Below the pieces are notes generated by a model that was given only the letters and a program-made list of their open reading frames with translations, was not told the origin of the DNA and did not search any database. From the NCBI RefSeq assembly GCF_000969825.1, contig NZ_KQ033919.1, positions 2,035,088 through 2,099,087 on the forward strand: a DNA stretch of 64,000 nucleotides, read 5' to 3'. This document shows positions 1 through 64,000 of this stretch, one piece after another. The translations under genes and the position numbers were made by a program. Within the stretch, counting starts at the first letter, position 1; every line of letters starts with the position of its first letter. Source of the DNA: Parabacteroides gordonii MS-1 = DSM 23371. Its GTDB lineage: Bacteria; Bacteroidota; Bacteroidia; Bacteroidales; Tannerellaceae.

Positions 1-378
1 CTGATCCGTGTAAACGAGTTCGATAAAGTAGCCACAACGCCTTTGGACGAATGGATCAAATACCTGAAAGACGGCACGATCCGTCCCGATACGACAACAC
101 CCGGCCTTCGTGAAGCCCGCGAGAAACTAAAGTACTACTCCATGTCCTCGCAGGAGCGGCATGCTTATGACGAGCACCTGAATGTAATCATGATCCAGAA
201 CGATGTCCTCGACACCGCCAAATGGGAAGGCCGGATCGAAGGCCTTGCAGAAGGAAAAGCAGAAGGTAAAGCGGAAGCCTTACGTCAGACGGCAGTTAAT
301 ATGAAACGTATGGGTATAGAGACTACCGACATTGCAAAATGTACAGGATTGTCGGTTGAGGAGATAAAGGCATTATAA
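1..378 (+). CDS. Rpn-type PD-(D/E)XK nuclease/transposase, C-terminal part
   Basis: The reading frame is open from the first base, so the 5' end lies outside the window. About 125 residues are visible. The end of the protein has the charged repeat AEGKAEGKAEALRQ and a closing segment like IAKCTGLSVEEIKAL. Both are typical of the Rpn / PDDEXK_2 family of recombination-promoting nucleases, often annotated as putative transposases. The catalytic domain itself is not in view, so activity cannot be judged. It is followed in the same frame by a broken surface-protein tail, which suggests a rearrangement junction. Confidence 0.7.
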   Translation: MIRVNEFDKVATTPLDEWIKYLKDGTIRPDTTTPGLREAREKLKYYSMSSQERHAYDEHLNVIMIQNDVLDTAKWEGRIEGLAEGKAEGKAEALRQTAVNMKRMGIETTDIAKCTGLSVEEIKAL

Positions 379-408
379 TCCACACATCGAAAACATTCAA
401 GTCTAGAA

Positions 409-504
409 CAGTTGCAGGTAGCAGGCGATAAGACCGTGCAGTTGCAGGCCGGTTTCTATATCGTCCGCATCGGTAATTATACCGCTAAAATGATCATTCG
501 CTAA
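409..504 (+). pseudogene. Orphan C-terminal tail of a T9SS-type surface protein
   Basis: These bases read as the end of a protein closing with GFYIVRIGNYTAKMIIR and a TAA stop. That is the form of a Bacteroidetes type IX secretion C-terminal sorting domain. There is no start codon and no upstream body. The frame is open directly after the stop of the Rpn-type gene, so the left edge of the remnant is uncertain (379 to 409). I read it as the remains of a secreted protein gene whose body was lost when the Rpn gene arrived. Confidence 0.6.
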
Positions 505-528
505 GCGGAATTAATACTGGTTTCCAGA

Positions 529-576
529 AGAGTGCACCGCCCGGATCTTCATCAGTCCGGGGTGCACTCTTTTTTA
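529..576 (+). terminator. Intrinsic terminator
   Basis: The arms AGAGTGCACC (529-538) and GGTGCACTCT (561-570) pair perfectly and are followed by a T-run. It ends the remnant transcript on the plus strand. It lies just past the purN stop and may also help end purN on the minus strand, where the T-run is poor. Confidence 0.8.
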
Positions 577-1146
577 TTAAATCTTCTTTAATACCTCTTC
601 AATTACATGCGGATAATGGGCATATTCGAGTTTATGCACCTTTGTGGCTACTGCATCGGGCGAGTCGGTAGGCAACACCTCACATTTGGCCTGGAAAATA
701 ATATCCCCCTCATCGTAATTCTCATTAATATAATGTATGGTTATACCCGACTCCTTGTCGCCGGCAGCCACCACCGCTTCGTGCACATGCATGCCATACA
801 TACCCTTTCCGCCATGTTTCGGCAACAGGGCCGGATGGATATTAATGATCTTTCCCGGATAAGCCTTCAGCAATGCATCCGATATTTTATTCATAAAACC
901 AGCCAAAACGATCAGGTCAGCCTGATATTCCGCTAATTTCGCCAAAACGGGCGTACCTTCCACAAACTCCTCACGGGAGAATACAAAGGAGGGTATTCCC
1001 AGATTATTGACACGGGCATGAACCCCTACATTTTTGTTATTCGACAAAACAACCGCCACTTTAACGGTTTCACTTTTAGAGAAATATCGGGCGATATTCT
1101 CGGCGTTTGTACCCGAGCCGGAGGCAAAAATTGCTACGTTTTTCAT
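577..1146 (-). CDS. purN: Phosphoribosylglycinamide formyltransferase
   Basis: PurN transfers the formyl group of 10-formyl-THF to GAR in purine synthesis, in the cytoplasm. The 189-residue protein has the usual length for the family. It starts with the nucleotide-binding loop FASGSGTN (residues 7-14). It carries the catalytic trio N102, H104 (in INIHPALLP) and D145 (in NENYDEGDI). The gene is divergent from acpP and shares a 154-bp gap with it. A strong hairpin lies directly past its stop. No frameshift or missing residue is seen. Confidence 0.95.
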   Translation of the reverse strand: MKNVAIFASGSGTNAENIARYFSKSETVKVAVVLSNNKNVGVHARVNNLGIPSFVFSREEFVEGTPVLAKLAEYQADLIVLAGFMNKISDALLKAYPGKIINIHPALLPKHGGKGMYGMHVHEAVVAAGDKESGITIHYINENYDEGDIIFQAKCEVLPTDSPDAVATKVHKLEYAHYPHVIEEVLKKI

Positions 1147-1214
1147 ATTTTCCTATGTTTTAGTGCACACGAAAAGAAAAAATGTGCAGTTTTCCGCATT
1201 TTTAGTGCATTAAA

Positions 1215-1247
1215 TTTGTTTTGTAACATAAAAAATTCTTTTCTTTG
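1215..1247 (+). promoter_or_regulatory. acpP-fabF promoter
   Basis: A -33 TTTG (1215-1218), a 21-bp spacer and TTTCTTTG (1240-1247) match the Bacteroidetes pattern TTTG-N19/21-TAnnTTTG except for one base. Transcription would start near 1254, about 47 bp before acpP. The string TTTTAGTGCA occurs twice just upstream (near 1160 and 1200) and could be an operator; this is only a guess. Confidence 0.55.
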
Positions 1248-1300
1248 CACTGCAAATTTAAAAAGTATATTCGTATTTATTAATCTAAATTGAAAAAGTT

Positions 1301-1537
1301 ATGTCTGAAGTTGCATCTAGAGTAAAGGCTATCATCGTTGACAAGTTAAGTGTTGAAGAAACAGAAGTTACAAACGAAGCAAGCTTTACTAATGATTTAG
1401 GAGCAGACTCTCTTGACACTGTAGAATTGATTATGGAATTCGAAAAAGAATTCGGTATCTCAATTCCTGATGATCAGGCAGAAAAGATTACAACAGTAGG
1501 CGACGCAGTTGCTTATATCGAAGCTAACGCGAAGTAA
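1301..1537 (+). CDS. acpP: Acyl carrier protein
   Basis: This is the acidic 78-residue carrier of growing fatty acids. The phosphopantetheine site is S37 in [10 protein letters not shown]. The length and the helix pattern match AcpP throughout, including the closing helix [12 protein letters not shown]. It is followed after 21 bp by fabF and then rnc, the usual acpP-fabF-rnc order in Bacteroidales. Being the first gene after a clear promoter, it is likely strongly expressed. Confidence 0.97.
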
Positions 1538-1558
1538 TCAATCCTTTTAATTAAAGGT

Positions 1559-2824
1559 ATGGAATTAAAAAGAGTTGTAGTAACAGGTCTTGGTGCCATT
1601 ACTCCTCTTGGTAATACCCTCGCAGAAACATGGGAGGGTATTATCAATGGGAAGAGTGGAGCCGGCCCTATTACACAGTTTGATGCATCCAAATTCAAGA
1701 CACAATTTGCATGCGAAGTTAAAGGTTTCGATCCGTTGTCAGTAATGGATCGCAAGGAAGCCCGCAAGTGTGACCGTTATAGTTTATTTGCAATAAATGC
1801 CGCAAAACAGGCAATCGAAGATGCTGCTATGGACTTGGACAATGAGGACAAGAACCGTATCGGTGTTATTTTTGCTTCAGGTATCGGCGGTATCAAGACA
1901 TTTGACGAAGAAGTTTTAGGATATGCGAAAACCAAAGATACGATCGGCCCGAAATTCAATCCGTTCTTCATCCCGAAGATGATCTCGGATATTGCAGCCG
2001 GACATATCTCCATGCTTTATGGATTTCATGGTCCTAACTTTGCAACAGTGTCGGCTTGTGCCTCTTCTACCAACGCGATCGCTGATGCATTCAACTATAT
2101 CCGTTTGGGTAAAGCCAATGTGATCGTAACAGGTGGTGCGGAAGCTGCTATTGCAGATTCAGGTGTCGGTGGGTTCAACTCGATGAATGCGCTGTCAACC
2201 CGTAACGATTCGCCCGAGACAGCTTCTCGTCCATTCAGCGCAAGTCGCGACGGTTTCGTCATGGGAGAAGGTGGAGCTTGTTTGATTTTGGAAGAAATGG
2301 AACACGCTTTGGCTCGCGGTGCTAAAATATATGCCGAGATTGCCGGAACAGGAATGTCTGCCGATGCATACCATCTGACAGCGTCTCATCCTGAAGGATT
2401 AGGTGCCAAGTTAGTGATGCGTAATGCACTGGAAGATGCAGAAATGGCTCCGGAAGATATCGACTATATCAACGTTCACGGAACATCTACTCCGGTAGGA
2501 GACGTTTCAGAAGTAAAAGCGATCAAAGACGTTTTCGGAGATCATGCTTACAAGCTGAATATCAGTTCAACGAAGTCAATGACAGGTCATTTGTTAGGTG
2601 CAGCCGGAGCTATCGAAGCAATGTTGTGCATCATGGCGATAAAAGATGGAATCATTCCTCCGACAATCAACCATGCAGATGGCGACGATGATCCTGAAAT
2701 AGACTACAAACTGAATTTTACATTCAATAAAGCTCAAAAAAGAGAAATACAGGCAGCACTATCCAATACTTTTGGATTCGGTGGTCATAATGCTTGTGCT
2801 ATTGTTAAAAAATTTGTGAAGTAA
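1559..2824 (+). CDS. fabF: Beta-ketoacyl-ACP synthase II
   Basis: FabF condenses malonyl-ACP with acyl-ACP during fatty-acid elongation. The 421-residue thiolase-fold protein has the Cys-His-His triad: C167 (VSACASS), H307 (NVHGTSTPVGD) and H343 (SMTGHLLGAAG). The glycine-rich end NTFGFGGHNA is present. The start ATG lies 21 bp after acpP. The stop overlaps no other gene, and rnc begins one base later, so the three genes are probably one transcript. Confidence 0.97.
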   Translation: MELKRVVVTGLGAITPLGNTLAETWEGIINGKSGAGPITQFDASKFKTQFACEVKGFDPLSVMDRKEARKCDRYSLFAINAAKQAIEDAAMDLDNEDKNRIGVIFASGIGGIKTFDEEVLGYAKTKDTIGPKFNPFFIPKMISDIAAGHISMLYGFHGPNFATVSACASSTNAIADAFNYIRLGKANVIVTGGAEAAIADSGVGGFNSMNALSTRNDSPETASRPFSASRDGFVMGEGGACLILEEMEHALARGAKIYAEIAGTGMSADAYHLTASHPEGLGAKLVMRNALEDAEMAPEDIDYINVHGTSTPVGDVSEVKAIKDVFGDHAYKLNISSTKSMTGHLLGAAGAIEAMLCIMAIKDGIIPPTINHADGDDDPEIDYKLNFTFNKAQKREIQAALSNTFGFGGHNACAIVKKFVK

Positions 2825-2825
2825 C

Positions 2826-3734
2826 GTGTTTACACAACTATACAAAAAGATAAGGCTCCTGAAACATAAGAATAAGGAGCCTTATTCTTCTTTATATAAG
2901 ATACTGGGATTTTACCCCGACAACATCCATGTTTATGAACAAGCCTTCCTTCATAAATCTTCCTCTGTAGAAGATAGTGATGGTAAATGGTTGAATAACG
3001 AACGGTTGGAGTTTTTGGGTGATGCCGTATTGGATGCTATCGTAGCAGACATTGTGTATAAACATTTCCAAAACAAACGGGAAGGTTTTCTGACCAATAC
3101 CCGTTCGAAGATCGTACAACGCGAAACACTCAACCGCGTGGCGGTCGAACTCGGTCTCGACAAGATGGTCGTTTACTCGGCTAAACTGAGTTCACACAAT
3201 AATCACATGTACGGAAACGCATTGGAAGCGCTGATCGGGGCAATCTACCTGGATCAGGGATATCGTGCCTGTTACCGTTTCATCAATGATGTGATCATCA
3301 AGAGGTATATCGACCTGGATAATATTGCCCGCAAAGAGGTCAACTTCAAATCGAGCCTGATAGAATGGAGCCAGAAGAATAAGCTGGAAATAACATTCGA
3401 CCTGATCGAGTCGTTTTCCGATAATGACGGTAATCCGGTATTCCAGACAGGCGTAACATTAGCCGACATGCAGATCGGCGTCGGTATCGGTTATTCCAAA
3501 AAAGAATCCCAGCAGAATGCCGCCAAGATGGCTATCAAAAAGCTGCGTACCGACAAAACTTTCCAGCAGTTTATCTCCGACCTGAAAAAGAAACAGACGG
3601 GAGAAAATACCGCTGCACATGAGTTTGAGGATCTGCCGGAAGAAGAGTCTTCTGCGGAACAGACATCTTCTGAACCGACAACAATCAACAAGACAGCATG
3701 CATTGATGCCACCATCAATGAAGAAGTCCGGTAA
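2826..3734 (+). CDS. rnc: Ribonuclease III
   Basis: RNase III cuts double-stranded RNA in rRNA and mRNA processing. The 302-residue protein uses a GTG start one base after fabF. The signature NNERLEFLGDAVLD gives E59, E62 and D66. A second metal-site motif reads GNALEALIGAI, with N131 where E. coli has the metal-binding Asp114, while E134 is kept. A double-stranded-RNA-binding domain spans about residues 175-245. An acidic, low-complexity tail of about 50 residues follows. The stop abuts the stop of convergent pfkA with no gap. Confidence 0.94.
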   Translation: MFTQLYKKIRLLKHKNKEPYSSLYKILGFYPDNIHVYEQAFLHKSSSVEDSDGKWLNNERLEFLGDAVLDAIVADIVYKHFQNKREGFLTNTRSKIVQRETLNRVAVELGLDKMVVYSAKLSSHNNHMYGNALEALIGAIYLDQGYRACYRFINDVIIKRYIDLDNIARKEVNFKSSLIEWSQKNKLEITFDLIESFSDNDGNPVFQTGVTLADMQIGVGIGYSKKESQQNAAKMAIKKLRTDKTFQQFISDLKKKQTGENTAAHEFEDLPEEESSAEQTSSEPTTINKTACIDATINEEVR

Positions 3735-4748
3735 TTACTTACCGAACGAAATCCCCATTCTTTCTCCCTGAACGATCAGATCCTGCTCCGGCGTGACCAC
3801 TTTCAATTTGCCTGCCACTTCCGATAGGGCGATCGATTCCACTTTATCCCCTTTCATACACACCATACGCCCGAATTGGCGGTTTGCAATCAATTCCGTG
3901 GCATGTCCTCCCAAACGGGTGGCCAGGTTACGGTCGAACGGCGAAGGGTTGCCACCGCGCTGGATATAGCCTAATACGGTATCACGGCATTCGATACCGG
4001 TAGCCGCTTCTATCGTGCGGGTGATATAATCGGACGGGCGTTTCTTATCGGGTGTCTCCACTCCTTCGGCAACGACAACAATTGAATAGGGCTTACCACG
4101 GCGGGCACGGTCGAGGATAGCTTCATTCACCCGGTCGATATCATAACCGAGTTCGGGCAACAGGATAACATCCGCTCCCCCGGCCATTCCGGCATATAAG
4201 GCAATCCATCCGGCATGATGTCCCATCACTTCCACCACCATTACACGTTTATGCGAACTGGCGGTCGAGTGCAGGCGGTCGATCGCTTCTGTAGCAATGT
4301 TAACAGCTGTATCGAAACCAAAAGTGATATCGGTACCCCACACATCGTTATCGATCGTTTTGGGAACACCTATAACGTTCAGTCCCAAGGCAGAGAGCAT
4401 ACCCGCCGTTTTCTGCGTACCGTTTCCACCGATACAGACAAGGCAGTCTAATCCTAATTCTTCATAATTCTGTATAATGATCTGAGGCTTTTCGCTTTCG
4501 CCCGAAGCGAGTAGTTTGCGGAAAGGTTTCTCGCGGGATGTCCCCAAAATCGTTCCGCCCAGATTAAGGATACCTGAAAGGCTTCGTTCGTCGAACGATT
4601 GAATATCTTTGTTCAGCAGTCCTACAAAACCACTATGGATACCTATTACTTCCATGCCATAATGCATGATGGCTGTTTTACCTACACCGCGAATCGTAGC
4701 GTTTATACCGGGACAATCACCTCCGGAAGAAAGGATTCCTATTTTCAT
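3735..4748 (-). CDS. pfkA: 6-phosphofructokinase
   Basis: The enzyme phosphorylates fructose-6-phosphate in glycolysis. I place the start at the ATG of MKIGILSSGGDCPG (337 residues). The longer upstream frame adds a hydrophobic stretch unlike the family and crosses the -7 box. The substrate motif PKTIDND gives the catalytic D133. The nucleotide loop reads GGNG (107-110), where E. coli has GGDG. G110 suits ATP, while K130 in PKTIDND is seen in PPi-using enzymes and in some ATP enzymes. The donor is therefore probably ATP but not certain. The gene is convergent with rnc with no gap. Confidence 0.9.
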   Translation of the reverse strand: MKIGILSSGGDCPGINATIRGVGKTAIMHYGMEVIGIHSGFVGLLNKDIQSFDERSLSGILNLGGTILGTSREKPFRKLLASGESEKPQIIIQNYEELGLDCLVCIGGNGTQKTAGMLSALGLNVIGVPKTIDNDVWGTDITFGFDTAVNIATEAIDRLHSTASSHKRVMVVEVMGHHAGWIALYAGMAGGADVILLPELGYDIDRVNEAILDRARRGKPYSIVVVAEGVETPDKKRPSDYITRTIEAATGIECRDTVLGYIQRGGNPSPFDRNLATRLGGHATELIANRQFGRMVCMKGDKVESIALSEVAGKLKVVTPEQDLIVQGERMGISFGK

Positions 4749-4771
4749 TGTTTTGTTAATTATGTATGCAA

Positions 4772-4779
4772 CAAAGATA
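4772..4779 (-). promoter_or_regulatory. pfkA -7 box
   Basis: On the minus strand this reads TATCTTTG, a perfect TAnnTTTG box, 24 bp upstream of the pfkA ATG. No good -33 TTTG is seen. It lies 19 bp from the -7 box of the divergent GH3-like gene, so the two promoters overlap. Confidence 0.55.
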
Positions 4780-4798
4780 TAAATAAAAAGAGAATGCC

Positions 4799-4806
4799 TA
4801 CATTTG
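4799..4806 (+). promoter_or_regulatory. -7 box of the GH3-like gene
   Basis: TACATTTG is a perfect -7 box lying 24 bp before the ATG at 4831. The -33 region is not recognisable. The longer frame that starts at 4804 would begin inside this box, which supports the later ATG. Confidence 0.5.
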
Positions 4807-4830
4807 CAGCCTATACAAAGTAAAAGGAGC

Positions 4831-6351
4831 ATGGATATTTTAACAAATACGATATCACTACTCTTCCGTCACCGGCAGAAGGACATAGAGAAATACGGGC
4901 AGGACACCGACCTGCTCCAGCGTAAGCAATTGCGCACTCTGTTGAAGACCGCACGTAATACGGAATGGGGTCTGACATACGATTACAAAAGTATCCGTAA
5001 TTACAGTGACTTCTGTGAGCGGGTTCCGCTTCAGCTCTATGACGATATCAAACCTTATGTGACACGGATGATAAACGGAGAAAGGAACATTCTGTGGCCT
5101 TCGGTCGTCAAGTGGTACGCTAAAAGTAGCGGCACCACGAACGATAAAAGCAAATTCCTACCCGTTACCCGCGAGGTGCTCCACGGCTGCCACTATCAAG
5201 GTGGCTTCGACACAGTGGCTCTATACCTCCGAAACAATCCCGAAAGCCACTTCTTCTCGAAAAAAGGCCTGATACTCGGAGGAAGCCACAGCCCCTCCCC
5301 CATCAATCAAAAGTCCCATTGCGGCGACCTCTCGGCTGTTCTTCTACAGAACCTGAACCCGTTGGTCAACCTGATGCGTGTTCCGGCTAAAAAGATCATC
5401 CTGATGGACGAATGGGAAAGCAAGATAAAAGCAATTGTAGACTGTACCTGGAATAAGGATGTGAACAGCCTGTCGGGTGTCCCTTCCTGGATGCTGGTGC
5501 TTATCAAGTCGATCCTGAAGAAGACCGGACGGGAATACCTGAGTGATGTATGGCCCAACCTGGAAGTATTCTTTCACGGCGGTATCAGTTTCGAGCCTTA
5601 CCGGGAACAATATAAATCGCTGATTCCTTCGGACAAGATGCATTATATGGAGACTTACAATGCCTCGGAAGGTTTCTTCGGCATACAGGATGATCCGGCA
5701 GACCAGAGTCTGCTGATGATGCAGGATTATGGTGTTTTCTACGAATTTATCCCCATGTCGGAAGTGGGTATGGAGAACCCGACGGTTCTTCCCCTAGAAG
5801 CAGTAGAGACAGGAAAGAATTATGCGATGGTAATAACGACATCCGGCGGACTGTGGCGTTATCAGATCGGCGATACGGTTCGTTTCACCTCCCTTTTCCC
5901 TCATAAGTTTATTATTTCGGGCAGAACAAAACACTATATCAACGCTTTCGGCGAAGAGCTAATGGTAGACAATGCCGATAAAGCGATCAGCCGGGTAAGC
6001 ATCCAGACGGGAGCAAAAGTGAAGGAATATACAGCCGCCCCTCTCTTCATGCTGGACAAGGCAAAAGGCCGTCATCAATGGTTCATCGAATTTGAAACAA
6101 TGCCGCCTTCACTGGACGAATTTGCATCCCTGCTGGACAAGACTCTGCAGGAACTGAATTCCGATTATGAAGCCAAGCGTTACAAAGAAATATCTCTCCA
6201 ACCGTTGGAGATCACAATCGCTCATGAAGGAGCTTTTTACGAATGGCTCAAAGAAAAGGGTAAACTAGGCGGACAGCACAAAATACCCCGCCTCAGCAAC
6301 GACCGTACACACATCGAACAATTACTGGACATCAATAAGCGGTTGTCCTGA
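4831..6351 (+). CDS. GH3 auxin-responsive-promoter family acyl-adenylating enzyme
   Basis: This 506-residue protein resembles plant GH3 acyl-acid amido synthetases, which are adenylate-forming enzymes. Visible motifs are the phosphate loop AKSSGTTNDKSKFLP, the acyl/adenylate motif TYNASEGFFG and WRYQIGDTVRF. GH3 proteins join carboxylic acids to amino acids through an acyl-AMP. The bacterial substrate is unknown. The start is the ATG at 4831, preceded by AAGGAG, one of the few SD-like sites in the window. It is a single gene, divergent from pfkA. There is no sign of recent transfer in base composition. Confidence 0.85.
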   Translation: MDILTNTISLLFRHRQKDIEKYGQDTDLLQRKQLRTLLKTARNTEWGLTYDYKSIRNYSDFCERVPLQLYDDIKPYVTRMINGERNILWPSVVKWYAKSSGTTNDKSKFLPVTREVLHGCHYQGGFDTVALYLRNNPESHFFSKKGLILGGSHSPSPINQKSHCGDLSAVLLQNLNPLVNLMRVPAKKIILMDEWESKIKAIVDCTWNKDVNSLSGVPSWMLVLIKSILKKTGREYLSDVWPNLEVFFHGGISFEPYREQYKSLIPSDKMHYMETYNASEGFFGIQDDPADQSLLMMQDYGVFYEFIPMSEVGMENPTVLPLEAVETGKNYAMVITTSGGLWRYQIGDTVRFTSLFPHKFIISGRTKHYINAFGEELMVDNADKAISRVSIQTGAKVKEYTAAPLFMLDKAKGRHQWFIEFETMPPSLDEFASLLDKTLQELNSDYEAKRYKEISLQPLEITIAHEGAFYEWLKEKGKLGGQHKIPRLSNDRTHIEQLLDINKRLS

Positions 6352-6488
6352 TTAGATTCTCCAAATCTGACATGTACCCCCATTAACTATATATTCAGAA
6401 TTCATTGAAAGTATAAAATTTGGTTTACCGTTGAATTTTAGGCTTTCAAAGATTATAATACCCATCTCGAAGATTTTGTTTTTCAAAC

Positions 6489-6515
6489 ATGAAAAAACAA
6501 TGCAACTTGCGCTAA
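6489..6515 (+). other. Upstream mini-ORF sharing its start with the next gene
   Basis: ATGAAAAAACAA occurs here and again at 6534, where the next gene starts. The first copy reads eight codons, ending CNLR, and stops at 6513. Both lie in the same frame, 45 bp apart. It may be a leader peptide or a small duplication. The rest of 6352-6533 holds nothing I can name. Confidence 0.3.
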
Positions 6516-6533
6516 AATTTAAATTATACAAGC

Positions 6534-7358
6534 ATGAAAAAACAATCCTTTTATCTATCATTATTCTCTTTTATTCTAAATAAGCCAGGCAATATTATCG
6601 TATTGTTACTGTGCATTTTGTACGGAGCAGTCAGCTGTGGAGATAAAGAAGAGGACGATGGTACGGAGATATATGATATACCCGATATATATTATACCAA
6701 TTATAGGTTCTCGACTATAAATCCTCTTGAAGAAAACGATACAATAGAATTAAAGGTAGGTGATACTATTGCAATATATATGAAATCTGCCATAGAGTGG
6801 AATGTATTAGCTGAAGACAACTCTGCTATTAATATAGCTGATAAAGGTAATGTCGGATATATGGTTACGACTAAACAAGTCGATTTTGTTACAGCGGGTA
6901 TACTGTCTGACTCTTTCAATTTCATATTCTATATAGATATCCAATCACTCAACTCCGAGATTCAGGTATTAGAGCCTCCTACATACCAGATAGATATAGA
7001 AAATGGAAATCTGAGAAACACAATTCAGGAAGAGTTAGAGTCCTCGTATGCCGTTCGGCTTTTAGACAAGTTTGAACTTACATATACAACAATGAATGTA
7101 GGGTCTGTCAAATATACTAATAGAGCGGATGTTGACACCATAACCGGGACATTCAAAGATAATGGTAATGATTTAAGCATATATATCGATAATCATCTAA
7201 AATACAATTTCACTTTTGAAAAATATGAGCCTGCTTCTCTAATTTATTCACACTATATATGCCAGGATCTTACCGAAATATTCCGGATCAAGTATCCGAC
7301 AGAACAAATAAATAAAGTTCTTGTCACTGCAGAATGTCATAAAACAGATCCTAAATAA
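6534..7358 (+). CDS. Hypothetical lipoprotein, AT-rich
   Basis: I do not recognise this 274-residue protein. It has a signal peptide ending in a lipobox-like GAVSC followed by an acidic stretch (GDKEEDDG), so it is probably a lipoprotein. The rest looks beta-rich with no known motif. The gene is clearly more AT-rich than its neighbours, which hints at separate ancestry. It stands alone: the GH3-like gene ends 182 bp upstream and the next gene is convergent. The start is shared in form with a short upstream ORF. Confidence 0.6.
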   Translation: MKKQSFYLSLFSFILNKPGNIIVLLLCILYGAVSCGDKEEDDGTEIYDIPDIYYTNYRFSTINPLEENDTIELKVGDTIAIYMKSAIEWNVLAEDNSAINIADKGNVGYMVTTKQVDFVTAGILSDSFNFIFYIDIQSLNSEIQVLEPPTYQIDIENGNLRNTIQEELESSYAVRLLDKFELTYTTMNVGSVKYTNRADVDTITGTFKDNGNDLSIYIDNHLKYNFTFEKYEPASLIYSHYICQDLTEIFRIKYPTEQINKVLVTAECHKTDPK

Positions 7359-7404
7359 ATTATAGATAAATACAAAACGAATAAGCGGAGGGGGTTAGGT
7401 ATTA

Positions 7405-8166
7405 TTAAAACGAATAAGAAAAATAAACTCCTCCCCCCTGTTCGTTGAAGGTCGGGGCGATCACCATATTTTTAGCTGACTTACGATTTATTTTGCGGGC
7501 TATGGCGTTACGGAGGGGGAAATAAGCCAGATAGGATAATTCGACGGAAAGAATACCGAAACCGGCTCCCGCCACGACATCGGCCACCCAATGGCGGTTA
7601 TTATACAACCGCGAACCGGCGACAAACAAAGCGATCGCATATCCCGAATAAGCCAGTACCGGACTACTGTCCTTAAACTCTTTATAAGCCATGTGAGCCC
7701 CCAAAAAAGCATTGGCCGTATGACCGGAAGGGAACGAATAAGGCCCTCCGTCAGGACGGGTCTCATTGATGGAATATTTCAGGGTACGGGTCATAACGGC
7801 ATTCATACCTTCCGCCATAGTCACCAGAAAGAGCTGGTCTACCCAGTTATGCTTCTCCTTCCCCATCAGGTCGCAGACGAAAACCCATCCCAGCATCCCC
7901 CATTCCAGATAATCGTCCACACGGATCTTCTTCACATCGCTTTTCCGGGAGAAAAGATGGAAATCATTCATCCCGTCGATAGCTGTTCCGACTGCTCCGA
8001 CGGTGATCAGAGAAGCCGGGAGAATCAGGTGTTTCGGATTAAATTTATATTCGATAACCGGCATCTTTTGTTTCAGGCTATCGGGTACAGACACCTCATG
8101 CTGAGCTTTCACTGGCGACAAACAGATAATCGTCAAGAGTGCAACGATAAGTACGGATATTCTCAT
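7405..8166 (-). CDS. PAP2-family membrane phosphatase
   Basis: This is an exported 253-residue phosphatase of the PAP2 / vanadium haloperoxidase fold. The signal sequence ends near SPVKAQ. The three catalytic motifs are present: KYSINETRP, PSGH (in FPSGHTANAF) and SRLYNNRHWVADV with its His and Asp. Family members remove phosphate from lipids such as phosphatidate, undecaprenyl-PP or lipid A. The actual substrate cannot be told from sequence. It is a single gene, divergent from the NlpE-like gene. Confidence 0.85.
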   Translation of the reverse strand: MRISVLIVALLTIICLSPVKAQHEVSVPDSLKQKMPVIEYKFNPKHLILPASLITVGAVGTAIDGMNDFHLFSRKSDVKKIRVDDYLEWGMLGWVFVCDLMGKEKHNWVDQLFLVTMAEGMNAVMTRTLKYSINETRPDGGPYSFPSGHTANAFLGAHMAYKEFKDSSPVLAYSGYAIALFVAGSRLYNNRHWVADVVAGAGFGILSVELSYLAYFPLRNAIARKINRKSAKNMVIAPTFNEQGGGVYFSYSF

Positions 8167-8219
8167 TCCTTACAGGCTTAATCTTTTTTATTCAAACCAC
8201 AAAGGAACAAAAAATAACT

Positions 8220-8227
8220 TATCTTTG
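8220..8227 (+). promoter_or_regulatory. -7 box of the NlpE-like gene
   Basis: TATCTTTG matches TAnnTTTG exactly. It lies 55 bp before the ATG at 8283. No clear -33 TTTG is seen. Confidence 0.45.
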
Positions 8228-8282
8228 TTTCATATACTAGTATAGATCTCCGTTTATAAACAAATTAAAGACATTCATTCCG

Positions 8283-9122
8283 ATGAAAAAAACAAACAAC
8301 AGGCACATGCTGACTGCCTTTATTCTTTGCGCAGGATTGCTTTCTGCCTGCGGACAAAAGAAAGCACAACAAGAACCACAGTCAGAAAACGAATCTGCCG
8401 AAATGGTTGGAAACGATAAAGACGAACACGGCTGTATCGCCTCTGCCGGCTATACCTGGTCGGAAGTACAACAAAACTGCATACGCCTTTTCGAGTCGGG
8501 AACACGCCTGGAAGCAACAGACGGGAAATCGTCTGCTTACCTCGTATTCAGTCCGGACTCGCTGAAAGCCGAATTATTCTTCTCTACCGGCGCCCCAAGT
8601 GAAGTACTCGACCGCCGTTCACTGCCGGCCGGAGGTTATGCCTGGAATATAGAAGACGATGATACCAAAAACGTACGTATGGTAGACGGCGTATGGACTA
8701 TCAGCCAGCGTCAAACTGAAATCTACCGTCAGGATAAAGCGGAAGCAGACAACTCCTTGGGAGCTATGCAGACGCTTACTTATGAAGGTCTGCTTCCCTG
8801 CGCCGACTGTCCGGGTATCCGTTACGACCTGACTATCCGTAGCCGGAAGCATAGCGGGGACGGCACTTTCTCTCTTTCACAAACATATCTGGAAGCGGAA
8901 GACGGCAAAGACGCTACATTCGTCACTAACGGGAAACGTCTCACACTCAAAGGGATGCCAGGAAACGACAATGCAACTATATGGCAACTGGTATCCGATA
9001 ATGGAGACGAAGTGATGAATTTTCTTTGTGAAAATGACTCTACACTGACTCTTTTGGGAGACGATTTTACTAAAGCAGAGTCGGATCTCAACTACAGCCT
9101 GAAGTTAGTAAATCAACAATAA
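8283..9122 (+). CDS. NlpE-like copper/envelope-stress lipoprotein
   Basis: The 279-residue protein has a lipoprotein signal (lipobox LLSAC, Cys23). The second half carries the NlpE hallmark YEGLLPCADCPGI with its CxxC, followed by a small beta-barrel-like domain. In E. coli NlpE senses outer-membrane and copper stress. The first half is a different Cys-containing module (HGCIASAGYTW ... NCIRLFE) also seen in other Bacteroidetes lipoproteins. The order Cys-module then NlpE domain suggests a two-domain sensor or copper binder. The sensor kinase that follows has its own promoter, so an operon is unlikely. Confidence 0.8.
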   Translation: MKKTNNRHMLTAFILCAGLLSACGQKKAQQEPQSENESAEMVGNDKDEHGCIASAGYTWSEVQQNCIRLFESGTRLEATDGKSSAYLVFSPDSLKAELFFSTGAPSEVLDRRSLPAGGYAWNIEDDDTKNVRMVDGVWTISQRQTEIYRQDKAEADNSLGAMQTLTYEGLLPCADCPGIRYDLTIRSRKHSGDGTFSLSQTYLEAEDGKDATFVTNGKRLTLKGMPGNDNATIWQLVSDNGDEVMNFLCENDSTLTLLGDDFTKAESDLNYSLKLVNQQ

Positions 9123-9179
9123 TAAGCATTATCCTTGATTTATTTATTCTATTCATACAATTAAAACCAGGAATATATT

Positions 9180-9187
9180 TAATTTTG
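9180..9187 (+). promoter_or_regulatory. Sensor-kinase -7 box
   Basis: TAATTTTG matches TAnnTTTG and lies 31 bp before the ATG at 9219. The -33 element is not recognisable. Confidence 0.4.
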
Positions 9188-9218
9188 CCAGTTATAGACC
9201 TCCCGAAATTTATAGGCT

Positions 9219-11399
9219 ATGGCAAACGACAAAAATGCTCTGACAGGGATGAAGCAGTTTCTGAAACTGCTTCCCGATACGGTTTTAATAGTAAACAAAG
9301 AGGGTGTAATCGAGGATTCACTCAATTACCAGCCTGAAATATCTCTGTCCCTTACGCCTCAACAGCAAAAGGGACAGACGATACAGGAGTTGTTTCGTTA
9401 TAAGAATTTGAGAGGAGGCTCAGGGGCTGAACTGCTGAATGCATTCCTGGATACGATAAAAACACGTAAACCGAATATAATTCATTACGAAGTAGAGAAC
9501 GAAGGGCACACAGGCTATGCCGAAGGATATATAATCCCTTTTGAAGAGGATTACACATTCGGCATCTTCCGTAATATGACCGAACGAATACAGGCCCAGC
9601 ATGAGACGATCGAGCAGAAAAATAAACTGGCGATGGCTCTGAAGGCAGGTGGACTATCAGTCTGGTCATACCTCCCCAATACCGACTCATTCGACCTGGC
9701 CGATGAAAACACAGTGCCTCAGCCCGGCATGAGATTACGGGATGTCACCAACCAATTAGTTCCGGAAGACCGGAAAAGGCATGTTAAACTCGTTACCGAT
9801 ATTGTCGAAGAGGTACACGAACAGAGTTGCGAACAATTCCGTCTCGTTACTCCCGACGGCCAAATCCGCTGGTATGAGATCTACTCGATGGGGATACGCG
9901 GAGAAAACGGAAAAATAGACCGTTTGATCGGTACCCAGAAAGATATTACCGACCAGAAAAACAAGGTGCAGGAGTTAATAGAGAATAAACAGCAACGAGA
10001 CCTGCTGCTCCAGATCACGAATATGATCATCTGGGAATACGACCATAAAACAGGAATATCTACTTCGGCCGGAGAGTCAATGTTTTTCGATAAGGATATC
10101 AAATTGAAGGATAGCTATAAAATCATCGCCCCCGAACATCGGTTAATGTATCAAAAAGCATTCGACAATATCCTGAATAAGCGTTCTGACCAGATGAACA
10201 TAAAATTCCGTGTCAAGACGCTCGATAATTCCTACCGATGGGTTCGGCTCATTGCAAAGGTATCGAACTATGATAAAGAAGGTAATGTGGCCAAACTGAT
10301 CGGAACCCGCGAAGATATTACAGAAGAGGTAGAACGCGAACAACGTTTCAAAAACTATATCCAGCGAAGCGAACTGGCTATTCAGGCAGCCAACATCATC
10401 CAATGGGATTTCGACGTCGATACGCAGGAATATACCCGCCTCTATCCCGACCCGATCGATCCCGGAGAGTTTATCCGAAAAGAATTGATTTTCACTATCC
10501 ATCCGGATGATCGCTTGATACTGAAGCGGGAGCAGGAAAGACGCGCATTGGAAAACAAAGGATATAGCAATCTACATTTGCGCATTATGCTAGAAGGCGA
10601 TACAAACTACCGTTGGGTAAATGCCTTTTCCGTCCCTATGGAGTTCCACCTTAACGGGAATCTGAAAAGCGTTACGGGGTTGCTAATAGATATTACCCAC
10701 ATCGAAAAAGTAGAAGAAGCCAACCGGATGAAGATGACTTTCCTGGCAAATATGAGCCATGAAATACGTACGCCGTTGAATGCCATAGTAGGATTCTCCC
10801 AGCTACTGGCCGAAACGGACAATCACGGGGAGAAAGGAGAATTTGTCCGTATTATCGAAGAAAACAATGATCTGCTCCTACAGATTATTAACGATATACT
10901 CGACATATCCAAAATAGATGCCGGGAAAATGGTATTCAATTACACCGACTTCGATATAACGGAAGTTATCGTCGATTTGAAACAGGTCTATGAATCGCAT
11001 TTATCACCGGAAGTAAAGCTTATCTGCCATTTACCTCATAAGAAATATGTGATCAACTCTGAAAAGAACAGACTGACGCAAGTTATCACGAATTTATTGA
11101 ATAATGCCGTTAAGTTTACTTCGGAAGGATCGATTACGATAGGCTATGAGGTCATCCCCGGTGGATTGGCTTTTTATGTAACCGATACGGGGAAAGGGAT
11201 CGATCCGGAAAACCTGAAGCGTGTATTCGAGCGTTTTGCCAAGTTCGACAGCTTTGTTCCCGGCACGGGGCTGGGCTTGTCTATCTGCCAGATGATCGTA
11301 ACAAAATTAGGAGGTAAAATATCCGTTGAATCGGAGTTGGGAGTCGGAACGACTTTCCGCTTTACGATCGCTTGTGAATCGACTACACAAGCAAAATAA
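9219..11399 (+). CDS. Soluble multi-PAS sensor histidine kinase
   Basis: The 726-residue kinase has no membrane segment, so it senses a cytoplasmic signal. About four PAS-like segments are visible, each closing with a PAC-type ending such as RLIGTQKDITDQ, KLIGTREDITEE and VTGLLIDITH. HisKA follows with the phospho-acceptor H514 in MSHEIRTPLN. The ATPase domain shows NLLNNAVKFT, DTGKGI and GTGLGLSICQ. There is no receiver domain and no adjacent response regulator, so its partner lies elsewhere. A bidirectional hairpin ends the gene. Confidence 0.92.
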   Translation: MANDKNALTGMKQFLKLLPDTVLIVNKEGVIEDSLNYQPEISLSLTPQQQKGQTIQELFRYKNLRGGSGAELLNAFLDTIKTRKPNIIHYEVENEGHTGYAEGYIIPFEEDYTFGIFRNMTERIQAQHETIEQKNKLAMALKAGGLSVWSYLPNTDSFDLADENTVPQPGMRLRDVTNQLVPEDRKRHVKLVTDIVEEVHEQSCEQFRLVTPDGQIRWYEIYSMGIRGENGKIDRLIGTQKDITDQKNKVQELIENKQQRDLLLQITNMIIWEYDHKTGISTSAGESMFFDKDIKLKDSYKIIAPEHRLMYQKAFDNILNKRSDQMNIKFRVKTLDNSYRWVRLIAKVSNYDKEGNVAKLIGTREDITEEVEREQRFKNYIQRSELAIQAANIIQWDFDVDTQEYTRLYPDPIDPGEFIRKELIFTIHPDDRLILKREQERRALENKGYSNLHLRIMLEGDTNYRWVNAFSVPMEFHLNGNLKSVTGLLIDITHIEKVEEANRMKMTFLANMSHEIRTPLNAIVGFSQLLAETDNHGEKGEFVRIIEENNDLLLQIINDILDISKIDAGKMVFNYTDFDITEVIVDLKQVYESHLSPEVKLICHLPHKKYVINSEKNRLTQVITNLLNNAVKFTSEGSITIGYEVIPGGLAFYVTDTGKGIDPENLKRVFERFAKFDSFVPGTGLGLSICQMIVTKLGGKISVESELGVGTTFRFTIACESTTQAK

Positions 11400-11401
11400 A
11401 C

Positions 11402-11445
11402 AAAAGCCACTTGTCCCCATGCTTTGCACGAGACAAATGGCTTTT
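11402..11445. terminator. Bidirectional terminator
   Basis: The arms AAAAGCCACTTGTC and GACAAATGGCTTTT pair with one mismatch. A-rich and T-rich ends flank both sides. It sits between the convergent sensor kinase and GH110 genes. Confidence 0.75.
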
Positions 11446-11468
11446 ATTAGATTTCTTCAGGTCTCAGA

Positions 11469-13295
11469 TCAATTCTCAACCTTCACATCCCTCTTCTCAT
11501 CGAACCCGCCATCGAAGGTATTGTCCTTGATTTCGGAATTAACTACACGCTGGAAGAAGAAACGGTGATTATTCCAGTGGAAAGCAGGATACTGGTTATT
11601 CTGTTTGACCGTATTGTTGCGGAAGATCAGTCCGTCCACCGATTTCGCATACAGGATCGGAGCATCGAATGTTTCGAACTCATTATTCTCGATCACGATA
11701 TTGCTATGGAAATACTTTTTCTGGTCTTTCAGGTCGGGTATTTCGGGATAGATCGAGATAACTGCATTCGTAAACTGGAACATATTGGTCAATGCATTGA
11801 TGAACTTGTTGTTGCGGATCAGCACATCGTGGCAGGCTCCTGTTTCGAACCAGCCGTTACAATCACCGCACAGCAGGATAGCCGTACCGGAAGTATGGTC
11901 GAAGACGTTGTTTTCCACCACCGTCTTTTTCGGCGTGCTGAACAAGGAACCGCGGGCACGGTTGTTGCGGATCAGATTGTCGGCAAAATAAACTTCCGGT
12001 GTCCATTCCAGATTCTCGATACCGAATGTTCCGGCTTCGCTGATTGCCGGGTCGATACTTTCTTCAAAAACGATCTCAAACTGTTTTGCGCCATGTGCAG
12101 TCGGTTTGTCCACCGTTTTGATAGAAACCACTTTATTAAGATTGCCGATGATCTCCATTGTCTTGGAGTCGATGAACTGTACGGCATCCCCCGGAAATCC
12201 CCATTCAAAGCCATAACTCTGCGAATGCATATACTCGCCTACTAACGTCTTATCATCCACACGCTTCTGGACTTTCAGATAGGTGCCGTGTACGTTGATC
12301 GCGTCATCCATCATCCCTTCATACAGGCCGCCTACAGAGACGATCTTACCTTTACAACCGGAGAAATGGGTTGCATCCGCCTGCGTTGTAAAATAACGCG
12401 GATCATTCTCACCACGAAGGCATACGGAGAATTTATTAAGCGTGATGTTCTCGCTCATCTGTGCCAGTAAACCCATGCCCTCGGCATAATGAACCTGGAT
12501 ATTATCCAGTGTCGTATTCGTATCGTAAGAGATAAAGATACCCGGTGTCGGACGTCCCCAGCCACGCATGGCAACAACTGTTCCGGGGGTTAGTTTCTTA
12601 TTATTCCATTTAGTCGACTTAATTACACGGGGAGAAAGTTCCGATACGCCTTTCGAACCGACAGCAATATCGCTGGTCGTATAGACGAGGCGTTTGGTGT
12701 CTCCTTCAAAAGCAATTCCCCAGGCAGGGATATGCTCCCAACCTTCTCCTTTGGCAACAAATGCACTGTCGCGTATTTCATACTCGACCCAGGGAGCCAC
12801 CTCATACGTTATAGCTCCGGCTACCGTATCATTTTCCAGCACTTTCACCTGGCTGATATGCGGGTTCTCGAAGTCGATGCTGAAATTCTTCAGTGTACAG
12901 TTTTCAGAACGGATCAACGAAACGGGTAACATACGGCCGTGGAAGATCAGTTCCGAACCTTGTCCGTCGAAAACGACGTTCTTCATATTCTCAAAAGGAA
13001 GTCCCACCAGTTTCGGGTTGTCCTGATCGTGGTTGGAGATAAAGTATTCCTTCTGTGCGGCTCCTTCAGGATAGAAATCATAACGTCCTTTGGGCAGGAC
13101 GATCGTGATCGTGTCATCCGAAGTGTGAGAAGCGGCGATCTGTTCCAATGCCTTTGCCATCAACGGGGAGGCATTTTCCTTGTTGTCGGGAACAAGACCG
13201 AAATTCGACAGGTCATACGGATTCTTTGTCTGCGTACAGGAACACAACAAGGCAAGACAGAACAAAGCCCGAATAGCAGTGAGAGTTTTCTTCAT
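11469..13295 (-). CDS. glaB: GH110 alpha-1,3-galactosidase
   Basis: Enzymes of this family remove terminal alpha-1,3-linked galactose, for example from blood-group-B or linear B glycans on host mucus. The 608-residue protein has the usual family length. It starts with a lipoprotein signal (Cys20 in LLCSC), which implies a surface or periplasmic location. The body is a parallel beta-helix with repeats such as NNTLDNIQV- and VENNVFDHT-like turns. The family stretch MMDDAINVHGTYLK lies near residue 328. It is a single gene with no SusC/SusD partner nearby. I am sure of the family; the exact linkage preference is inferred. Confidence 0.88.
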   Translation of the reverse strand: MKKTLTAIRALFCLALLCSCTQTKNPYDLSNFGLVPDNKENASPLMAKALEQIAASHTSDDTITIVLPKGRYDFYPEGAAQKEYFISNHDQDNPKLVGLPFENMKNVVFDGQGSELIFHGRMLPVSLIRSENCTLKNFSIDFENPHISQVKVLENDTVAGAITYEVAPWVEYEIRDSAFVAKGEGWEHIPAWGIAFEGDTKRLVYTTSDIAVGSKGVSELSPRVIKSTKWNNKKLTPGTVVAMRGWGRPTPGIFISYDTNTTLDNIQVHYAEGMGLLAQMSENITLNKFSVCLRGENDPRYFTTQADATHFSGCKGKIVSVGGLYEGMMDDAINVHGTYLKVQKRVDDKTLVGEYMHSQSYGFEWGFPGDAVQFIDSKTMEIIGNLNKVVSIKTVDKPTAHGAKQFEIVFEESIDPAISEAGTFGIENLEWTPEVYFADNLIRNNRARGSLFSTPKKTVVENNVFDHTSGTAILLCGDCNGWFETGACHDVLIRNNKFINALTNMFQFTNAVISIYPEIPDLKDQKKYFHSNIVIENNEFETFDAPILYAKSVDGLIFRNNTVKQNNQYPAFHWNNHRFFFQRVVNSEIKDNTFDGGFDEKRDVKVEN

Positions 13296-13340
13296 ATTGT
13301 TTATTATCTAGTTATTAACCGGACAAATATACGAATTCTT

Positions 13341-13355
13341 TGCAACCCTGTTGCA
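13341..13355. promoter_or_regulatory. Metal-regulator dyad upstream of the P-type ATPase
   Basis: TGCAACCCTGTTGCA is a 15-bp dyad with arms TGCAAC and GTTGCA. It lies 12 bp upstream of the -7 box (13368-13375). Its place suggests an operator for the Fur-family regulator encoded two genes on. This is inference from position and symmetry. Confidence 0.5.
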
Positions 13356-13367
13356 TTTCTTTCTGTC

Positions 13368-13375
13368 TACCTTTG
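13368..13375 (+). promoter_or_regulatory. -7 box of the metal ATPase operon
   Basis: TACCTTTG is a perfect TAnnTTTG box, 30 bp before the ATG at 13406. Confidence 0.5.
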
Positions 13376-13405
13376 TATCAGTAAACGAATAAAACAGATA
13401 AAGAT

Positions 13406-15385
13406 ATGGGACATTCTTGCAGTTGCAATTGCCAGGGGCATTCCGAAGAACAACATCGTTTTCCACCTTATATACTTCCGGCCGTTTCTTTCGCCATGTT
13501 GTTGACCGGGCTCTATATGCAGCATACCGATGCAGAGCTATTCAGTAAAGAGATTGTACGGTTCGCCTGGTATCTGCTGGCTTATCTGCCGGTCGGGCTT
13601 CCGGTGATCAGGGAAGCGATAGAAAGTATCCGGGAGAAAGATGTTTTCAGCGAGTTTACCCTGATGTGTATCGCTACGCTCGGCGCCTTTTACATCGGGG
13701 AATATCCGGAAGGGGTTGCCGTTATGTTATTCTATTCCATCGGAGAGATCTTTCAGGAGAATGCGGTGGCTAAAGCTCGTAAGAACATTAGTGCCCTGCT
13801 CGATGTAAGACCGGAGACGGCAACGGTGATCCATGATAACGAAGCGGTCACGTTCGCTCCCACGGATGTTCTTCCCGGAGAGATTATCGAGGTAAAGGCC
13901 GGAGAAAGGGTTCCACTCGACGGGAAATTACTCAGCGAGGTCGCAGCCTTCAATACTGCCGCCCTCACCGGTGAAAGTACGCCGCGTAATATCCACCGGG
14001 AAGAGGAAGTACTGGCGGGAATGATCGTCACAGACAAAGTGATCCGGATAGAAGTGACAAAGCCCTACAACCAGAGTGCGCTGGCCCGTATCCTCGAACT
14101 GGTGCAAAACGCATCGGAGCGAAAAGCTCCGGCAGAATTGTTTATCCGCAAATTTGCGCGTATTTATACACCGATCGTAACCGGGCTTGCTTTCCTGATC
14201 GTGCTTATCCCTTTCATCTATTCGTTGATACAGCCGGATTTTCTGTTTGTCTTCAACGACTGGCTGTACCGGGCACTGGTATTTCTCGTAATCTCCTGCC
14301 CTTGCGCACTGGTGATCAGTATTCCGCTGGGATATTTTGGAGGGATCGGGGCGGCTTCACGACAAGGTATCCTGTTTAAAGGAGGAAATTACCTGGATGC
14401 CATCACTAAAATAAACACGGTGGTATTCGATAAGACGGGGACGCTGACTAAAGGGATCTTTGAGGTACAAAGCCTGTCTGCTGCAAATCATATACCGGAA
14501 AAAGAACTGCTCCATATCATCGCTTCCGTCGAAAGCCGGAGCAATCATCCTATTGCCAAGGCGATCGTGGCATACGCCCGGGAACAACAGGTGGAAATCG
14601 ACACAACCATCGATACAACCGAACTGGCAGGCTATGGACTAAAAGCAGTAGTCGAGGGGAAAGATATATTGGTAGGTAACTCCCGTCTGCTGGACTCGGA
14701 AGGAGTTTTGTTTCATCCTAATGAAACAAGTGTTTCACCTGGAAGAAACAACTGTTTCACTAGGATGAAACAAAATTCAGATACCGTGGTTGTCTGCGCG
14801 ATCGACCGGCAATACGCCGGCCATATCCTGCTCGCCGATACGCCCAAAGAGGATGCGGTGAAAGCCATCAAACAATTAAAAGAATTAAATATTAATAACC
14901 TGGAGATATTATCGGGAGATAAACAGATAATTGTTTCTAAATTAGCTACCCGTTTGGGAATATCCCGGGCTTATGGCGACCTGCTGCCGGAAGGAAAGGT
15001 GGCTCATCTGGAAGAACTGATACGTAATCCGGAGAACCGGATCGCCTTTGTAGGCGACGGTATCAACGATGCTCCCGTCCTGGCTCTTAGCGATATCGGT
15101 ATTGCTATGGGAGGACTCGGCAGCGATGCGGCCATCGAAACGGCGGATGTCGTGATACAGACCGACCAGCCGAGCAAGGTGGCTACGGCGATCCGCATCG
15201 GGAAGTTCACACGCAACATCGTGTGGCAGAACATTTCGCTGGCATTCGGTGTCAAGCTGATCGTCCTGATCCTGGGAGCCGGAGGTATCGCTACCATGTG
15301 GGAAGCCGTTTTTGCCGATGTGGGTGTCGCTCTGCTGGCTATCCTCAACGCTGTAAGAATATTAAAGACGAATAAACCGGATTGA
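13406..15385 (+). CDS. Zn/Cd/Pb-exporting P1B-type ATPase
   Basis: This 659-residue inner-membrane pump exports divalent soft metals at the cost of ATP. Visible motifs are TGES (ALTGESTPR), the metal-site CPC at 298-300 (SCPCALVISIPLG), the phosphorylated D342 in FDKTGTLTKG, the HP motif (SNHPIAKAI) and GDGINDAP. There is no N-terminal HMA domain; instead a short Cys/His tag, MGHSCSCNCQGH, may bind metal. Residues about 434-457 are coded by a 70-bp palindromic repeat that stays in frame. The next gene, a Fur-family regulator, begins one base after the stop, so regulation by metal is likely. Confidence 0.93.
   Translation: MGHSCSCNCQGHSEEQHRFPPYILPAVSFAMLLTGLYMQHTDAELFSKEIVRFAWYLLAYLPVGLPVIREAIESIREKDVFSEFTLMCIATLGAFYIGEYPEGVAVMLFYSIGEIFQENAVAKARKNISALLDVRPETATVIHDNEAVTFAPTDVLPGEIIEVKAGERVPLDGKLLSEVAAFNTAALTGESTPRNIHREEEVLAGMIVTDKVIRIEVTKPYNQSALARILELVQNASERKAPAELFIRKFARIYTPIVTGLAFLIVLIPFIYSLIQPDFLFVFNDWLYRALVFLVISCPCALVISIPLGYFGGIGAASRQGILFKGGNYLDAITKINTVVFDKTGTLTKGIFEVQSLSAANHIPEKELLHIIASVESRSNHPIAKAIVAYAREQQVEIDTTIDTTELAGYGLKAVVEGKDILVGNSRLLDSEGVLFHPNETSVSPGRNNCFTRMKQNSDTVVVCAIDRQYAGHILLADTPKEDAVKAIKQLKELNINNLEILSGDKQIIVSKLATRLGISRAYGDLLPEGKVAHLEELIRNPENRIAFVGDGINDAPVLALSDIGIAMGGLGSDAAIETADVVIQTDQPSKVATAIRIGKFTRNIVWQNISLAFGVKLIVLILGAGGIATMWEAVFADVGVALLAILNAVRILKTNKPD
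14706..14775. repeat. In-frame array of three 22-bp palindromic units
   Basis: Outer arms TTTTGTTTCATCCTA and TAGGATGAAACAAAA are exact inverse copies (15 bp). Inside are three GTTTCA-N6-(T/A)GAAAC units, spaced exactly 22 bp apart and joined by AAGT and AACT. The whole block is read in frame within the P-type ATPase. The loops differ while the stems are kept. Confidence 0.85.
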
Positions 15386-15386
15386 T

Positions 15387-15797
15387 ATGGATGCTTATTT
15401 AGATATACTCAACAAAAGGAAGATCAAACCGACTGCCATCCGCTTGCTTGTACTAAAAGCGATGATGGAGTTTGAACGGGCTTTCAGTCTGCTCGATCTG
15501 GAAAACTATCTCGATACGGTGGATAAATCGACTGTATCACGGACGATCAACCTCTTTCTCGACCATCATCTGATCCATTGCATCGACGACGGGTCGGGCT
15601 CACTGAAGTATTCGGTCTGCGGCGAGGATTGCAGTTGTTCGATAGAGGAGTTGCATGCACACTTTTATTGCCTGAAGTGTCACAAGACCTTCTGCCTGCG
15701 GAATATTCCCGTCCCGACCGTGCAGTTGCCACGCAATTTCACCCTGGAAAGTATCAACTACGTATTAAAAGGTTGCTGCGAAGATTGCTCAAAATAG
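15387..15797 (+). CDS. Fur-family metal-responsive repressor
   Basis: The 136-residue protein has the Fur winged-helix layout: an N-terminal HTH containing KPTAIRLLVLKAM and STVSRTINLF. The C-terminal domain carries the structural-zinc cysteine pairs CLKCHKTFC and CCEDC, and a His in ELHAHFYC. It starts one base after the metal ATPase stop, so the two are co-transcribed. It probably senses Zn or a like metal and controls the ATPase through the dyad at 13341-13355. The exact metal cannot be read from sequence. Confidence 0.88.
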   Translation: MDAYLDILNKRKIKPTAIRLLVLKAMMEFERAFSLLDLENYLDTVDKSTVSRTINLFLDHHLIHCIDDGSGSLKYSVCGEDCSCSIEELHAHFYCLKCHKTFCLRNIPVPTVQLPRNFTLESINYVLKGCCEDCSK

Positions 15798-15815
15798 ACA
15801 AAGACATTATCTTTG
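15785..15815 (+). promoter_or_regulatory. cysS promoter
   Basis: A -33-like TTG (15785-15787), a 20-bp spacer and a perfect TATCTTTG (15808-15815). The promoter starts within the last codons of the Fur gene. It lets cysS be expressed apart from the metal operon. Confidence 0.6.
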
Positions 15816-15836
15816 CGGTTTAAATGATAAAAAGAT

Positions 15837-17315
15837 ATGGAACATCCGTTAAGTATTTACAACACGCTCACAAGAAAGAAGGAACAGTTTATTCCGTTGC
15901 ATGAACCACACGTAGGCATGTATGTCTGTGGACCGACGGTTTACGGCGATGCGCATCTGGGACATGCCCGTCCGGCGATTACATTCGACCTCTTGTTCCG
16001 TTATCTTACCCATATAGGATATAAAGTACGCTATGTACGCAACATAACCGATGTCGGCCACCTGGAACATGATGCCGACGACGGCGAAGACAAAGTGGCT
16101 AAAAAGGCCCGCCTAGAACAGTTGGAGCCGATGGAAGTGGTGCAGTTCTACGTGAACCGCTACCATAAGGCGATGGAAGCCCTCAATGTGCTTCCTCCCA
16201 GCATCGAACCGCATGCGTCCGGCCATATCATCGAGCAGATCGAACTGGTGAAGAAGATCCTCGACAACGGATATGCCTATGAAAGCGAAGGTTCCGTTTA
16301 CTTCGACGTGGAGAAGTACAACAAAGACCATAACTACGGTGTCCTTTCCGGCCGTAACATCGAAGATATGCTGAACACGACCCGTGCACTGGACGGTCAG
16401 GATGAAAAGCGTAACCCGATTGACTTCGCCCTCTGGAAATGTGCGCAACCGGAGCATATCATGCGCTGGCCTTCACCATGGAGCGACGGTTTCCCTGGAT
16501 GGCATTGCGAATGTACTGCGATGGGTAAGAAATATCTCGGACAGCATTTCGACATCCACGGGGGTGGCATGGACCTGATCTTCCCGCATCACGAATGCGA
16601 GATCGCGCAGGCTGTCGCTTCACAGGGGGACGATATGGTTCACTACTGGATGCACAATAACATGATCACCATCAATGGTCAGAAGATGGGTAAATCGTTG
16701 GGTAACTTCATCACGCTGGACGAGTTCTTCACAGGAAACAATAAAACGTTAAGCCAGGCTTATTCGCCCATGACGATCCGTTTCTTTATCCTGCAGGCTC
16801 ATTATCGCAGCACGGTAGACTTCAGCAACGAAGCGTTGCAAGCTGCCGAAAAGGGATTGAGCCGTCTGATGGACGCTTACAACCATCTGCAAAAGCTGAC
16901 CGCTTCGGACGCTTCGACAGTGGATGTGAAAGACCTTCGCAAGAAGTGCTACGATGCATTGAACGACGACCTGAACTCTCCGATCGTTATCTCCCATCTG
17001 TTTGATGCCGCCCGCGCCATCAACTCTGTAAAAGATGGTAAAGAGACAATCTCTGCCGAAGATCTGAAGGAACTGCAGGAAGTGTTCCATACATTCCTGT
17101 TCGATGTCTTAGGCATGAAAGACGAGGCGGCTTCCGCCGGAGGCAATAGCTACGAGACATTCGGTAAGGCGGTAGACTTGTTGCTCACCATCCGCCAGCA
17201 GGCGAAAGCCAACAAAGACTGGGCCACTTCCGACAAGATCCGTAACGAACTGACCGCTATGGGCTTCGAGATAAAGGATACCAAGGACGGGGCTGAATGG
17301 AAGTTAAGCAAATAA
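15837..17315 (+). CDS. cysS: Cysteinyl-tRNA synthetase
   Basis: CysS charges tRNA-Cys with cysteine. The 492-residue class I synthetase shows C31 of the zinc site (MYVCGPTVY), the HIGH-type motif HLGH at 40-43, further zinc ligands in WHCECTAMG and HHECEIAQ, and KMGKS at 283-287. The C-terminal DALR-type helical domain is complete. The gene has its own promoter and is followed after 4 bp by a thioesterase gene. Nothing unusual is seen. Confidence 0.97.
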
Positions 17316-17319
17316 GGTT

Positions 17320-17727
17320 ATGACAATCAACGAATTTCTTCAGGGCGACAAGTTTGCCCTGTTTGCCGGAGTAGAATTGTTAGAGACGGGCAACGGCTAT
17401 GCTAAAGCCCGTATGGAGATCAAACCGATGCATCTGAACGGCGGCGGTGTCTGTCAGGGTGGTGCTATCTTTACACTGGCCGACCTGGCCTTTGCAGCTG
17501 CCACAAACAGCCATGCACGGCTTACGTTATCCATCACTTCCAATATCAACTTCTTCAAAGCCGAAAGCAAAGGGTTTCTTTATGCCGAAGCACGCGAGGT
17601 ATTCAGCCATAAAAGGCTTGCCAACTGCGAAGTGAATATCACAAATGAAGCAGGTGAATTGATTGCCACATTCAGCGGCTCAGGCTACCGGAAAGATACG
17701 GAGTTGCCGTTTGCACCGATAGAATAA
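17320..17727 (+). CDS. PaaI-type hotdog thioesterase
   Basis: This 135-residue protein is a single hotdog domain of the PaaI / YbgC-like group, which hydrolyses acyl-CoA esters. The helix motif LNGGGVCQGGAIFTLADLA contains the Gly-rich turn and the acidic residue (Asp) usually used in catalysis. The start ATG is 4 bp after cysS, so it is likely read on the same transcript. The substrate is not known. A strong bidirectional hairpin follows. Confidence 0.85.
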   Translation: MTINEFLQGDKFALFAGVELLETGNGYAKARMEIKPMHLNGGGVCQGGAIFTLADLAFAAATNSHARLTLSITSNINFFKAESKGFLYAEAREVFSHKRLANCEVNITNEAGELIATFSGSGYRKDTELPFAPIE

Positions 17728-17738
17728 TTATATAATGA

Positions 17739-17771
17739 AAAGGCTTGTACATACAACATGTACAAGCCTTT
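17739..17771. terminator. Bidirectional terminator
   Basis: AAAGGCTTGTACAT and ATGTACAAGCCTTT pair perfectly around a 5-base loop, with T-rich sequence after it. It separates the thioesterase from the convergent toxin gene. Confidence 0.85.
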
Positions 17772-17773
17772 CT

Positions 17774-18088
17774 TTATTTCAGTCTATCCAGTAGACGCAG
17801 AGGATTTTGGCGGCAATCCCAAATCGAAGCAATATAAATATTCTTCTTTTCTATATAGTAGACAATCTTGTAATTACTTTCTATCATAGAACGGTAACAT
17901 TTCTGACGATCTCTTAATAGCTCTTCTATCCCTCCCATTTCCGGAAATATAGCCAAACGCTCTGATGCATCTACAATTGCATTAAACAACTTAACTGCCG
18001 TTGCTTCACTTTTATACTCATTATAATAAGTATATATTCCATTTAACTCATCCAGAGCAGGTTCTGTCCAAACTACTTCTGTTGCCAT
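17774..18088 (-). CDS. RelE/ParE-family toxin
   Basis: This 104-residue protein has the ParE/RelE fold pattern: WTEPALDELNGIYTYY at the N-terminus, a basic central part, and KIVYYIEKKNIYIASIWDCRQNP near the end. Members inhibit gyrase (ParE) or cut mRNA (RelE); this sequence looks more like ParE. Its start overlaps the end of the antitoxin gene by 16 bp, the common translational coupling in such pairs. Target and activity are inferred from family only. Confidence 0.82.
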   Translation of the reverse strand: MATEVVWTEPALDELNGIYTYYNEYKSEATAVKLFNAIVDASERLAIFPEMGGIEELLRDRQKCYRSMIESNYKIVYYIEKKNIYIASIWDCRQNPLRLLDRLK

Positions 18089-18339
18089 AACTTCAGTTTT
18101 TCACGAACCTGTTCGGTTGTAAAAACACGTCCTTCTGCAACTGCCTTCTCCGCCTCATCCAATCGCTTATTCACCTCTTCCAATGTATAAACGCAAGGCC
18201 GCTGCTTTTCTGCTAAGATATGCTTCTTTATCTTATTATAAGCAACTTCCAAACGAGATAATAGCTCGTCATTATCGACAGTATTGATAATATCCTGTAT
18301 GAGGTTCAGTTTACGAGCCTGTAATTCTAGTTGTGTCAT
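18073..18339 (-). CDS. Antitoxin of the ParE-type pair
   Basis: The 88-residue helical protein lies just upstream of the toxin and overlaps it by 16 bp. It has a long helical N-terminus and a C-terminal segment FTTEQVREKLKLW. That segment resembles the repeated segment of the second antitoxin in this window (56029-56328). No classical HTH is obvious, although a promoter-embedded dyad upstream suggests autoregulation by the pair. The C-terminal part probably wraps the toxin. Confidence 0.78.
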   Translation of the reverse strand: MTQLELQARKLNLIQDIINTVDNDELLSRLEVAYNKIKKHILAEKQRPCVYTLEEVNKRLDEAEKAVAEGRVFTTEQVREKLKLWQQK

Positions 18340-18374
18340 AATCTATACCCTTCCTTTAGTATTTGTAACAGAAG

Positions 18375-18418
18375 CAAATGTACATCTTTGCTCCATAAAA
18401 AGCAAATGATGTACATTT
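18375..18418 (-). promoter_or_regulatory. Toxin-antitoxin promoter with operator dyad
   Basis: On the minus strand, a -33 TTTG (18406-18403), a 20-bp spacer and a -7 TACATTTG (18382-18375) form a perfect Bacteroidetes promoter. The arms AAATGTACATC (376-386) and ATGTACATTT (409-418) form an inverted repeat across it. The pair likely represses itself here. Confidence 0.7.
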
Positions 18419-18445
18419 TTTATAGGGTGGTTCAACTGCCCTCCC

Positions 18446-20869
18446 TTACTCATACCGCAACGACCGGGCAGGTTTGCTAAGGATTGTTTTAGCAGTCTGC
18501 CAGCCTATGGTAAGCAGGGAGATCACACACAACAAAATCACCGGAACGAGGAAGAACCAGGCTTTCCAGTCGGTGCGGAAAGAGTAATGACTCAGCCAGC
18601 CGTCCATTATCCATCCTGACAGCGGAAGGGCAATAACTATCGCAATGCCGATCAGGATAAAAAACTCGCGGCCTAATTCATAGAACAATTGTAGCTTCGA
18701 CGCCCCCAATACTTTACGGATACCCATTTCACGTACACGGGTCGAGCAGGAGAACATCACCAACACCCAAAGCCCCATGCAGGAAATAAAGATCGCCAGT
18801 ATGGCAAAGAGAGCAACGATCAACCCGAATACTTCGTCCTGGCGGTATTGCTGGTCGAAGAACTGGTCGAGGAAGAAGTAGTCGTAGCTGGAGTCGGGGA
18901 AATAACGGTTCCAGACCGCTTCCGACTGTTGTACCAGTTCGCGGGGATTACCGTTTTCCATCACAACGGAGATATAACGCTGTTTCATCCAACTCAATTT
19001 ATCATGCAAGGCAAACAAGATAGGCGTATAATCTTTGTTCAGGGATTGCTGGTGATAATCCTTCACCACCCCGATGATCTGCATAGGCTGATCGACCGTC
19101 TCCACCGAAAGACGTTCCCCCAGCGCGGCGTCGGCAGAAGCAAAACCGAGTATACGGACAGCCGCTTCATTCAGGACGATATTGTAAACGTCGCCACCGA
19201 AATCCTCGGCAAAACCACGGCCGGCAACAAACTCCAGGTCGTACGCATCCAGGTAATACACGTCGCAGCTAAGCATTTCCAGCAGACGGGTCTGCTTGGT
19301 GGCATCGCTCAGGCGGACGATGGAAAGGAAGTCGGCAACCTCCGTCCCGGGAACAGCTCCGGAAACAGTTACATTCTTCACGGAAGGCAAAGACTTCAAC
19401 TCTCTCTTCATCGCGGCCAGCTTCGTAGACAGCTCCTCACAATGAGCCGGGAATTTCAGCACCAGCGTCTGATCCGTACGGACACCCAGCGAAGCACTCC
19501 GCATATATTGCAACTGAGCATATACGATCAACGTCCCGCACAGCAAAGCCAGCGACGCGGTATACTGCAACACCACCAGCACCTTGCGGGTGATCGTCGC
19601 ATTCTTCGTATGCGTAAACTTCCCTTTCAGCATCCGGATCGGCTTGATACCGGAAAGGATCGTTGCCGGATAGAAGCCGGACAAGAACACGCCCAGAGCA
19701 AAGATCAATAGCAGCATCCATCCCAGCGAGGTCGTAACCCAGACAGAGAAACCCAGGTCGCGCCCGGTCAGGTTATTGAATGCAGGCATCAGCGCTTCCA
19801 TCAATCCAATGGCGAGCACAAAAGCGATCCCGTTCGTCACCAACGACTCAAACAGGAACTGTGCCACGATCTGCCGCCGTCCGGCTCCCGAAGCGCGGCG
19901 TATGCCGATCTCCTTAGCCCGCTCCATCGAACGGGCCACCGTCATATTGATATAGTTGATCCAGGCGATACAAAGGATAGCCAGCGCCGTACAGATCAGC
20001 ACCAGCATGGAGGAGCTGTTGCCTTTCGTCTCCGGTTCGTAAGCCTTCTGGGGCGTCAGGTGGATATCGCGCAGGTTAGTCAGTTCGATAGCCCAGGTCT
20101 TATTCTTCAGGGCTTCTTCCGTCTTATACTTCTCCGCCATCGCCGGGAAGGCATCTTCCACCTGTTTCTTCAGGGCGGGCGATTTCAGCAGGACATATGA
20201 ATAGACTTCGTGGCGATACCAATATTCATCCATCCATTTCGGAAGGGTTTCATACGAAATCATCATGCTGTAACGCACATGCGAATTGATAGGCATATCC
20301 TTCATCACACCGGTCACTTCACAGGCTTCTTCACCGATATTGCTGCGGAAGATCAGTATCTTTCCGATCGGATCGGCTCCCTTGAAATATTTACGGGCGA
20401 TGCGTTCGGTAATGACCACTTTGTTCGGGCCGTCCAGACAGGTGTTCTTATCTCCCTTCAACAGATCGAAGTCGAAGAAGTTAAAGTAATTCTTTTCGCC
20501 GTAACCGATGTTTGTTTCGCGATACAGGAGCTCGTTGTATTTAACGATCTGCTCCGGATAATACTGGCTTCCTACACGGGTGTAATCCTCTATGCCGGCC
20601 AGGTTGCGTTTCATGGCTGTGGCATATCCGGCGGAGCTGCTGGCCCAGTTGTCGGTCAGTTCCCCGTTCTCATAGAAGCGGGCTTCCACGCGGAAGATAC
20701 GGTCGGCGCGGCTATGCATGTCGTCGTAGCTGTACTCGAAGGCCACGTAGGTCAGGATCAGCATGGCGGCGGCCATACCGATTGCCAGGCCGAGTATGTT
20801 GATTGCGCTGAAGCCTTTCTTCTTCGTCAGGCTGCGAAGTGCGCTATTCCAATAGTTTGATATAATCAT
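18446..20869 (-). CDS. MacB/FtsX-type ABC transporter permease (second copy)
   Basis: The 807-residue membrane protein has two tandem MacB-periplasmic / FtsX halves. TM1 lies near residues 18-40, a periplasmic domain at about 45-280, and three TM segments at about 285-430. Then comes a second TM plus periplasmic domain, with three closing TMs (about 680-800). The motif REMGIRKVLGASK is the coupling helix. It is the last gene of a five-gene operon and is paralogous over its length to the permease at 21576-23981. Such proteins act as mechanotransmitters rather than channels. Confidence 0.88.
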   Translation of the reverse strand: MIISNYWNSALRSLTKKKGFSAINILGLAIGMAAAMLILTYVAFEYSYDDMHSRADRIFRVEARFYENGELTDNWASSSAGYATAMKRNLAGIEDYTRVGSQYYPEQIVKYNELLYRETNIGYGEKNYFNFFDFDLLKGDKNTCLDGPNKVVITERIARKYFKGADPIGKILIFRSNIGEEACEVTGVMKDMPINSHVRYSMMISYETLPKWMDEYWYRHEVYSYVLLKSPALKKQVEDAFPAMAEKYKTEEALKNKTWAIELTNLRDIHLTPQKAYEPETKGNSSSMLVLICTALAILCIAWINYINMTVARSMERAKEIGIRRASGAGRRQIVAQFLFESLVTNGIAFVLAIGLMEALMPAFNNLTGRDLGFSVWVTTSLGWMLLLIFALGVFLSGFYPATILSGIKPIRMLKGKFTHTKNATITRKVLVVLQYTASLALLCGTLIVYAQLQYMRSASLGVRTDQTLVLKFPAHCEELSTKLAAMKRELKSLPSVKNVTVSGAVPGTEVADFLSIVRLSDATKQTRLLEMLSCDVYYLDAYDLEFVAGRGFAEDFGGDVYNIVLNEAAVRILGFASADAALGERLSVETVDQPMQIIGVVKDYHQQSLNKDYTPILFALHDKLSWMKQRYISVVMENGNPRELVQQSEAVWNRYFPDSSYDYFFLDQFFDQQYRQDEVFGLIVALFAILAIFISCMGLWVLVMFSCSTRVREMGIRKVLGASKLQLFYELGREFFILIGIAIVIALPLSGWIMDGWLSHYSFRTDWKAWFFLVPVILLCVISLLTIGWQTAKTILSKPARSLRYE

Positions 20870-20889
20870 GATACTAGTTTTATTGCTTG

Positions 20890-21555
20890 TTACTTAGATA
20901 CGACCCGTCCGTCCAGCAGATGGATCACACGATGGGCGTAGGTGGCATCCCGCTGCGAGTGCGTCACGATCACGATCGTTGTTCCCTGGTTATTCAGTTC
21001 GCGCAACAGCTCCATCACTTCGACGCCGTTGGTCGAGTCCAGGTTACCGGTCGGCTCATCAGCCAGGATCAGCGGACAGTCGGTCACTACGGCACGGGCA
21101 ATGGCTACACGTTGCTGCTGGCCACCCGACAACTGCTGCGGGAAATGACCAGCACGATGGGCGATGTTCATCCGTTCCAGCACTTCCATCACCTTCTTTT
21201 TGCGTTCGCTCTTCTTGCCGTTCAGATAGACAAGCGGCAACTCCACATTCTCGTAGACGGTCAGTTCGTCTATCAGGTTGAAATTCTGGAAGACAAAGCC
21301 GATATTCCCTTTACGGAAAGCGGTGAGCTGGCTTTCGCTCATCTTATCGATCTCCTTATCGTCAAAATAATATTTGCCGGAAGTAGGCGAGTCGAGTGTC
21401 CCGAGGATATTCAGCAGGGTAGATTTACCGCAACCCGAAGGCCCCATGATGGCAACAAATTCGCCTTTCTTTATCTCGAGGCTTACTTCATTCAATGCTT
21501 TGGTCTGTACGTCTTCGGTGGTGAAGATCATAGACAGGTTCTCTGTTTTAATCAT
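20890..21555 (-). CDS. ABC transporter ATPase of the efflux operon
   Basis: The 221-residue MacB/LolD-type ATPase has Walker [10 protein letters not shown], the signature LSGGQQQR, Walker [14 protein letters not shown] and the switch His in VTHSQRDA. It powers the two flanking permeases. Its place between two paralogous permease genes suggests it serves a heterodimer. Spacing to both neighbours is about 20 bp, so all are one transcript. Confidence 0.92.
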
Positions 21556-21575
21556 ATCATGTTCTGTTTTATAAA

Positions 21576-23981
21576 TTATTCACTCCTTAATATATGCATC
21601 GGTTTCAGGCGGATGATACGCCATACCTGACGAACCACCGTAAGGAAGGCGATCAACATCAGCAGGGCAAAAGCGACGGCATACACCCACCAGGGCTGCG
21701 AAATATGGAAAGCATAGCCTTCCAGCCAGTTGTTCATCAGAAACGCGGAAACGGGGATACCGATCACGGAAGCCAGCACCGTAAGGAGTAATAATTCACG
21801 CGTCAAAACTACAAAAAGATTTGCTTTCCCTGCACCGAGCACCTTCCGGATGCCGATTTCTCTCACCCGTGCCAAGGTAGAGAAGAGCGTCACCACCCAC
21901 AGCCCCAGACAGGCAACGAAGACGGCCAGCAGGGCGGAACAGGCAAACATCCAACCGAAGTTCCTGTCCGCCTTATATTGGTTATCATTAAAATCATCGA
22001 GGAAGAAGTAAGAGAACAGCGAAGTCGGGAAGAAATCGCGGTAGGTCTGTTCTATCTCCGCCAGGCGGGCAGCATCGATCGTTCCGTCCATGCGGAGGGA
22101 TATATAAGGTGTCCCGATAAACGGCACGCGTTCTTTGATAAAGAAGATGATCGGTTTATAAGGGACAGCCAGCGACTGCTGATGATAATTCTTTGCCACA
22201 CCGATTATCTGGAGAGGTTCTTCCACGACTTCCATCGACAACTGCTTGCCTAAAGCGGCTTCGGCGGAAGGGAAACCGAGCAGGCTGACGGCTTCTTCAT
22301 TCAGGACGACTTTATTCAACTCATCCCCGTATGCTTCGGAGAAACCTCTGCCGCACACCATTTCGGGCGAATATGTCGGCAGATAATCATAATCGACGGC
22401 AAACATCTGGATCAGTTTGCTCTCCGTCTGGTCGCTTCCGTAAAGTCGGTTGGTGAAATAGTTGGCGACCTCCACGCCCGGGACGGCACCGGAGACTGTA
22501 ACTTGCCGCATATAGGATTTCTGCAATAACTGCTTTTTAAAGCTCTCCATCTTCACAGACATATCGCTGGTGAAAGAGGGATATTTCAGCACCAGTATCT
22601 GTTTGAACGAAGCGGATGCCGTCTCATTCTGCATATACCGCACCTGGCCGACAACAACGAACGTTCCTGTTATCAAGATAAACGAAGCGACGAACTGCAC
22701 GACAATCAGCGCTTTCCGTATCGTATTCCCTTTCCGGCTATGCAGCAATTGCCCGCGCATAATGGCTGAAGGACGAATACCGGTCAGCAGATAGGAAGGA
22801 TATAATCCGGTAAACAGCGTCCCCGCCACGATCATAGCCAACACCAGCCCCCAGAAGCCGGGTTGCAGCAACGAATCCGCTCCGAAGTCCTGCCCGGCCC
22901 AGGTATAGACGAAAGGAAGCAACACCTCCAGCCATCCCAAAGCGATCAGGGCTGCCAGCAGGTTGACGATGCCTGCTTCCATCAATCCCTGGAAAAGCAT
23001 CTGCCGGCGGGAAGCGCCGAATGCCTTCCGCACACCGAACTCTTTCCCGCGTTCCAGAAAGCGGGCAACCATCAGGTTCAGGGCATTCACCCAACCGATC
23101 AGAAGCAGGGCAATCGCCATCACAGAAAGGATATAGACTGCTGTACGGCTCCCCTTCGTCTCTTTTTCGTACGATTTCTGCGGGGTTAGATGGATCTCTT
23201 TCAACGGGATCAGTTCGACCCGCCAGTTCTTATGCTTCAGTGCCGCTGTCTTATATTTGTCGGAGATAGCACGGAAAGCCTTTGCGATCTCCGCAGGGTC
23301 TTTCCCCGGTTCCAGGCGGACATAAGTATAAACGCCATGAACATACCAGATATCCTGCCGCTCCTTTGGAATGGTGGCGTACGAAAGCAGGAAATCATAA
23401 TGCAGGTGCGAGTTGACCGGCATATCGGCAATCACACCGGTCACTTCAAAATGCTGTTCTGCCGTGGCGGTGCGGAAAGTCAGAATCTTTCCCAACGGCT
23501 CCGCCCCGCCGAAATAACGGTGGGCGGCACTCGCTGTCAACACCACAGTGTTAGGTCGAACCAACTGACCTTCCCTCTCCCCTTTCAGGATCGGGAAATT
23601 GAACAGCTCGAAGAAAGAAGGCTCGGCATAGCAATACCGTTCTTCGGCAAACTGTTTATCTTGATATGTAACTACCTGCTCACGATCCTGCGCCGTCAGC
23701 CGGACATACTTCTCGATGCCGGGAATCTCACGGCTCATGGCCGGGGCATGCCCGAAAGAGGTGGTTGCCCAGTTATCGGTCAGTGTTTCCCCTTCATAGA
23801 GGCGGCTTTCCACCCGGTAGACGCGATCGCCGTCGTGGAAAGTATCATAGCTCAGTTCGAAACGGACATAGAGCAGGATCAACAGGGCGGCAGAGATACA
23901 GACGGACAGGCCGAATATATTGATCACCGAAAGCGACTTCCGCGCCCGCTGGCTTTTTATGACTTGCGACAGGTAATCCAT
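21576..23981 (-). CDS. MacB/FtsX-type ABC transporter permease (first copy)
   Basis: The 801-residue permease has the same two-half layout as the gene at 18446-20869. The two share segments such as GKIL-FR, VTGV--DMP-NSH and REIGIRKVLGA. The pair probably arose by duplication and acts as a heterodimer with the ATPase coded between them. Neighbours upstream are the adaptor and the outer-membrane factor, pointing to export of a small molecule or peptide across the whole envelope. Confidence 0.88.
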   Translation of the reverse strand: MDYLSQVIKSQRARKSLSVINIFGLSVCISAALLILLYVRFELSYDTFHDGDRVYRVESRLYEGETLTDNWATTSFGHAPAMSREIPGIEKYVRLTAQDREQVVTYQDKQFAEERYCYAEPSFFELFNFPILKGEREGQLVRPNTVVLTASAAHRYFGGAEPLGKILTFRTATAEQHFEVTGVIADMPVNSHLHYDFLLSYATIPKERQDIWYVHGVYTYVRLEPGKDPAEIAKAFRAISDKYKTAALKHKNWRVELIPLKEIHLTPQKSYEKETKGSRTAVYILSVMAIALLLIGWVNALNLMVARFLERGKEFGVRKAFGASRRQMLFQGLMEAGIVNLLAALIALGWLEVLLPFVYTWAGQDFGADSLLQPGFWGLVLAMIVAGTLFTGLYPSYLLTGIRPSAIMRGQLLHSRKGNTIRKALIVVQFVASFILITGTFVVVGQVRYMQNETASASFKQILVLKYPSFTSDMSVKMESFKKQLLQKSYMRQVTVSGAVPGVEVANYFTNRLYGSDQTESKLIQMFAVDYDYLPTYSPEMVCGRGFSEAYGDELNKVVLNEEAVSLLGFPSAEAALGKQLSMEVVEEPLQIIGVAKNYHQQSLAVPYKPIIFFIKERVPFIGTPYISLRMDGTIDAARLAEIEQTYRDFFPTSLFSYFFLDDFNDNQYKADRNFGWMFACSALLAVFVACLGLWVVTLFSTLARVREIGIRKVLGAGKANLFVVLTRELLLLTVLASVIGIPVSAFLMNNWLEGYAFHISQPWWVYAVAFALLMLIAFLTVVRQVWRIIRLKPMHILRSE

Positions 23982-23993
23982 ATTATTAGTTTA

Positions 23994-25253
23994 TTATCTG
24001 ATTATTAAACGCTCGTTCTCACCGAACAATTCATACCCGGAAATGATCACTTTCTCGCCCGGCTTCAATCCTTCGGTCACTTCATAATACTGCGGGTTCT
24101 GACGGCCTATCTTCACCGGGCGGCGGCGGGCGGTCGTTTCATCTTCATCCACGACATACATATACAGGCCGCCGCTTGCCTGGTAGAAGCTACCGCGGGG
24201 AACCAGGATGGCCTGCACCGGATCGCCCAGTTGCAGGTTGAGGTGATAGGTTTGCCCTGCACGGATATTCTCCGGACGATCGGAAGTGAAATGAAGGTCG
24301 GTACGGAACTGTCCTTCGCGCACTTCGGGATAAACTTTGGTCACTTCCATATTGAACAGTTTCCCTTCGCGCTCAAAGCTGGCGGGCAGGCCGGGCATGA
24401 CGCGCTCCACATAATGTTCGTCTATCTTGGCTTCCACCTTCAGTTCCGGAGTAATGACCTGGCCGATACGTTCCCCTTGCGCGATAGACTGGCCGATCTG
24501 GGCTTCCAGGTTACCCAGCTGGCCGCTTACGGGCGCTTTCACCTTCAGGTTCTCCAGACGTTCGCGGACAAGGGCGAGGCTTCGTTTCATATTGCGGATG
24601 TTCTCGTCCAAGCTCTCCAACTGGCTGCTGCGGAAGAGGTCGTCCTGCTTGATGCGTTGGTCTACCACATCCAGTTGGTCGCGGGCGGCATCGTAGTCTT
24701 CTTTCGCCTGCAGATAATCTTCGCGGGCCAGCAGTTGTTTGTTATAAAGGCGTTCGTATTGCCGGTAACGGCGTTCCTTCTGAACCAGTTCTTTGCTGAG
24801 GCCGATCCGATCCTGCTTCAGGCGAAGATGTTCCTGTTCCATGCTCAGGCGGGTATTGCGAAGTTCGTTTTCCTGATACGCCAGGTCGGCTTCGCTTTGC
24901 AGGATACCGATATTCAGGAGCGGGTTGCTCAGACGCAGGATCACGTCACCGGCTTTCACCTGTGCCCCTTCCTCAATCAGACGTTCTTCCACACGCCCTC
25001 CTTCGATGGCATCCAGATAGATGATACGGTCGGGAATGACCTGCCCGATCACGCGGATATAGTCGTTAAACTCTCCCTGGGTGACGGCCGAAATAGTCAG
25101 CCGCTCCTTATCCACCTTCATGGAAGAAGTCGTGTCGCGAAAGATAAAATAGAGGATGCAGACGATCAGGAAGCCCCCGCCCGCTATCGCATAAATATGT
25201 TTCTTCTTCAAACGGGATTTCCGTTCGATCCGGGTATCCATGTTGTTGTTCAT
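23994..25253 (-). CDS. HlyD/MacA-type periplasmic adaptor
   Basis: The 419-residue protein has one N-terminal TM anchor (IYAIAGGGFLIVCILYFIF). It has a biotinyl-lipoyl-like half before and after a long coiled coil (about residues 110-240), and closing beta-barrel domains. It links the inner-membrane pump to the TolC-like channel. It starts 15 bp after the tolC-like gene ends. Its length and the coiled coil match MacA-type adaptors. Confidence 0.9.
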   Translation of the reverse strand: MNNNMDTRIERKSRLKKKHIYAIAGGGFLIVCILYFIFRDTTSSMKVDKERLTISAVTQGEFNDYIRVIGQVIPDRIIYLDAIEGGRVEERLIEEGAQVKAGDVILRLSNPLLNIGILQSEADLAYQENELRNTRLSMEQEHLRLKQDRIGLSKELVQKERRYRQYERLYNKQLLAREDYLQAKEDYDAARDQLDVVDQRIKQDDLFRSSQLESLDENIRNMKRSLALVRERLENLKVKAPVSGQLGNLEAQIGQSIAQGERIGQVITPELKVEAKIDEHYVERVMPGLPASFEREGKLFNMEVTKVYPEVREGQFRTDLHFTSDRPENIRAGQTYHLNLQLGDPVQAILVPRGSFYQASGGLYMYVVDEDETTARRRPVKIGRQNPQYYEVTEGLKPGEKVIISGYELFGENERLIIR

Positions 25254-25268
25254 AGTATATTATCGTGT

Positions 25269-26636
25269 TTATTTTATTCCTAAAAATGATCCTGACTGAT
25301 AGAAGCGCACCATACGTTCTTTCAGGTCATATTGTAATTGCGTGCGCATCAGTTCGGCTTTTGCCAGGATATATAAATTCCGCTTTTCCATCAGCTCGAA
25401 TACGGAGATCATGCCTTCCTCCCACCGCTGTTCATTCTCTTTCAGCGTAGTCGTTGCCGTGCGAAGTTGTAACTCAGCCTGCCAATGTTCCTGCGCGGCG
25501 GCCTGCAACGACAGGCAGGCTTCTTCTATCTCCTTATATAAAGAGATACGCTGCTGGTCGTTGTCATTCCTGATCTTCCGAAGACGGAAACGTTCTTTCC
25601 GTACTGAAGTAATACGCGAAAGCCCGCTAAAGATCGGGATAGAAACCCTGACGCCAATATATTTATTCAAATTATTCTTCATCTGGTTGCTAAAAGAGGT
25701 TATATTCCCCTGTTCGTCCCGCTCCGTATCGTAATAACCGGAATAAAGGCTGAACTCCGCACGGATAGAGGGAGAGAAAGCCCCCGAAGCAATAGCCAGC
25801 GACTTGCGCGAAGCCTTTTCGCGTAGCTCCATGATACGGAACTGGGGCAACGCCTCTTCCGACTGCAAATAGACATCTTCTGCCGAAAGATCCTGTAGAA
25901 GGGGGATTTCCCGGCCGGTTATATCCTCACCACCGATCACCAACGTATCTGTCCCCCTCATCTGCAACAGTTCTTTAAGAGCCAGCAGGGAAAGGCGGCA
26001 ACTGTTCTCCTTCACCGTTTCCTGGTAGATATCAGACTGTAAACGGGCTTTTACCTCCTGCAAGTCGGATGGTGCACGCAATCCGAGGTCAACAAATTCG
26101 AGCATCTGCTCATGATACCGTTCGCTCAGTTTCCGTTGCTCGGAAGCCAGCTCATACATTTTCTTATCAAAAAGAAGCAGATAATAGGCGTCCATCACTT
26201 CAAAGGCGATCCGGTTTTCTTCCACCTTCTCCGTCAATCCGCCGATCTGTTTGTTCAAGCGGGTAAACTGTGCACGGTTCACACGGGTGAAGCCATCGAA
26301 CACAGGCAACGAAATATCCAGTCCCATCGTACTTTCCAAGAAAGAAGAGGAAGTGTACATATTCGTCTTGGGATCGACCGAACGCCCCAAACGTTTCCCT
26401 AGAGCGCCGGATGTACTGACCGAAGGCAGAAAATCGCCGATGGCAGCAGCAAAGTCTTCACCGGCGATACGGGTGTCGAGCCGGCTGTTTTTCAGGCTCA
26501 CATTCCTTTCTATGGCATACTGCATACAGGAGTCGACCGACCAGGAAGTAGTCTGAGCATGTATTCCCGGCATACAGCCTGCAAGTAGCAGGATGGCAAG
26601 CCGCAATCCATATTTTGTTGTTATTTGTGTATTCAT
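25269..26636 (-). CDS. TolC-family outer-membrane efflux channel
   Basis: The 455-residue protein has a signal peptide ending GIHAQ and two OEP repeats of long helices. Examples are the segments around ISVFELMEKRNLYILAKAEL and the matching one in the first half. I choose the ATG at 26636 over the longer frame because the next 16-31 bp upstream hold a sigma-54 promoter. With that promoter, transcription would start about 4 bases before the ATG, so the mRNA would be almost leaderless. It is the first gene of the five-gene efflux operon. Confidence 0.88.
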   Translation of the reverse strand: MNTQITTKYGLRLAILLLAGCMPGIHAQTTSWSVDSCMQYAIERNVSLKNSRLDTRIAGEDFAAAIGDFLPSVSTSGALGKRLGRSVDPKTNMYTSSSFLESTMGLDISLPVFDGFTRVNRAQFTRLNKQIGGLTEKVEENRIAFEVMDAYYLLLFDKKMYELASEQRKLSERYHEQMLEFVDLGLRAPSDLQEVKARLQSDIYQETVKENSCRLSLLALKELLQMRGTDTLVIGGEDITGREIPLLQDLSAEDVYLQSEEALPQFRIMELREKASRKSLAIASGAFSPSIRAEFSLYSGYYDTERDEQGNITSFSNQMKNNLNKYIGVRVSIPIFSGLSRITSVRKERFRLRKIRNDNDQQRISLYKEIEEACLSLQAAAQEHWQAELQLRTATTTLKENEQRWEEGMISVFELMEKRNLYILAKAELMRTQLQYDLKERMVRFYQSGSFLGIK

Positions 26637-26650
26637 CTTGTAAATGAATA

Positions 26651-26666
26651 GGCAAAACACGTGCCA
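26651..26666 (-). promoter_or_regulatory. Sigma-54 promoter of the efflux operon
   Basis: On the minus strand this reads TGGCAC-GTGTT-TTGCC, an exact match to the -24/-12 consensus TGGCAC-N5-TTGC. It lies directly upstream of the tolC-like ATG. No TAnnTTTG box is seen nearby. Confidence 0.8.
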
Positions 26667-26719
26667 CAAAAATGACATCCCAATAATCAAGGCGTGCCAT
26701 TTCAGCACCTCCGTCAAGT

Positions 26720-26757
26720 GTCAAAATATTTGACGCCCGATTGTCAACTATTTTGAC
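26720..26757. promoter_or_regulatory. Two enhancer dyads for the NtrC-type regulator
   Basis: GTCAAAATATTTGAC (26720-26734) and GTCAACTATTTTGAC (26743-26757) are 15-bp dyads spaced 23 bp. They lie about 65-95 bp upstream of the sigma-54 promoter. The same motif stands before the regulator gene (28285-28299). Confidence 0.75.
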
Positions 26758-27089
26758 GGTGCGCATTGCGGTCGAAGCCAGAAAAAGGTAAACAAAGATG
26801 ACTCATATCTGGCAATAGGTGAAACACTCATATCATTTCCTTTTTACATGATAAAAAAGCATTAAAACCGTTCACTGTTCACCTGGCAGAGTGCGACGGC
26901 ATGCAAATCAATGGATAAGACGCTTATTTCCCAGGTGAATGGTCACTCAAAAAGGTGAATGGTTTATACGAACCTTTCACCCTCGTCTTATCCGGATTAC
27001 TTATTTTTACAGCTTATACTATTGCTCAGTAAATAAAAGGTCTGAACTGATTAAGGTCAATATTATAGCTTATTTACTTAACGACTAAC

Positions 27090-27155
27090 GTCGATAAGCT
27101 TGCTGAGCATCGTCGCAAAGCTTAACAACTAAGGTCGCAAAGCTTAACGATGGCG
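27090..27155. repeat. Three 22-bp units with AAGCTT cores
   Basis: GTCGATAAGCTT, GTCGCAAAGCTT and GTCGCAAAGCTT begin at 27090, 27112 and 27134, exactly 22 bp apart. The core is TCGnnAAGCTTnnCGA in the third unit. A weaker unit ending TACTTAACGA precedes them near 27070. Confidence 0.8.
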
Positions 27156-27268
27156 GTGTCCGGATTTATAAGTAATAACTAAAGAGTTAGTTTGCAATAG
27201 GTTTAATGGTAATGGATAATAAGAGGAAAGATACTTTTTAAGTTGCCGGATAAATACTTATATATAGG

Positions 27269-27319
27269 AAGGTGAATGGTTGGATCCAACCATTCACCTT
27301 TTTATCCAACCATTCACCC
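27269..27319. repeat. 32-bp perfect palindrome plus a half copy
   Basis: Arms AAGGTGAATGGTTGGA and TCCAACCATTCACCTT (27269-27300) form a perfect palindrome. ATCCAACCATTCACC recurs 20 bp on (27304-27318). T-rich sequence follows, so it could act as a terminator in RNA. Confidence 0.8.
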
Positions 27320-27471
27320 TGTGTATATGCTGTTAAACAAAATATAATCAATAAGTTATTATGTGTAAGGTGAAGGGTGAAAGGTTTATTGCCTGATTTT
27401 GCATGAATAGTTGCTCCGGAGCAAAGATTGCAACACTGATAGCTCAAATCGGGCAGTAAGTGAAACATTCA

Positions 27472-28006
27472 AAACTATCAGGAACGGAATCAAATTAATT
27501 CTGTCAATGGGAAGAAAGAGTTAAAAAATTGACAGAGTTCGTTCAGAACTTTGTCAATTATGGCGGTAAAGGTAATAAATATTGGCAATTAAAAACAATG
27601 CAACATCGGAGATATCAAAGAATAAGCTAAAATAACACTTCAAAAAAGCATTATTTAGTACTCTGAAAGGGTACCGTGTCGGTATACCCTCCCGAAACTA
27701 TTCCTTAGAAAACAGATCCGATAAAGGGCGAATTATCAGATAACCAAACACATCGAAACCGGCGATGGCTTAATATTCAATAAGACTACTAGAGTTCTGA
27801 ACGAACTCTTTTAAATTGATTGTTCATAAGCCCAAAAGCCCCAGAGATACGCAGGGTCATATATTTTCAAATTGCAGAGGAAATGCAACCGGCGTGATTC
27901 ATTCAATTTTTAGGTTCTTTACAGTGCAGAATGGCACCCTGCTTCTACCGTAAAAACAGAATGAGAATCAGTAGTAAAGCATATATATAAAATAAGGTTT
28001 AAAATC
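27472..28006. other. Gene-free leader region of the HU gene
   Basis: No open frame of note is seen. The region contains three alternating TGTCAAT/ATTGACA boxes (27502-27558). It also contains a hairpin AGAGTTC-TGAAC-GAACTCT-TTTT (27791-27812) and an inverted copy of it at 27535-27552. A GGGTA/TACCC hairpin lies near 27668-27691. A weak sigma-54-like TGGCAC lies near 27931 but without a proper -12 element. Confidence 0.4.
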
Positions 28007-28282
28007 ATGAACAAGAACGAGTTGATCCAATACGTGACGGAAGACACCGGATTAAAGAAAAAAGATGTCAAAGCAGTGCTTCAATCCATACTTAATGCAT
28101 CTACAAAAGCTTTACAGCAAGGCGAACCGGTAACGATGATAGGTTTCGGAAGCCTTCACCCGTGGAAACAAACCAGCCGTCCGGCCAGAAATCCTAAAAC
28201 AGGCGAGCCGGTCATAATCGCCCCACGCACATCCGTCAAGTTTCGTGCAGGAGTAAAGCTACTGGAAGATCTGAATAAATAA
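28007..28282 (+). CDS. HU-family DNA-binding protein
   Basis: This 91-residue nucleoid protein bends DNA without strong sequence preference. The family features are the N-terminal helices (MNKNELIQYVTEDTGLKKKD) and the beta-arm signature GFGSLHPWKQTSRPARNPKTG. The arm includes Pro in RNPKTG, which kinks DNA. It sits between a repeat-rich gap and a response-regulator gene. A regulator dyad lies in the 70 bp between HU and the regulator, so both may share control. Confidence 0.92.
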   Translation: MNKNELIQYVTEDTGLKKKDVKAVLQSILNASTKALQQGEPVTMIGFGSLHPWKQTSRPARNPKTGEPVIIAPRTSVKFRAGVKLLEDLNK

Positions 28283-28284
28283 GT

Positions 28285-28299
28285 GTCAAATATTTTGAC
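28285..28299. promoter_or_regulatory. NtrC-type regulator dyad before its own gene
   Basis: GTCAAATATTTTGAC is nearly the same as the efflux dyad at 26720-26734. It lies 54 bp upstream of the regulator ATG at 28353, which suggests autoregulation. No sigma-54 promoter is visible between the dyad and the gene. Confidence 0.65.
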
Positions 28300-28352
28300 G
28301 CTTGCTTGCAAAGTATTCCGGAAGCGAATACCTTTACGAAAAAACAGATCGT

Positions 28353-29702
28353 ATGCAAGCAGGAACAGTTCTTATAGTAGATGATAACAAGAGCGTACTG
28401 ACATCGCTCGAGTTATTGCTGGAAGACGAATTCGAACGGGTGGAGACAGCCTCCAACCCGAACAGGATACTTTCAGTACTCGACACTATGCCCGTCGATC
28501 TCGTTATCCTCGACATGAACTTCTCTGCCGGCGTCAACACCGGCAACGAGGGCTTGTTCTGGCTCCGCCGCATACAGGAAATCGTTCCTGGCCTGCCTGT
28601 TATCATGCTGACCGCTTACGGGGATGTGGAGTTGGCCGTGAAAGCCCTGAAAAGCGGAGCAGCAGACTTCGTACTCAAACCGTGGGACAACGACGTGTTG
28701 CTGGATAAGATACATACCGCACTGCAAGCCGCCCGGGAAGAACCCAACAAACAGGGTATCGGAAAGAACACCGCCCCCCGGCCAACCGAACCGGCCATGA
28801 TCATCGGGCACTCGCCCGTTATGATGAAGCTGATCAAGGTGGTCACCAAAGTGGCTAAAACAGACGCGAATGTCTTGATCACAGGCGAGAACGGGACAGG
28901 CAAAGAAATGCTGGCCCGCGAAATACACCGTCTCTCCCTGCGCAGCCGACGGGAAATGATCAACGTGGATATGGGCGCCGTCAGTGAGTCGTTGTTTGAA
29001 AGCGAGCTGTTCGGGCATGAGAAAGGAGCCTTTACCGATGCCCGCGAAAGCCGCCCCGGTAAATTCGAAGCCGCCAGCGGCAGCACGCTGTTCCTGGACG
29101 AGATAGGCAACCTGCCGGTCGGCCTGCAGGCCAAACTGTTGGCAGTCCTCCAGAACCGTGAGATCACACGCCTGGGAAGCAACCGGAAAATACCTGTCGA
29201 CATACGCCTCATTGCCGCCACCAACCGGAACCTGCCGGAGATGGTCGCCCGGTCTTCTTTCCGCGAAGACCTGTTCTACCGCATCAACACGATACAAATA
29301 GAAATACCGCCGCTCCGGAGCCGACGGGAAGATATTCCGCTATTCATCGACTATTTCCTGAAGAAATATATCGCGCTCTACAAACGAACCGGGCTGACCC
29401 TGCATCCGCAGGCTGCCGCCAAACTCGAAGCATACGACTGGCCGGGAAATATCCGTGAGTTGCAGCACACCATCGAAAAGGCCGTTATCCTGGCTGAGAA
29501 GAATATGATCCGTGCCGGCGACCTGTTCATCCGCCCTGGAAAGGCTGTCTCCTTCACCGAAGTACCCAACCTCAGCGATGTGGAACGCCAGGCTATCGAA
29601 GCCGCCATCACACAGAATGACGGGAACCTGACTGCTGCCGCCGAACAACTGGGAGTAAGCCGGCAAACCCTGTATAACAAACTGAAACGGTTCAACCTGT
29701 GA
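28353..29702 (+). CDS. NtrC-family sigma-54-dependent response regulator
   Basis: I start at ATG 28353 (449 residues), since the receiver begins there. Receiver: VLIVDDNKSV with phospho-acceptor D54 in VILDMNFSAG. AAA+ domain: Walker A GENGTGKE, the sigma-54 loop GAFTDA near residue 225 (canonical GAFTGA; the Asp form is also seen in Bacteroidetes), Walker B TLFLDEIG and the R-finger region. Fis-type HTH: LTAAAEQLGVSRQTLYNKL at the end. The cognate kinase overlaps by 4 bp. Dyads and a sigma-54 promoter upstream of the efflux operon identify a likely target. Confidence 0.93.
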   Translation: MQAGTVLIVDDNKSVLTSLELLLEDEFERVETASNPNRILSVLDTMPVDLVILDMNFSAGVNTGNEGLFWLRRIQEIVPGLPVIMLTAYGDVELAVKALKSGAADFVLKPWDNDVLLDKIHTALQAAREEPNKQGIGKNTAPRPTEPAMIIGHSPVMMKLIKVVTKVAKTDANVLITGENGTGKEMLAREIHRLSLRSRREMINVDMGAVSESLFESELFGHEKGAFTDARESRPGKFEAASGSTLFLDEIGNLPVGLQAKLLAVLQNREITRLGSNRKIPVDIRLIAATNRNLPEMVARSSFREDLFYRINTIQIEIPPLRSRREDIPLFIDYFLKKYIALYKRTGLTLHPQAAAKLEAYDWPGNIRELQHTIEKAVILAEKNMIRAGDLFIRPGKAVSFTEVPNLSDVERQAIEAAITQNDGNLTAAAEQLGVSRQTLYNKLKRFNL

Positions 29703-30775
29703 AGCGCATGTTCAGCCTACGCATCTACATACGCATTATCCTGCACGTCGCCCTCGTCATCGTGGTGGCCGGGACAGGCGTTATCGGTATCATAAGCGGC
29801 AAAGCGATTATTCTGGGGTCGGTAGCACTACTTATCGCCTTATGGCTGGCGGGAGTGCTCGTTTACTATCTCAACACCTCCAACCGGCGGATACAGCTTT
29901 TCCTGGATGCGATCGAAGACAATGAATCGATGCTTTATTTCCCGGAAAACACCGGCACCGATGAACAACGCCGCCTCCATGCCGCCTTCAACCGTATCCA
30001 CAAATTAATGACGGAAAGTAAACAAAGGGAATTCGACCGCGAGCTCTACCAGAAAGAATATGAGTCGTACGACAAACTGATGCATGTGCTGACCCACGAG
30101 ATCATGAACTCGATCGCTCCCATCGTCTCCCTCTCCGGCACGCTTCTCTCCTATTTCCAGACCAAAGGAAATGCCCGGAGCAACGACGAGATCACCGATA
30201 CGACCATCCGCAAAACCATCCGCGGACTCGACACCATCAAGAGCCAGGGACAAAGCCTAATGAACTTCACCGACTCTTACCGTCAGCTGGCCCGGCTGCA
30301 ACCGCCCAAGCCCAAGCCTTTCTCCCTGTCGCGCCTGATAAGGAATATCGAAATACTGTTTCAATCAGACCTGCACCGGCAGCATATACAATTCCGGGTA
30401 GATCTTTTCCGGGAAGAGATAGAAATAAACGCAGACGAAGAACTGCTCTCGCAAGTGCTGATCAACCTGTTGAAGAATGCCATGCAAGCTCTCGAAGGCC
30501 AGGACAACGGCAAGATATCACTGACAGTAATACAAGTCCGGACAACCACTTATATAGAGGTGAAAGACAACGGCCCCGGCATTCCCCACGATATACTGGA
30601 AGACATCTTCGTCCCTTTCTTCACCACCAAAGACACAGGTACAGGCATCGGCCTCAGCCTCTCGCGGCAGATCATACGCATGCACGGCGGCGAATTGCAG
30701 GTCAGCTCCCGTCCTTACAGCGAAACATCATTCACGATCTCCCTGCCGCTAGCGCCTGGGAATCTCTACGCGTGA
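29699..30775 (+). CDS. Membrane sensor histidine kinase (NtrB/NtrY-like)
   Basis: The 358-residue kinase starts with GTG overlapping the regulator stop (GTGA). Two N-terminal TM segments (about 10-30 and 35-55) flank a very short periplasmic loop, so it likely senses the membrane or an internal signal. HisKA uses H133 in LTHEIMNSIAP. The ATPase domain shows NLLKNAMQAL, DNGPGIP and GTGIGLSLSRQI. The last 27 bp overlap the 3' end of the convergent DUF3108 gene. Confidence 0.92.
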   Translation: MKRMFSLRIYIRIILHVALVIVVAGTGVIGIISGKAIILGSVALLIALWLAGVLVYYLNTSNRRIQLFLDAIEDNESMLYFPENTGTDEQRRLHAAFNRIHKLMTESKQREFDRELYQKEYESYDKLMHVLTHEIMNSIAPIVSLSGTLLSYFQTKGNARSNDEITDTTIRKTIRGLDTIKSQGQSLMNFTDSYRQLARLQPPKPKPFSLSRLIRNIEILFQSDLHRQHIQFRVDLFREEIEINADEELLSQVLINLLKNAMQALEGQDNGKISLTVIQVRTTTYIEVKDNGPGIPHDILEDIFVPFFTTKDTGTGIGLSLSRQIIRMHGGELQVSSRPYSETSFTISLPLAPGNLYA

Positions 30776-31651
30776 AGTAAGCGGATAACGTAATCCTTTG
30801 GATGATTTATAATAGACTTCGGCCGCACCGATCTTCAGCTTAGCCCGTATCTTCACGGGGATATGGTTTGCATCGTCACCGATCCAGATCTCGGCTGCCG
30901 CCTTACTTTGGGTAAAGGCATCGTCATAAATATCGATAAAGAAATGACGGGTACGGTATTTCAACGTCTCGCTACGTTCCACGATCTGCTGGCCGGTATA
31001 CCGGAAACTTATATTGATCCGGTCGCGCCCGATCGCCACATGAAACGGGAACTCATCACCCTGCTTCATCTTTTCCCAATCCAGCGAACGGAGATACATG
31101 GTGGCACCCAGCATATCGAACATATATTGTTCGGAGACAAGCAGGGTGTCGATCTTCGTCCGGCTCGGCGTGTAGCGGTGGGAATGTGCGGAGGTGTGTC
31201 CGTCGGTATACGAGAATTTCAAATCGTCTATCAGGTAATAATCATTCTCATTCACCCGTTTCTCACTGCGGAGCAGTAACATCTCGGGAGAGAAATAACA
31301 GTCGATGGTATCGCGCATCGCAAATATCTTCTCAAACATGCCCGACGTACGGAACAACAGGCGGTAATGGTAAGCTGGCTTGCTTTCATACCGGGCGTCC
31401 TGCACAGACAAAGAAGCTTGTCCCGCACGAGGCATCAGAAGCCCCCATTTGAAGTACAACTCATACTGTACCGTCTCGCCGGCGCTGAACCGATCTTTCA
31501 CCGGAATGGCCTGTGCCTCTGCCATTGTCGGAAGCAATAGCCATAAAGCCATCACTCCCAGGCAAATCAACCTAAAACGGCATACCGCTGCGGCCACTGT
31601 TGCTCGTGCTACCACTGCTGTTGCGTGAAGAAGATTGTTGTTGTCCTTCAT
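30749..31651 (-). CDS. DUF3108 family exported protein
   Basis: The protein is of the DUF3108 family, exported and of unknown role. A hydrophobic signal stretch GVMALWLLLPTMAEAQA ends near residue 48 if the first ATG is used. That ATG lies 80 bp inside the upstream Ig-like gene, so the true start may be a later codon near 31552-31580. The mature part begins with GETVQYELYFKWGLL, typical of the family. The 3' end overlaps the sensor kinase gene by 27 bp. The stated start has moderate certainty. Confidence 0.8.
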   Translation of the reverse strand: MKDNNNLLHATAVVARATVAAAVCRFRLICLGVMALWLLLPTMAEAQAIPVKDRFSAGETVQYELYFKWGLLMPRAGQASLSVQDARYESKPAYHYRLLFRTSGMFEKIFAMRDTIDCYFSPEMLLLRSEKRVNENDYYLIDDLKFSYTDGHTSAHSHRYTPSRTKIDTLLVSEQYMFDMLGATMYLRSLDWEKMKQGDEFPFHVAIGRDRINISFRYTGQQIVERSETLKYRTRHFFIDIYDDAFTQSKAAAEIWIGDDANHIPVKIRAKLKIGAAEVYYKSSKGLRYPLTSRVEIPRR

Positions 31652-33503
31652 TTTTATAGTCTCTTTTCTTCTTGGTTGCTTCTTTTGGTTTATTCTTCGT
31701 GATCTCGAGCGGCTTCTGTTTAGCCCACGGGGTAGCCTTCACATCCCAGGTTTCTTCTACCTGCCAGTTCTGCATCACATCGTATTTTACCGGCGAATAG
31801 AACACTTCTTCCGGCTGACGCTTTGCAGCATAATTGCCGGTATCCCATTTCCCGTTGCCGTTGAGGTCGACCACCAGACGAAGATAATACTTATCCGGTT
31901 TCAAGTCCATGAAAAGGGCACCCCCGTCTTTCACCTTCACTTTTCGTATCGGAGCATCGCTGCCGTTCAGTAGCTCGACATAAGCAGTCGTATCGACCCC
32001 TACGATATTGATATACAAATGGCCGTATTCATCTTCTTTCTTGATCTTGAACTCACCGGAATAAGGTTCGTTCCATTTATCATAGATACTGAAGATCGTA
32101 GCCGAGTCGACTTCCAGGCGATACTCCTCACCATATTTCCACGGACGGCGTATAAAGTAATTCAAGCTGTTCGTCGAGTCCGGGAACAGCTCGAAATCAA
32201 CCGGAGTCCACACCGTATCGACTTTCTGATCCAGGAAGAACAGCTCTTTCGACAAATCGAGCACCGGTTCGTTGAATGTAACGGACACCGTATCGAACAA
32301 GTCCATCGACCCCGGAGCATCGACCTGCATACCGAGGAAGACGATCGGTTCGGGCTCATCATCTTTCTTCTTTTTCTTCTTCTCCGGACGGCGGCGCATC
32401 ACAAACTGAAGCGTATCCGTTTGCGGACGAAGTATATTCAGCGAATCGCTCTTCGGATAAGACAATTCCACCCGCAATGTATCCTGTTTCCAGACAACCG
32501 AGTCGGTCAGCCAGAAGTTAACGGCCGTTCCGCCTTCCGTCTCCTGCATAAAATACCAGGATGAATCGGACGGGGTGAAATTAATCGGGCGGGGAAGCGG
32601 GATCGTATCCAACGGAGAGTTGAAACGGACTACCAACAGGTTTTCCTGCTGGCGCTCGGGCTTCAACAGATACTGGCGTACAAAATCTTCTTTGAACAGA
32701 CGTAGCTCGATATCATTGGGAAAATAGCGGGTAAAGGCTACCGTCTTGATCGTGTCGATCGTCAGGCTGTCTTTCCAAAGCGTATCCTGACGGCTGGTCA
32801 GTTCGAAGGAAGGGATGATGATAGAGTCGTTGAAAGCGATCTCTTCGCCCGCCTGGTCGAACTTATAATCGCGGTTCACATCATTCAGACCGAATATGCG
32901 GTAGCTGCCCGGAGAGATATTGCGGATCGTAAATTCGCCTTTATCGTTCGTACGGGAAGTACGGTCGAACGGCATTTTCACGAAGGCCGAGTCCTCCAGG
33001 TTGCGGTGCAGACCGATCGTGATACCGGGCATCGGTTCCAGATTCTCCGCATTCAACAAGATACCCGACACTTCCAGCGTATCGATATTCTCTCCCGTAG
33101 AAAAGGCGAAAGAGTAATTCTCGAATACATTCTTTTCATTATTGTCGGAGATCGAATTGGTAAAGTCGATCGTATAGGTTGTATTCTCTTTCAGTGTATC
33201 TTTCAGCTCGACAATAACTTTCTTTCCGGCTGCACGGATGATGGGCAACTGCAACTGCGGCGGCGTGACGATCACATTCTCCGACGGCTTATCGAGTTGC
33301 ACCAGTTCGTCAAACAAGATCTCGACTCTTTTTCCTTTGTAGTTCGTCTGGTTCGGAGCCGGCGTACTGCTGACGTATTTAGGCGGCGTCTCATCATAAG
33401 GCCCCCCGTTCGGAGAAGCCATATTCGCACACGAATACATCGTGACCAACAGGAATACCCCACAGACAGCCAGCAGTAAATCTCTTATATATCTATTTCC
33501 CAT
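31572..33503 (-). CDS. Ig-like-domain envelope lipoprotein
   Basis: This 643-residue protein has a lipoprotein signal (MYSCANMASPNGG). A bacterial Ig-like (SbsA-type) domain follows at about residues 38-140 (SSTPAPNQTNYKGKRVEILF). Then comes a carboxypeptidase-regulatory-like domain around 165-230 (TNDKGEFTIRNISPGSYRIF) and further beta domains. The C-terminus is a Ser/Asn/Gly-rich tail. The function is unknown; the family is common in Bacteroidetes next to DUF3108. Its 3' end overlaps the annotated start of the DUF3108 gene by 80 bp, so the two are translationally coupled or the next start is later. Confidence 0.85.
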   Translation of the reverse strand: MGNRYIRDLLLAVCGVFLLVTMYSCANMASPNGGPYDETPPKYVSSTPAPNQTNYKGKRVEILFDELVQLDKPSENVIVTPPQLQLPIIRAAGKKVIVELKDTLKENTTYTIDFTNSISDNNEKNVFENYSFAFSTGENIDTLEVSGILLNAENLEPMPGITIGLHRNLEDSAFVKMPFDRTSRTNDKGEFTIRNISPGSYRIFGLNDVNRDYKFDQAGEEIAFNDSIIIPSFELTSRQDTLWKDSLTIDTIKTVAFTRYFPNDIELRLFKEDFVRQYLLKPERQQENLLVVRFNSPLDTIPLPRPINFTPSDSSWYFMQETEGGTAVNFWLTDSVVWKQDTLRVELSYPKSDSLNILRPQTDTLQFVMRRRPEKKKKKKDDEPEPIVFLGMQVDAPGSMDLFDTVSVTFNEPVLDLSKELFFLDQKVDTVWTPVDFELFPDSTNSLNYFIRRPWKYGEEYRLEVDSATIFSIYDKWNEPYSGEFKIKKEDEYGHLYINIVGVDTTAYVELLNGSDAPIRKVKVKDGGALFMDLKPDKYYLRLVVDLNGNGKWDTGNYAAKRQPEEVFYSPVKYDVMQNWQVEETWDVKATPWAKQKPLEITKNKPKEATKKKRDYKNEGQQQSSSRNSSGSTSNSGRSGMPF

Positions 33504-33640
33504 TCAAATGCTTTTTAATCAGAGGGCAAAAATAGGGAAAAATCCCGTGACTAATAGTGATATATACGCTAAATAAGAAATCTTTGCATTCTTAAGAAGA
33601 TGAAAGAGGTTGTTCCATGTTAAGATTCTCCTCGTTGTTT

Positions 33641-34087
33641 TTATTTCACCGACTCCTTTTGTGTAATAACCACGCTCTCCGACGAGCTTAAAAAGCCTGC
33701 GACATCAATAACAAGCTTCCGTTCATAGGGAAACTTGTTCTGTGCGATGTCAACCTGAAGATCTCCGGCCTTGTTTTTAATGATTTTAAACCAGTCGCCG
33801 GCCAGTGTATCCCTATAGAGAATAATATCCTTCATCCGTTCGTCCGAGTATTTGTAGGTCGTATTATGCAGAGTCGAACTTTCGCCATTGGCCATAGTCC
33901 GGCTACGCAAAACATACCAAGTGATCCTATCGGCTCCCACTCCGACAGTCACACAGCTATCCGAAGAACCGACAGTGACATTATTTTGTTCCAGATTAAT
34001 CATTGATAATCTTCCCGGAGCGTCTATGGTATCATCACAGCTTATCATGCCAAGGATGCAAACTAAATATACGGCGATCTGTTTCAT
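33641..34087 (-). CDS. Small hypothetical lipoprotein, BACON-like
   Basis: The 148-residue protein starts with a lipoprotein signal (lipobox GMISC, Cys17). The second half ends RKLVIDVAGFLSSSESVVITQ. This resembles the end of BACON-type Ig-like domains that often bind carbohydrate or mucin in Bacteroidetes. Below the signal the sequence is not recognised. It is a single gene, and no promoter is clear. I am moderately sure it is real because of signal, length and codon pattern. Confidence 0.6.
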   Translation of the reverse strand: MKQIAVYLVCILGMISCDDTIDAPGRLSMINLEQNNVTVGSSDSCVTVGVGADRITWYVLRSRTMANGESSTLHNTTYKYSDERMKDIILYRDTLAGDWFKIIKNKAGDLQVDIAQNKFPYERKLVIDVAGFLSSSESVVITQKESVK

Positions 34088-34251
34088 AATGCAATATTTA
34101 CAGTTTCAAAGATATAAACACGCCAACACATGAATTATATGCGACGAATATAGCAAATAATTCTTAATACACAAGCGATTACAGTCATTCTTTATTAATT
34201 AAAATCAGAGGCCGGATAGCATGCCTGCCAGAAGGGAAACGTCAGGGTATC

Positions 34252-35514
34252 TCAACGTTTCAAATACCTGAATCCGATCCGGCAATACAGGCACTTTTTC
34301 TTCTCGCAATATTCCCGTTTCAACTGGATAAGCGCCTGGCTGTCTCCGGCATGGCAGACGTTGATCCCAGCCCGGGTGAAAGCGGTCACAATCGTATTCT
34401 TCTCCGGGGGAAGCGTTTCGAGGATACGGATGGCACGTTCGCAATATTCCGGACGTTTATTTCTCACTCCATAGGCAAACATTACCGGGACAACCGTGTT
34501 GATCAGCAAGATACACAGAGAGTTCTCTCCTATCGGCTTATCTTTCTTTTCCGAAACACTGCGAAAATGATAATGTGTTTCCCAATAATCAGAAGGACGA
34601 ACCCGGAAACACTGTTTGATCTGCCCGACATTCCCCGCTTCCAGGATAACGGAAAATAACGTATCGTGCTGCACCCAGACGGAAGCCAGTTGTGCCAGTT
34701 TCAGGTAAGGGAAATTGACCGGACGGGTGCGCAGGCTCCTGAACTGCGAGTCATCCAAAGGAGTCAACCCGAATTTATGCCGCAGGAACTGGTATTCACG
34801 TTGAAGCAAACGGTAATAATGGCAATCGCCCGGCTCTTCCAGCATGCCGGCCTGGCCGAATAGCAGGGCTTCAACCTGCGAATGGCTGCTGCGTTGCTTC
34901 TGAATATATCGCAAAGGCAGGCTTTTGGCCAGACGCTCGAAGATATCATTATTCACTCCAAAGCCGAAATTACGGGTTAAAGTAATATAAAAGACCTCAT
35001 TCCAGTCATTCCCATACTGATCCAGGAGACGGAATATATCAGCCGTTTTCCGTTCCAGCCGTTCGCTTAAGAGGGCACTCAGCCAGGAAGTTACATGAAC
35101 AAGTTCTATCTGAGGAATATAACCGGCACAGGGAAAGGAGATATCACGGTATAACAACCAGTCGATATTCTGTGCGACCGACTCCGGCACGGCCAACTGC
35201 ATTTGTGGAATAACCTCTCCATTCGTCCGGTAAACGATACAATCGGAAACTTCCACAAGATGAAGGATAACCGCATCATAGGCCTTATCTTTATCATGGC
35301 GATGAAGCAGCCAGTCGGAAGCTTTTGTATGGATTTCAATACATCCGGCCCAGAGCGTACCGTCTATCTTCACCTTGGCATTGAAGAAGTCGGGGCCCGC
35401 ATCGGTATTGGGTATTCCGGGGTCGATCACTGAGATTATACTTCCGTCGGTAGTAAGAAGCGTAGTAGTTGGATACAGCCTGTATTTCCAAACATAATGT
35501 AATAAACGTTCCAT
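34252..35514 (-). CDS. DUF2851 family protein
   Basis: The 420-residue cytoplasmic protein matches the DUF2851 family of Bacteroidetes, whose role is unknown. The conserved N-terminal block DPGIPNTDAGPDFFNAKVKI and a following WAGCIEIHTKASDW are seen. The C-terminus has a Cys cluster (CEKKKCLYC) that may bind metal. It has no obvious operon partner and is divergent from dapB. Confidence 0.82.
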   Translation of the reverse strand: MERLLHYVWKYRLYPTTTLLTTDGSIISVIDPGIPNTDAGPDFFNAKVKIDGTLWAGCIEIHTKASDWLLHRHDKDKAYDAVILHLVEVSDCIVYRTNGEVIPQMQLAVPESVAQNIDWLLYRDISFPCAGYIPQIELVHVTSWLSALLSERLERKTADIFRLLDQYGNDWNEVFYITLTRNFGFGVNNDIFERLAKSLPLRYIQKQRSSHSQVEALLFGQAGMLEEPGDCHYYRLLQREYQFLRHKFGLTPLDDSQFRSLRTRPVNFPYLKLAQLASVWVQHDTLFSVILEAGNVGQIKQCFRVRPSDYWETHYHFRSVSEKKDKPIGENSLCILLINTVVPVMFAYGVRNKRPEYCERAIRILETLPPEKNTIVTAFTRAGINVCHAGDSQALIQLKREYCEKKKCLYCRIGFRYLKR

Positions 35515-35562
35515 ATTATTTTCAGAGTTAAGATTTATGCCACAAATCTAATTCATTTTCTT

Positions 35563-35570
35563 TATATTTG
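35563..35570 (+). promoter_or_regulatory. dapB operon -7 box
   Basis: TATATTTG is a perfect TAnnTTTG box, 55 bp before dapB. A small hairpin (GCTAA-GTTA-TTAGC) lies in the leader near 35583-35596. Confidence 0.5.
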
Positions 35571-35624
35571 CACCCCTGAAGGCTAAGTTATTAGCTCTAT
35601 TTATTCATTTTATTCTGAAAAGAT

Positions 35625-36341
35625 ATGAAGATTGCACTTATCGGCTACGGCAAGATGGGTAAAACCATCGAACAAATTGCATTGAACAGAGGACACCAGA
35701 TCGTCTCTATCGTAGATATAAACAACCCGGAAGAATTTCAGTCAGACAATTTCAAAAGCGCAGATGTCGCCATCGAGTTCACGACTCCGGCTACGGCTTT
35801 CGACAATTATATGAAAAGCTTCGCAGCAGGTGTCCCGGTTGTTTCCGGCACCACCGGATGGCTCGACCGTATCGGCGAGATAAAAGAGAAGTGCGCCAAG
35901 GAAGGAAAAACATTCTTCTATGCGTCCAACTTCAGCATCGGCGTGAATATCTTTTTCGCATTGAATAAATACCTGGCGAAAATAATGAATAATTTCCCCG
36001 TATATAATGTCAGCATGACGGAGACCCACCATATCCACAAGCTAGATGCTCCCAGCGGAACAGCGATCACGCTGGCAGAAGGTATTCTCGAAAACGTAGA
36101 CCGGAAAGAACACTGGACACTGGAAACAGCCGAACAGCCCACCGACCTGCCTATCCATGCTATCCGCGAGGGAGAAGTGCCGGGTATACATGAAGTCACT
36201 TACGAATCAGACGTCGACTATATCAGCATCAAGCATGATGCCAAGAGCCGTGCCGGTTTCGCTCTCGGGGCAGTTGTCGCTGCCGAATTTACTGCCGGGA
36301 AAAAAGGGTTCCTCGGTATGGATGATATGCTTAAATTTTAA
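35625..36341 (+). CDS. dapB: 4-hydroxy-tetrahydrodipicolinate reductase
   Basis: DapB makes tetrahydrodipicolinate in lysine and diaminopimelate synthesis. The 238-residue protein has the NAD(P) fold MKIALIGYGKMGKTIE, the loop VVSGTTGW, and the catalytic block ETHHIHKLDAPSGTA with its His pair and Lys. It is the first gene of a run with two signal-peptidase genes and wbqC, with small gaps, which is common in Bacteroidales. Confidence 0.95.
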   Translation: MKIALIGYGKMGKTIEQIALNRGHQIVSIVDINNPEEFQSDNFKSADVAIEFTTPATAFDNYMKSFAAGVPVVSGTTGWLDRIGEIKEKCAKEGKTFFYASNFSIGVNIFFALNKYLAKIMNNFPVYNVSMTETHHIHKLDAPSGTAITLAEGILENVDRKEHWTLETAEQPTDLPIHAIREGEVPGIHEVTYESDVDYISIKHDAKSRAGFALGAVVAAEFTAGKKGFLGMDDMLKF

Positions 36342-36359
36342 TTCCACAGAAGTCTACAA

Positions 36360-37757
36360 ATGAAAAAGTTTTCCAAGAAACAATGGATCAAGTTCGGCAT
36401 CGCAGCCGTATTGTATATACTCTTTTCAATCTGGATGCAGAACCTTTGGCTGCTGCTGGGATTGATCGTACTGGTGGATATTTTCCTGACGCATTATATT
36501 CCCTGGGGAGCATGGAAACGGTCGAAGAATCCTGCCGTACGCAATGCGTTGGAATGGGTGGACGATATCCTGTTCGCTCTGATCGCAGTTTATTTTATCA
36601 ATCTGTTCGTTTTCCAGAACTACCAGATACCGAGTTCTTCGCTTGAGAAGTCGTTGCTTGTAGGCGATTATTTGTTTGTAAGCAAACTGAGCTACGGGCC
36701 GCGCGTGCCGAATACGCCGCTGTCTTTCCCGTTGGTACAGAATACACTGCCGTTCTTCAACTGCAAATCGTATCTGGATTGGCCGGAATGGGGCTACAAG
36801 CGTGTGAAAGGCTTCGGCCATGTGAAACGCAACGATATCGTGGTGTTCAACTTCCCTGCCGGCGACACGGTTGCCCTGAAACAGCAGAATCCAAGCTACG
36901 ACGAGCTGGTGGCTATGTACGGCCGCGACCGTATCTGGATGGATAAAAACACTTTCGGAGATGTGATCTACCGTCCGGTAGACAAACGCGAAAACTATGT
37001 AAAACGTTGTATCGGTATGCCGGGCGATACCATCGAGTTGCGTAACAACCAGGTTTATATCGACGGGAAAGCCGCTAAAAATCCGGAAAACATACAATTC
37101 AACTACTACGTGGAAACAGACGGTTCACCGATCACGGAAGAACAGTTCCGCCTGATGGACGTAAGCAAGGACGACCGGATGTTGGCATCCAACAACGGAT
37201 ATTATCAGGATGCGATGTCTTTCTTAGGCTTCAAACCAATCGCTCCCGGCCAGTTCAACCCGATCTACAGGATGCCTCTGACACCGAAGGCACTCGCCAT
37301 CGCAGAGAAGTTGCCTTCCGTAAAGAAGATCGTTATCGAACCGGATGCTTTAGGGGGGCCTACTTATCCTGCCTGGTATGAAACAGGTTGGACACGCGAT
37401 AACTTCGGCCCGTTATGGATTCCGAAGAAAGGTGCTACAATTCCTCTGAACGAACGCAACATCGCCTTATATGGCCGTTGCATCAAGAATTACGAAAACA
37501 ATACGTTGGAAGAAAAAGACGGGCAGTATTATATCAACGGTAAACCGGAAACAAGCTATACCTTCAAATACGACTATTACTGGATGATGGGCGACAACCG
37601 CCACAACAGTGCCGACAGCCGTTCATGGGGATTTGTTCCGGAAGATCACATCGTAGGTAAACCGATCCTGATCTGGCTATCGCTGGATAAAGACCGCAGC
37701 CTGTTTGACGGTGGTATCCGCTGGAACCGCCTGTTCAGGATGGTGCATCCGGATTAA
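36360..37757 (+). CDS. lepB: Signal peptidase I
   Basis: This membrane protease cuts signal peptides from exported proteins. The 465-residue form has N-terminal TM segments (about 13-45 and 70-86). The catalytic Ser is S94 (IPSSSLEKSLLVGD) and the general-base Lys is K215 (ENYVKRCIGMPGDTIE). A large insertion typical of Bacteroidetes follows, then the closing box GDNRHNSADSRSWGFV. It starts 18 bp after dapB and is followed 6 bp later by a second, altered copy. Confidence 0.94.
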   Translation: MKKFSKKQWIKFGIAAVLYILFSIWMQNLWLLLGLIVLVDIFLTHYIPWGAWKRSKNPAVRNALEWVDDILFALIAVYFINLFVFQNYQIPSSSLEKSLLVGDYLFVSKLSYGPRVPNTPLSFPLVQNTLPFFNCKSYLDWPEWGYKRVKGFGHVKRNDIVVFNFPAGDTVALKQQNPSYDELVAMYGRDRIWMDKNTFGDVIYRPVDKRENYVKRCIGMPGDTIELRNNQVYIDGKAAKNPENIQFNYYVETDGSPITEEQFRLMDVSKDDRMLASNNGYYQDAMSFLGFKPIAPGQFNPIYRMPLTPKALAIAEKLPSVKKIVIEPDALGGPTYPAWYETGWTRDNFGPLWIPKKGATIPLNERNIALYGRCIKNYENNTLEEKDGQYYINGKPETSYTFKYDYYWMMGDNRHNSADSRSWGFVPEDHIVGKPILIWLSLDKDRSLFDGGIRWNRLFRMVHPD

Positions 37758-37763
37758 TAAAAT

Positions 37764-38621
37764 ATGGCAAAACGTTCCTTTATATCTGTAACGAGATGGC
37801 TGGCAACTATTGTGTTGCTGGCGGGGATCGTAATGGCAGTCCGGTACTTTTGTATGGAATCTTTCCACGTCTCCACCGACTCGATGGAAGTGGCCTTGCA
37901 TAAAGGGGATTATATCCTGGTCAATAAACTGCCCCTGAAAGATAATCCGGGGCGCAACCGGGTAGTGCTCTTCACCAGTCCGCTGCTGAAAGACACCGTA
38001 TCGAATCCTTTATTCCTCAGCCGATGTATCGGTATGCCGGGCGATACCATCCGGATCAGTAACGACGGATACCGGGTAAACGGCAAACTGATACCGCATT
38101 CTCCCCGGTCGCTCAGTACTTATATCGTGACACAGGATGCGCTGGACGAGGTGTTGAGTACCCAGAAGAAACTTAACATCCCGCTCAGGAACCTGAAAGA
38201 GGAACCGTTCGGTATTTCCATCAGCCTGACATCTTTCGAAGAATATCAACTCCGTGAAGAATTGTCGGAAGAGGCCAATATCCGTTTCCTTAAAAACCCG
38301 ATGGAGAGCTATGAACTGATCGTTCCCCAAAAAGGAAGAGCCTACCGGCTGGATGCCGCTGCCCTCACTGCTTGTCGTGAAGCGATCCAGACGGAAGCCG
38401 GAGACAAAGCCGTTTTCCGCGATGGCAAACTGTTCCTCGACGGACGCGAAGCCGCTTTCTTCTTTTTCGATCAGGATTATTACTGGATGCTTTCGGACAA
38501 TGCCAATGAAGCGGTCGATTCACGCCACCTCGGATTTATCCCCCGCAACCATATCATAGGAAACGCCTGGCTCTGCTGGTACAGCAAAGAGCGGCAACGA
38601 ATTTTAAAACCCGTAAACTAA
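37764..38621 (+). CDS. Signal peptidase I paralogue lacking the catalytic Lys
   Basis: This 285-residue protein is a clear S26-family homologue with one N-terminal TM segment. The Ser motif is kept: S40 in VSTDSMEVALHKGDY. But the block that holds the Lys general base reads PLFLSRCIGMPGD, with S86 where lepB has K215. The closing box is also altered (SDNANEAVDSRHLGF). It follows lepB by 6 bp. It may be inactive, act as a partner of LepB, or use a different base. It is smaller than lepB and lacks the big insertion. Confidence 0.85.
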   Translation: MAKRSFISVTRWLATIVLLAGIVMAVRYFCMESFHVSTDSMEVALHKGDYILVNKLPLKDNPGRNRVVLFTSPLLKDTVSNPLFLSRCIGMPGDTIRISNDGYRVNGKLIPHSPRSLSTYIVTQDALDEVLSTQKKLNIPLRNLKEEPFGISISLTSFEEYQLREELSEEANIRFLKNPMESYELIVPQKGRAYRLDAAALTACREAIQTEAGDKAVFRDGKLFLDGREAAFFFFDQDYYWMLSDNANEAVDSRHLGFIPRNHIIGNAWLCWYSKERQRILKPVN

Positions 38622-38623
38622 AC

Positions 38624-39253
38624 ATGCAACCCGTATATATTTCATCGGCTTATCTGGGCCCGGTACAACAATATTGTAAACTTTTCCAATTCAAAGAAGT
38701 ACGGATAGAGACGGCAGAAAACTATCTGAAGCAGACCTACCGTAACCGTTGTACGATCGCAGCCGCCAACGGCCCGTTATCTTTGTCCGTACCGATCGTC
38801 AAGCCCGATACCCTGAAATGCCTGACGAAAGATATCCGTATCTCCGACCACGGCAACTGGCGCCACCTACACTGGAATGCGTTGGTTTCAGCCTATAATA
38901 TGAGCCCGTTCTTTGAATATTACGAGGACGATTTTGCCCCGTTCTATGAGAAGAAGTTCGAATACCTGTTCGACTTCAATGAGGAATTAAGAATATTGGT
39001 TTGCCGTCTGCTGGATCTGCCGGCGGAAGTCACATATACCGAGGAGTATCATCCGGAAGTACCGAACGATTTCCGCGAGATCATCCGTCCAAAGCACGAA
39101 GGGGAAGATCCCGCCTTTATCCCGCAACCCTATTACCAGGTATTCCGGGATAAATTCGGATTCCTCCCCAACTTAAGTATCGTAGACTTACTTTTCAATA
39201 TGGGGCCGGAAGGGATTCTGGTCTTACGCGATTCTATTCACCGGCTCCCTTGA
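38624..39253 (+). CDS. WbqC family protein
   Basis: This 209-residue protein matches the WbqC-like family, found near polysaccharide and envelope genes; its activity is not known. Features are the N-terminal [37 protein letters not shown] and a conserved [16 protein letters not shown] stretch. It begins 2 bp after the signal-peptidase paralogue, so it is part of that operon. Its end overlaps convergent phnW by 20 bp. Confidence 0.85.
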
Positions 39254-40346
39254 TCAAATCAGGCGACAGGCCGGCAATATTTTCCAACAGCTTTTCCATG
39301 TCTTTAGGAAAAACATCCCCGATATTACCGATACGGAAGGTGTCGGCATCCGAGATCTTACCCGGATAGATCACAAATCCTTTCTGCTTCAGTGCCTCGT
39401 AGAATGCGACAAAGTTGAAATCGGCGGAAGGGTACAGGAAAGAGGTGATGATCGGGCCTTGCGATGCGTCAGGAAGCAGCGTCTTAAACCCGAGGGCACG
39501 CATACCGTCAACCAGCGTACGATGATTTTGTTTGTAACGCTCGTAGCGGGCGGCAATACCTCCTTCTTCGTTCAGCTCCTTCATGGCCTGGAAGAAAGCG
39601 CGGACAACATGCGTCGGAGAGGTAAAGCGCCATTTGCCTCCGCCCTTCTCCATCGTTTCCCACTGGGCATAGATATCGAGCGAGAGTGAACGGGCTATCC
39701 CTTTGCAGGCCATCAGTTTCTCTCTCTTTGCAATGATGAAACCGAAGCCGGGAACGCCCTGGATACATTTGTTGGCACTGCTCACCAGAAAGTCGATACC
39801 AAGCGCTTTCATGTCGATAGGCACACCGCCGAAGCTGCTCATCGCATCCACGATAAAGGTGATATCACGGCCACGGATCACGTCGGCCACTTCTTCGATG
39901 GAGTTCAGCAGTCCGGTAGTCGTTTCACTATGCACCATAGAAAGATGAGTGATACCGGGATTGGCTTCCAGTGCACGGCGGGCCACTTCACCGGTGATCA
40001 GTTCCGTTTCATGGAGCGACACCAGGACATGGTCAATATGATAATAACGGGCTATCTCGGCCATACGTTCACCGTACGCACCGTTGGCGAGGATAAGCAG
40101 TTTATCGGAAGACTTTACGGTTGCGCCGATAGTTGCTTCCACACAGTAAGTACCGCTGCCTTGCAACAAGACAGTCGTATATTCGTCTTCGCTGAGTCCG
40201 GAAATGGCCAGCAGGCCTTTGCGGATCGGGGTCACGATACCTTCGTTATAATCTTTATCCCAGGTACACCAATCCTGGAGCATGGCTTCGCGTACTGTCT
40301 GTGAAGTACTTAAGGGGCCGGGAGTAAGCAACAGATAATTTCTCAT
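39234..40346 (-). CDS. phnW: 2-aminoethylphosphonate-pyruvate transaminase
   Basis: PhnW moves the amino group of 2-aminoethylphosphonate (AEP) to pyruvate, giving phosphonoacetaldehyde and alanine. The 370-residue PLP enzyme has the start [18 protein letters not shown], the Asp-containing [11 protein letters not shown] and the PLP-Lys in [14 protein letters not shown]. It is the last gene of the AEP operon (transporter, phnX, phnW) and overlaps wbqC at its 3' end. Confidence 0.95.
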
Positions 40347-40391
40347 TTGGATGGATATGTTATGTTTTTGTCTTATTCTTAATTAATGATC

Positions 40392-41174
40392 TTAACGGTT
40401 GATCTTTTCGATACAAGCCGGAAGTTCGGTGATATTGTCGAGTACGAAATGTGCTCCGGCCACCATCATACGTTCGCGGACTTCCTGCTTCAGGGCAGCC
40501 AGCTCATCGGGTGTACGGCGGTTGTATTCTTCTTCCGTAATGCCCATTTCATTACTACCGGTGATGATGCCGATACTCCATACTTTAGCGTTAACACCTT
40601 CCTTGATATCGGCAATCGTATCGCCCACCTTCACGACGTTATCGACAGAAGGGATAGCGAGGTCGATCATATTCTTATAGATCATATAAGGAGCAGGACG
40701 TCCGGCAGGCAAGTTATCCGGAGTAACCAGATTGTCTACGACATAGCCTTTAGCTGCGGCACCGGGGCGCACAACATCCATCATGGCCTGTGTATAGCCT
40801 GTAGTCGAGCCGATCTTGATACCGCTTTCGCGCAATTCCTTTATCGTATCCAGTACGCCGGGGATCGGGGTGGTGAAGTTGCTTAATGAAGCGAACAGGT
40901 GCTTTTCGAAGCTCACGTACATTTCGTTTACATCTTCCATATTCCAGTCACGACCATAACGTGCACGGAATTTTTCGTTCACCTCCGGCATGTTGAGGAT
41001 GGCTTTGATATGGTCGATCTTGAGCAGTCCCATCGGCTCACGTGCCTGACGGTAGGTAATATCTATTCCCTTTTCTTCAGAGAACACTTTCAGGAAAGCA
41101 TTCAGCGGAGCGAAACAACCGAAATCGACAGCCGTTCCGGCCCAGTCCATAATAACACACGAAATCTTCTTCAT
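40392..41174 (-). CDS. phnX: Phosphonoacetaldehyde hydrolase
   Basis: PhnX breaks the C-P bond of phosphonoacetaldehyde, giving acetaldehyde and phosphate. The 260-residue HAD enzyme shows the nucleophile block VIMDWAGTAVDFG, the cap with a Lys for the Schiff base (FLKVFSEEKG / MGLLKIDHI region), GSTTGYTQAMM and KVGDTIADIKEG. With phnW it forms the complete AEP pathway. The two genes are 46 bp apart on the same strand. Confidence 0.95.
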   Translation of the reverse strand: MKKISCVIMDWAGTAVDFGCFAPLNAFLKVFSEEKGIDITYRQAREPMGLLKIDHIKAILNMPEVNEKFRARYGRDWNMEDVNEMYVSFEKHLFASLSNFTTPIPGVLDTIKELRESGIKIGSTTGYTQAMMDVVRPGAAAKGYVVDNLVTPDNLPAGRPAPYMIYKNMIDLAIPSVDNVVKVGDTIADIKEGVNAKVWSIGIITGSNEMGITEEEYNRRTPDELAALKQEVRERMMVAGAHFVLDNITELPACIEKINR

Positions 41175-41214
41175 AACTAACTTATATATTTATATTATTA
41201 TACTAGTTTATCTG

Positions 41215-42561
41215 TCAGGCAACAGTGATGGCATTCTGCGGAGTGGCTTCGATCGTCTCTTCACGGGGGGCTGTCACACCTGTTTCCTTCCGGAAACGCT
41301 GGTGCAAATATACGAAGGAACAAACGAAAGTGACACAGCAAAAGATACCTACATATCCGGCAAACTGGTTATAAAATACCGCCCAGTCGATATCCGGGTT
41401 ACAGAATTCTTTCAGAACAAGCACCAGCACTGTCCCGGTATATCCTAGGAAGTCGGTCGTTACGATAAAGAAACCGACGTTACCGCGAATCCTGAAACAA
41501 GCGATGAAACGGTCGAAAAAGATCGTTTGGAAGGTCAAGTAAGCAATATACAGGCACAGGCTCTGGATAAACAGCCATATAACAGGTGAAAGGCGGAGTT
41601 GCTGCTGTCCGAAAGAGACGACCGACATAACGATCATCCCCGCGATGATCAACCCGAATAAAACGGAAAGGGCTTTCAGATTATCCTTTACCAGTACCAT
41701 CAATCCGAATATGCCGAGGATGATCAATGTAACTACACTGTCGATCTGGGCAAAGAGCCAGGGCGAATAGGCAGATACATCGATAATATTCACCAGAAAA
41801 TCTTCTTTTATATCACGCAAAACGACAATTGCAATATTAGCAATGAATAGCATACTCAGGAAAGGCATAAAGCTTTTGAAGAGTTCCCAGCGCTGCTTGC
41901 CATTCAGCGTTTCGCGTTCCGACTTCATGGCGATATCTTCTTTGTTCGGCTCTGGCAGTTTGTTCAACGCCCAACCGAGCAACAAGAGAAGAGGGAGAGC
42001 CACAGCCCCGATCAATGCCGGCATCCAGAACTCGCTGACATGAAGATGGTTCATTACATACAGTCCGACAGACTTGGCTGTACCTGAACTGATCACCATA
42101 CTGACACCCAGTAGACTTGCCAGGATATCAGTCACCCGCCGTCCTTCGATAAAGCTGAAGATCACTCCCCACATACAGCCCAGCGACAAACCATTCAGGA
42201 ACATGGCCGCCACATTGAATGGAGTGGAAAGCAACCCGAACAGGATCAGCGAAGCCTCAGCCAGCAATACGGAAGTCAGGATAAACTTAAACCGCTCTTC
42301 CGACTGCAGTTCGGATATAAGTTTAATACCGATAAATTTGGAAACTACATATCCTAGGATCTGTGAGATCGTTACCACCACCTTATAATCCATATCGAAG
42401 AATTCTGCATTCTCGAAAGAAGCAGCGGTAAAAGGTTTACGGAGTGCATAAACCAAAGAATAGGATAATAGAGCGGCGCCTCCGGCCCATAGGATGAAGA
42501 GAAAGTCGGAAAGACGCTTCCGGGTTGTTTCGTTTATCTGCAAAAAGTTATTCATATTCAT
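41215..42561 (-). CDS. DUF5690 membrane transporter, likely for AEP
   Basis: The 448-residue protein has about 12 membrane segments in an MFS-like pattern and matches the DUF5690 family of Bacteroidetes. Early features are YSLVYALRKPFTAASF and FIEGRRVTDILASLLGVS. Its place as first gene before phnX and phnW strongly suggests it imports AEP or a related phosphonate. The substrate is inferred from context only. Start: ATG 42561 (a second ATG two codons on is possible). Confidence 0.85.
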   Translation of the reverse strand: MNMNNFLQINETTRKRLSDFLFILWAGGAALLSYSLVYALRKPFTAASFENAEFFDMDYKVVVTISQILGYVVSKFIGIKLISELQSEERFKFILTSVLLAEASLILFGLLSTPFNVAAMFLNGLSLGCMWGVIFSFIEGRRVTDILASLLGVSMVISSGTAKSVGLYVMNHLHVSEFWMPALIGAVALPLLLLLGWALNKLPEPNKEDIAMKSERETLNGKQRWELFKSFMPFLSMLFIANIAIVVLRDIKEDFLVNIIDVSAYSPWLFAQIDSVVTLIILGIFGLMVLVKDNLKALSVLFGLIIAGMIVMSVVSFGQQQLRLSPVIWLFIQSLCLYIAYLTFQTIFFDRFIACFRIRGNVGFFIVTTDFLGYTGTVLVLVLKEFCNPDIDWAVFYNQFAGYVGIFCCVTFVCSFVYLHQRFRKETGVTAPREETIEATPQNAITVA

Positions 42562-42583
42562 GCTGTCGTTTTGTTTCCGGCAG

Positions 42584-42591
42584 CAAAAGTA
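42584..42591 (-). promoter_or_regulatory. AEP operon -7 box
   Basis: On the minus strand this reads TACTTTTG, matching TAnnTTTG. It lies 23 bp before the transporter ATG. No -33 TTTG is seen. Confidence 0.5.
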
Positions 42592-42681
42592 TTCCAGCGA
42601 TATTACAGGAATATTACTGAACGCATGAATCTATATTATTAATATATAATGCATTATCAATAAATTATAAAGAAATATTTA

Positions 42682-42727
42682 TGTAACATTCATGTAACCG
42701 GAATGCAATATCACGGCGGTTATTTTG
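42682..42727 (+). promoter_or_regulatory. Pho box and promoter of the unknown HTH-like gene
   Basis: TGTAACA (42682) and TGTAACC (42693) are 7-bp direct repeats at 11-bp spacing, the layout of a PhoB box. After exactly 20 bp comes TTATTTTG (42720-42727) as a -7-like box. The ATG follows at 42753. The same layout stands before the PiT gene. The box might also act on the divergent AEP operon. Confidence 0.7.
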
Positions 42728-42752
42728 CATAATAATTACAAACAACAAACGC

Positions 42753-43634
42753 ATGACAAACAACTTCCAGGAGTTTTATAAACGCATCGGTTATTTGCGT
42801 AGCAGTGGGGTAAAAATGAAGGAAATAGCCGACTGGATCAGCATTGCCCCGAGTGTTCTTTCTTCACTTTATACAACCGTATTGCCCGATTATTTCGAAT
42901 CGATTAAGACCAATCATCCCGACGAGGCGCTCGACCACGCATTGGCACAAGTGAACAACGTTTCCAAAAGACGGTTACTGGCCGATATGGAGAAAATGCT
43001 TACCCGGCTGGAAGAACTCGAACCGTCGCAGCAACCCGGCAGGAAAGAAAACCCTTTTATGGAACTGCTAACGGAAGAAATGCAACTGACTACCGGCAAG
43101 GTATCGAGTATCTGCGGATTATATACCAGCTACAGCCTCTCCTCTTCGTCCGATTGTCTGAAAATGGAGCCGTTTATCATCGCTTTATCCGAAAACAACG
43201 ACCATGTCCGTATCGGCCGGCTGAATGCCTACGGGGAAGCTCAATGGGGCATTGGCGTCAGCGGAGATCCCCAAAACTTCTACTGCATGTTCAGCGAAAG
43301 CCAGACTTCGCAGTTCATCCCCGTCACGCTATACTTGCAAATACCGTTCTTCAACCAGCCCAGGCAATTAAGAGGTTTATATATGGGACTGGATTACAAC
43401 CGTAATCCGGTTGCCCGGCGAATCGTCCTGATAAAGGAATCCGAAAGCACTTCCACCGACGACTTCCTGGCGATGAAAAGCGGCCTGGTCGCCAAAGAAG
43501 ATTTCACACCCGAACAGCAGGTTTATTACGACTACACCTGCCAGACCGGCGACTATATAAAAATGTGTACCGTGCCTTCCCTCCGCATGGACGAAAGCGA
43601 CCTTATAAAAGAAAAGAAGATGCTGGCACTGTAA
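42753..43634 (+). CDS. Unknown HTH-like protein under a Pho box
   Basis: I do not recognise this 293-residue protein. The N-terminus, FYKRIGYLRSSGVKMKEIAD followed by WISIAPSVLSSLY, reads like an XRE-type HTH. Residues 60-105 look helical with basic patches. The second half is beta-rich with ENNDHVRIGRLNAYGEAQWG. There is no signal peptide. It is divergent from the AEP operon and sits under a Pho box. It could be a regulator of phosphonate or phosphate uptake, but this rests on context. Confidence 0.65.
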   Translation: MTNNFQEFYKRIGYLRSSGVKMKEIADWISIAPSVLSSLYTTVLPDYFESIKTNHPDEALDHALAQVNNVSKRRLLADMEKMLTRLEELEPSQQPGRKENPFMELLTEEMQLTTGKVSSICGLYTSYSLSSSSDCLKMEPFIIALSENNDHVRIGRLNAYGEAQWGIGVSGDPQNFYCMFSESQTSQFIPVTLYLQIPFFNQPRQLRGLYMGLDYNRNPVARRIVLIKESESTSTDDFLAMKSGLVAKEDFTPEQQVYYDYTCQTGDYIKMCTVPSLRMDESDLIKEKKMLAL

Positions 43635-43783
43635 GCAACAGGCTGGAGAAAATTCAGAAAACCTGTTGCAAGGGTCACAACAGGCTGGAACAAATGCAGC
43701 AAGCCTGTTGCAATACCTGCAACTACCCGGCGGAACTTCCGCGAGCCTGTTGCATTAGTGTAACGATTCGGCGGAATTCCCGC
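43635..43783. repeat. Array of alternating dyads, 21-bp period
   Basis: Between two convergent genes, inverted pairs such as CAACAGGCT (43678)/AGCCTGTTG (43702) repeat every 42 bp. Examples start at 43636, 43678 and 43720. Dyad centres fall near 652, 673, 694, 715, 736, 757 and 777 (add 43000), so the true step is 21 bp. The last two units have GCGGAA/TTCCGC-type cores. Confidence 0.75.
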
Positions 43784-43787
43784 GAGT

Positions 43788-46043
43788 TTATTCCTTCTGG
43801 AATTTTCGGCTCACCTTAACCAGGTTGGCAGTAAATGAAACCACATTCTGTGCTTCCTGTACCATATTCAGATAAACCATGCTGACTTTCGTACTGCCGC
43901 TTTGTCCCTGGATACGTTTCAACTCACCTTTCTTTAAGGCTGTAAGCTGACTCGTCAGTGTTACGGATTCGGCCACTACATCGTCCAGACGGTGGTAATC
44001 ATTCTTTTCAATCATAGAAGCACTGCGTTTGAGGTAGGCAATGATACTTTCCGTCATCTTGCCGAAATCGCCTTTCTGCACTTCACTCAGCGGGCTGAAG
44101 TTGTTATCGACATGCTCCTTGCTCGGTTCTGTGAGGCGGCGGATACTGAAGATGATCTCGCTGGCAAAATCATTTCCCTGGTAATAGTATAATCCTTTTT
44201 CTACGGCAATATCATGTTCCAGATGGGTAACGCCCAATGTTCCGACACGTTTTACCTGCTTCAGGTGAACCTTCTTCTCTTCCACCTCATTCAATACTTT
44301 ACGTAACTCACGGAGATTTTCATTCATAAAACCGTGAACCGACCTGTCGAGTGCGTCAGCGGCAAACAATAAGACAGAATTTAATTCCTCGCGGCTGTGT
44401 TCACGGAACAAAGAAAGCGCTTCGTGGCTGTCTGTCGTATCGCGCAGTTTAGCTACTGTTGTGTTGACTTCTTCTTTCAGGGCTTCTTTCTTCAGTTTTT
44501 TCTTGTAAGCCACCTGGCTGCGGATCAGCATATAAACTGCTAGTCCGACCATTGCCGCCATTGCCGCAATTCCTCCGAAATTAATAATGAGAGCTACCAG
44601 GAAGCAGATCGTGAATGCCGCACCGGCCGTAATAAACCATCCACCGATAACGGACAGTACGCCGGTAATACGGTAAACTGCACTTTCACGTCCCCAGGCA
44701 CGGTCTGCCAGCGAACTACCCATTGCGACCATGAATGCCACATAAGTAGTAGAGAGCGGCAACTTCAACGAAGTACCCAGTGCGATCAACAATCCCGAAA
44801 GCACCACGTTTACCGAGGCACGAACCAGGTCGAAGCTGGCTCTGTCTTCCAAAATGATTTCATCATTATTAAAACGGCTGTCGATCCAGTCTTTTACCCG
44901 GGGGGGAACTACACTGAGAAGAGTGCTCGATGCATTATTGCAGGTACGCACCAGCATACGTGCAACCGGCGAAGTTCCGAAACTCTCATTACCTTCCGAC
45001 TGACGGGCCAGGTCGAGCGAAGTCTTCACCACGCTGTGTGCCTTTTTGGAAGTGGCCAGCGCGATGACCATCACTAATCCCGAACCTGTCAGGAAATACC
45101 AGGGCGTTTGTGCCGGAGCGAGCAACGATCCCATCAGGAATGTATCCGTAGTGGTCGTTCCGCCCTGCGCCATCAGGTCTATATAAGAGGAATATCCAAC
45201 GAGGGGCACACCGATAAAGTTTACAAGGTCGTTACCGGCAAAGGCCAGCGCCAGGGCAAATGTACCCATCAGGACAATTACCTTAAAGACATTTACTTTC
45301 AGCCAGTGAAGCACCTGCATCAGGATGGTGAAAAAGATAAATGCTCCCCAAACGACTTTATCCGTATTACTATATATCAGAGTCTTCAGTTCGCCGTCCA
45401 TGAATGCACTTTCCTTCAACCCTTTTATCAACATAAAATAAAGGATTGAAGTGGCTGCAAGTCCACCGAACAAGGCTATAAAATATTTTGTGTGTTTCTT
45501 ATAATTAAAGGTGAAGATAAGACGCGACAAGTATTGCACGACCGTTCCGAAAAAGAAAGCGATTGCCACCGAAAGGAAGATCGCAAGGATTACGGTAAAG
45601 GCCTTATCCGTATTCAGCAGGTTTCCCAGTTGTAAAGCTCCGTCGGAATGGGCAATCTTAACCAATGCAATAGCTACCGTACCGCCTAACAATTCAAAGA
45701 CCAGAGAGACTGTAGTGGAAGTGGGCATCCCCAATGAGTTAAAAATATCCAGCAATACCACGTCCGTCAGCATAACGGCCAGCAGGATACACATGATCTC
45801 GGAGAAAAAGAAGTGTTGCGGCTGATAAATCCCGTGCCGGGCAATATCCATCATACCGTTTGACAAGGAAGCGCCGACAAATATACCTATCGCGGCGATG
45901 ACCATAATAACTTTGAAAGATGCGGCCCTCGAACCGATTGCAGAGTTTAGAAAGTTTACTGCGTCATTACTGACTCCCACCGACAGATCGAACACCGCCA
46001 GCACAAAGAGAAAAATTACGAGGAACAGATAAAATGTTTCCAT
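43788..46043 (-). CDS. PiT-family phosphate transporter with PhoU-like tail
   Basis: This is a low-affinity inorganic phosphate:cation symporter of the PiT family, 751 residues long. The family repeat is seen twice: GVSNDAVNFLNSAIGSRAAS and, in the second half, GTSLKLPLSTTYVAFMVAMG. The C-terminal 230 residues (from about 520) are soluble, helical and PhoU/DUF47-like, so transport and regulation are fused in one chain. A Pho box and -7 box stand upstream. Its 3' end runs into the dyad array that separates it from the HTH-like gene. Confidence 0.9.
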   Translation of the reverse strand: METFYLFLVIFLFVLAVFDLSVGVSNDAVNFLNSAIGSRAASFKVIMVIAAIGIFVGASLSNGMMDIARHGIYQPQHFFFSEIMCILLAVMLTDVVLLDIFNSLGMPTSTTVSLVFELLGGTVAIALVKIAHSDGALQLGNLLNTDKAFTVILAIFLSVAIAFFFGTVVQYLSRLIFTFNYKKHTKYFIALFGGLAATSILYFMLIKGLKESAFMDGELKTLIYSNTDKVVWGAFIFFTILMQVLHWLKVNVFKVIVLMGTFALALAFAGNDLVNFIGVPLVGYSSYIDLMAQGGTTTTDTFLMGSLLAPAQTPWYFLTGSGLVMVIALATSKKAHSVVKTSLDLARQSEGNESFGTSPVARMLVRTCNNASSTLLSVVPPRVKDWIDSRFNNDEIILEDRASFDLVRASVNVVLSGLLIALGTSLKLPLSTTYVAFMVAMGSSLADRAWGRESAVYRITGVLSVIGGWFITAGAAFTICFLVALIINFGGIAAMAAMVGLAVYMLIRSQVAYKKKLKKEALKEEVNTTVAKLRDTTDSHEALSLFREHSREELNSVLLFAADALDRSVHGFMNENLRELRKVLNEVEEKKVHLKQVKRVGTLGVTHLEHDIAVEKGLYYYQGNDFASEIIFSIRRLTEPSKEHVDNNFSPLSEVQKGDFGKMTESIIAYLKRSASMIEKNDYHRLDDVVAESVTLTSQLTALKKGELKRIQGQSGSTKVSMVYLNMVQEAQNVVSFTANLVKVSRKFQKE

Positions 46044-46067
46044 AATTGATTGTTACGTATTCGACTA

Positions 46068-46124
46068 CAAAGGTCTGAAACAGATATTTCACATGTGTTA
46101 CATGGATGTTACAAACATGTTACA
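46068..46124 (-). promoter_or_regulatory. Pho box and promoter of the PiT gene
   Basis: On the plus strand TGTTACA occurs at 46096, 46107 and 46118, exactly 11 bp apart, and a weaker TGTTAAA at 46127. Read in the gene's direction these are TGTAACA repeats. After 20 bp comes the -7-like GACCTTTG (46075-46068), and the ATG lies 53 bp from the box. This matches the layout at 42682. Confidence 0.78.
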
Positions 46125-46133
46125 TCTGTTAAA

Positions 46134-46391
46134 TCGCCCTTATTATTAAAACAAAAGAGAGAGAACAAAGTTATAAGGCGAAGGACTATTTCTTTACTTA
46201 CCATACATCTTACTGATAAACTCCTATTTCGAAACATCTCCATCGACCCTGTCCCCCATTCCACAACTACAGCTGATACCAGACACCTTCTGTACCGATC
46301 AAAGAGTCACCTATTAAAATATGGAATGAAATTTGATTGGTTATCAGCTAAAAATGGCTGGTTTATGAAACAAATCATACTAGCAAATAGG
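46134..46391. other. Gene-free stretch, nothing recognised
   Basis: A 151-codon frame crosses this part on the plus strand but has no family features and an odd composition. I see no gene here. It precedes a possible small-RNA unit. Confidence 0.4.
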
Positions 46392-46483
46392 TTACATTTG
46401 CTTTTGAAAACTTATTGGGAAATAAGGGGGTCGGTTAAGTTAGAGAGGGAAAGGCTTGGAGTTAAATCCAAACTTTCCCTTTC
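46392..46483 (+). ncRNA. Possible small RNA: promoter box plus hairpin terminator
   Basis: TACATTTG (46392-46399) is a perfect -7 box. About 50-80 bp on is a strong hairpin, GGGAAAG-GC-TTGGA / TCCAA-A-CTTTCCC (46447-46479), with T-rich sequence after it. No ORF of note lies between. Together they would give an RNA of about 75-80 nt. No -33 box is seen. Confidence 0.35.
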
Positions 46484-46629
46484 ATTGTTTTTATCTCTTC
46501 CGTAAAAGTGATATTTTTTCTTCTCATCCAGTAGGGGTATTTATGGATTTCCTGTCTTATCAATAGAAATAGAATTCAAGTTTTTAGCCAATATCTTTAC
46601 AATATCACTTCGATTTTTCCATTTTTTTC

Positions 46630-46670
46630 GTTCCTTTACAGTATCAATTACTGTAAAGGAACACTTTTTT
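46630..46670 (+). terminator. Terminator-like hairpin abutting the porin start codon
   Basis: GTTCCTTTACAGTA and TACTGTAAAGGAAC pair perfectly (14 bp, 5-base loop) and are followed by TTTTTT at 46665-46670. The porin ATG is at 46672. With a -7-like TATCTTTA at 46592-46599, the hairpin would form in the leader and could stop transcription or block the start codon. Confidence 0.75.
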
Positions 46671-46671
46671 C

Positions 46672-47802
46672 ATGAAGCACATAGCAACCCTACTTCTACT
46701 GATACTATACACTTTTCCTGTTTTAGCTTCTCCGGACTCGTCGCCTATCGACTGGAAATTATCCGGCCGTTTATTCCTGGATGGCGGAGTTTATATTAAT
46801 TCCCCCTCGTCACTACATGCAGGTGCCCACATTTCGGATGTCCGGCTGGCGGCAAAAGTGCGGATCTATTCAAACTGGTACACAAAGGTCGACATCGGTT
46901 TTGCCAATAATAAGGTGACGATGAAAGATGCTTTCACCGAATATGGCAAGGATGGCAATTATTTCCGTGCCGGTTATATGCTTGGTTATTATAGCATAGA
47001 CCAGTCGACCAGCACGAACGATCTCGTATTCAATACAGCCGCCAATGTTGCCGAAACATTTTATCCGGATCGCCGGATAGGTTTGTCCTACACCCGCTCC
47101 CTTCCTTCTTATTACTTTTCAGTCGGAGCGTTTTGCGGCGATGGATTGACTTTCTCTGAAACAACCAAACCAGGTTACAATTTCTCCGGCCGTATCGTAT
47201 GGCGCCCGGTTAATTCGGACGGACAATTATTCCATATCGGAACCGGTGCTTTATTCAGAGTTCCCGACGAAGATACGGAAACAAACAACCAACAGATCCG
47301 GTTAAAGACGAAAGGTGTCACTTACATACCTTCTCCGCGAACCTTAGACCTGACCGTCGAAGATGCCGAGAACCAGGTACAATCGAACGTAGAATGCCTG
47401 TTCTTCCGCCACAAATGGTTGCTTCAAACAGAATTCTTATATACCAATATACAGCGGAAAGCCCATAAACCGTCTTACTCGGCTCATGGTGGATATATCC
47501 AGGGAGGCTTTCTGCTAAAAGGTGAAAAATATGCTTACGATGCATTGGATGCCATACCGGTCATGCCGGAAGAGCCTCACTCTATTTTACTGGCTTGCCG
47601 TTATAACTATACCAATCTGAATGATTTCAGCAGCAATACAATGGGAGGAAGCCAGCACGACTTATCGATCGGTGTCAACTACTATTTTAATAAATACATA
47701 TCTTCCCGCCTGAACTATGCACATCTTTGGATGGATAAATACTCGGCATTAGGAAAATGCGGGATTAACATGATGCAGGTGCGGTTACAGGTACGGTTCT
47801 AA
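46672..47802 (+). CDS. Phosphate-type porin (OprO/OprP-like)
   Basis: The 376-residue outer-membrane protein has a signal peptide (MKHIATLLLLILYTFPVLAS) and beta-barrel strands to the end, closing with QVRLQVRF (terminal Phe). The pattern of DGGVYINSPSSLHAGAHISDVRLAAKVRIY resembles the phosphate/pyrophosphate porin family O/P. It lies next to the PiT transporter, divergent and 629 bp away, so a role in phosphate uptake is likely. Its start codon directly follows a terminator-like hairpin. Confidence 0.8.
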   Translation: MKHIATLLLLILYTFPVLASPDSSPIDWKLSGRLFLDGGVYINSPSSLHAGAHISDVRLAAKVRIYSNWYTKVDIGFANNKVTMKDAFTEYGKDGNYFRAGYMLGYYSIDQSTSTNDLVFNTAANVAETFYPDRRIGLSYTRSLPSYYFSVGAFCGDGLTFSETTKPGYNFSGRIVWRPVNSDGQLFHIGTGALFRVPDEDTETNNQQIRLKTKGVTYIPSPRTLDLTVEDAENQVQSNVECLFFRHKWLLQTEFLYTNIQRKAHKPSYSAHGGYIQGGFLLKGEKYAYDALDAIPVMPEEPHSILLACRYNYTNLNDFSSNTMGGSQHDLSIGVNYYFNKYISSRLNYAHLWMDKYSALGKCGINMMQVRLQVRF

Positions 47803-47854
47803 AGCTAATTTCAATCTTTCATTGACAAAACAGGCCTTACATAAAATAAAAAAC

Positions 47855-47862
47855 TAACTTTG
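47855..47862 (+). promoter_or_regulatory. btuB transcript -7 box
   Basis: TAACTTTG is a perfect TAnnTTTG box, just upstream of the riboswitch. Confidence 0.5.
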
Positions 47863-47865
47863 CGC

Positions 47866-48062
47866 CCGATTTGGTGATACAGCTACATTCCGTACCTGTA
47901 TAAAAGGGAATCCGGTTAAATTCCGGAGCAGTGCCCGCTACTGTAACACCCATTCCGAAGAAAAGCATCTCTTCATGCCACTGTTTTCGTTTGCAGGAAA
48001 CGGGAAGGCGCTTTTCAGGGTGAAGCCAGGAAACCTGCCGGTCAGACATAAATAATCAAGTT
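47866..48062 (+). ncRNA. Cobalamin riboswitch
   Basis: The leader has the conserved parts of an AdoCbl-type riboswitch. These are GGGAATCCGGTT near 47907, GCAGTGCCCGCTACTGTAA (47928-47946) and the B12 box GCCAGGAAACCTGCCGGTCA (48025-48044). It lies directly before a TonB receptor gene and should lower its expression when cobalamin is plentiful. The expression platform probably lies in 48050-48105. Confidence 0.93.
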
Positions 48063-48107
48063 TTCCCGGGGTCAGGAAAGCCTTTATTAATTCTTAGAAG
48101 AACTTCG

Positions 48108-50378
48108 ATGAAAAAGAAAGTTTCACTTACGGCATTATTATGCTGTATGGTAGTATCTATGTTCGCTCAGATATCTTTGAGCGGTAAAGTTGTCAATGCC
48201 GAAACAAACGATCCGGTGGTAGGAGCCAACATCCGTATAGACCACAGCCTGGCCGGGTGCACGACCAACGGGAAAGGAGAATTCACCATCAACAACCTGC
48301 CGGAAGGCGAACATCTGCTAAGCGTCACACATGTCAGCTTCCTTCCCCAGAAATATACTGCCAATACCGGTGAAAAAGATATCCTGATCAAAATGACCGA
48401 AAGCTACATCAACCTCGGACAGGTAGTAATAACCGGAACAGGAACACATCGCCGCATGAGCAACTCGCCCGTTCCCATCCAGGTCATTACCGCCAAAGAC
48501 CTCGGTAATGCCAACGTGACCAGCCTCGAAGACGCCTTGGTCAAACTCACTCCCAACGTCACGACCATGACGAACGGCATGGGAACCACCCTGAGCCTGA
48601 ATGGGATGAACGAAGATTATATGCTACTGCTCGAAAACGGTAAACGACTGACTGGCGACGACCGTTATACCCGTATCAACATCGGGAATGTGAAACGCAT
48701 CGAGATCCTGAGCGGAGCCGCTTCCGCCCTTTATGGTAGCGACGCGATCGGCGGTGTTATCAACATCATTACCGACGATGCCAAGAATACGGTCAACGTA
48801 TCCAACTACACCCATTATACCAGCAAGGGACGGTTCAGCGAAAACATCAACGCAGACATCAATTCTGGCAAATTCTCTTCCTACACCTCCTACCAGCGCC
48901 GGGAAGCCGACAACTGGCAGGTGAACGACACCGACGAGAACGGATACAAGACCGGCCGCCCGATGTCGACAGGCTTCATATCCGACAATATCAGCCAGCG
49001 TTTTGCCTATAACGCAACCGACCGCCTCTCCTTCTATGTACGTGGTAATTACTACAATTACAACACACGCCGTCCGGAAACGGCTACTTATTTTAAAAAA
49101 GGTAAAAAGAAGGATGAAGACGGCAAACCGATCTACGAAGAGACGCAAGCTTATACTTACAACATGCTCCACGACACCTATACATACGGTGCCGGAGCCA
49201 AATACATGATCAATAAATCAGCCTATATAGATGCCGACTTCTTCGCCGACAACTATACATCCAAATACGATTATTTCCTGAAAAGCGGTGATTTCGAACG
49301 TGGAGACAAAGAAACCCGTAAGAAGACAAGATATTATAATGCCACCGTTAAAGGGATCTTCAAACCGAACAGCTGGAACAAGGTTTCTACCGGTATCGAA
49401 TATATCAACGAGAACTTCAGCAGCGAGTCGGACAATATCAGTTTCAAGAACATGTACACATTCGCCCTATTCGCACAGGATGAAATCACCATCTTAAGGG
49501 ACTTGCAGGCCGTAGTCGGTGTACGCTACCTTTATAATGAGAATTTCAAGAATTACGCGACACCGAATGTCGCCCTGATGTATAAGATCGACCACTTCAA
49601 TTTCCGTGCCTCTTACGCAACAGGCTACCGCGCACCGACACTCTCCCAGCTGTATGCCACAGACGAGGCAAAAACAGCGAGCCGTTATACCATCGGCAAC
49701 CCCAACCTGAAGCCGGAGAAAAGCAATTTCTTCTCTCTGAACGGAGAATACACCTGCTCACGCTTCTCGATCGCAGCGACCGGATTCTATAACGATATCA
49801 AAGACATGATCAATTACCGTGTGTTGAATGATGAAGAAATACAACAGATGGGATTGGGTGAGCTGCATGAACAGTTCTCGACCATCCGCCAGCGCGACAA
49901 CGTAGACCGTTCGAAGATCAAAGGGATCAGCGTCAATGCCAACTTCTATCTGGGTGCCGGACTCACCCTCGGTGGCGGTTATATCTATACCGACACCGAA
50001 GCCAAAACACTGGAACACGACAGCAAGACCAATAAGGACGTAGTTGTAATCACCCCCGTAGACAAAAGTGTGAAGAACGCCGCCAATGTACATGCCCGCT
50101 GGGATCACGACTGGAACAACTACCACCTCAACGTCAACCTGAGCGGCCATATCCAGGGCGAACGTTATTCAAGCACATACGGTTACGCCCCCAAATACCA
50201 GCAATGGGATCTGAATACACGCCACACGTTCAACCTGGATGCCTTTATCCTCGAACCGGGTATCGGTATCGAGAATATCTTCAACAAACGGGACGACCGC
50301 CCCTGGAACAGTAACTTCTCGACCATTAATCCGGGACGCGCTGTGTATGTCAGCCTGGCTGTTAAATTTAAAAAGTAA
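48108..50378 (+). CDS. btuB: TonB-dependent cobalamin receptor (BtuB-like)
   Basis: The 756-residue outer-membrane receptor imports vitamin B12 or corrinoids with TonB energy. It has a signal peptide (ending MFAQ), a carboxypeptidase-like domain (about 22-105, GKVVNAETNDPVVGANI), a plug (about 115-225, SGAASALYGSDAIGGVINII) and a 22-strand barrel ending in AVKFKK. The barrel repeats such as RASYATGYRAPTLSQLYA are typical of BtuB. The cobalamin riboswitch in its leader fixes the substrate. No other cobalamin gene follows. Confidence 0.92.
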   Translation: MKKKVSLTALLCCMVVSMFAQISLSGKVVNAETNDPVVGANIRIDHSLAGCTTNGKGEFTINNLPEGEHLLSVTHVSFLPQKYTANTGEKDILIKMTESYINLGQVVITGTGTHRRMSNSPVPIQVITAKDLGNANVTSLEDALVKLTPNVTTMTNGMGTTLSLNGMNEDYMLLLENGKRLTGDDRYTRINIGNVKRIEILSGAASALYGSDAIGGVINIITDDAKNTVNVSNYTHYTSKGRFSENINADINSGKFSSYTSYQRREADNWQVNDTDENGYKTGRPMSTGFISDNISQRFAYNATDRLSFYVRGNYYNYNTRRPETATYFKKGKKKDEDGKPIYEETQAYTYNMLHDTYTYGAGAKYMINKSAYIDADFFADNYTSKYDYFLKSGDFERGDKETRKKTRYYNATVKGIFKPNSWNKVSTGIEYINENFSSESDNISFKNMYTFALFAQDEITILRDLQAVVGVRYLYNENFKNYATPNVALMYKIDHFNFRASYATGYRAPTLSQLYATDEAKTASRYTIGNPNLKPEKSNFFSLNGEYTCSRFSIAATGFYNDIKDMINYRVLNDEEIQQMGLGELHEQFSTIRQRDNVDRSKIKGISVNANFYLGAGLTLGGGYIYTDTEAKTLEHDSKTNKDVVVITPVDKSVKNAANVHARWDHDWNNYHLNVNLSGHIQGERYSSTYGYAPKYQQWDLNTRHTFNLDAFILEPGIGIENIFNKRDDRPWNSNFSTINPGRAVYVSLAVKFKK

Positions 50379-50432
50379 GACATCAGTTTGTATAGCTACT
50401 AGGCTTAACGTCCTTTCCAACTAGACACAAAG

Positions 50433-50592
50433 TAGGGACTAAGTAATTCAAAGCTCACTATCCGTTATTGCCAGGGTGTACAGGATAACCGACTAGGGTG
50501 TACACCTTAGCAAATCAACCTGTACACCTTGTTCCAACAACCTGTACAGGGTAGCAATAAGGAGTGGTAGGCTTTGAATTATTTAGTCCCTA
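50433..50592. repeat. 160-bp element with terminal inverted repeats and a 22-bp core array
   Basis: Ends TAGGGACTAAGTAATTCAAA and its inverse (50571-50592) agree over 22 bp with one mismatch, and weakly over about 40 bp. Inside, TGTACA recurs at 50477, 50499, 50521 and 50543, exactly 22 bp apart. The four cores are GGTGTACAGG, GGTGTACACC, CCTGTACACC and CCTGTACAGG. Confidence 0.9.
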
Positions 50593-50683
50593 TTTTCACA
50601 TTAAATATAGATAAGCCAAACAATAGTTTCTGCCTATACACAAAGTTGCTTCATTGTATCTGCCACCTGTTCTATATAAAATA

Positions 50684-50793
50684 TTAAAAACAACTATCAC
50701 TACTATCACTCGTCAATTAACATCAAAATAATCAAGGCTTGCAGAAGTGATAGTTATTGTTTTTAACTCTCACCACTACTATCACACTATCAC
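50684..50793. repeat. Stem-loop element with ACTATCAC repeats
   Basis: TTAAAAACAACTATCACT (50684-50701) pairs with AGTGATAGTTATTGTTTTTAA (50746-50766) except for three extra bases. ACTATCAC occurs at 50693, 50702, 50778 and 50786. It lies in the same convergent gap as the TGTACA element. The rest of 50794-51010 shows nothing I can name. Confidence 0.7.
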
Positions 50794-51010
50794 CTTGTCT
50801 TGTCCTGAAATTAGGTATATATTATTCCTTTCACACAATTAAATTACTCATTTTCAGCAATATAAAAATCAACCTTGCTTAATTTCAGAAGATTAATACC
50901 CTCGACATTCAGACATGAGCATCGTCAATATAGAAGCATAAAACAAGCCAAGACGGGTATTCAGACCTCTATCAATATATTGTTAGCGATACTGCGATGA
51001 ATAAAATATG

Positions 51011-51051
51011 AACCAAGAAAACCTGTCCCTATGAAGCAAGTTTTCCTGGTT
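51011..51051 (-). terminator. Terminator of the GH20 gene
   Basis: AACCAAGAAAAC and GTTTTCCTGGTT pair with one wobble. On the minus strand a T-rich tract (TATTTTATTC) follows the hairpin, 25 bp past the GH20 stop. Confidence 0.65.
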
Positions 51052-51075
51052 CAATTCAGTTAATCACAACTATAT

Positions 51076-53040
51076 TTACTTGCAGTAATTCAACACTTCC
51101 ACATTCTTTACCGTACTCTTGAAATCTCCGGTCTTTTCCAACGGGAATACCAAGGTACGGACATAGCTCATCGAGTCCTTTCCGCCGTTGAAGAAGCGTT
51201 TCTGGATGTTCAGTTCCTCTTGCAGTTTACCGTTGATATATAAACGGGTAGACTTTTCATCGCCACTGATGGCAACAGATGTCTCCTCTTCGGGATAGAA
51301 CTGGTAATTGAATGTATTCAGGTAACCGTCGCGGGCAAAACCCAACTTTCCGCTGACCGGATCGGACAGATAGAAAACAGCATCCGGCGAACGGAACAAT
51401 TCTGTTCCGGGAGTTTCCTTTACCGACTGAACATCAAACGAGACCGTGTAATGGTAACCGATCTCTTTCAATCCGGTCTTTGTATTCGGTGGCAAAACAT
51501 CCTGGTTGTAGATGGCACGCGGCTTGTTACCCATACGGCCAGCCACGTTTACGCCCGGGCCTTCGCTCAGTTCCAAACGTTGCGTATTGAAAGTTTCATA
51601 CGGGACTTTACAATCCTTGCCTGTCCACATCTTTACAGCCAATGTCTGCAAAGCAGGGAAAACACGGTAATGGATATCTTTTGTACTGATGCCGTTGCCA
51701 GCATGGTCGTTCCATACGGCAAACATTCCACCTTTGATCTGTTTATGTTTCTCGGGGAAAACCTCTTTACCGATATGCGCCGGAGTCCATTCCTTATACA
51801 GCATTTCCGTATTCAGATAATCGTAATAATAACCGGCAGCCGGGACGATATACAGATAGCCGTCGGGCACACTCACCAGGTCGTATCCCTGTTTGATCAT
51901 TTCCTTCGGATCGGCATAACCGTTATACCAGGCACTCATCAGAACGTTTTTCGATTTGACGGGTGTCTCGCCTTTGGCATGGGTCAACGCTCCCCAAACA
52001 CAGGCCTGCTTGCCGAAGCCTTCAACAAAACGGATGTAATGATCGGTGAATTCGCGGAATTTCTCTACTACATCCTGCTTCTTATTCGAATATTCGTCTG
52101 TTCCGATATGTACACGTTTTCCGATAAAGACAGGATTACGGCCTTCCAGATATTCACGGAAAAGACTGTCGACAAACTGGTAAGTTTCCGGTTTGAACAG
52201 ATCCAGGTGATCCATGCCGTATTCCGCGCTACCGATCTCCGGACGGTAATGTGTCAATGCCAGCGAATGGGCGGGAACGTCTATTTCGGGGATGATCTCC
52301 ACGCCGAGGCTATCCGCCATCAACTGGAAATCGATAAATTCCTTCTTCGTATAATAACCGTCGCGGGCAGTCAGTCCCGGGAAGAATTCGCTTTCCAGAC
52401 GGAATGCGGCATAGGTCTTGTTCCAGTCGTGTTCGAAGTATTGTTTGAAAGCGTTATCATTCAGGTGAACCTGCAACGTATTCATCTTATAATAAGCCAT
52501 CATCTTTACATAATCGCGCAGGAAATCCATCGGGATAAACTTACGGCCGCAGTCCATCATAAAACCACGGATGGCATAATCCGGATAATCACGCATCGAA
52601 CCTTTCGGCAAAGCCTGGTTGCCATCCTGTTCCGTCATTTGAAGAATAGTGCGGGTCGCCCAATACAGACCTTTTGCTTTAGGAGCCGAAACGGTTACAC
52701 GGTCGGCAATTTTCACGGCATAACCTTCTTCACCCAATTGTTTGTCTCCGGATAAGGAGAAAACGAAATCACCGGCGGAAGCTCTACCCTGTACGACTGT
52801 CAGTTTACGTCCGAACATCGTTTCGTAATCTTCGGCAAACTGATTGGCAATCTTGTCGATGGCCGGATCTTTACCTACACAGACAATACGGGAGGTCGCG
52901 GAAGGAGTAAACATTCCCTGTCCCCCTCTCCATTCCTGCAATTCGGGTATTACAAACGGTTTTTCGTTATTAGCGGCATAGCCTTTACCCACAAAGAGCG
53001 TACATGCCACCATCAGCATTAAATAGCGTTTTATATTCAT
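51076..53040 (-). CDS. GH20 beta-N-acetylhexosaminidase
   Basis: The exported 654-residue enzyme removes terminal GlcNAc or GalNAc from glycans. It has a signal peptide (ending GYAANN), an N-terminal GH20b-type domain (about 30-150) and the TIM barrel with the catalytic pair D315-E316 in HIGTDEYSN. A C-terminal LamG-like beta domain follows (about 515-654). Such enzymes in gut Bacteroidales act on mucin or N-glycans. There is no SusCD pair next to it. A single gene with its own terminator. Confidence 0.93.
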   Translation of the reverse strand: MNIKRYLMLMVACTLFVGKGYAANNEKPFVIPELQEWRGGQGMFTPSATSRIVCVGKDPAIDKIANQFAEDYETMFGRKLTVVQGRASAGDFVFSLSGDKQLGEEGYAVKIADRVTVSAPKAKGLYWATRTILQMTEQDGNQALPKGSMRDYPDYAIRGFMMDCGRKFIPMDFLRDYVKMMAYYKMNTLQVHLNDNAFKQYFEHDWNKTYAAFRLESEFFPGLTARDGYYTKKEFIDFQLMADSLGVEIIPEIDVPAHSLALTHYRPEIGSAEYGMDHLDLFKPETYQFVDSLFREYLEGRNPVFIGKRVHIGTDEYSNKKQDVVEKFREFTDHYIRFVEGFGKQACVWGALTHAKGETPVKSKNVLMSAWYNGYADPKEMIKQGYDLVSVPDGYLYIVPAAGYYYDYLNTEMLYKEWTPAHIGKEVFPEKHKQIKGGMFAVWNDHAGNGISTKDIHYRVFPALQTLAVKMWTGKDCKVPYETFNTQRLELSEGPGVNVAGRMGNKPRAIYNQDVLPPNTKTGLKEIGYHYTVSFDVQSVKETPGTELFRSPDAVFYLSDPVSGKLGFARDGYLNTFNYQFYPEEETSVAISGDEKSTRLYINGKLQEELNIQKRFFNGGKDSMSYVRTLVFPLEKTGDFKSTVKNVEVLNYCK

Positions 53041-53152
53041 TGTATTTTAAATTAAGCGCACAATATTACAGCTTTTTAATCATCCTTACAAGCTTAAAAT
53101 GAAGGAATAGTTAAAAGATAACTAATTAAAAGGCGGTTTCTGAATGATTTAT

Positions 53153-53160
53153 TACTTTTG
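53153..53160 (+). promoter_or_regulatory. tcdA -7 box
   Basis: TACTTTTG matches TAnnTTTG and lies 17 bp before the ATG at 53178. A frame that begins at 53160 would start in this box. Confidence 0.45.
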
Positions 53161-53177
53161 TGCTCAAAAACATATTA

Positions 53178-53891
53178 ATGAGTTACAATTGGAACACACG
53201 GACGGAGTTATTATTGGGGGCCGACCGGATGGAGTATTTGTCACATTGCCATGTTTTAGTCGTAGGATTAGGGGGCGTGGGAGCTTATGCCGCCGAACAG
53301 ATTTGCCGTGCCGGGATAGGACATATGACAATCGTGGACGCCGATACCGTAAATGCCAGCAATATAAACAGACAGTTACCGGCATTACATTCCACCATCG
53401 GAATGCAAAAAGCCGAAGTAGTAGGACAACGCCTGCTGGACATCAATCCCCGTTTAAAGCTGACCGTGCTGAACGAATTTTTGCGTGACGAGCGGACAGA
53501 GGAAGTATTATCTGCAACAAAATACGATTTCATCGTGGATGCAATCGACTCACTCAGCCCGAAAGTCTATCTTTTATACTATGCCAACAGACGCGAGATC
53601 CCTATCGTCTCCTCTATGGGGGCAGGTGCAAAGGTCGACCCGTCGCAGGTTAAACTGGCCGACATATCCAAAACCTGCAACTGCGCACTGGCAAAAGCCG
53701 TACGCAAACGGCTCAGGGGACTGGGATTGAATAAAGGTATTCCGGTTGTTTTCTCAACAGAGATAGCCAACCCGGAGGCCGTAGTGGAAGTAGAAAACGA
53801 ACAATGCAAACGGACAACTACCGGGACAGTTTCTTATATGCCCGCCATATTCGGTTGTTACCTGGCATCGTATGTAATAAGAAATATATAA
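53178..53891 (+). CDS. tcdA: tRNA threonylcarbamoyladenosine dehydratase
   Basis: TcdA (CsdL) cyclises the t6A base at position 37 of tRNAs to ct6A, using ATP. The 237-residue ThiF/E1-like protein has the ATP loop VVGLGGVGAYAAEQICRAGIG, the Asp in TIVDADTVNASNINRQ and the C-terminal box VSYMPAIFGCYLAS. The ATG at 53178 is chosen because the longer frame overlaps the promoter. It is followed 6 bp later by a LolD-like ATPase. Confidence 0.92.
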   Translation: MSYNWNTRTELLLGADRMEYLSHCHVLVVGLGGVGAYAAEQICRAGIGHMTIVDADTVNASNINRQLPALHSTIGMQKAEVVGQRLLDINPRLKLTVLNEFLRDERTEEVLSATKYDFIVDAIDSLSPKVYLLYYANRREIPIVSSMGAGAKVDPSQVKLADISKTCNCALAKAVRKRLRGLGLNKGIPVVFSTEIANPEAVVEVENEQCKRTTTGTVSYMPAIFGCYLASYVIRNI

Positions 53892-53897
53892 CGAGGA

Positions 53898-54551
53898 ATG
53901 ATACAGACACAAGGAATTACCAAGAGTTTCGGCAACTTACAGGTATTGAAAGGCATCGACCTTACGATCAATAAAGGTGAAGTGGTAGCCATTGTAGGCC
54001 CCAGCGGAGCAGGGAAAACGACTTTATTACAGATCATCGGGACATTAGACACTCCGGATGCCGGTAAACTGTATATCAACGAGACTGAAACCGGTAAACT
54101 TTCCGAAAAGGAACTGGCCGCTTTCCGCAATAAGAACATCGGTTTTGTATTCCAGTTCCACCAGCTGTTGCCCGAATTCACCGCATTGGAGAATGTAATG
54201 ATCCCGGCATTGATTGCCCGCGAGAAAGCTTCCGACGCCGAGAAGAGGGCAAAGGAAATTCTCGATTTCCTGAAACTGTCCGACCGTATGACGCATAAAC
54301 CGGCCGAGCTTTCGGGGGGAGAGAAACAACGTGTGGCTGTTGCCCGCGCATTAATAAACAACCCGGCAGTGATCCTGGCCGACGAACCTTCAGGCAGCCT
54401 GGACACCAAAAATAAAGAAGAATTACACAGCCTCTTTTTCGAATTGCGCGACCAGATGTACCAGACTTTCGTTATCGTTACCCACGACGAACAGCTGGCA
54501 TCGAATACGGATCGTGTGATCCATATAAAGGACGGGGTTGTTTTAGGATAA
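53898..54551 (+). CDS. lolD: LolD-like ABC ATPase
   Basis: The 217-residue ATPase has Walker [10 protein letters not shown], signature LSGGEKQR, Walker [13 protein letters not shown] and the switch His in VTHDEQ. Its nearest type is LolD, which powers removal of lipoproteins from the inner membrane. The permease is not next to it, which is common in Bacteroidetes. It starts 6 bp after tcdA. The specific role is inferred from similarity only. Confidence 0.85.
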
Positions 54552-54573
54552 GTATAAACAAGTAGAATTATTT

Positions 54574-55944
54574 ATGGCAAACAAAGATAGAGTAACTTTT
54601 GGTAGTAAAATCGGAGTGATATTGGCAACAGTAGGTTGCGCCGTAGGCTTAGGTAGCATCTGGCGTTTCCCTTATATGGTGGGAGCCAACGGAGGGGCAG
54701 CTTTTCTGTTGGTATTCATGATATGCACTGTCCTTCTCGGCCTTCCGATCATGATTACAGAATTCTTCATCGGCCGCCATTCGCGCAGTAATGCTGCCGG
54801 GGCTTTTAAAAAGCTGGCTCCGGGCACCCAGTGGTCTTTGATCGGTTACAACGGTGTGCTGGCGGCTTTCCTGATATTGGGCTTCTATTCCGTAGTTTCC
54901 GGTTGGACTTTAGAATATATCTGGCAGGCTATGACCGGTTCGCTGGCCGGAAAAACAACGGCTGAATTCACAACGGACTTTGAGACATTCTCTTCGAGTG
55001 CCCTTCGCCCGATCGGTTGGACGATCGCTTTTATTGCATTAACGCATATCATCATTGTATCCGGAGTAGAAAAAGGGATCGAAAGGGCTTCCAAAATTAT
55101 GATGCCGGCGCTCTTTATCATACTTCTCATATTATGTATTCGTTCCGTCACTCTCCCGGGTGTACAGGAAGGGCTTTCTTTCCTGTTCAAACCTGATTTC
55201 GACAAGATAACTTCTTCCGTCATATTAAGTGCGATGGGGCAAACGTTCTTTTCATTAAGTATCGGTATGGGATGCCTGATTACTTACTCCTCTTATTTCG
55301 GGAAAGATACGAACCTGCAATTAACGGCTGTGCAAGTCACCGTATTGAATACGCTGGTGGCATTACTGGCCGGTATCATGGTGTTTCCTGCCGTATTCAG
55401 CTTCGGCATCGAACCGACGGCAGGCCCGGAGCTGGTGTTTATCACACTCCCGAATATCTTTGAACAGCTGCCGTTTGGCAATATCTGGTCGTTCATATTC
55501 TTTATCTTGTTGGCTTTGGCCGCCCTGACATCTACTATCTCCCTGCATGAAGTGGCTACGGCTTATGTACACGAAGAATACCACATGACAAGAAAGAAAG
55601 CTGCCTGGATCGTTTCAGCAGGTGTCGCTGTCATCGGAGCGGTTTGCTCGCTCTCTTTCGGCTTGCTGAAGGAATACACGATCGGCGGCCTGATCATTTT
55701 TGATGCATTGGATTATCTGACCGCTAAGATTATGATGCCTCTCGGGGGGATGATGATCTGCGTTTTCGTTGGCGTACGCATTGAAAAGAAAGTGCTAAAA
55801 GCCGAACTAACCAATAAAGGCACCATCACTTTCTATTTCTTCAACGCATACGCATTCTTCATAAAATACATCGCCCCTGCCGCTATCGGCCTGATCTTCC
55901 TGAACGAACTGGGACTGATCAAAAAGATCATCTCCTTGTTTTGA
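54574..55944 (+). CDS. NSS-family sodium:amino-acid symporter
   Basis: The 456-residue membrane protein belongs to the neurotransmitter:sodium symporter family (LeuT fold). TM1 carries the sodium/substrate site CAVGLGSIWRFPYMVGANGG. Further features are the FYSVVSGWTLEYIW segment and the TM6-TM8 regions. There are about 11 TM segments. Bacterial members take up amino acids such as tryptophan, tyrosine or leucine. The substrate is not known. It starts 22 bp after the LolD-like gene. Confidence 0.92.
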   Translation: MANKDRVTFGSKIGVILATVGCAVGLGSIWRFPYMVGANGGAAFLLVFMICTVLLGLPIMITEFFIGRHSRSNAAGAFKKLAPGTQWSLIGYNGVLAAFLILGFYSVVSGWTLEYIWQAMTGSLAGKTTAEFTTDFETFSSSALRPIGWTIAFIALTHIIIVSGVEKGIERASKIMMPALFIILLILCIRSVTLPGVQEGLSFLFKPDFDKITSSVILSAMGQTFFSLSIGMGCLITYSSYFGKDTNLQLTAVQVTVLNTLVALLAGIMVFPAVFSFGIEPTAGPELVFITLPNIFEQLPFGNIWSFIFFILLALAALTSTISLHEVATAYVHEEYHMTRKKAAWIVSAGVAVIGAVCSLSFGLLKEYTIGGLIIFDALDYLTAKIMMPLGGMMICVFVGVRIEKKVLKAELTNKGTITFYFFNAYAFFIKYIAPAAIGLIFLNELGLIKKIISLF

Positions 55945-55955
55945 TAAATAAAAGG

Positions 55956-55995
55956 TATAAGTTACTTGCTTATTTACAGGTAACTTATATCTTTG
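55956..55995 (+). promoter_or_regulatory. Promoter and operator dyad of the second toxin-antitoxin pair
   Basis: A -33-like TTG (55966-55968), a 19-bp spacer and TATCTTTG (55988-55995) make a good promoter. TATAAGTTAC (55956-55965) and GTAACTTATA (55980-55989) form a perfect 10-bp inverted repeat across it. The layout mirrors that at 18375-18418. Confidence 0.7.
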
Positions 55996-56028
55996 CAAAA
56001 CAGTATTCACTCTTTAATAATTATCAAT

Positions 56029-56328
56029 ATGGAAATCAAAACCGTCTCAAAGAAAAGAAAACTTCTCCCCGGATTAAACATGACTCAGGAAGAGTTCGTT
56101 GCCCGCGTGCGTAAAGCCGAAGAAGGGCCATTTTATACATTGGACGAAATCAAACAAAAAATGCAGGAATGGAAGGCACAAAAATTTAACCCCGCTATTG
56201 AAGGCGGGGAGCTAACTATTGAGGAATTTAAATCAATGGTGAAGAAAGCCGAAGAAGGACCTTTTTATACACTGGAAGAAGGACAAGAAATGGTAAGACA
56301 ATGGAGGGAGCAAAGAAGAAACCGGTAG
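56029..56328 (+). CDS. Antitoxin with a tandemly duplicated segment
   Basis: The 99-residue protein contains the same ~34-residue block twice (about 18-51 and 62-95), each with KAEEGPFYTL and a following W. The DNA of the two copies is also close, so the duplication is recent. The block resembles the C-terminal toxin-binding part of the antitoxin at 18073-18339. The ATG at 56029 is preferred over an upstream TTG that lies in the -7 box. The toxin gene overlaps its last 28 bp. It may bind two toxin molecules; this is inference. Confidence 0.75.
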   Translation: MEIKTVSKKRKLLPGLNMTQEEFVARVRKAEEGPFYTLDEIKQKMQEWKAQKFNPAIEGGELTIEEFKSMVKKAEEGPFYTLEEGQEMVRQWREQRRNR

Positions 56329-56636
56329 TCGTTTCGTTTCTCTTTTTTTCTTCTGTCGACCAAATCTTTGAATATGGAAAAATAACCTTTGGAGAAAAGA
56401 AAGCTATCGAATACGAAAACCTTATTTATGGAACTGTTCGGCAACTAACTTCAAGTTATTTGCTAAATGCAGAATATCCCTATCTTCCCACAAAAGATAA
56501 GCGATATAGAAGAGCCATACTTCCCGCTCATTTTATTCTTTACCGAATAACAAAAGAGCGGATAGAAGTTCTGAACATATTACATCAAGCTGTAAGTATC
56601 ACTCAAGTTAAAAAAAACAGAAACATTAAACCATAA
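56301..56636 (+). CDS. ParE-family toxin of the second pair
   Basis: The 111-residue protein follows and overlaps the duplicated antitoxin by 28 bp. Features of the ParE/RelE fold are SVDQIFEYGKITFGEKKAIEYE at the N-terminal helices and RRAILPAHFILYRITKERIE in the strands. The C-terminus has a basic tail. The first residues (MEGAKKKPVVVSF) may be extra; a later start is possible. Target is unknown. Confidence 0.72.
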   Translation: MEGAKKKPVVVSFLFFSSVDQIFEYGKITFGEKKAIEYENLIYGTVRQLTSSYLLNAEYPYLPTKDKRYRRAILPAHFILYRITKERIEVLNILHQAVSITQVKKNRNIKP

Positions 56637-56641
56637 TAACT

Positions 56642-57367
56642 ATGAACTGGCGTGATTTATTTTATTTCTCCCAAGGAGAACGCAGAGCCTTGACTCTCCT
56701 GCTCTGTCTTATTTCTATTTCCTGGATCATTTTATTATTGACAGACAACAAACCAGAACAGATCCCTAAAGAGAATGCTCTGATCATTGAACCGGCTAAA
56801 CCGGCTCAAACAATCGTTTCAAACAGGCCGGAGCCCGAGAAGGCCAAAACACCTGCATCCGAAAGAAAAAACAATTCCTTCCGGGAGAAAAAGGAATTTC
56901 ATCCGAGAGGAACTCCAAACATACCCGGAAGAAAGACTTTCCCAAAAACAGAGAAATATCCAATCGGAACAGTGGTCGAGTTAAATACCGCCGATACGAC
57001 TATTTTGAAGAAAGTTCCCGGAATAGGAAGTACTTTTGCCCGCCGTATCATCAAGTATCGGGATCTGCTGGGCGGCTTTTACTCCGTCTCCCAACTTTGT
57101 GAAGTATATGGGATCGATGAAGAGCGGTATAATGCGATGAAATCGTGGTTTTCGGTAGATGTGGAAAGTATTTGTGAATTATTTGTGAACCAGGTGCCAA
57201 TCAAAAGCCTGTACAGACACCCTTATATAAACAAACAACAGGCAGATATTATCGAACAATTACGTAAACAGAAAGGAAAACTCTCCGGTTGGGAGAACCT
57301 GCAACTACTGGAAGAATTCACCGAAGCAGATAAAGAAAGACTGACTCCTTATCTGTCATTTGAATAA
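56642..57367 (+). CDS. Membrane-anchored ComEA-like helix-hairpin-helix protein
   Basis: The 241-residue protein has one N-terminal TM segment (ALTLLLCLISISWIILLL), then a basic, Pro-rich linker. Two helix-hairpin-helix units follow: VELNTADTTILKKVPGIGST near residues 116-135, and a second degenerate one near 185-235. ComEA-type proteins bind DNA outside the membrane and help uptake. The same fold also serves other DNA-binding roles. It starts 5 bp after the toxin gene, which may be chance. Confidence 0.8.
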   Translation: MNWRDLFYFSQGERRALTLLLCLISISWIILLLTDNKPEQIPKENALIIEPAKPAQTIVSNRPEPEKAKTPASERKNNSFREKKEFHPRGTPNIPGRKTFPKTEKYPIGTVVELNTADTTILKKVPGIGSTFARRIIKYRDLLGGFYSVSQLCEVYGIDEERYNAMKSWFSVDVESICELFVNQVPIKSLYRHPYINKQQADIIEQLRKQKGKLSGWENLQLLEEFTEADKERLTPYLSFE

Positions 57368-57390
57368 AACAGGAAGTTTATCTACATTTG
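57359..57390 (+). promoter_or_regulatory. Promoter of the AAA ATPase gene
   Basis: TTTG (57359-57362), a 20-bp spacer and TACATTTG (57383-57390) match the Bacteroidetes consensus exactly. The -33 box lies in the last codons of the ComEA-like gene. The ATG at 57405 follows by 14 bp. Confidence 0.7.
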
Positions 57391-57404
57391 TAAAAAAGAA
57401 AGCT

Positions 57405-58172
57405 ATGATTTACCTCAAACAAGTTCAATTGCTCAACCCTGAAGAAGTGGAAGGGCCGCTGGAAGATCTTAAATATCCGTTTAAGGCCGCAGCAGTACGA
57501 CATATAGACTCGATCGTATTCCGTAAACCCGTTACTTTCCTGGTTGGTGAAAACGGAGCCGGCAAATCGACCCTACTGGAAGGGATCATGTTCAAATACG
57601 AAGAACGGGATGAAGGCCAACAAGGTATGCTTTACGACGGCGTGGAAGCATGGAAATCTTATTCAAACGTCCTGCCGCAATGCATTCGCCTGATTGAGGA
57701 ACGGAAACCTTTCGACCATTTCTTCTTCCGCGCCGAGTCATTCTTCGACCATGCAGCCGAAATAGATGCCAAATCGATGAAAGACATACTCAAATACGGA
57801 CGCGATTATTCGATGGGAGCTTACGGAGGGCACCGCTTGCTGGAACAGTCGCATGGCGAAAGCTTTCTCAGTACCTTCCTGAATTATGCAGGAAGAAACA
57901 CGCTCTTTATCCTCGATGAACCGGAAGCTGCCCTTTCTCCTCAACGGCAACTGGCATTATTAGTCCGTATCCGTGAACTGGTTGAACAAGGCTGTCAGTT
58001 GATTATTTCCACCCACTCGCCCATTATCATGGCTTATCCGGAAGCGGATATTTATTCGATCGAAGAGGACGGAGCATATATCACCCCGTATGAGGAAACA
58101 CAACATTACCAGTTAACGAAGTATTTCCTGACCCATACGGAGCAAATGCTCAGGGAACTGGGAATAAAGTAG
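57405..58172 (+). CDS. ABC-type AAA ATPase of unknown role
   Basis: The 255-residue ATPase has Walker A LVGENGAGKST, Walker B LFILDEPEAALS and the closing STHSPIIMAYP. These features belong to the AAA_21 / SMC-like ATPase group often linked to OLD or defence proteins. The ATG at 57405 is chosen because the longer frame starts in the promoter. It is a single gene with no nuclease partner, so a defence role is not supported. A cytoplasmic protein. Confidence 0.85.
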   Translation: MIYLKQVQLLNPEEVEGPLEDLKYPFKAAAVRHIDSIVFRKPVTFLVGENGAGKSTLLEGIMFKYEERDEGQQGMLYDGVEAWKSYSNVLPQCIRLIEERKPFDHFFFRAESFFDHAAEIDAKSMKDILKYGRDYSMGAYGGHRLLEQSHGESFLSTFLNYAGRNTLFILDEPEAALSPQRQLALLVRIRELVEQGCQLIISTHSPIIMAYPEADIYSIEEDGAYITPYEETQHYQLTKYFLTHTEQMLRELGIK

Positions 58173-58174
58173 AA

Positions 58175-58681
58175 TTACTTTTCCCAGGCATTTACTATCT
58201 CTGCAACATAAACGTTATGCGGATTACCGGCCATAGCGCTGTACCATTTTTCAAACAATGCCGGATCGACGAAAGAATCCTTATCCATCTTGGTCACATA
58301 AAGAATCTTACACTCCAATGTCAACCGGGATTCCTCAAAACAAGGGTTTCCTTGTTCGGTGAAGCAGGGAGTCAGCCCCGTTGCCGCCACTTTATCTATA
58401 TCGCGGCCCGACTTGGAGCCACAGATCTTATGGGCTGCCTTGTGCTCCTCACCTAGGAAAGAGAGCGTAAAACTTCCCTTTTCATCGATGAATTCGCGGG
58501 TATAACGCTCCGGGCGGACAAATACGAATACCACCGGTTTGTTCCATAGGAAACCGACACCGCCCCAACTGGCTGTCATCATATTAAACTTCTCCTTGTC
58601 GCCGGCACTGACCAGCATCCACTCTTTCCCGATAATTTCAATAAAGTTATCCTTTATCAGATTGGGTTCAATTGCTTTCAT
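58175..58681 (-). CDS. Flavin reductase-like FMN-binding protein
   Basis: The 168-residue protein matches the flavin reductase / flavoredoxin domain. The N-terminal part has the flavin contact MLVSAGDKEKFNMMTASWGG and VFVFVRPERYTREFID. It binds FMN and may pass electrons from NAD(P)H to other enzymes or to iron. The gene is convergent with the AAA ATPase with 2 bp between stops. A perfect -7 box stands upstream. Confidence 0.88.
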   Translation of the reverse strand: MKAIEPNLIKDNFIEIIGKEWMLVSAGDKEKFNMMTASWGGVGFLWNKPVVFVFVRPERYTREFIDEKGSFTLSFLGEEHKAAHKICGSKSGRDIDKVAATGLTPCFTEQGNPCFEESRLTLECKILYVTKMDKDSFVDPALFEKWYSAMAGNPHNVYVAEIVNAWEK

Positions 58682-58704
58682 ACTCTATACGCTTTAATTT
58701 CCTC

Positions 58705-58712
58705 CAAAGATA
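58705..58712 (-). promoter_or_regulatory. Flavin reductase -7 box
   Basis: On the minus strand this reads TATCTTTG, a perfect TAnnTTTG box. It lies 24 bp before the ATG, in the short gap to the next gene. Confidence 0.5.
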
Positions 58713-58721
58713 CAAAGAATA

Positions 58722-61049
58722 TTATTTACCGGTACTCATTACGCCGGAGTCGTTGTCTGCATTGTTCAGACGCTTCTGCCCGGCTTTATAAGTACGGCCG
58801 AAAGAGAAGTTATACGTGACGGAAGCTACGAACAGACGGGAGCTTTCCTTGATGTACATCGCTTTCTTGTAGGAAGCATACTGATTCCAGTTCTCTGTCT
58901 TCACCTTATAGTTATCGGAGAACGGGTTGAATGCACCGACACCCAGCGATAAATTCTTATGGCTGTAACGCACCATGAACAGCTGGATATTCTCGCCTCC
59001 TTCCAACGTTTCGCCCCAGAACCAGTTCCAGTTCGTATTCATCTGATACATCAGCATGAACTTCTTCCAGGTAAGCGACGCCTGTGCTTCGCAATACCAG
59101 TTGGTATAACGGTGGGAATAAGTATTCCCGTTACTGATATAATGGTTTACACCGCCGGTAAAAGAGAATTGCAGGATATCTTTGATCGGCCCAATACGGA
59201 ACATGGCGGAACCGGTCACACGCTGCCAGTTTTTCTGGTTATTCCAGGTTTGGATGATCTTGTTCCCTTCCTGGTATTTCTCATCCATAATAGGATTAGG
59301 CAGATATTCGTACGCACCGTCGAGGTTCGTATAGAAGATGCCTTTCTGATATTCGTAAGTAAGTGCCAGACGGTAGCGCATATAGGCTTCCAATTGCGGG
59401 TTGCCGCGTTGTAGCTGAAGGGAGTCGATCACCTGTTCGATCGCACTCAGGTTACCCAGGGAAGGAGAAGAATTACCTACATAACCTCTCAGGCGGATAA
59501 ATGACTGTCCAGGCAAAGCGTATTGCAGAGTAAAACGGGGATTAAAGGTATAATACTGGTACGAGTCGTCCGTCCCTTCCTGTTTGTAGAATGAACGCGA
59601 TACGCCGACGCCCAGCGTATAATCCAGTTTCTTAACCTTTCCTTTAAATTCCCCGTAAAGGAAGCTTTCCGATTGATCCATGTGCGTATCATAATCATGC
59701 CCGTTCCGGTATTCGTTATCGGAGAAAGATTGTGTGTGACGGATACCGCCGCTCAGACGATTCCCGTTAGTCAGTTTCTTTTCATAGATCGCTTCACCGA
59801 TCAGGGAATATTTATTTCCGGAAACACGGTTATTGATATCCGTCAGTAATTCCTCACCCCAGCTTTCCTGGTAGAAACGATGGGAAGAAGTGCGGTTGTA
59901 AGTTCCCACCACGTTGAACACCAATGTCTGGTCATTCTTCAGATTACGCTGGTAATATAAATCCAGGGCCGGAACCTGGTTATCGCTGCTATTCAGGTCG
60001 ACCATATCTACATAATCCGCCGGATTATCCTGGTTAGATAAAACCCCGCGATAATCCCAGTGCGGCTGATGGTTATTCCAATAACGGAACGTAGCGTTGA
60101 ACAGATACTTTTCAGGATCCTGCACACTGTAATTCAGGTTCAGGTTATGCATGAACATACGCCCGTGAGCCGGATCACCTTTTTCTTTCCGGTGTAATAC
60201 AGTGCCGTCGGCCAGATGGAATATTTCTTCATTATCTCTGGAAAGGCCATAGAAATCGCGCGGCCCGATCCGGTAAGAAGCACCAAACTCCGATTTCTTA
60301 TGATTGATCTTTCCTGAAACCCGGTGTTCGCCCCATAAAGCATTCAGTCCCTGGCTCATATCCACACTGAGACTTCCTCCCGTTTCAGGCCGGCGAACGA
60401 TATAGTCGAGTACGACTTCGGCATTTCCATAACGCAAGCCCGGATTATCATGGAATTCGATACGAATAATATCAGCAGGTAACAAGGATTTGACTTCATC
60501 CAACTCCACCTTCACTCCATTGATACGAAGTTGAACTTCTCCGTTTCCCGGCACTTTGATCTCATTCGACATCGGGTTTACCGTTATCTTCGGCAACATC
60601 AACTGTTGCAGCAAATCCATTCCGTTAGTAGATGCTTTTACCTGACGGTCGGAAGGAAACACCAGTTTGCGGTCGGAGCGGCTACTCGTGTTGGAAGCAC
60701 TGACAGTAACGCCATCCAGTGAGACGGCCGCATCTTCCATCGGGATATCGTTCAGTGTTATACTCTTATTAAATCCCTTCAAAGCAACATATTGCGTTTC
60801 GTACCCCAGGCTGGAAATAGCCAGCAGGTAATCGCCCGCCTTCACCTTATCCAAAGCAAAATGCCCCTTTCCATCGGTAGTTGTTCCGGTTATAAAGACA
60901 GAGTCTAGCGTTTGTAGAACCACATTGGCAAATTCAAGCGGTTCTTTATTCCGGCCGTCTTTCACCAAACCTTTTATCCCTAAATTTTGAGCAAAAGCTC
61001 CCTGCATCATGCAGCCGAGCAGCATGATCCCGAATATTATCCGTTTCAT
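58722..61049 (-). CDS. TonB-receptor-like outer-membrane beta-barrel protein
   Basis: The 775-residue protein has a signal peptide (ending GAFAQ), a carboxypeptidase-like domain (about 22-105, GLVKDGRNKEPLEFANVVL), a plug-like domain (about 110-220) and a long barrel of the OMP_b-brl_3 type. The plug is shorter than in SusC, and no SusD is near. Its cargo is unknown. A GC-rich hairpin lies in its leader (61073-61093). Confidence 0.85.
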   Translation of the reverse strand: MKRIIFGIMLLGCMMQGAFAQNLGIKGLVKDGRNKEPLEFANVVLQTLDSVFITGTTTDGKGHFALDKVKAGDYLLAISSLGYETQYVALKGFNKSITLNDIPMEDAAVSLDGVTVSASNTSSRSDRKLVFPSDRQVKASTNGMDLLQQLMLPKITVNPMSNEIKVPGNGEVQLRINGVKVELDEVKSLLPADIIRIEFHDNPGLRYGNAEVVLDYIVRRPETGGSLSVDMSQGLNALWGEHRVSGKINHKKSEFGASYRIGPRDFYGLSRDNEEIFHLADGTVLHRKEKGDPAHGRMFMHNLNLNYSVQDPEKYLFNATFRYWNNHQPHWDYRGVLSNQDNPADYVDMVDLNSSDNQVPALDLYYQRNLKNDQTLVFNVVGTYNRTSSHRFYQESWGEELLTDINNRVSGNKYSLIGEAIYEKKLTNGNRLSGGIRHTQSFSDNEYRNGHDYDTHMDQSESFLYGEFKGKVKKLDYTLGVGVSRSFYKQEGTDDSYQYYTFNPRFTLQYALPGQSFIRLRGYVGNSSPSLGNLSAIEQVIDSLQLQRGNPQLEAYMRYRLALTYEYQKGIFYTNLDGAYEYLPNPIMDEKYQEGNKIIQTWNNQKNWQRVTGSAMFRIGPIKDILQFSFTGGVNHYISNGNTYSHRYTNWYCEAQASLTWKKFMLMYQMNTNWNWFWGETLEGGENIQLFMVRYSHKNLSLGVGAFNPFSDNYKVKTENWNQYASYKKAMYIKESSRLFVASVTYNFSFGRTYKAGQKRLNNADNDSGVMSTGK

Positions 61050-61072
61050 AAGTTTATTGTTTATTTCTTTCT

Positions 61073-61098
61073 GGCAGGGTGGCCTATCCTGCCTTTTT
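61073..61098. terminator. Hairpin with T-run in the receptor leader
   Basis: GGCAGG and CCTGCC pair around a 9-base loop, followed by TTTTT on the plus strand. For the minus-strand receptor it would be a leader hairpin without a T-run. On the plus strand it could shield the AGCS gene from readthrough. Confidence 0.45.
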
Positions 61099-61219
61099 GT
61101 TTGTTTCTGCTAGTAAGACGAAGCAAACAGGAAAAAGGTTACACCATTCAGCAGGAAAAAATGCAACTATTTTTTCACACCTGTTTAACATCTTAATCTA
61201 CAGAATAAAAGAAAACCTG

Positions 61220-61227
61220 TATCTTTG
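61220..61227 (+). promoter_or_regulatory. AGCS symporter -7 box
   Basis: TATCTTTG is a perfect TAnnTTTG box, 20 bp before the ATG at 61248. No -33 TTTG is seen. Confidence 0.5.
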
Positions 61228-61247
61228 AGACAAAACGAACAAAACAC

Positions 61248-62648
61248 ATGGATATATTAAACACCTGGATTAGCGCCATCAACGATGTATTATGGTCGTA
61301 CATACTAATAATCATGCTGTTGGGCTGTGCAATATGGTTTACCTTCAAAACCCGTTTCGTACAGTTCCGCATGATTAAAGAAATGATAAAATTGCTTGGC
61401 GACTCCACCGGAAAAACTAAAAACGGTGAAAAACATATTTCTTCCTTCCAGGCTTTTGCGGTTTCATTGGCCAGCCGCGTAGGAACAGGCAATCTGGCCG
61501 GAGTAGCCACAGCAATTGCAGTCGGTGGCCCGGGTGCCGTATTCTGGATGTGGATCATTGCCTTATTCGGAGCTTCCAGTGCATTTGTCGAATCCACACT
61601 GGCTCAACTGTACAAGAAAAGAGGGAAAGACTCTTTCATCGGCGGGCCTGCTTATTATATGGAACGCGGACTTGGATTGCGATGGATGGGTGTATTTTTT
61701 GCCGTATTGATCTCTATCACGTTCGGCTTTGCCTTTAATTCCGTACAGAGCAATACGATTTGTGCAGCATGGGAAGGAGCATTCGGGTTCGACCACCGGA
61801 TCATCGGCGGAATACTGACCGTACTCACTATCCTGATCATTTTCGGAGGTATTCAGCGGATCGCCAAGGTAAGCAGCATTATCGTTCCGGTGATGGCTCT
61901 CGGATACGTTGCGCTGGCATTAGGGATCGTACTTTTCAATATAGGAAAACTTCCGGCTGTACTGGAACTGATCATCGGTAATGCTTTCGGTTGGGAACAG
62001 GCTCTCGGCGGCAGTATCGGAGCAGCACTGATGCAGGGAATCAAACGAGGATTGTTCAGCAACGAAGCCGGTATGGGTTCCGCCCCGAACGTGGCCGCAA
62101 CAGCAGACGTGTCTCATCCGGTCAAACAAGGCCTGATCCAGACATTAGGCGTTTTCACCGATACACTGATCATCTGTACTTGTACGGCTTTCATCATCCT
62201 TTTCAGTGGTGCCCCGCTCGACGGAAGCGTGAACGGCGTGCAACTGACACAACATGCCCTGACCAATGAAGTAGGAAGTATCGGCAGCATCTTCGTCGCT
62301 GTAGCCATTTTGCTGTTTGCATTCAGTAGTATTATCGGTAATTATTATTACGGAGAGGCCAATATACGGTTCGTCACCCAAAAGAAAAGCGTATTGTTCA
62401 CCTACCGTCTGTTAGTCGGTGGAATGGTGATGTTCGGTGCTTTGGCAAGCCTCGACCTGGCCTGGAGCCTGGCCGATATAACAATGGGATTAATGACGAT
62501 CTGCAACCTGATTGCCATCTCCCTGCTCAGCCGCCAGGCATTCCTCTTACTCAACGATTACATCACCCAGAAACGAAAAGGAATAGCAAGCCCTGTATTC
62601 ACAAAAGACAGCATCCCGGAACTGAAGGACAAGGCGGAATGTTGGTAA
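61248..62648 (+). CDS. Alanine/glycine:cation symporter
   Basis: The 466-residue protein of the AGCS family takes up alanine or glycine with sodium or protons. The family signature GTGNLAGVATAIAVGGPGAV lies near residues 82-101. There are about 10-11 TM segments. The later motif QGIKRGLFSNEAGMGSAPN is also typical. It is a single gene with its own promoter and a short hairpin at the end. Confidence 0.92.
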   Translation: MDILNTWISAINDVLWSYILIIMLLGCAIWFTFKTRFVQFRMIKEMIKLLGDSTGKTKNGEKHISSFQAFAVSLASRVGTGNLAGVATAIAVGGPGAVFWMWIIALFGASSAFVESTLAQLYKKRGKDSFIGGPAYYMERGLGLRWMGVFFAVLISITFGFAFNSVQSNTICAAWEGAFGFDHRIIGGILTVLTILIIFGGIQRIAKVSSIIVPVMALGYVALALGIVLFNIGKLPAVLELIIGNAFGWEQALGGSIGAALMQGIKRGLFSNEAGMGSAPNVAATADVSHPVKQGLIQTLGVFTDTLIICTCTAFIILFSGAPLDGSVNGVQLTQHALTNEVGSIGSIFVAVAILLFAFSSIIGNYYYGEANIRFVTQKKSVLFTYRLLVGGMVMFGALASLDLAWSLADITMGLMTICNLIAISLLSRQAFLLLNDYITQKRKGIASPVFTKDSIPELKDKAECW

Positions 62649-62651
62649 AAC

Positions 62652-62670
62652 ATCATACATTTTGTATGAT
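62652..62670. terminator. Weak hairpin between convergent genes
   Basis: ATCATACA and TGTATGAT pair around a 3-base loop. There is no clear T-run, so its strength as a terminator is doubtful. Confidence 0.4.
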
Positions 62671-62682
62671 AAATATCGTATA

Positions 62683-63903
62683 TTACTGATAAATCAGGCT
62701 AAACAACCGCTCCGGTGCAAATACCTCATTCGCTACCTCCTGTATCTCTTCGGCTGTCAGGCTTTCGACCTTGCTGAAAACTTCCGGGAGGGTATCATAG
62801 CGGTTGTAGTGGAGGAAGCTTTTTCCCAGTCCGAGGAAAAGCCCTTCTTTGTTATCTCCTGAAACACCCAACTGACCGATTACCTGTTTCTTGGCAGCAG
62901 CCAGTTGTGTAGTGGACAACTTAACGTCACGTATCTTACCTAACTCTTTATGAACCAGCTTCAGCGCCTTCTCCATATTCTTCGGATCGGTACCGAAGTA
63001 GATACTGGCTAAACCGGTATCGGTATAAGAAGTAACATTCGATTCCACATTATAAACCAATCCATGCTTCTCACGGAGTGAGACATTCAGGCGGTTGTTC
63101 ATACCCGGGCCACCCAACATATTATTAAGCAGGAACAACGGTATCCGTTTTTCATCATGCATACTATAAGCGCGGCTACCGATCAGTACATGTGCCTGGT
63201 GCGTATCCTTATGCACCTTCTTCACACACGGAAGGATTTCGGCAGGCGCCACCCGGTTGCGGGAAGCAATCGGGAAAGCGATATCCGACAACAGACTTTC
63301 CGCCAGTTTCACGATCTTCTTAAAATCCACACGCCCCATCGAAAAGAATACCATATTCTCCGGTGCATAGAAACGGCGCATGAACGAACGGCCCGATTCC
63401 GAATTAAAACTCAGCAGGGAAGCCTCGTCTCCCAATATATTATGGCCTAAAGCATGTCCGTCATAAAGTAAATTCTCGAATTCATCGAAGATAAGTTCGG
63501 AAGGGCTATCCTCATACGAATTGATTTCATCCAGAATCACATCCACTTCCTTCTCGATCTCCTGCTGCGGAAACTGGGAGTGGAAGATCAGGTCGGTCAG
63601 CAGTTCGAAAGCACGCTGATAATGTTCTTCCATAAAGATGGAATAAACAAATGTCTCTTCCTTGGTGGTATAGGCATTCAATTCGCCCCCTACATTCTCC
63701 ATTCGGTTCAGGATATGCCAGGATTTACGCTTTTCGGTGCCTTTAAACATCATATGTTCTACGAAATGCGCCAGGCCGAACTCGTTCGCTTCTTCGTCTC
63801 GTGTTCCGGCATTGACAGCAAAACCACAGTATGAAACCGGCGATTCCATCGGCAGGTGTACCATACGAAGACCATTAGGTAAGATATGTGAGAAATAATG
63901 CAT
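62683..63903 (-). CDS. M16-family zinc peptidase
   Basis: The 406-residue protein is an insulinase/processing-peptidase-type protease. The inverted zinc motif HFVEH lies in GLAHFVEHMMFKGTEK, and the third ligand Glu lies in KEVDVILDEINSYED. Two M16 halves are present. I use the ATG at 63903 (MHYFSHILPNGLRM); the longer frame crosses a -7-like box. It has no signal peptide, so it is cytoplasmic or periplasm-loosely bound. It is the last gene of the window. Confidence 0.92.
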   Translation of the reverse strand: MHYFSHILPNGLRMVHLPMESPVSYCGFAVNAGTRDEEANEFGLAHFVEHMMFKGTEKRKSWHILNRMENVGGELNAYTTKEETFVYSIFMEEHYQRAFELLTDLIFHSQFPQQEIEKEVDVILDEINSYEDSPSELIFDEFENLLYDGHALGHNILGDEASLLSFNSESGRSFMRRFYAPENMVFFSMGRVDFKKIVKLAESLLSDIAFPIASRNRVAPAEILPCVKKVHKDTHQAHVLIGSRAYSMHDEKRIPLFLLNNMLGGPGMNNRLNVSLREKHGLVYNVESNVTSYTDTGLASIYFGTDPKNMEKALKLVHKELGKIRDVKLSTTQLAAAKKQVIGQLGVSGDNKEGLFLGLGKSFLHYNRYDTLPEVFSKVESLTAEEIQEVANEVFAPERLFSLIYQ

Positions 63904-63928
63904 TGCTTCTTTTTGCTTAATTGACCCG

Positions 63929-63936
63929 CAAAAGTA
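63929..63936 (-). promoter_or_regulatory. -7 box of the M16 peptidase gene
   Basis: On the minus strand this reads TACTTTTG, matching TAnnTTTG, 26 bp upstream of the ATG at 63903. The last 60 bases of the window hold no further gene. Confidence 0.45.
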
Positions 63937-64000
63937 CAACAAATATTCGATAACAGATAATTATCTCTGCTTTAGACAAAGTCACCGACTGAAACTACAT

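Follow-up and report, generated by a model that had tools for sequence, protein, structure and literature searches.

Arrays of short repeats whose cores differ from one array to the next, but whose step is 22 bp, exist beyond chance in the intergenic DNA of Parabacteroides. A claim of this kind, for a common step among unlike cores, had been made in a preliminary description of the window, the whole stretch of 64,000 nucleotides from Parabacteroides gordonii MS-1 = DSM 23371 (genome G000) that was analysed, and it survives a scan in which no core was fixed. We sampled 20 stretches of 20 kb from G000 (approximately 6% of the genome) and likewise from a relative (G033), masked ORFs of at least 90 aa mechanically, counted the 7-mers recurring at each spacing and compared the counts with 200 shuffles. 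Over the 400 kb of G000, 36 intergenic 7-mer pairs were found at spacing 22 (shuffle mean 3.0, maximum 11), and G033 had 57 (mean 3.1, maximum 11). Pairs were also found at spacings 23 (32 in G000, 18 in G033), 44 (53 and 32) and 46 (14 and 17). Two other Parabacteroides genomes, each sampled over 200 kb, yielded 39 pairs at 22 (G012; shuffle mean 1.7) and 23 pairs at 22 (G014). The G014 sample also presented larger peaks at 14 and 21 and weaker ones at 28 and 35, which likely come from a separate 7-bp repeat. Tandem TTGACAG/CTGTCAA repeats with a 7-bp step were seen in both the G014 and G033 samples (e.g., L238:13572). In 100 kb of Bacteroides fragilis, we counted 15 pairs at spacing 22 and 49 at spacing 23; a single array (L353, n 86) accounts for most of the 23/46 signal. 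Another B. fragilis array (L351) has the geometry of family A, described below, with a TTTAC core.

The step was absent from the controls. No pair at 22 or 23 was found in 200 kb of Escherichia coli K-12 (one rRNA operon being counted as intergenic), and 140 kb from each of two other families of the order had none at 22, or one, in G021, when short gaps were kept. In a third family (G020), 16 pairs at 22 were left uncounted, as they belong to three AT-rich repeat stretches that are not dyads by eye. The coding DNA of the G000 and G033 samples had no peak at 22 above the three-base rhythm. Counted as separate places, a weaker measure than pairs, the step occurred at 12 places in G000, 10 in G033, 9 in G012 and 4 in G014 (maxima of 100 shuffles: 7, 10, 5 and 6), exceeding every shuffle in G000 and G012 but not in G033 and G014. 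A stricter triple test, also with no fixed core, retained 4 places in G000 and 7 in G033, with 22 at the top of spacings 7 to 60. The step is thus a property of the intergenic DNA of this lineage. Shuffled sequence was the test proposed in the preliminary description, and it did not reproduce the pair counts at 22. A common step among different cores was recovered in G000, G033, G012 and G014, with thinner evidence in B. fragilis. The range of 20 to 22 bp given for it did not hold: instead of a smear over 20 to 22, we found a step of 22 and two further classes, one at 23 and one at about 41-42.

Table 1. Positions within the window of the arrays and of the features that contain or surround them.
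Feature	Positions	Strand	Remarks
Heavy-metal-translocating P-type ATPase gene, 659 aa	13406..15385	+	family A array forms ~14 extra residues
Family A array, GTTTCA/TGAAAC	14706..14775	.	three GTTTC-N8-GAAAC units at step 22, joined by 4-bp linkers, in frame in the ATPase gene
Dispersed repeat, 623 bp	26842..27464	.	holds the GGTGAATGG and AAGCTT arrays; 98% identical copy elsewhere
GGTGAATGG pair 20 bp apart and imperfect inverted copy	26934..26981	.	exact copies at 26934 and 26954
AAGCTT x3, step 22	27096..27145	.	cores at 27096, 27118 and 27140
32-bp palindrome with GGTGAATGG core	27269..27300	.	within the 623-bp repeat
GCAAC/GTTGC dyad array	43635..43790	.	arms alternately 30 and 12 bp apart, period 42, gap of convergent genes
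Outer inverted repeat around the family E array	50435..50591	.	predicted as one long hairpin
Family E array, TGTACA x4, step 22	50477..50548	.	cores at 50477, 50499, 50521 and 50543

All arrays cited in the preliminary description exist, four in gene-free gaps and one within a gene, as had been reported. Three have the 22-bp step attributed to them. The GTTTCA/TGAAAC array (14710-14771, inside an ORF) has units at 14710, 14732 and 14754, and is a near-perfect global palindrome; AAGCTT and TGTACA recur as three and four cores. The GGTGAATGG array, for which a step of 20 was claimed, is weaker than stated, with one exact pair at that step and a third copy that is imperfect and inverted; an additional exact copy lies at 27271. 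The step of 21 given for GTTGCA/TGCAAC was wrong: the arms (43635, 43665, 43677 [imperfect], 43707, 43719 and 43749) have a period of 42, only the dyad centres being 21 apart, and TRF assigns a period of 41. Moreover, the GGTGAATGG and AAGCTT arrays both lie within a single 623-bp repeat, leaving four independent cases of the proposed single design and not five. Besides its 98% identical copy, this repeat has five more related places at E ≤ 2e-9. It is missing from the corresponding place in P. goldsteinii (G035) and G033, where the junction is not clean. GGTGAATGG repeats occur in a G033 gap (L192:18575) that is empty of them in G000, suggesting movement or loss of this core as well. An Rfam scan of the window returned a cobalamin riboswitch (47855-48055) as its sole match. 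The riboswitch precedes a gene for a TonB-dependent receptor (48108-50378), whose matches to B12 receptor models stay under the cut-offs of those models; the TGTACA array comes after this gene.

Arrays recovered by step alone bear, by eye, various cores, for example TTGTGC/GCACAA, CTGCC/GGCAG and GATAATTATC, or TACTTA/TAAGTA and ATCGCGGACC among those with a 23-bp step. In 40 arrays chosen by their direct repeats, inverted 5-mers numbered 184 against 51.6 expected from a null in which columns were permuted and the period kept, and 17 arrays reached p < 0.05. Control arrays of other periods had 80 against 38.6, with 5 of 38 at p < 0.05; three of these five have a period of 33 and overlap 22-bp arrays. 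Inverted repeats are thus somewhat enriched at other periods as well, which weakens the case for dyads. A circular test of the whole unit (6/40 arrays at p < 0.05 vs. 0/21 controls) was judged too strict, and the local test was used instead. We rejected a single arm and loop geometry for all families, the distances between inverted 5-mers differing from array to array. Because arm and loop lengths differ among families, the shared design comes down to a step and a dyad, and nothing finer.

Two families were studied closely. For family A, G000 gave 62 BLAST matches (both strands, E ≤ 10) and 68 + 65 pattern matches; the reversed pattern gave none in G000 and three across all 59 genomes. Pattern matches occurred in 22 of the 59 genomes; the genus of the window, with 35 genomes in the set, supplied 21 of these 22, and there were 72 matches in G035 and 53 in G012. 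We located 26 arrays in G000, where loci were fetched for part of the matches only, and 16 in G035. Three units were present in 20/26 and 12/16 of them, respectively, and all 95 steps equalled 22. A seven-unit array of GTTTCCCCGGCAAGAAACCG type in G035 (L287:3388-3537), an exception to the three-unit rule, occupies the same gap region as a three-unit array of G000. The units are not interchangeable, since a GTTCC/GGAAC variant is concentrated in the middle one (9/11 in three-unit arrays of G000, 3/4 in G035). According to mechanical ORFs, the 26 G000 arrays comprised one in a gene, 14 between tandem genes, five between divergent genes, five between convergent genes and one undecided, and 12 of the 14 tandem copies were closer to the 3' end of the upstream gene (p = 0.006). 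Family E has at least eight copies; seven of the eight carry four cores at step 22, and one has three with a degenerate fourth.

Comparisons among species used one genome per species, with exchanged arrays and decayed copies read by eye. Eight of the 16 family A arrays of G035 had flank matches to G000 arrays, of which five align cleanly; three pairs were excluded for a match in one flank, unmatched sequence beside the array and a different array in the gap. In the five pairs, arms were identical at 160/160 positions, loops at 98/128, linkers at 36/44 and flanks at 326/400, the arm figure being biased by a choice of arrays that rested on the arms in both genomes. The gap that holds the GTTGCA array in G000 holds a 22-bp GTTTC array in G035 and G033 and none in G004; among eight named relatives, an array was seen by eye at this gap only in P. 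goldsteinii. Conversely, in the gap of one G000 family A array (L210:17318), G035 has TTTCCG/CGGAAA arms at spacings of 11-12 and 29-30, with a period of about 41. Such swaps offer a test of replacement against re-insertion. These two could reflect chance re-use of gaps. In G004, a four-unit 23-bp array with TGACG/CGTCA arms lies just after a gene (L195:675-751) and is absent in G000, G035 and G033. Orientation was scored in two cases, one of them among the five family A pairs, and both were inverted. The family A array of L025/L277 is inverted in place (middle block 24/26 inverted vs. 18/26 direct) between flanks of the same orientation, and the 23-bp array of L210 is inverted in G033 (score 63 vs. 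45 direct). Sites for comparison of target duplications were found, with junctions too diverged between species to be read. As for the conservation among relatives that had been proposed as a test, the sites themselves are often not kept, whereas the step and arms are kept in pairs that can be aligned; two species have decayed copies.

The copy in the ATPase gene is a clean test of DNA-level against protein-level constraint, and a better one than the intergenic pairs because the site was found by gene homology. The insert was absent in 12 of the 13 relatives first compared and present in G004, and it was later found in G035 and G033. Between two species, third codon positions in the arms were identical at 10/10 sites, compared with 402/639 (62.9%) in the rest of the gene (P = 0.0097). 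The loops change residues between species and the arms do not. At the G035 site, global palindromy is lost and the arms are retained. In G033 and G004, the insert has decayed, so the constraint on arms is not universal. The in-gene copy is possibly tolerated because its ~14 extra residues do not shift the reading frame and would probably sit in a surface loop.

The observations comprise dispersed copies in one genome, gains and losses between species, a position near the 3' ends of genes, two inversions in place and arms that are kept while loops change. We favour, at about even confidence, the reading that the arrays form a class of short dispersed palindromic elements with many families, resembling REP/BIME, RPE and MITE sequences in behaviour. 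Each family would consist of dyad units with a constant length (22 bp, 23 bp or, in a further class, 41-42 bp), typically three in family A and four in family E. A putative protein recognising the dyad or hairpin formed by the arms would make and place the copies; the arms, constant next to changing loops, are suggested as the recognised part. Such a machine would set the length of the unit and not its sequence, so that new cores could arise and the step stay. We found no transposase tied to the arrays. Counting against mobility, the loops of family A are much more diverse than would be expected of copies recently made from a single master, and identical arms between species point to selection or gene conversion and not to mobility alone.

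Alternatively, the arms could be sites for sequence-specific DNA-binding proteins, with one protein per core family and neighbouring dimers about two helical turns apart in a chromosome-organising or regulatory role. The arms identical in 5/5 aligned pairs amid changed loops and flanks fit this explanation, as do the unchanged third codon positions in the ATPase arms and a weak pyrimidine-to-purine pattern in family A loops, like that of operator centres. Family A arms are also identical to the TGTTTCA/TGAAACA arms of the ParB site parS and equal its half-site. We nevertheless regard protein binding as unlikely, if a serious possibility: one genome holds many unlike cores, arrays are gained and lost among species, 14 of the 35 genomes of the genus (some of them incomplete) have no family A match, and gene orientation gives no rule except 3' proximity. 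The preliminary description had invoked, as one of two options, a protein or complex that reads one face of the helix. This is unsupported, as 22-, 23- and 41-42-bp classes coexist and 23-bp arrays would drift round the helix. parS is the 16-bp TGTTYCACGTGRAACA site, with 2 bp between its arms where family A has 6, and to our knowledge it does not occur as three sites at a fixed step. No TGTTYCACGTGRAACA match was present in the fetched sequence, which is part of the genome, and with its different half-site spacing family A was not retained as parS/ParB.

Proximity to the upstream 3' end in 12/14 tandem copies would also suit arrays acting as RNA, in hairpins that end or stabilise transcripts, and the predicted hairpins are strong (-40.4 kcal/mol for the 14706 array, -83.8 kcal/mol for the 50477 array). 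However, among the 26 G000 copies five are placed between divergent genes and one within a gene, the GTTCC/GGAAC variants have no strand preference for a possible G-U pair (4 vs. 3, by eye), and the ATPase site of G035 keeps its arms after losing global palindromy. An RNA role therefore seems improbable to us. Slightly less probable still is an origin with neither element nor reader, in which palindromes of roughly constant length come from template switching at stalled forks and are multiplied by slippage. It would account for first and last loops that are reverse complements at 7 or more of 8 bases (8/20 three-unit arrays in G000, permutation p = 0.005; 3/12 in G035, p = 0.13) and for the 43635 array, which occurs once in the genome. 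It would not readily account for identical cores at unrelated places, for a unit number that is narrow with one seven-unit exception in G035, or for the unequal positions of units, with the variant in the middle.

Beyond the dispersed palindromic elements that we favour, what is left unexplained is a constant length across families without common letters. A single length-ruler machine of the Bacteroidales, producing or maintaining palindromic arrays with units of 22 or 23 (and 41-42) bp whatever their letters and rewriting slots with new cores over time, would cover Parabacteroides, B. fragilis and the 22-, 23- and 41-nt repeats of Porphyromonas gingivalis. We consider it rather doubtful. If one protein or copying process does impose the step, it shapes the intergenic DNA of common gut bacteria. 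A class that keeps its step and not its letters is invisible to repeat catalogues built on sequence similarity, and we found no description of step-sharing palindromes in Bacteroides or Parabacteroides among the open-access literature matches listed.

Known elements share several of these traits. According to the available parts of two studies (PMC2817692, PMC3733652), REP and BIME sequences are short, many-copy intergenic palindromes that are regularly spaced and alternate in orientation within composite arrays, as here, and CGTC-tagged REPs have been reported from Bacteroidetes among other phyla. REPs are, however, sorted by GTAG/CGTC tags, and their RAYTs are flanked by their own REPs, whereas three of the five genomes compared here have no RAYT: profile PF01797 matched once in G000 and once in G033 and gave no match in G035, G012 or G014. 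A RAYT is thus unlikely to be the mover, being missing even in G035 and G012, which are rich in family A. The single RAYT-type genes of G000 and G033 (L244/L245) are flanked by other palindromes, probably classic REPs, and by eye no 22-bp array lies within the 700 to 1000 bases around them. Rickettsia palindromic elements likewise comprise several palindromic families and insert in frame into genes, but the available text describes them as ~150 bp long and reported mainly for gene insertions (PMC10969869). With a unit of 22 bp and one gene-borne array among the 26 of G000, ours do not have in-gene insertion as their usual state, and we do not count them as RPEs.

The nearest parallel in unit length comes from P. 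gingivalis, for which the available part of one study gives tandem repeats of 41 nt (PgRS), 23 nt (the BrickBuilt MITE) and 22 nt (strain W83) (PMC4596501). Default nucleotide searches located BrickBuilt in P. gingivalis, homologues were found in P. gulae, and the portion available does not propose a length common to unlike cores (PMC4596501). BrickBuilt has 1 to 22.8 units, a leader, a tail and IS5-like terminal repeats (PMC4596501), whereas families A and E each show a typical number of units, and we saw no ends of this kind in them. With a step of 22 and narrow unit numbers, against 23 nt and variable numbers, neither family was assigned to BrickBuilt. By description, and not by sequence, BrickBuilt and MITE464/PgRS nonetheless resemble the present arrays: they are dispersed and intergenic, are predicted to form long stem loops and are built of units of the same lengths (PMC4596501).
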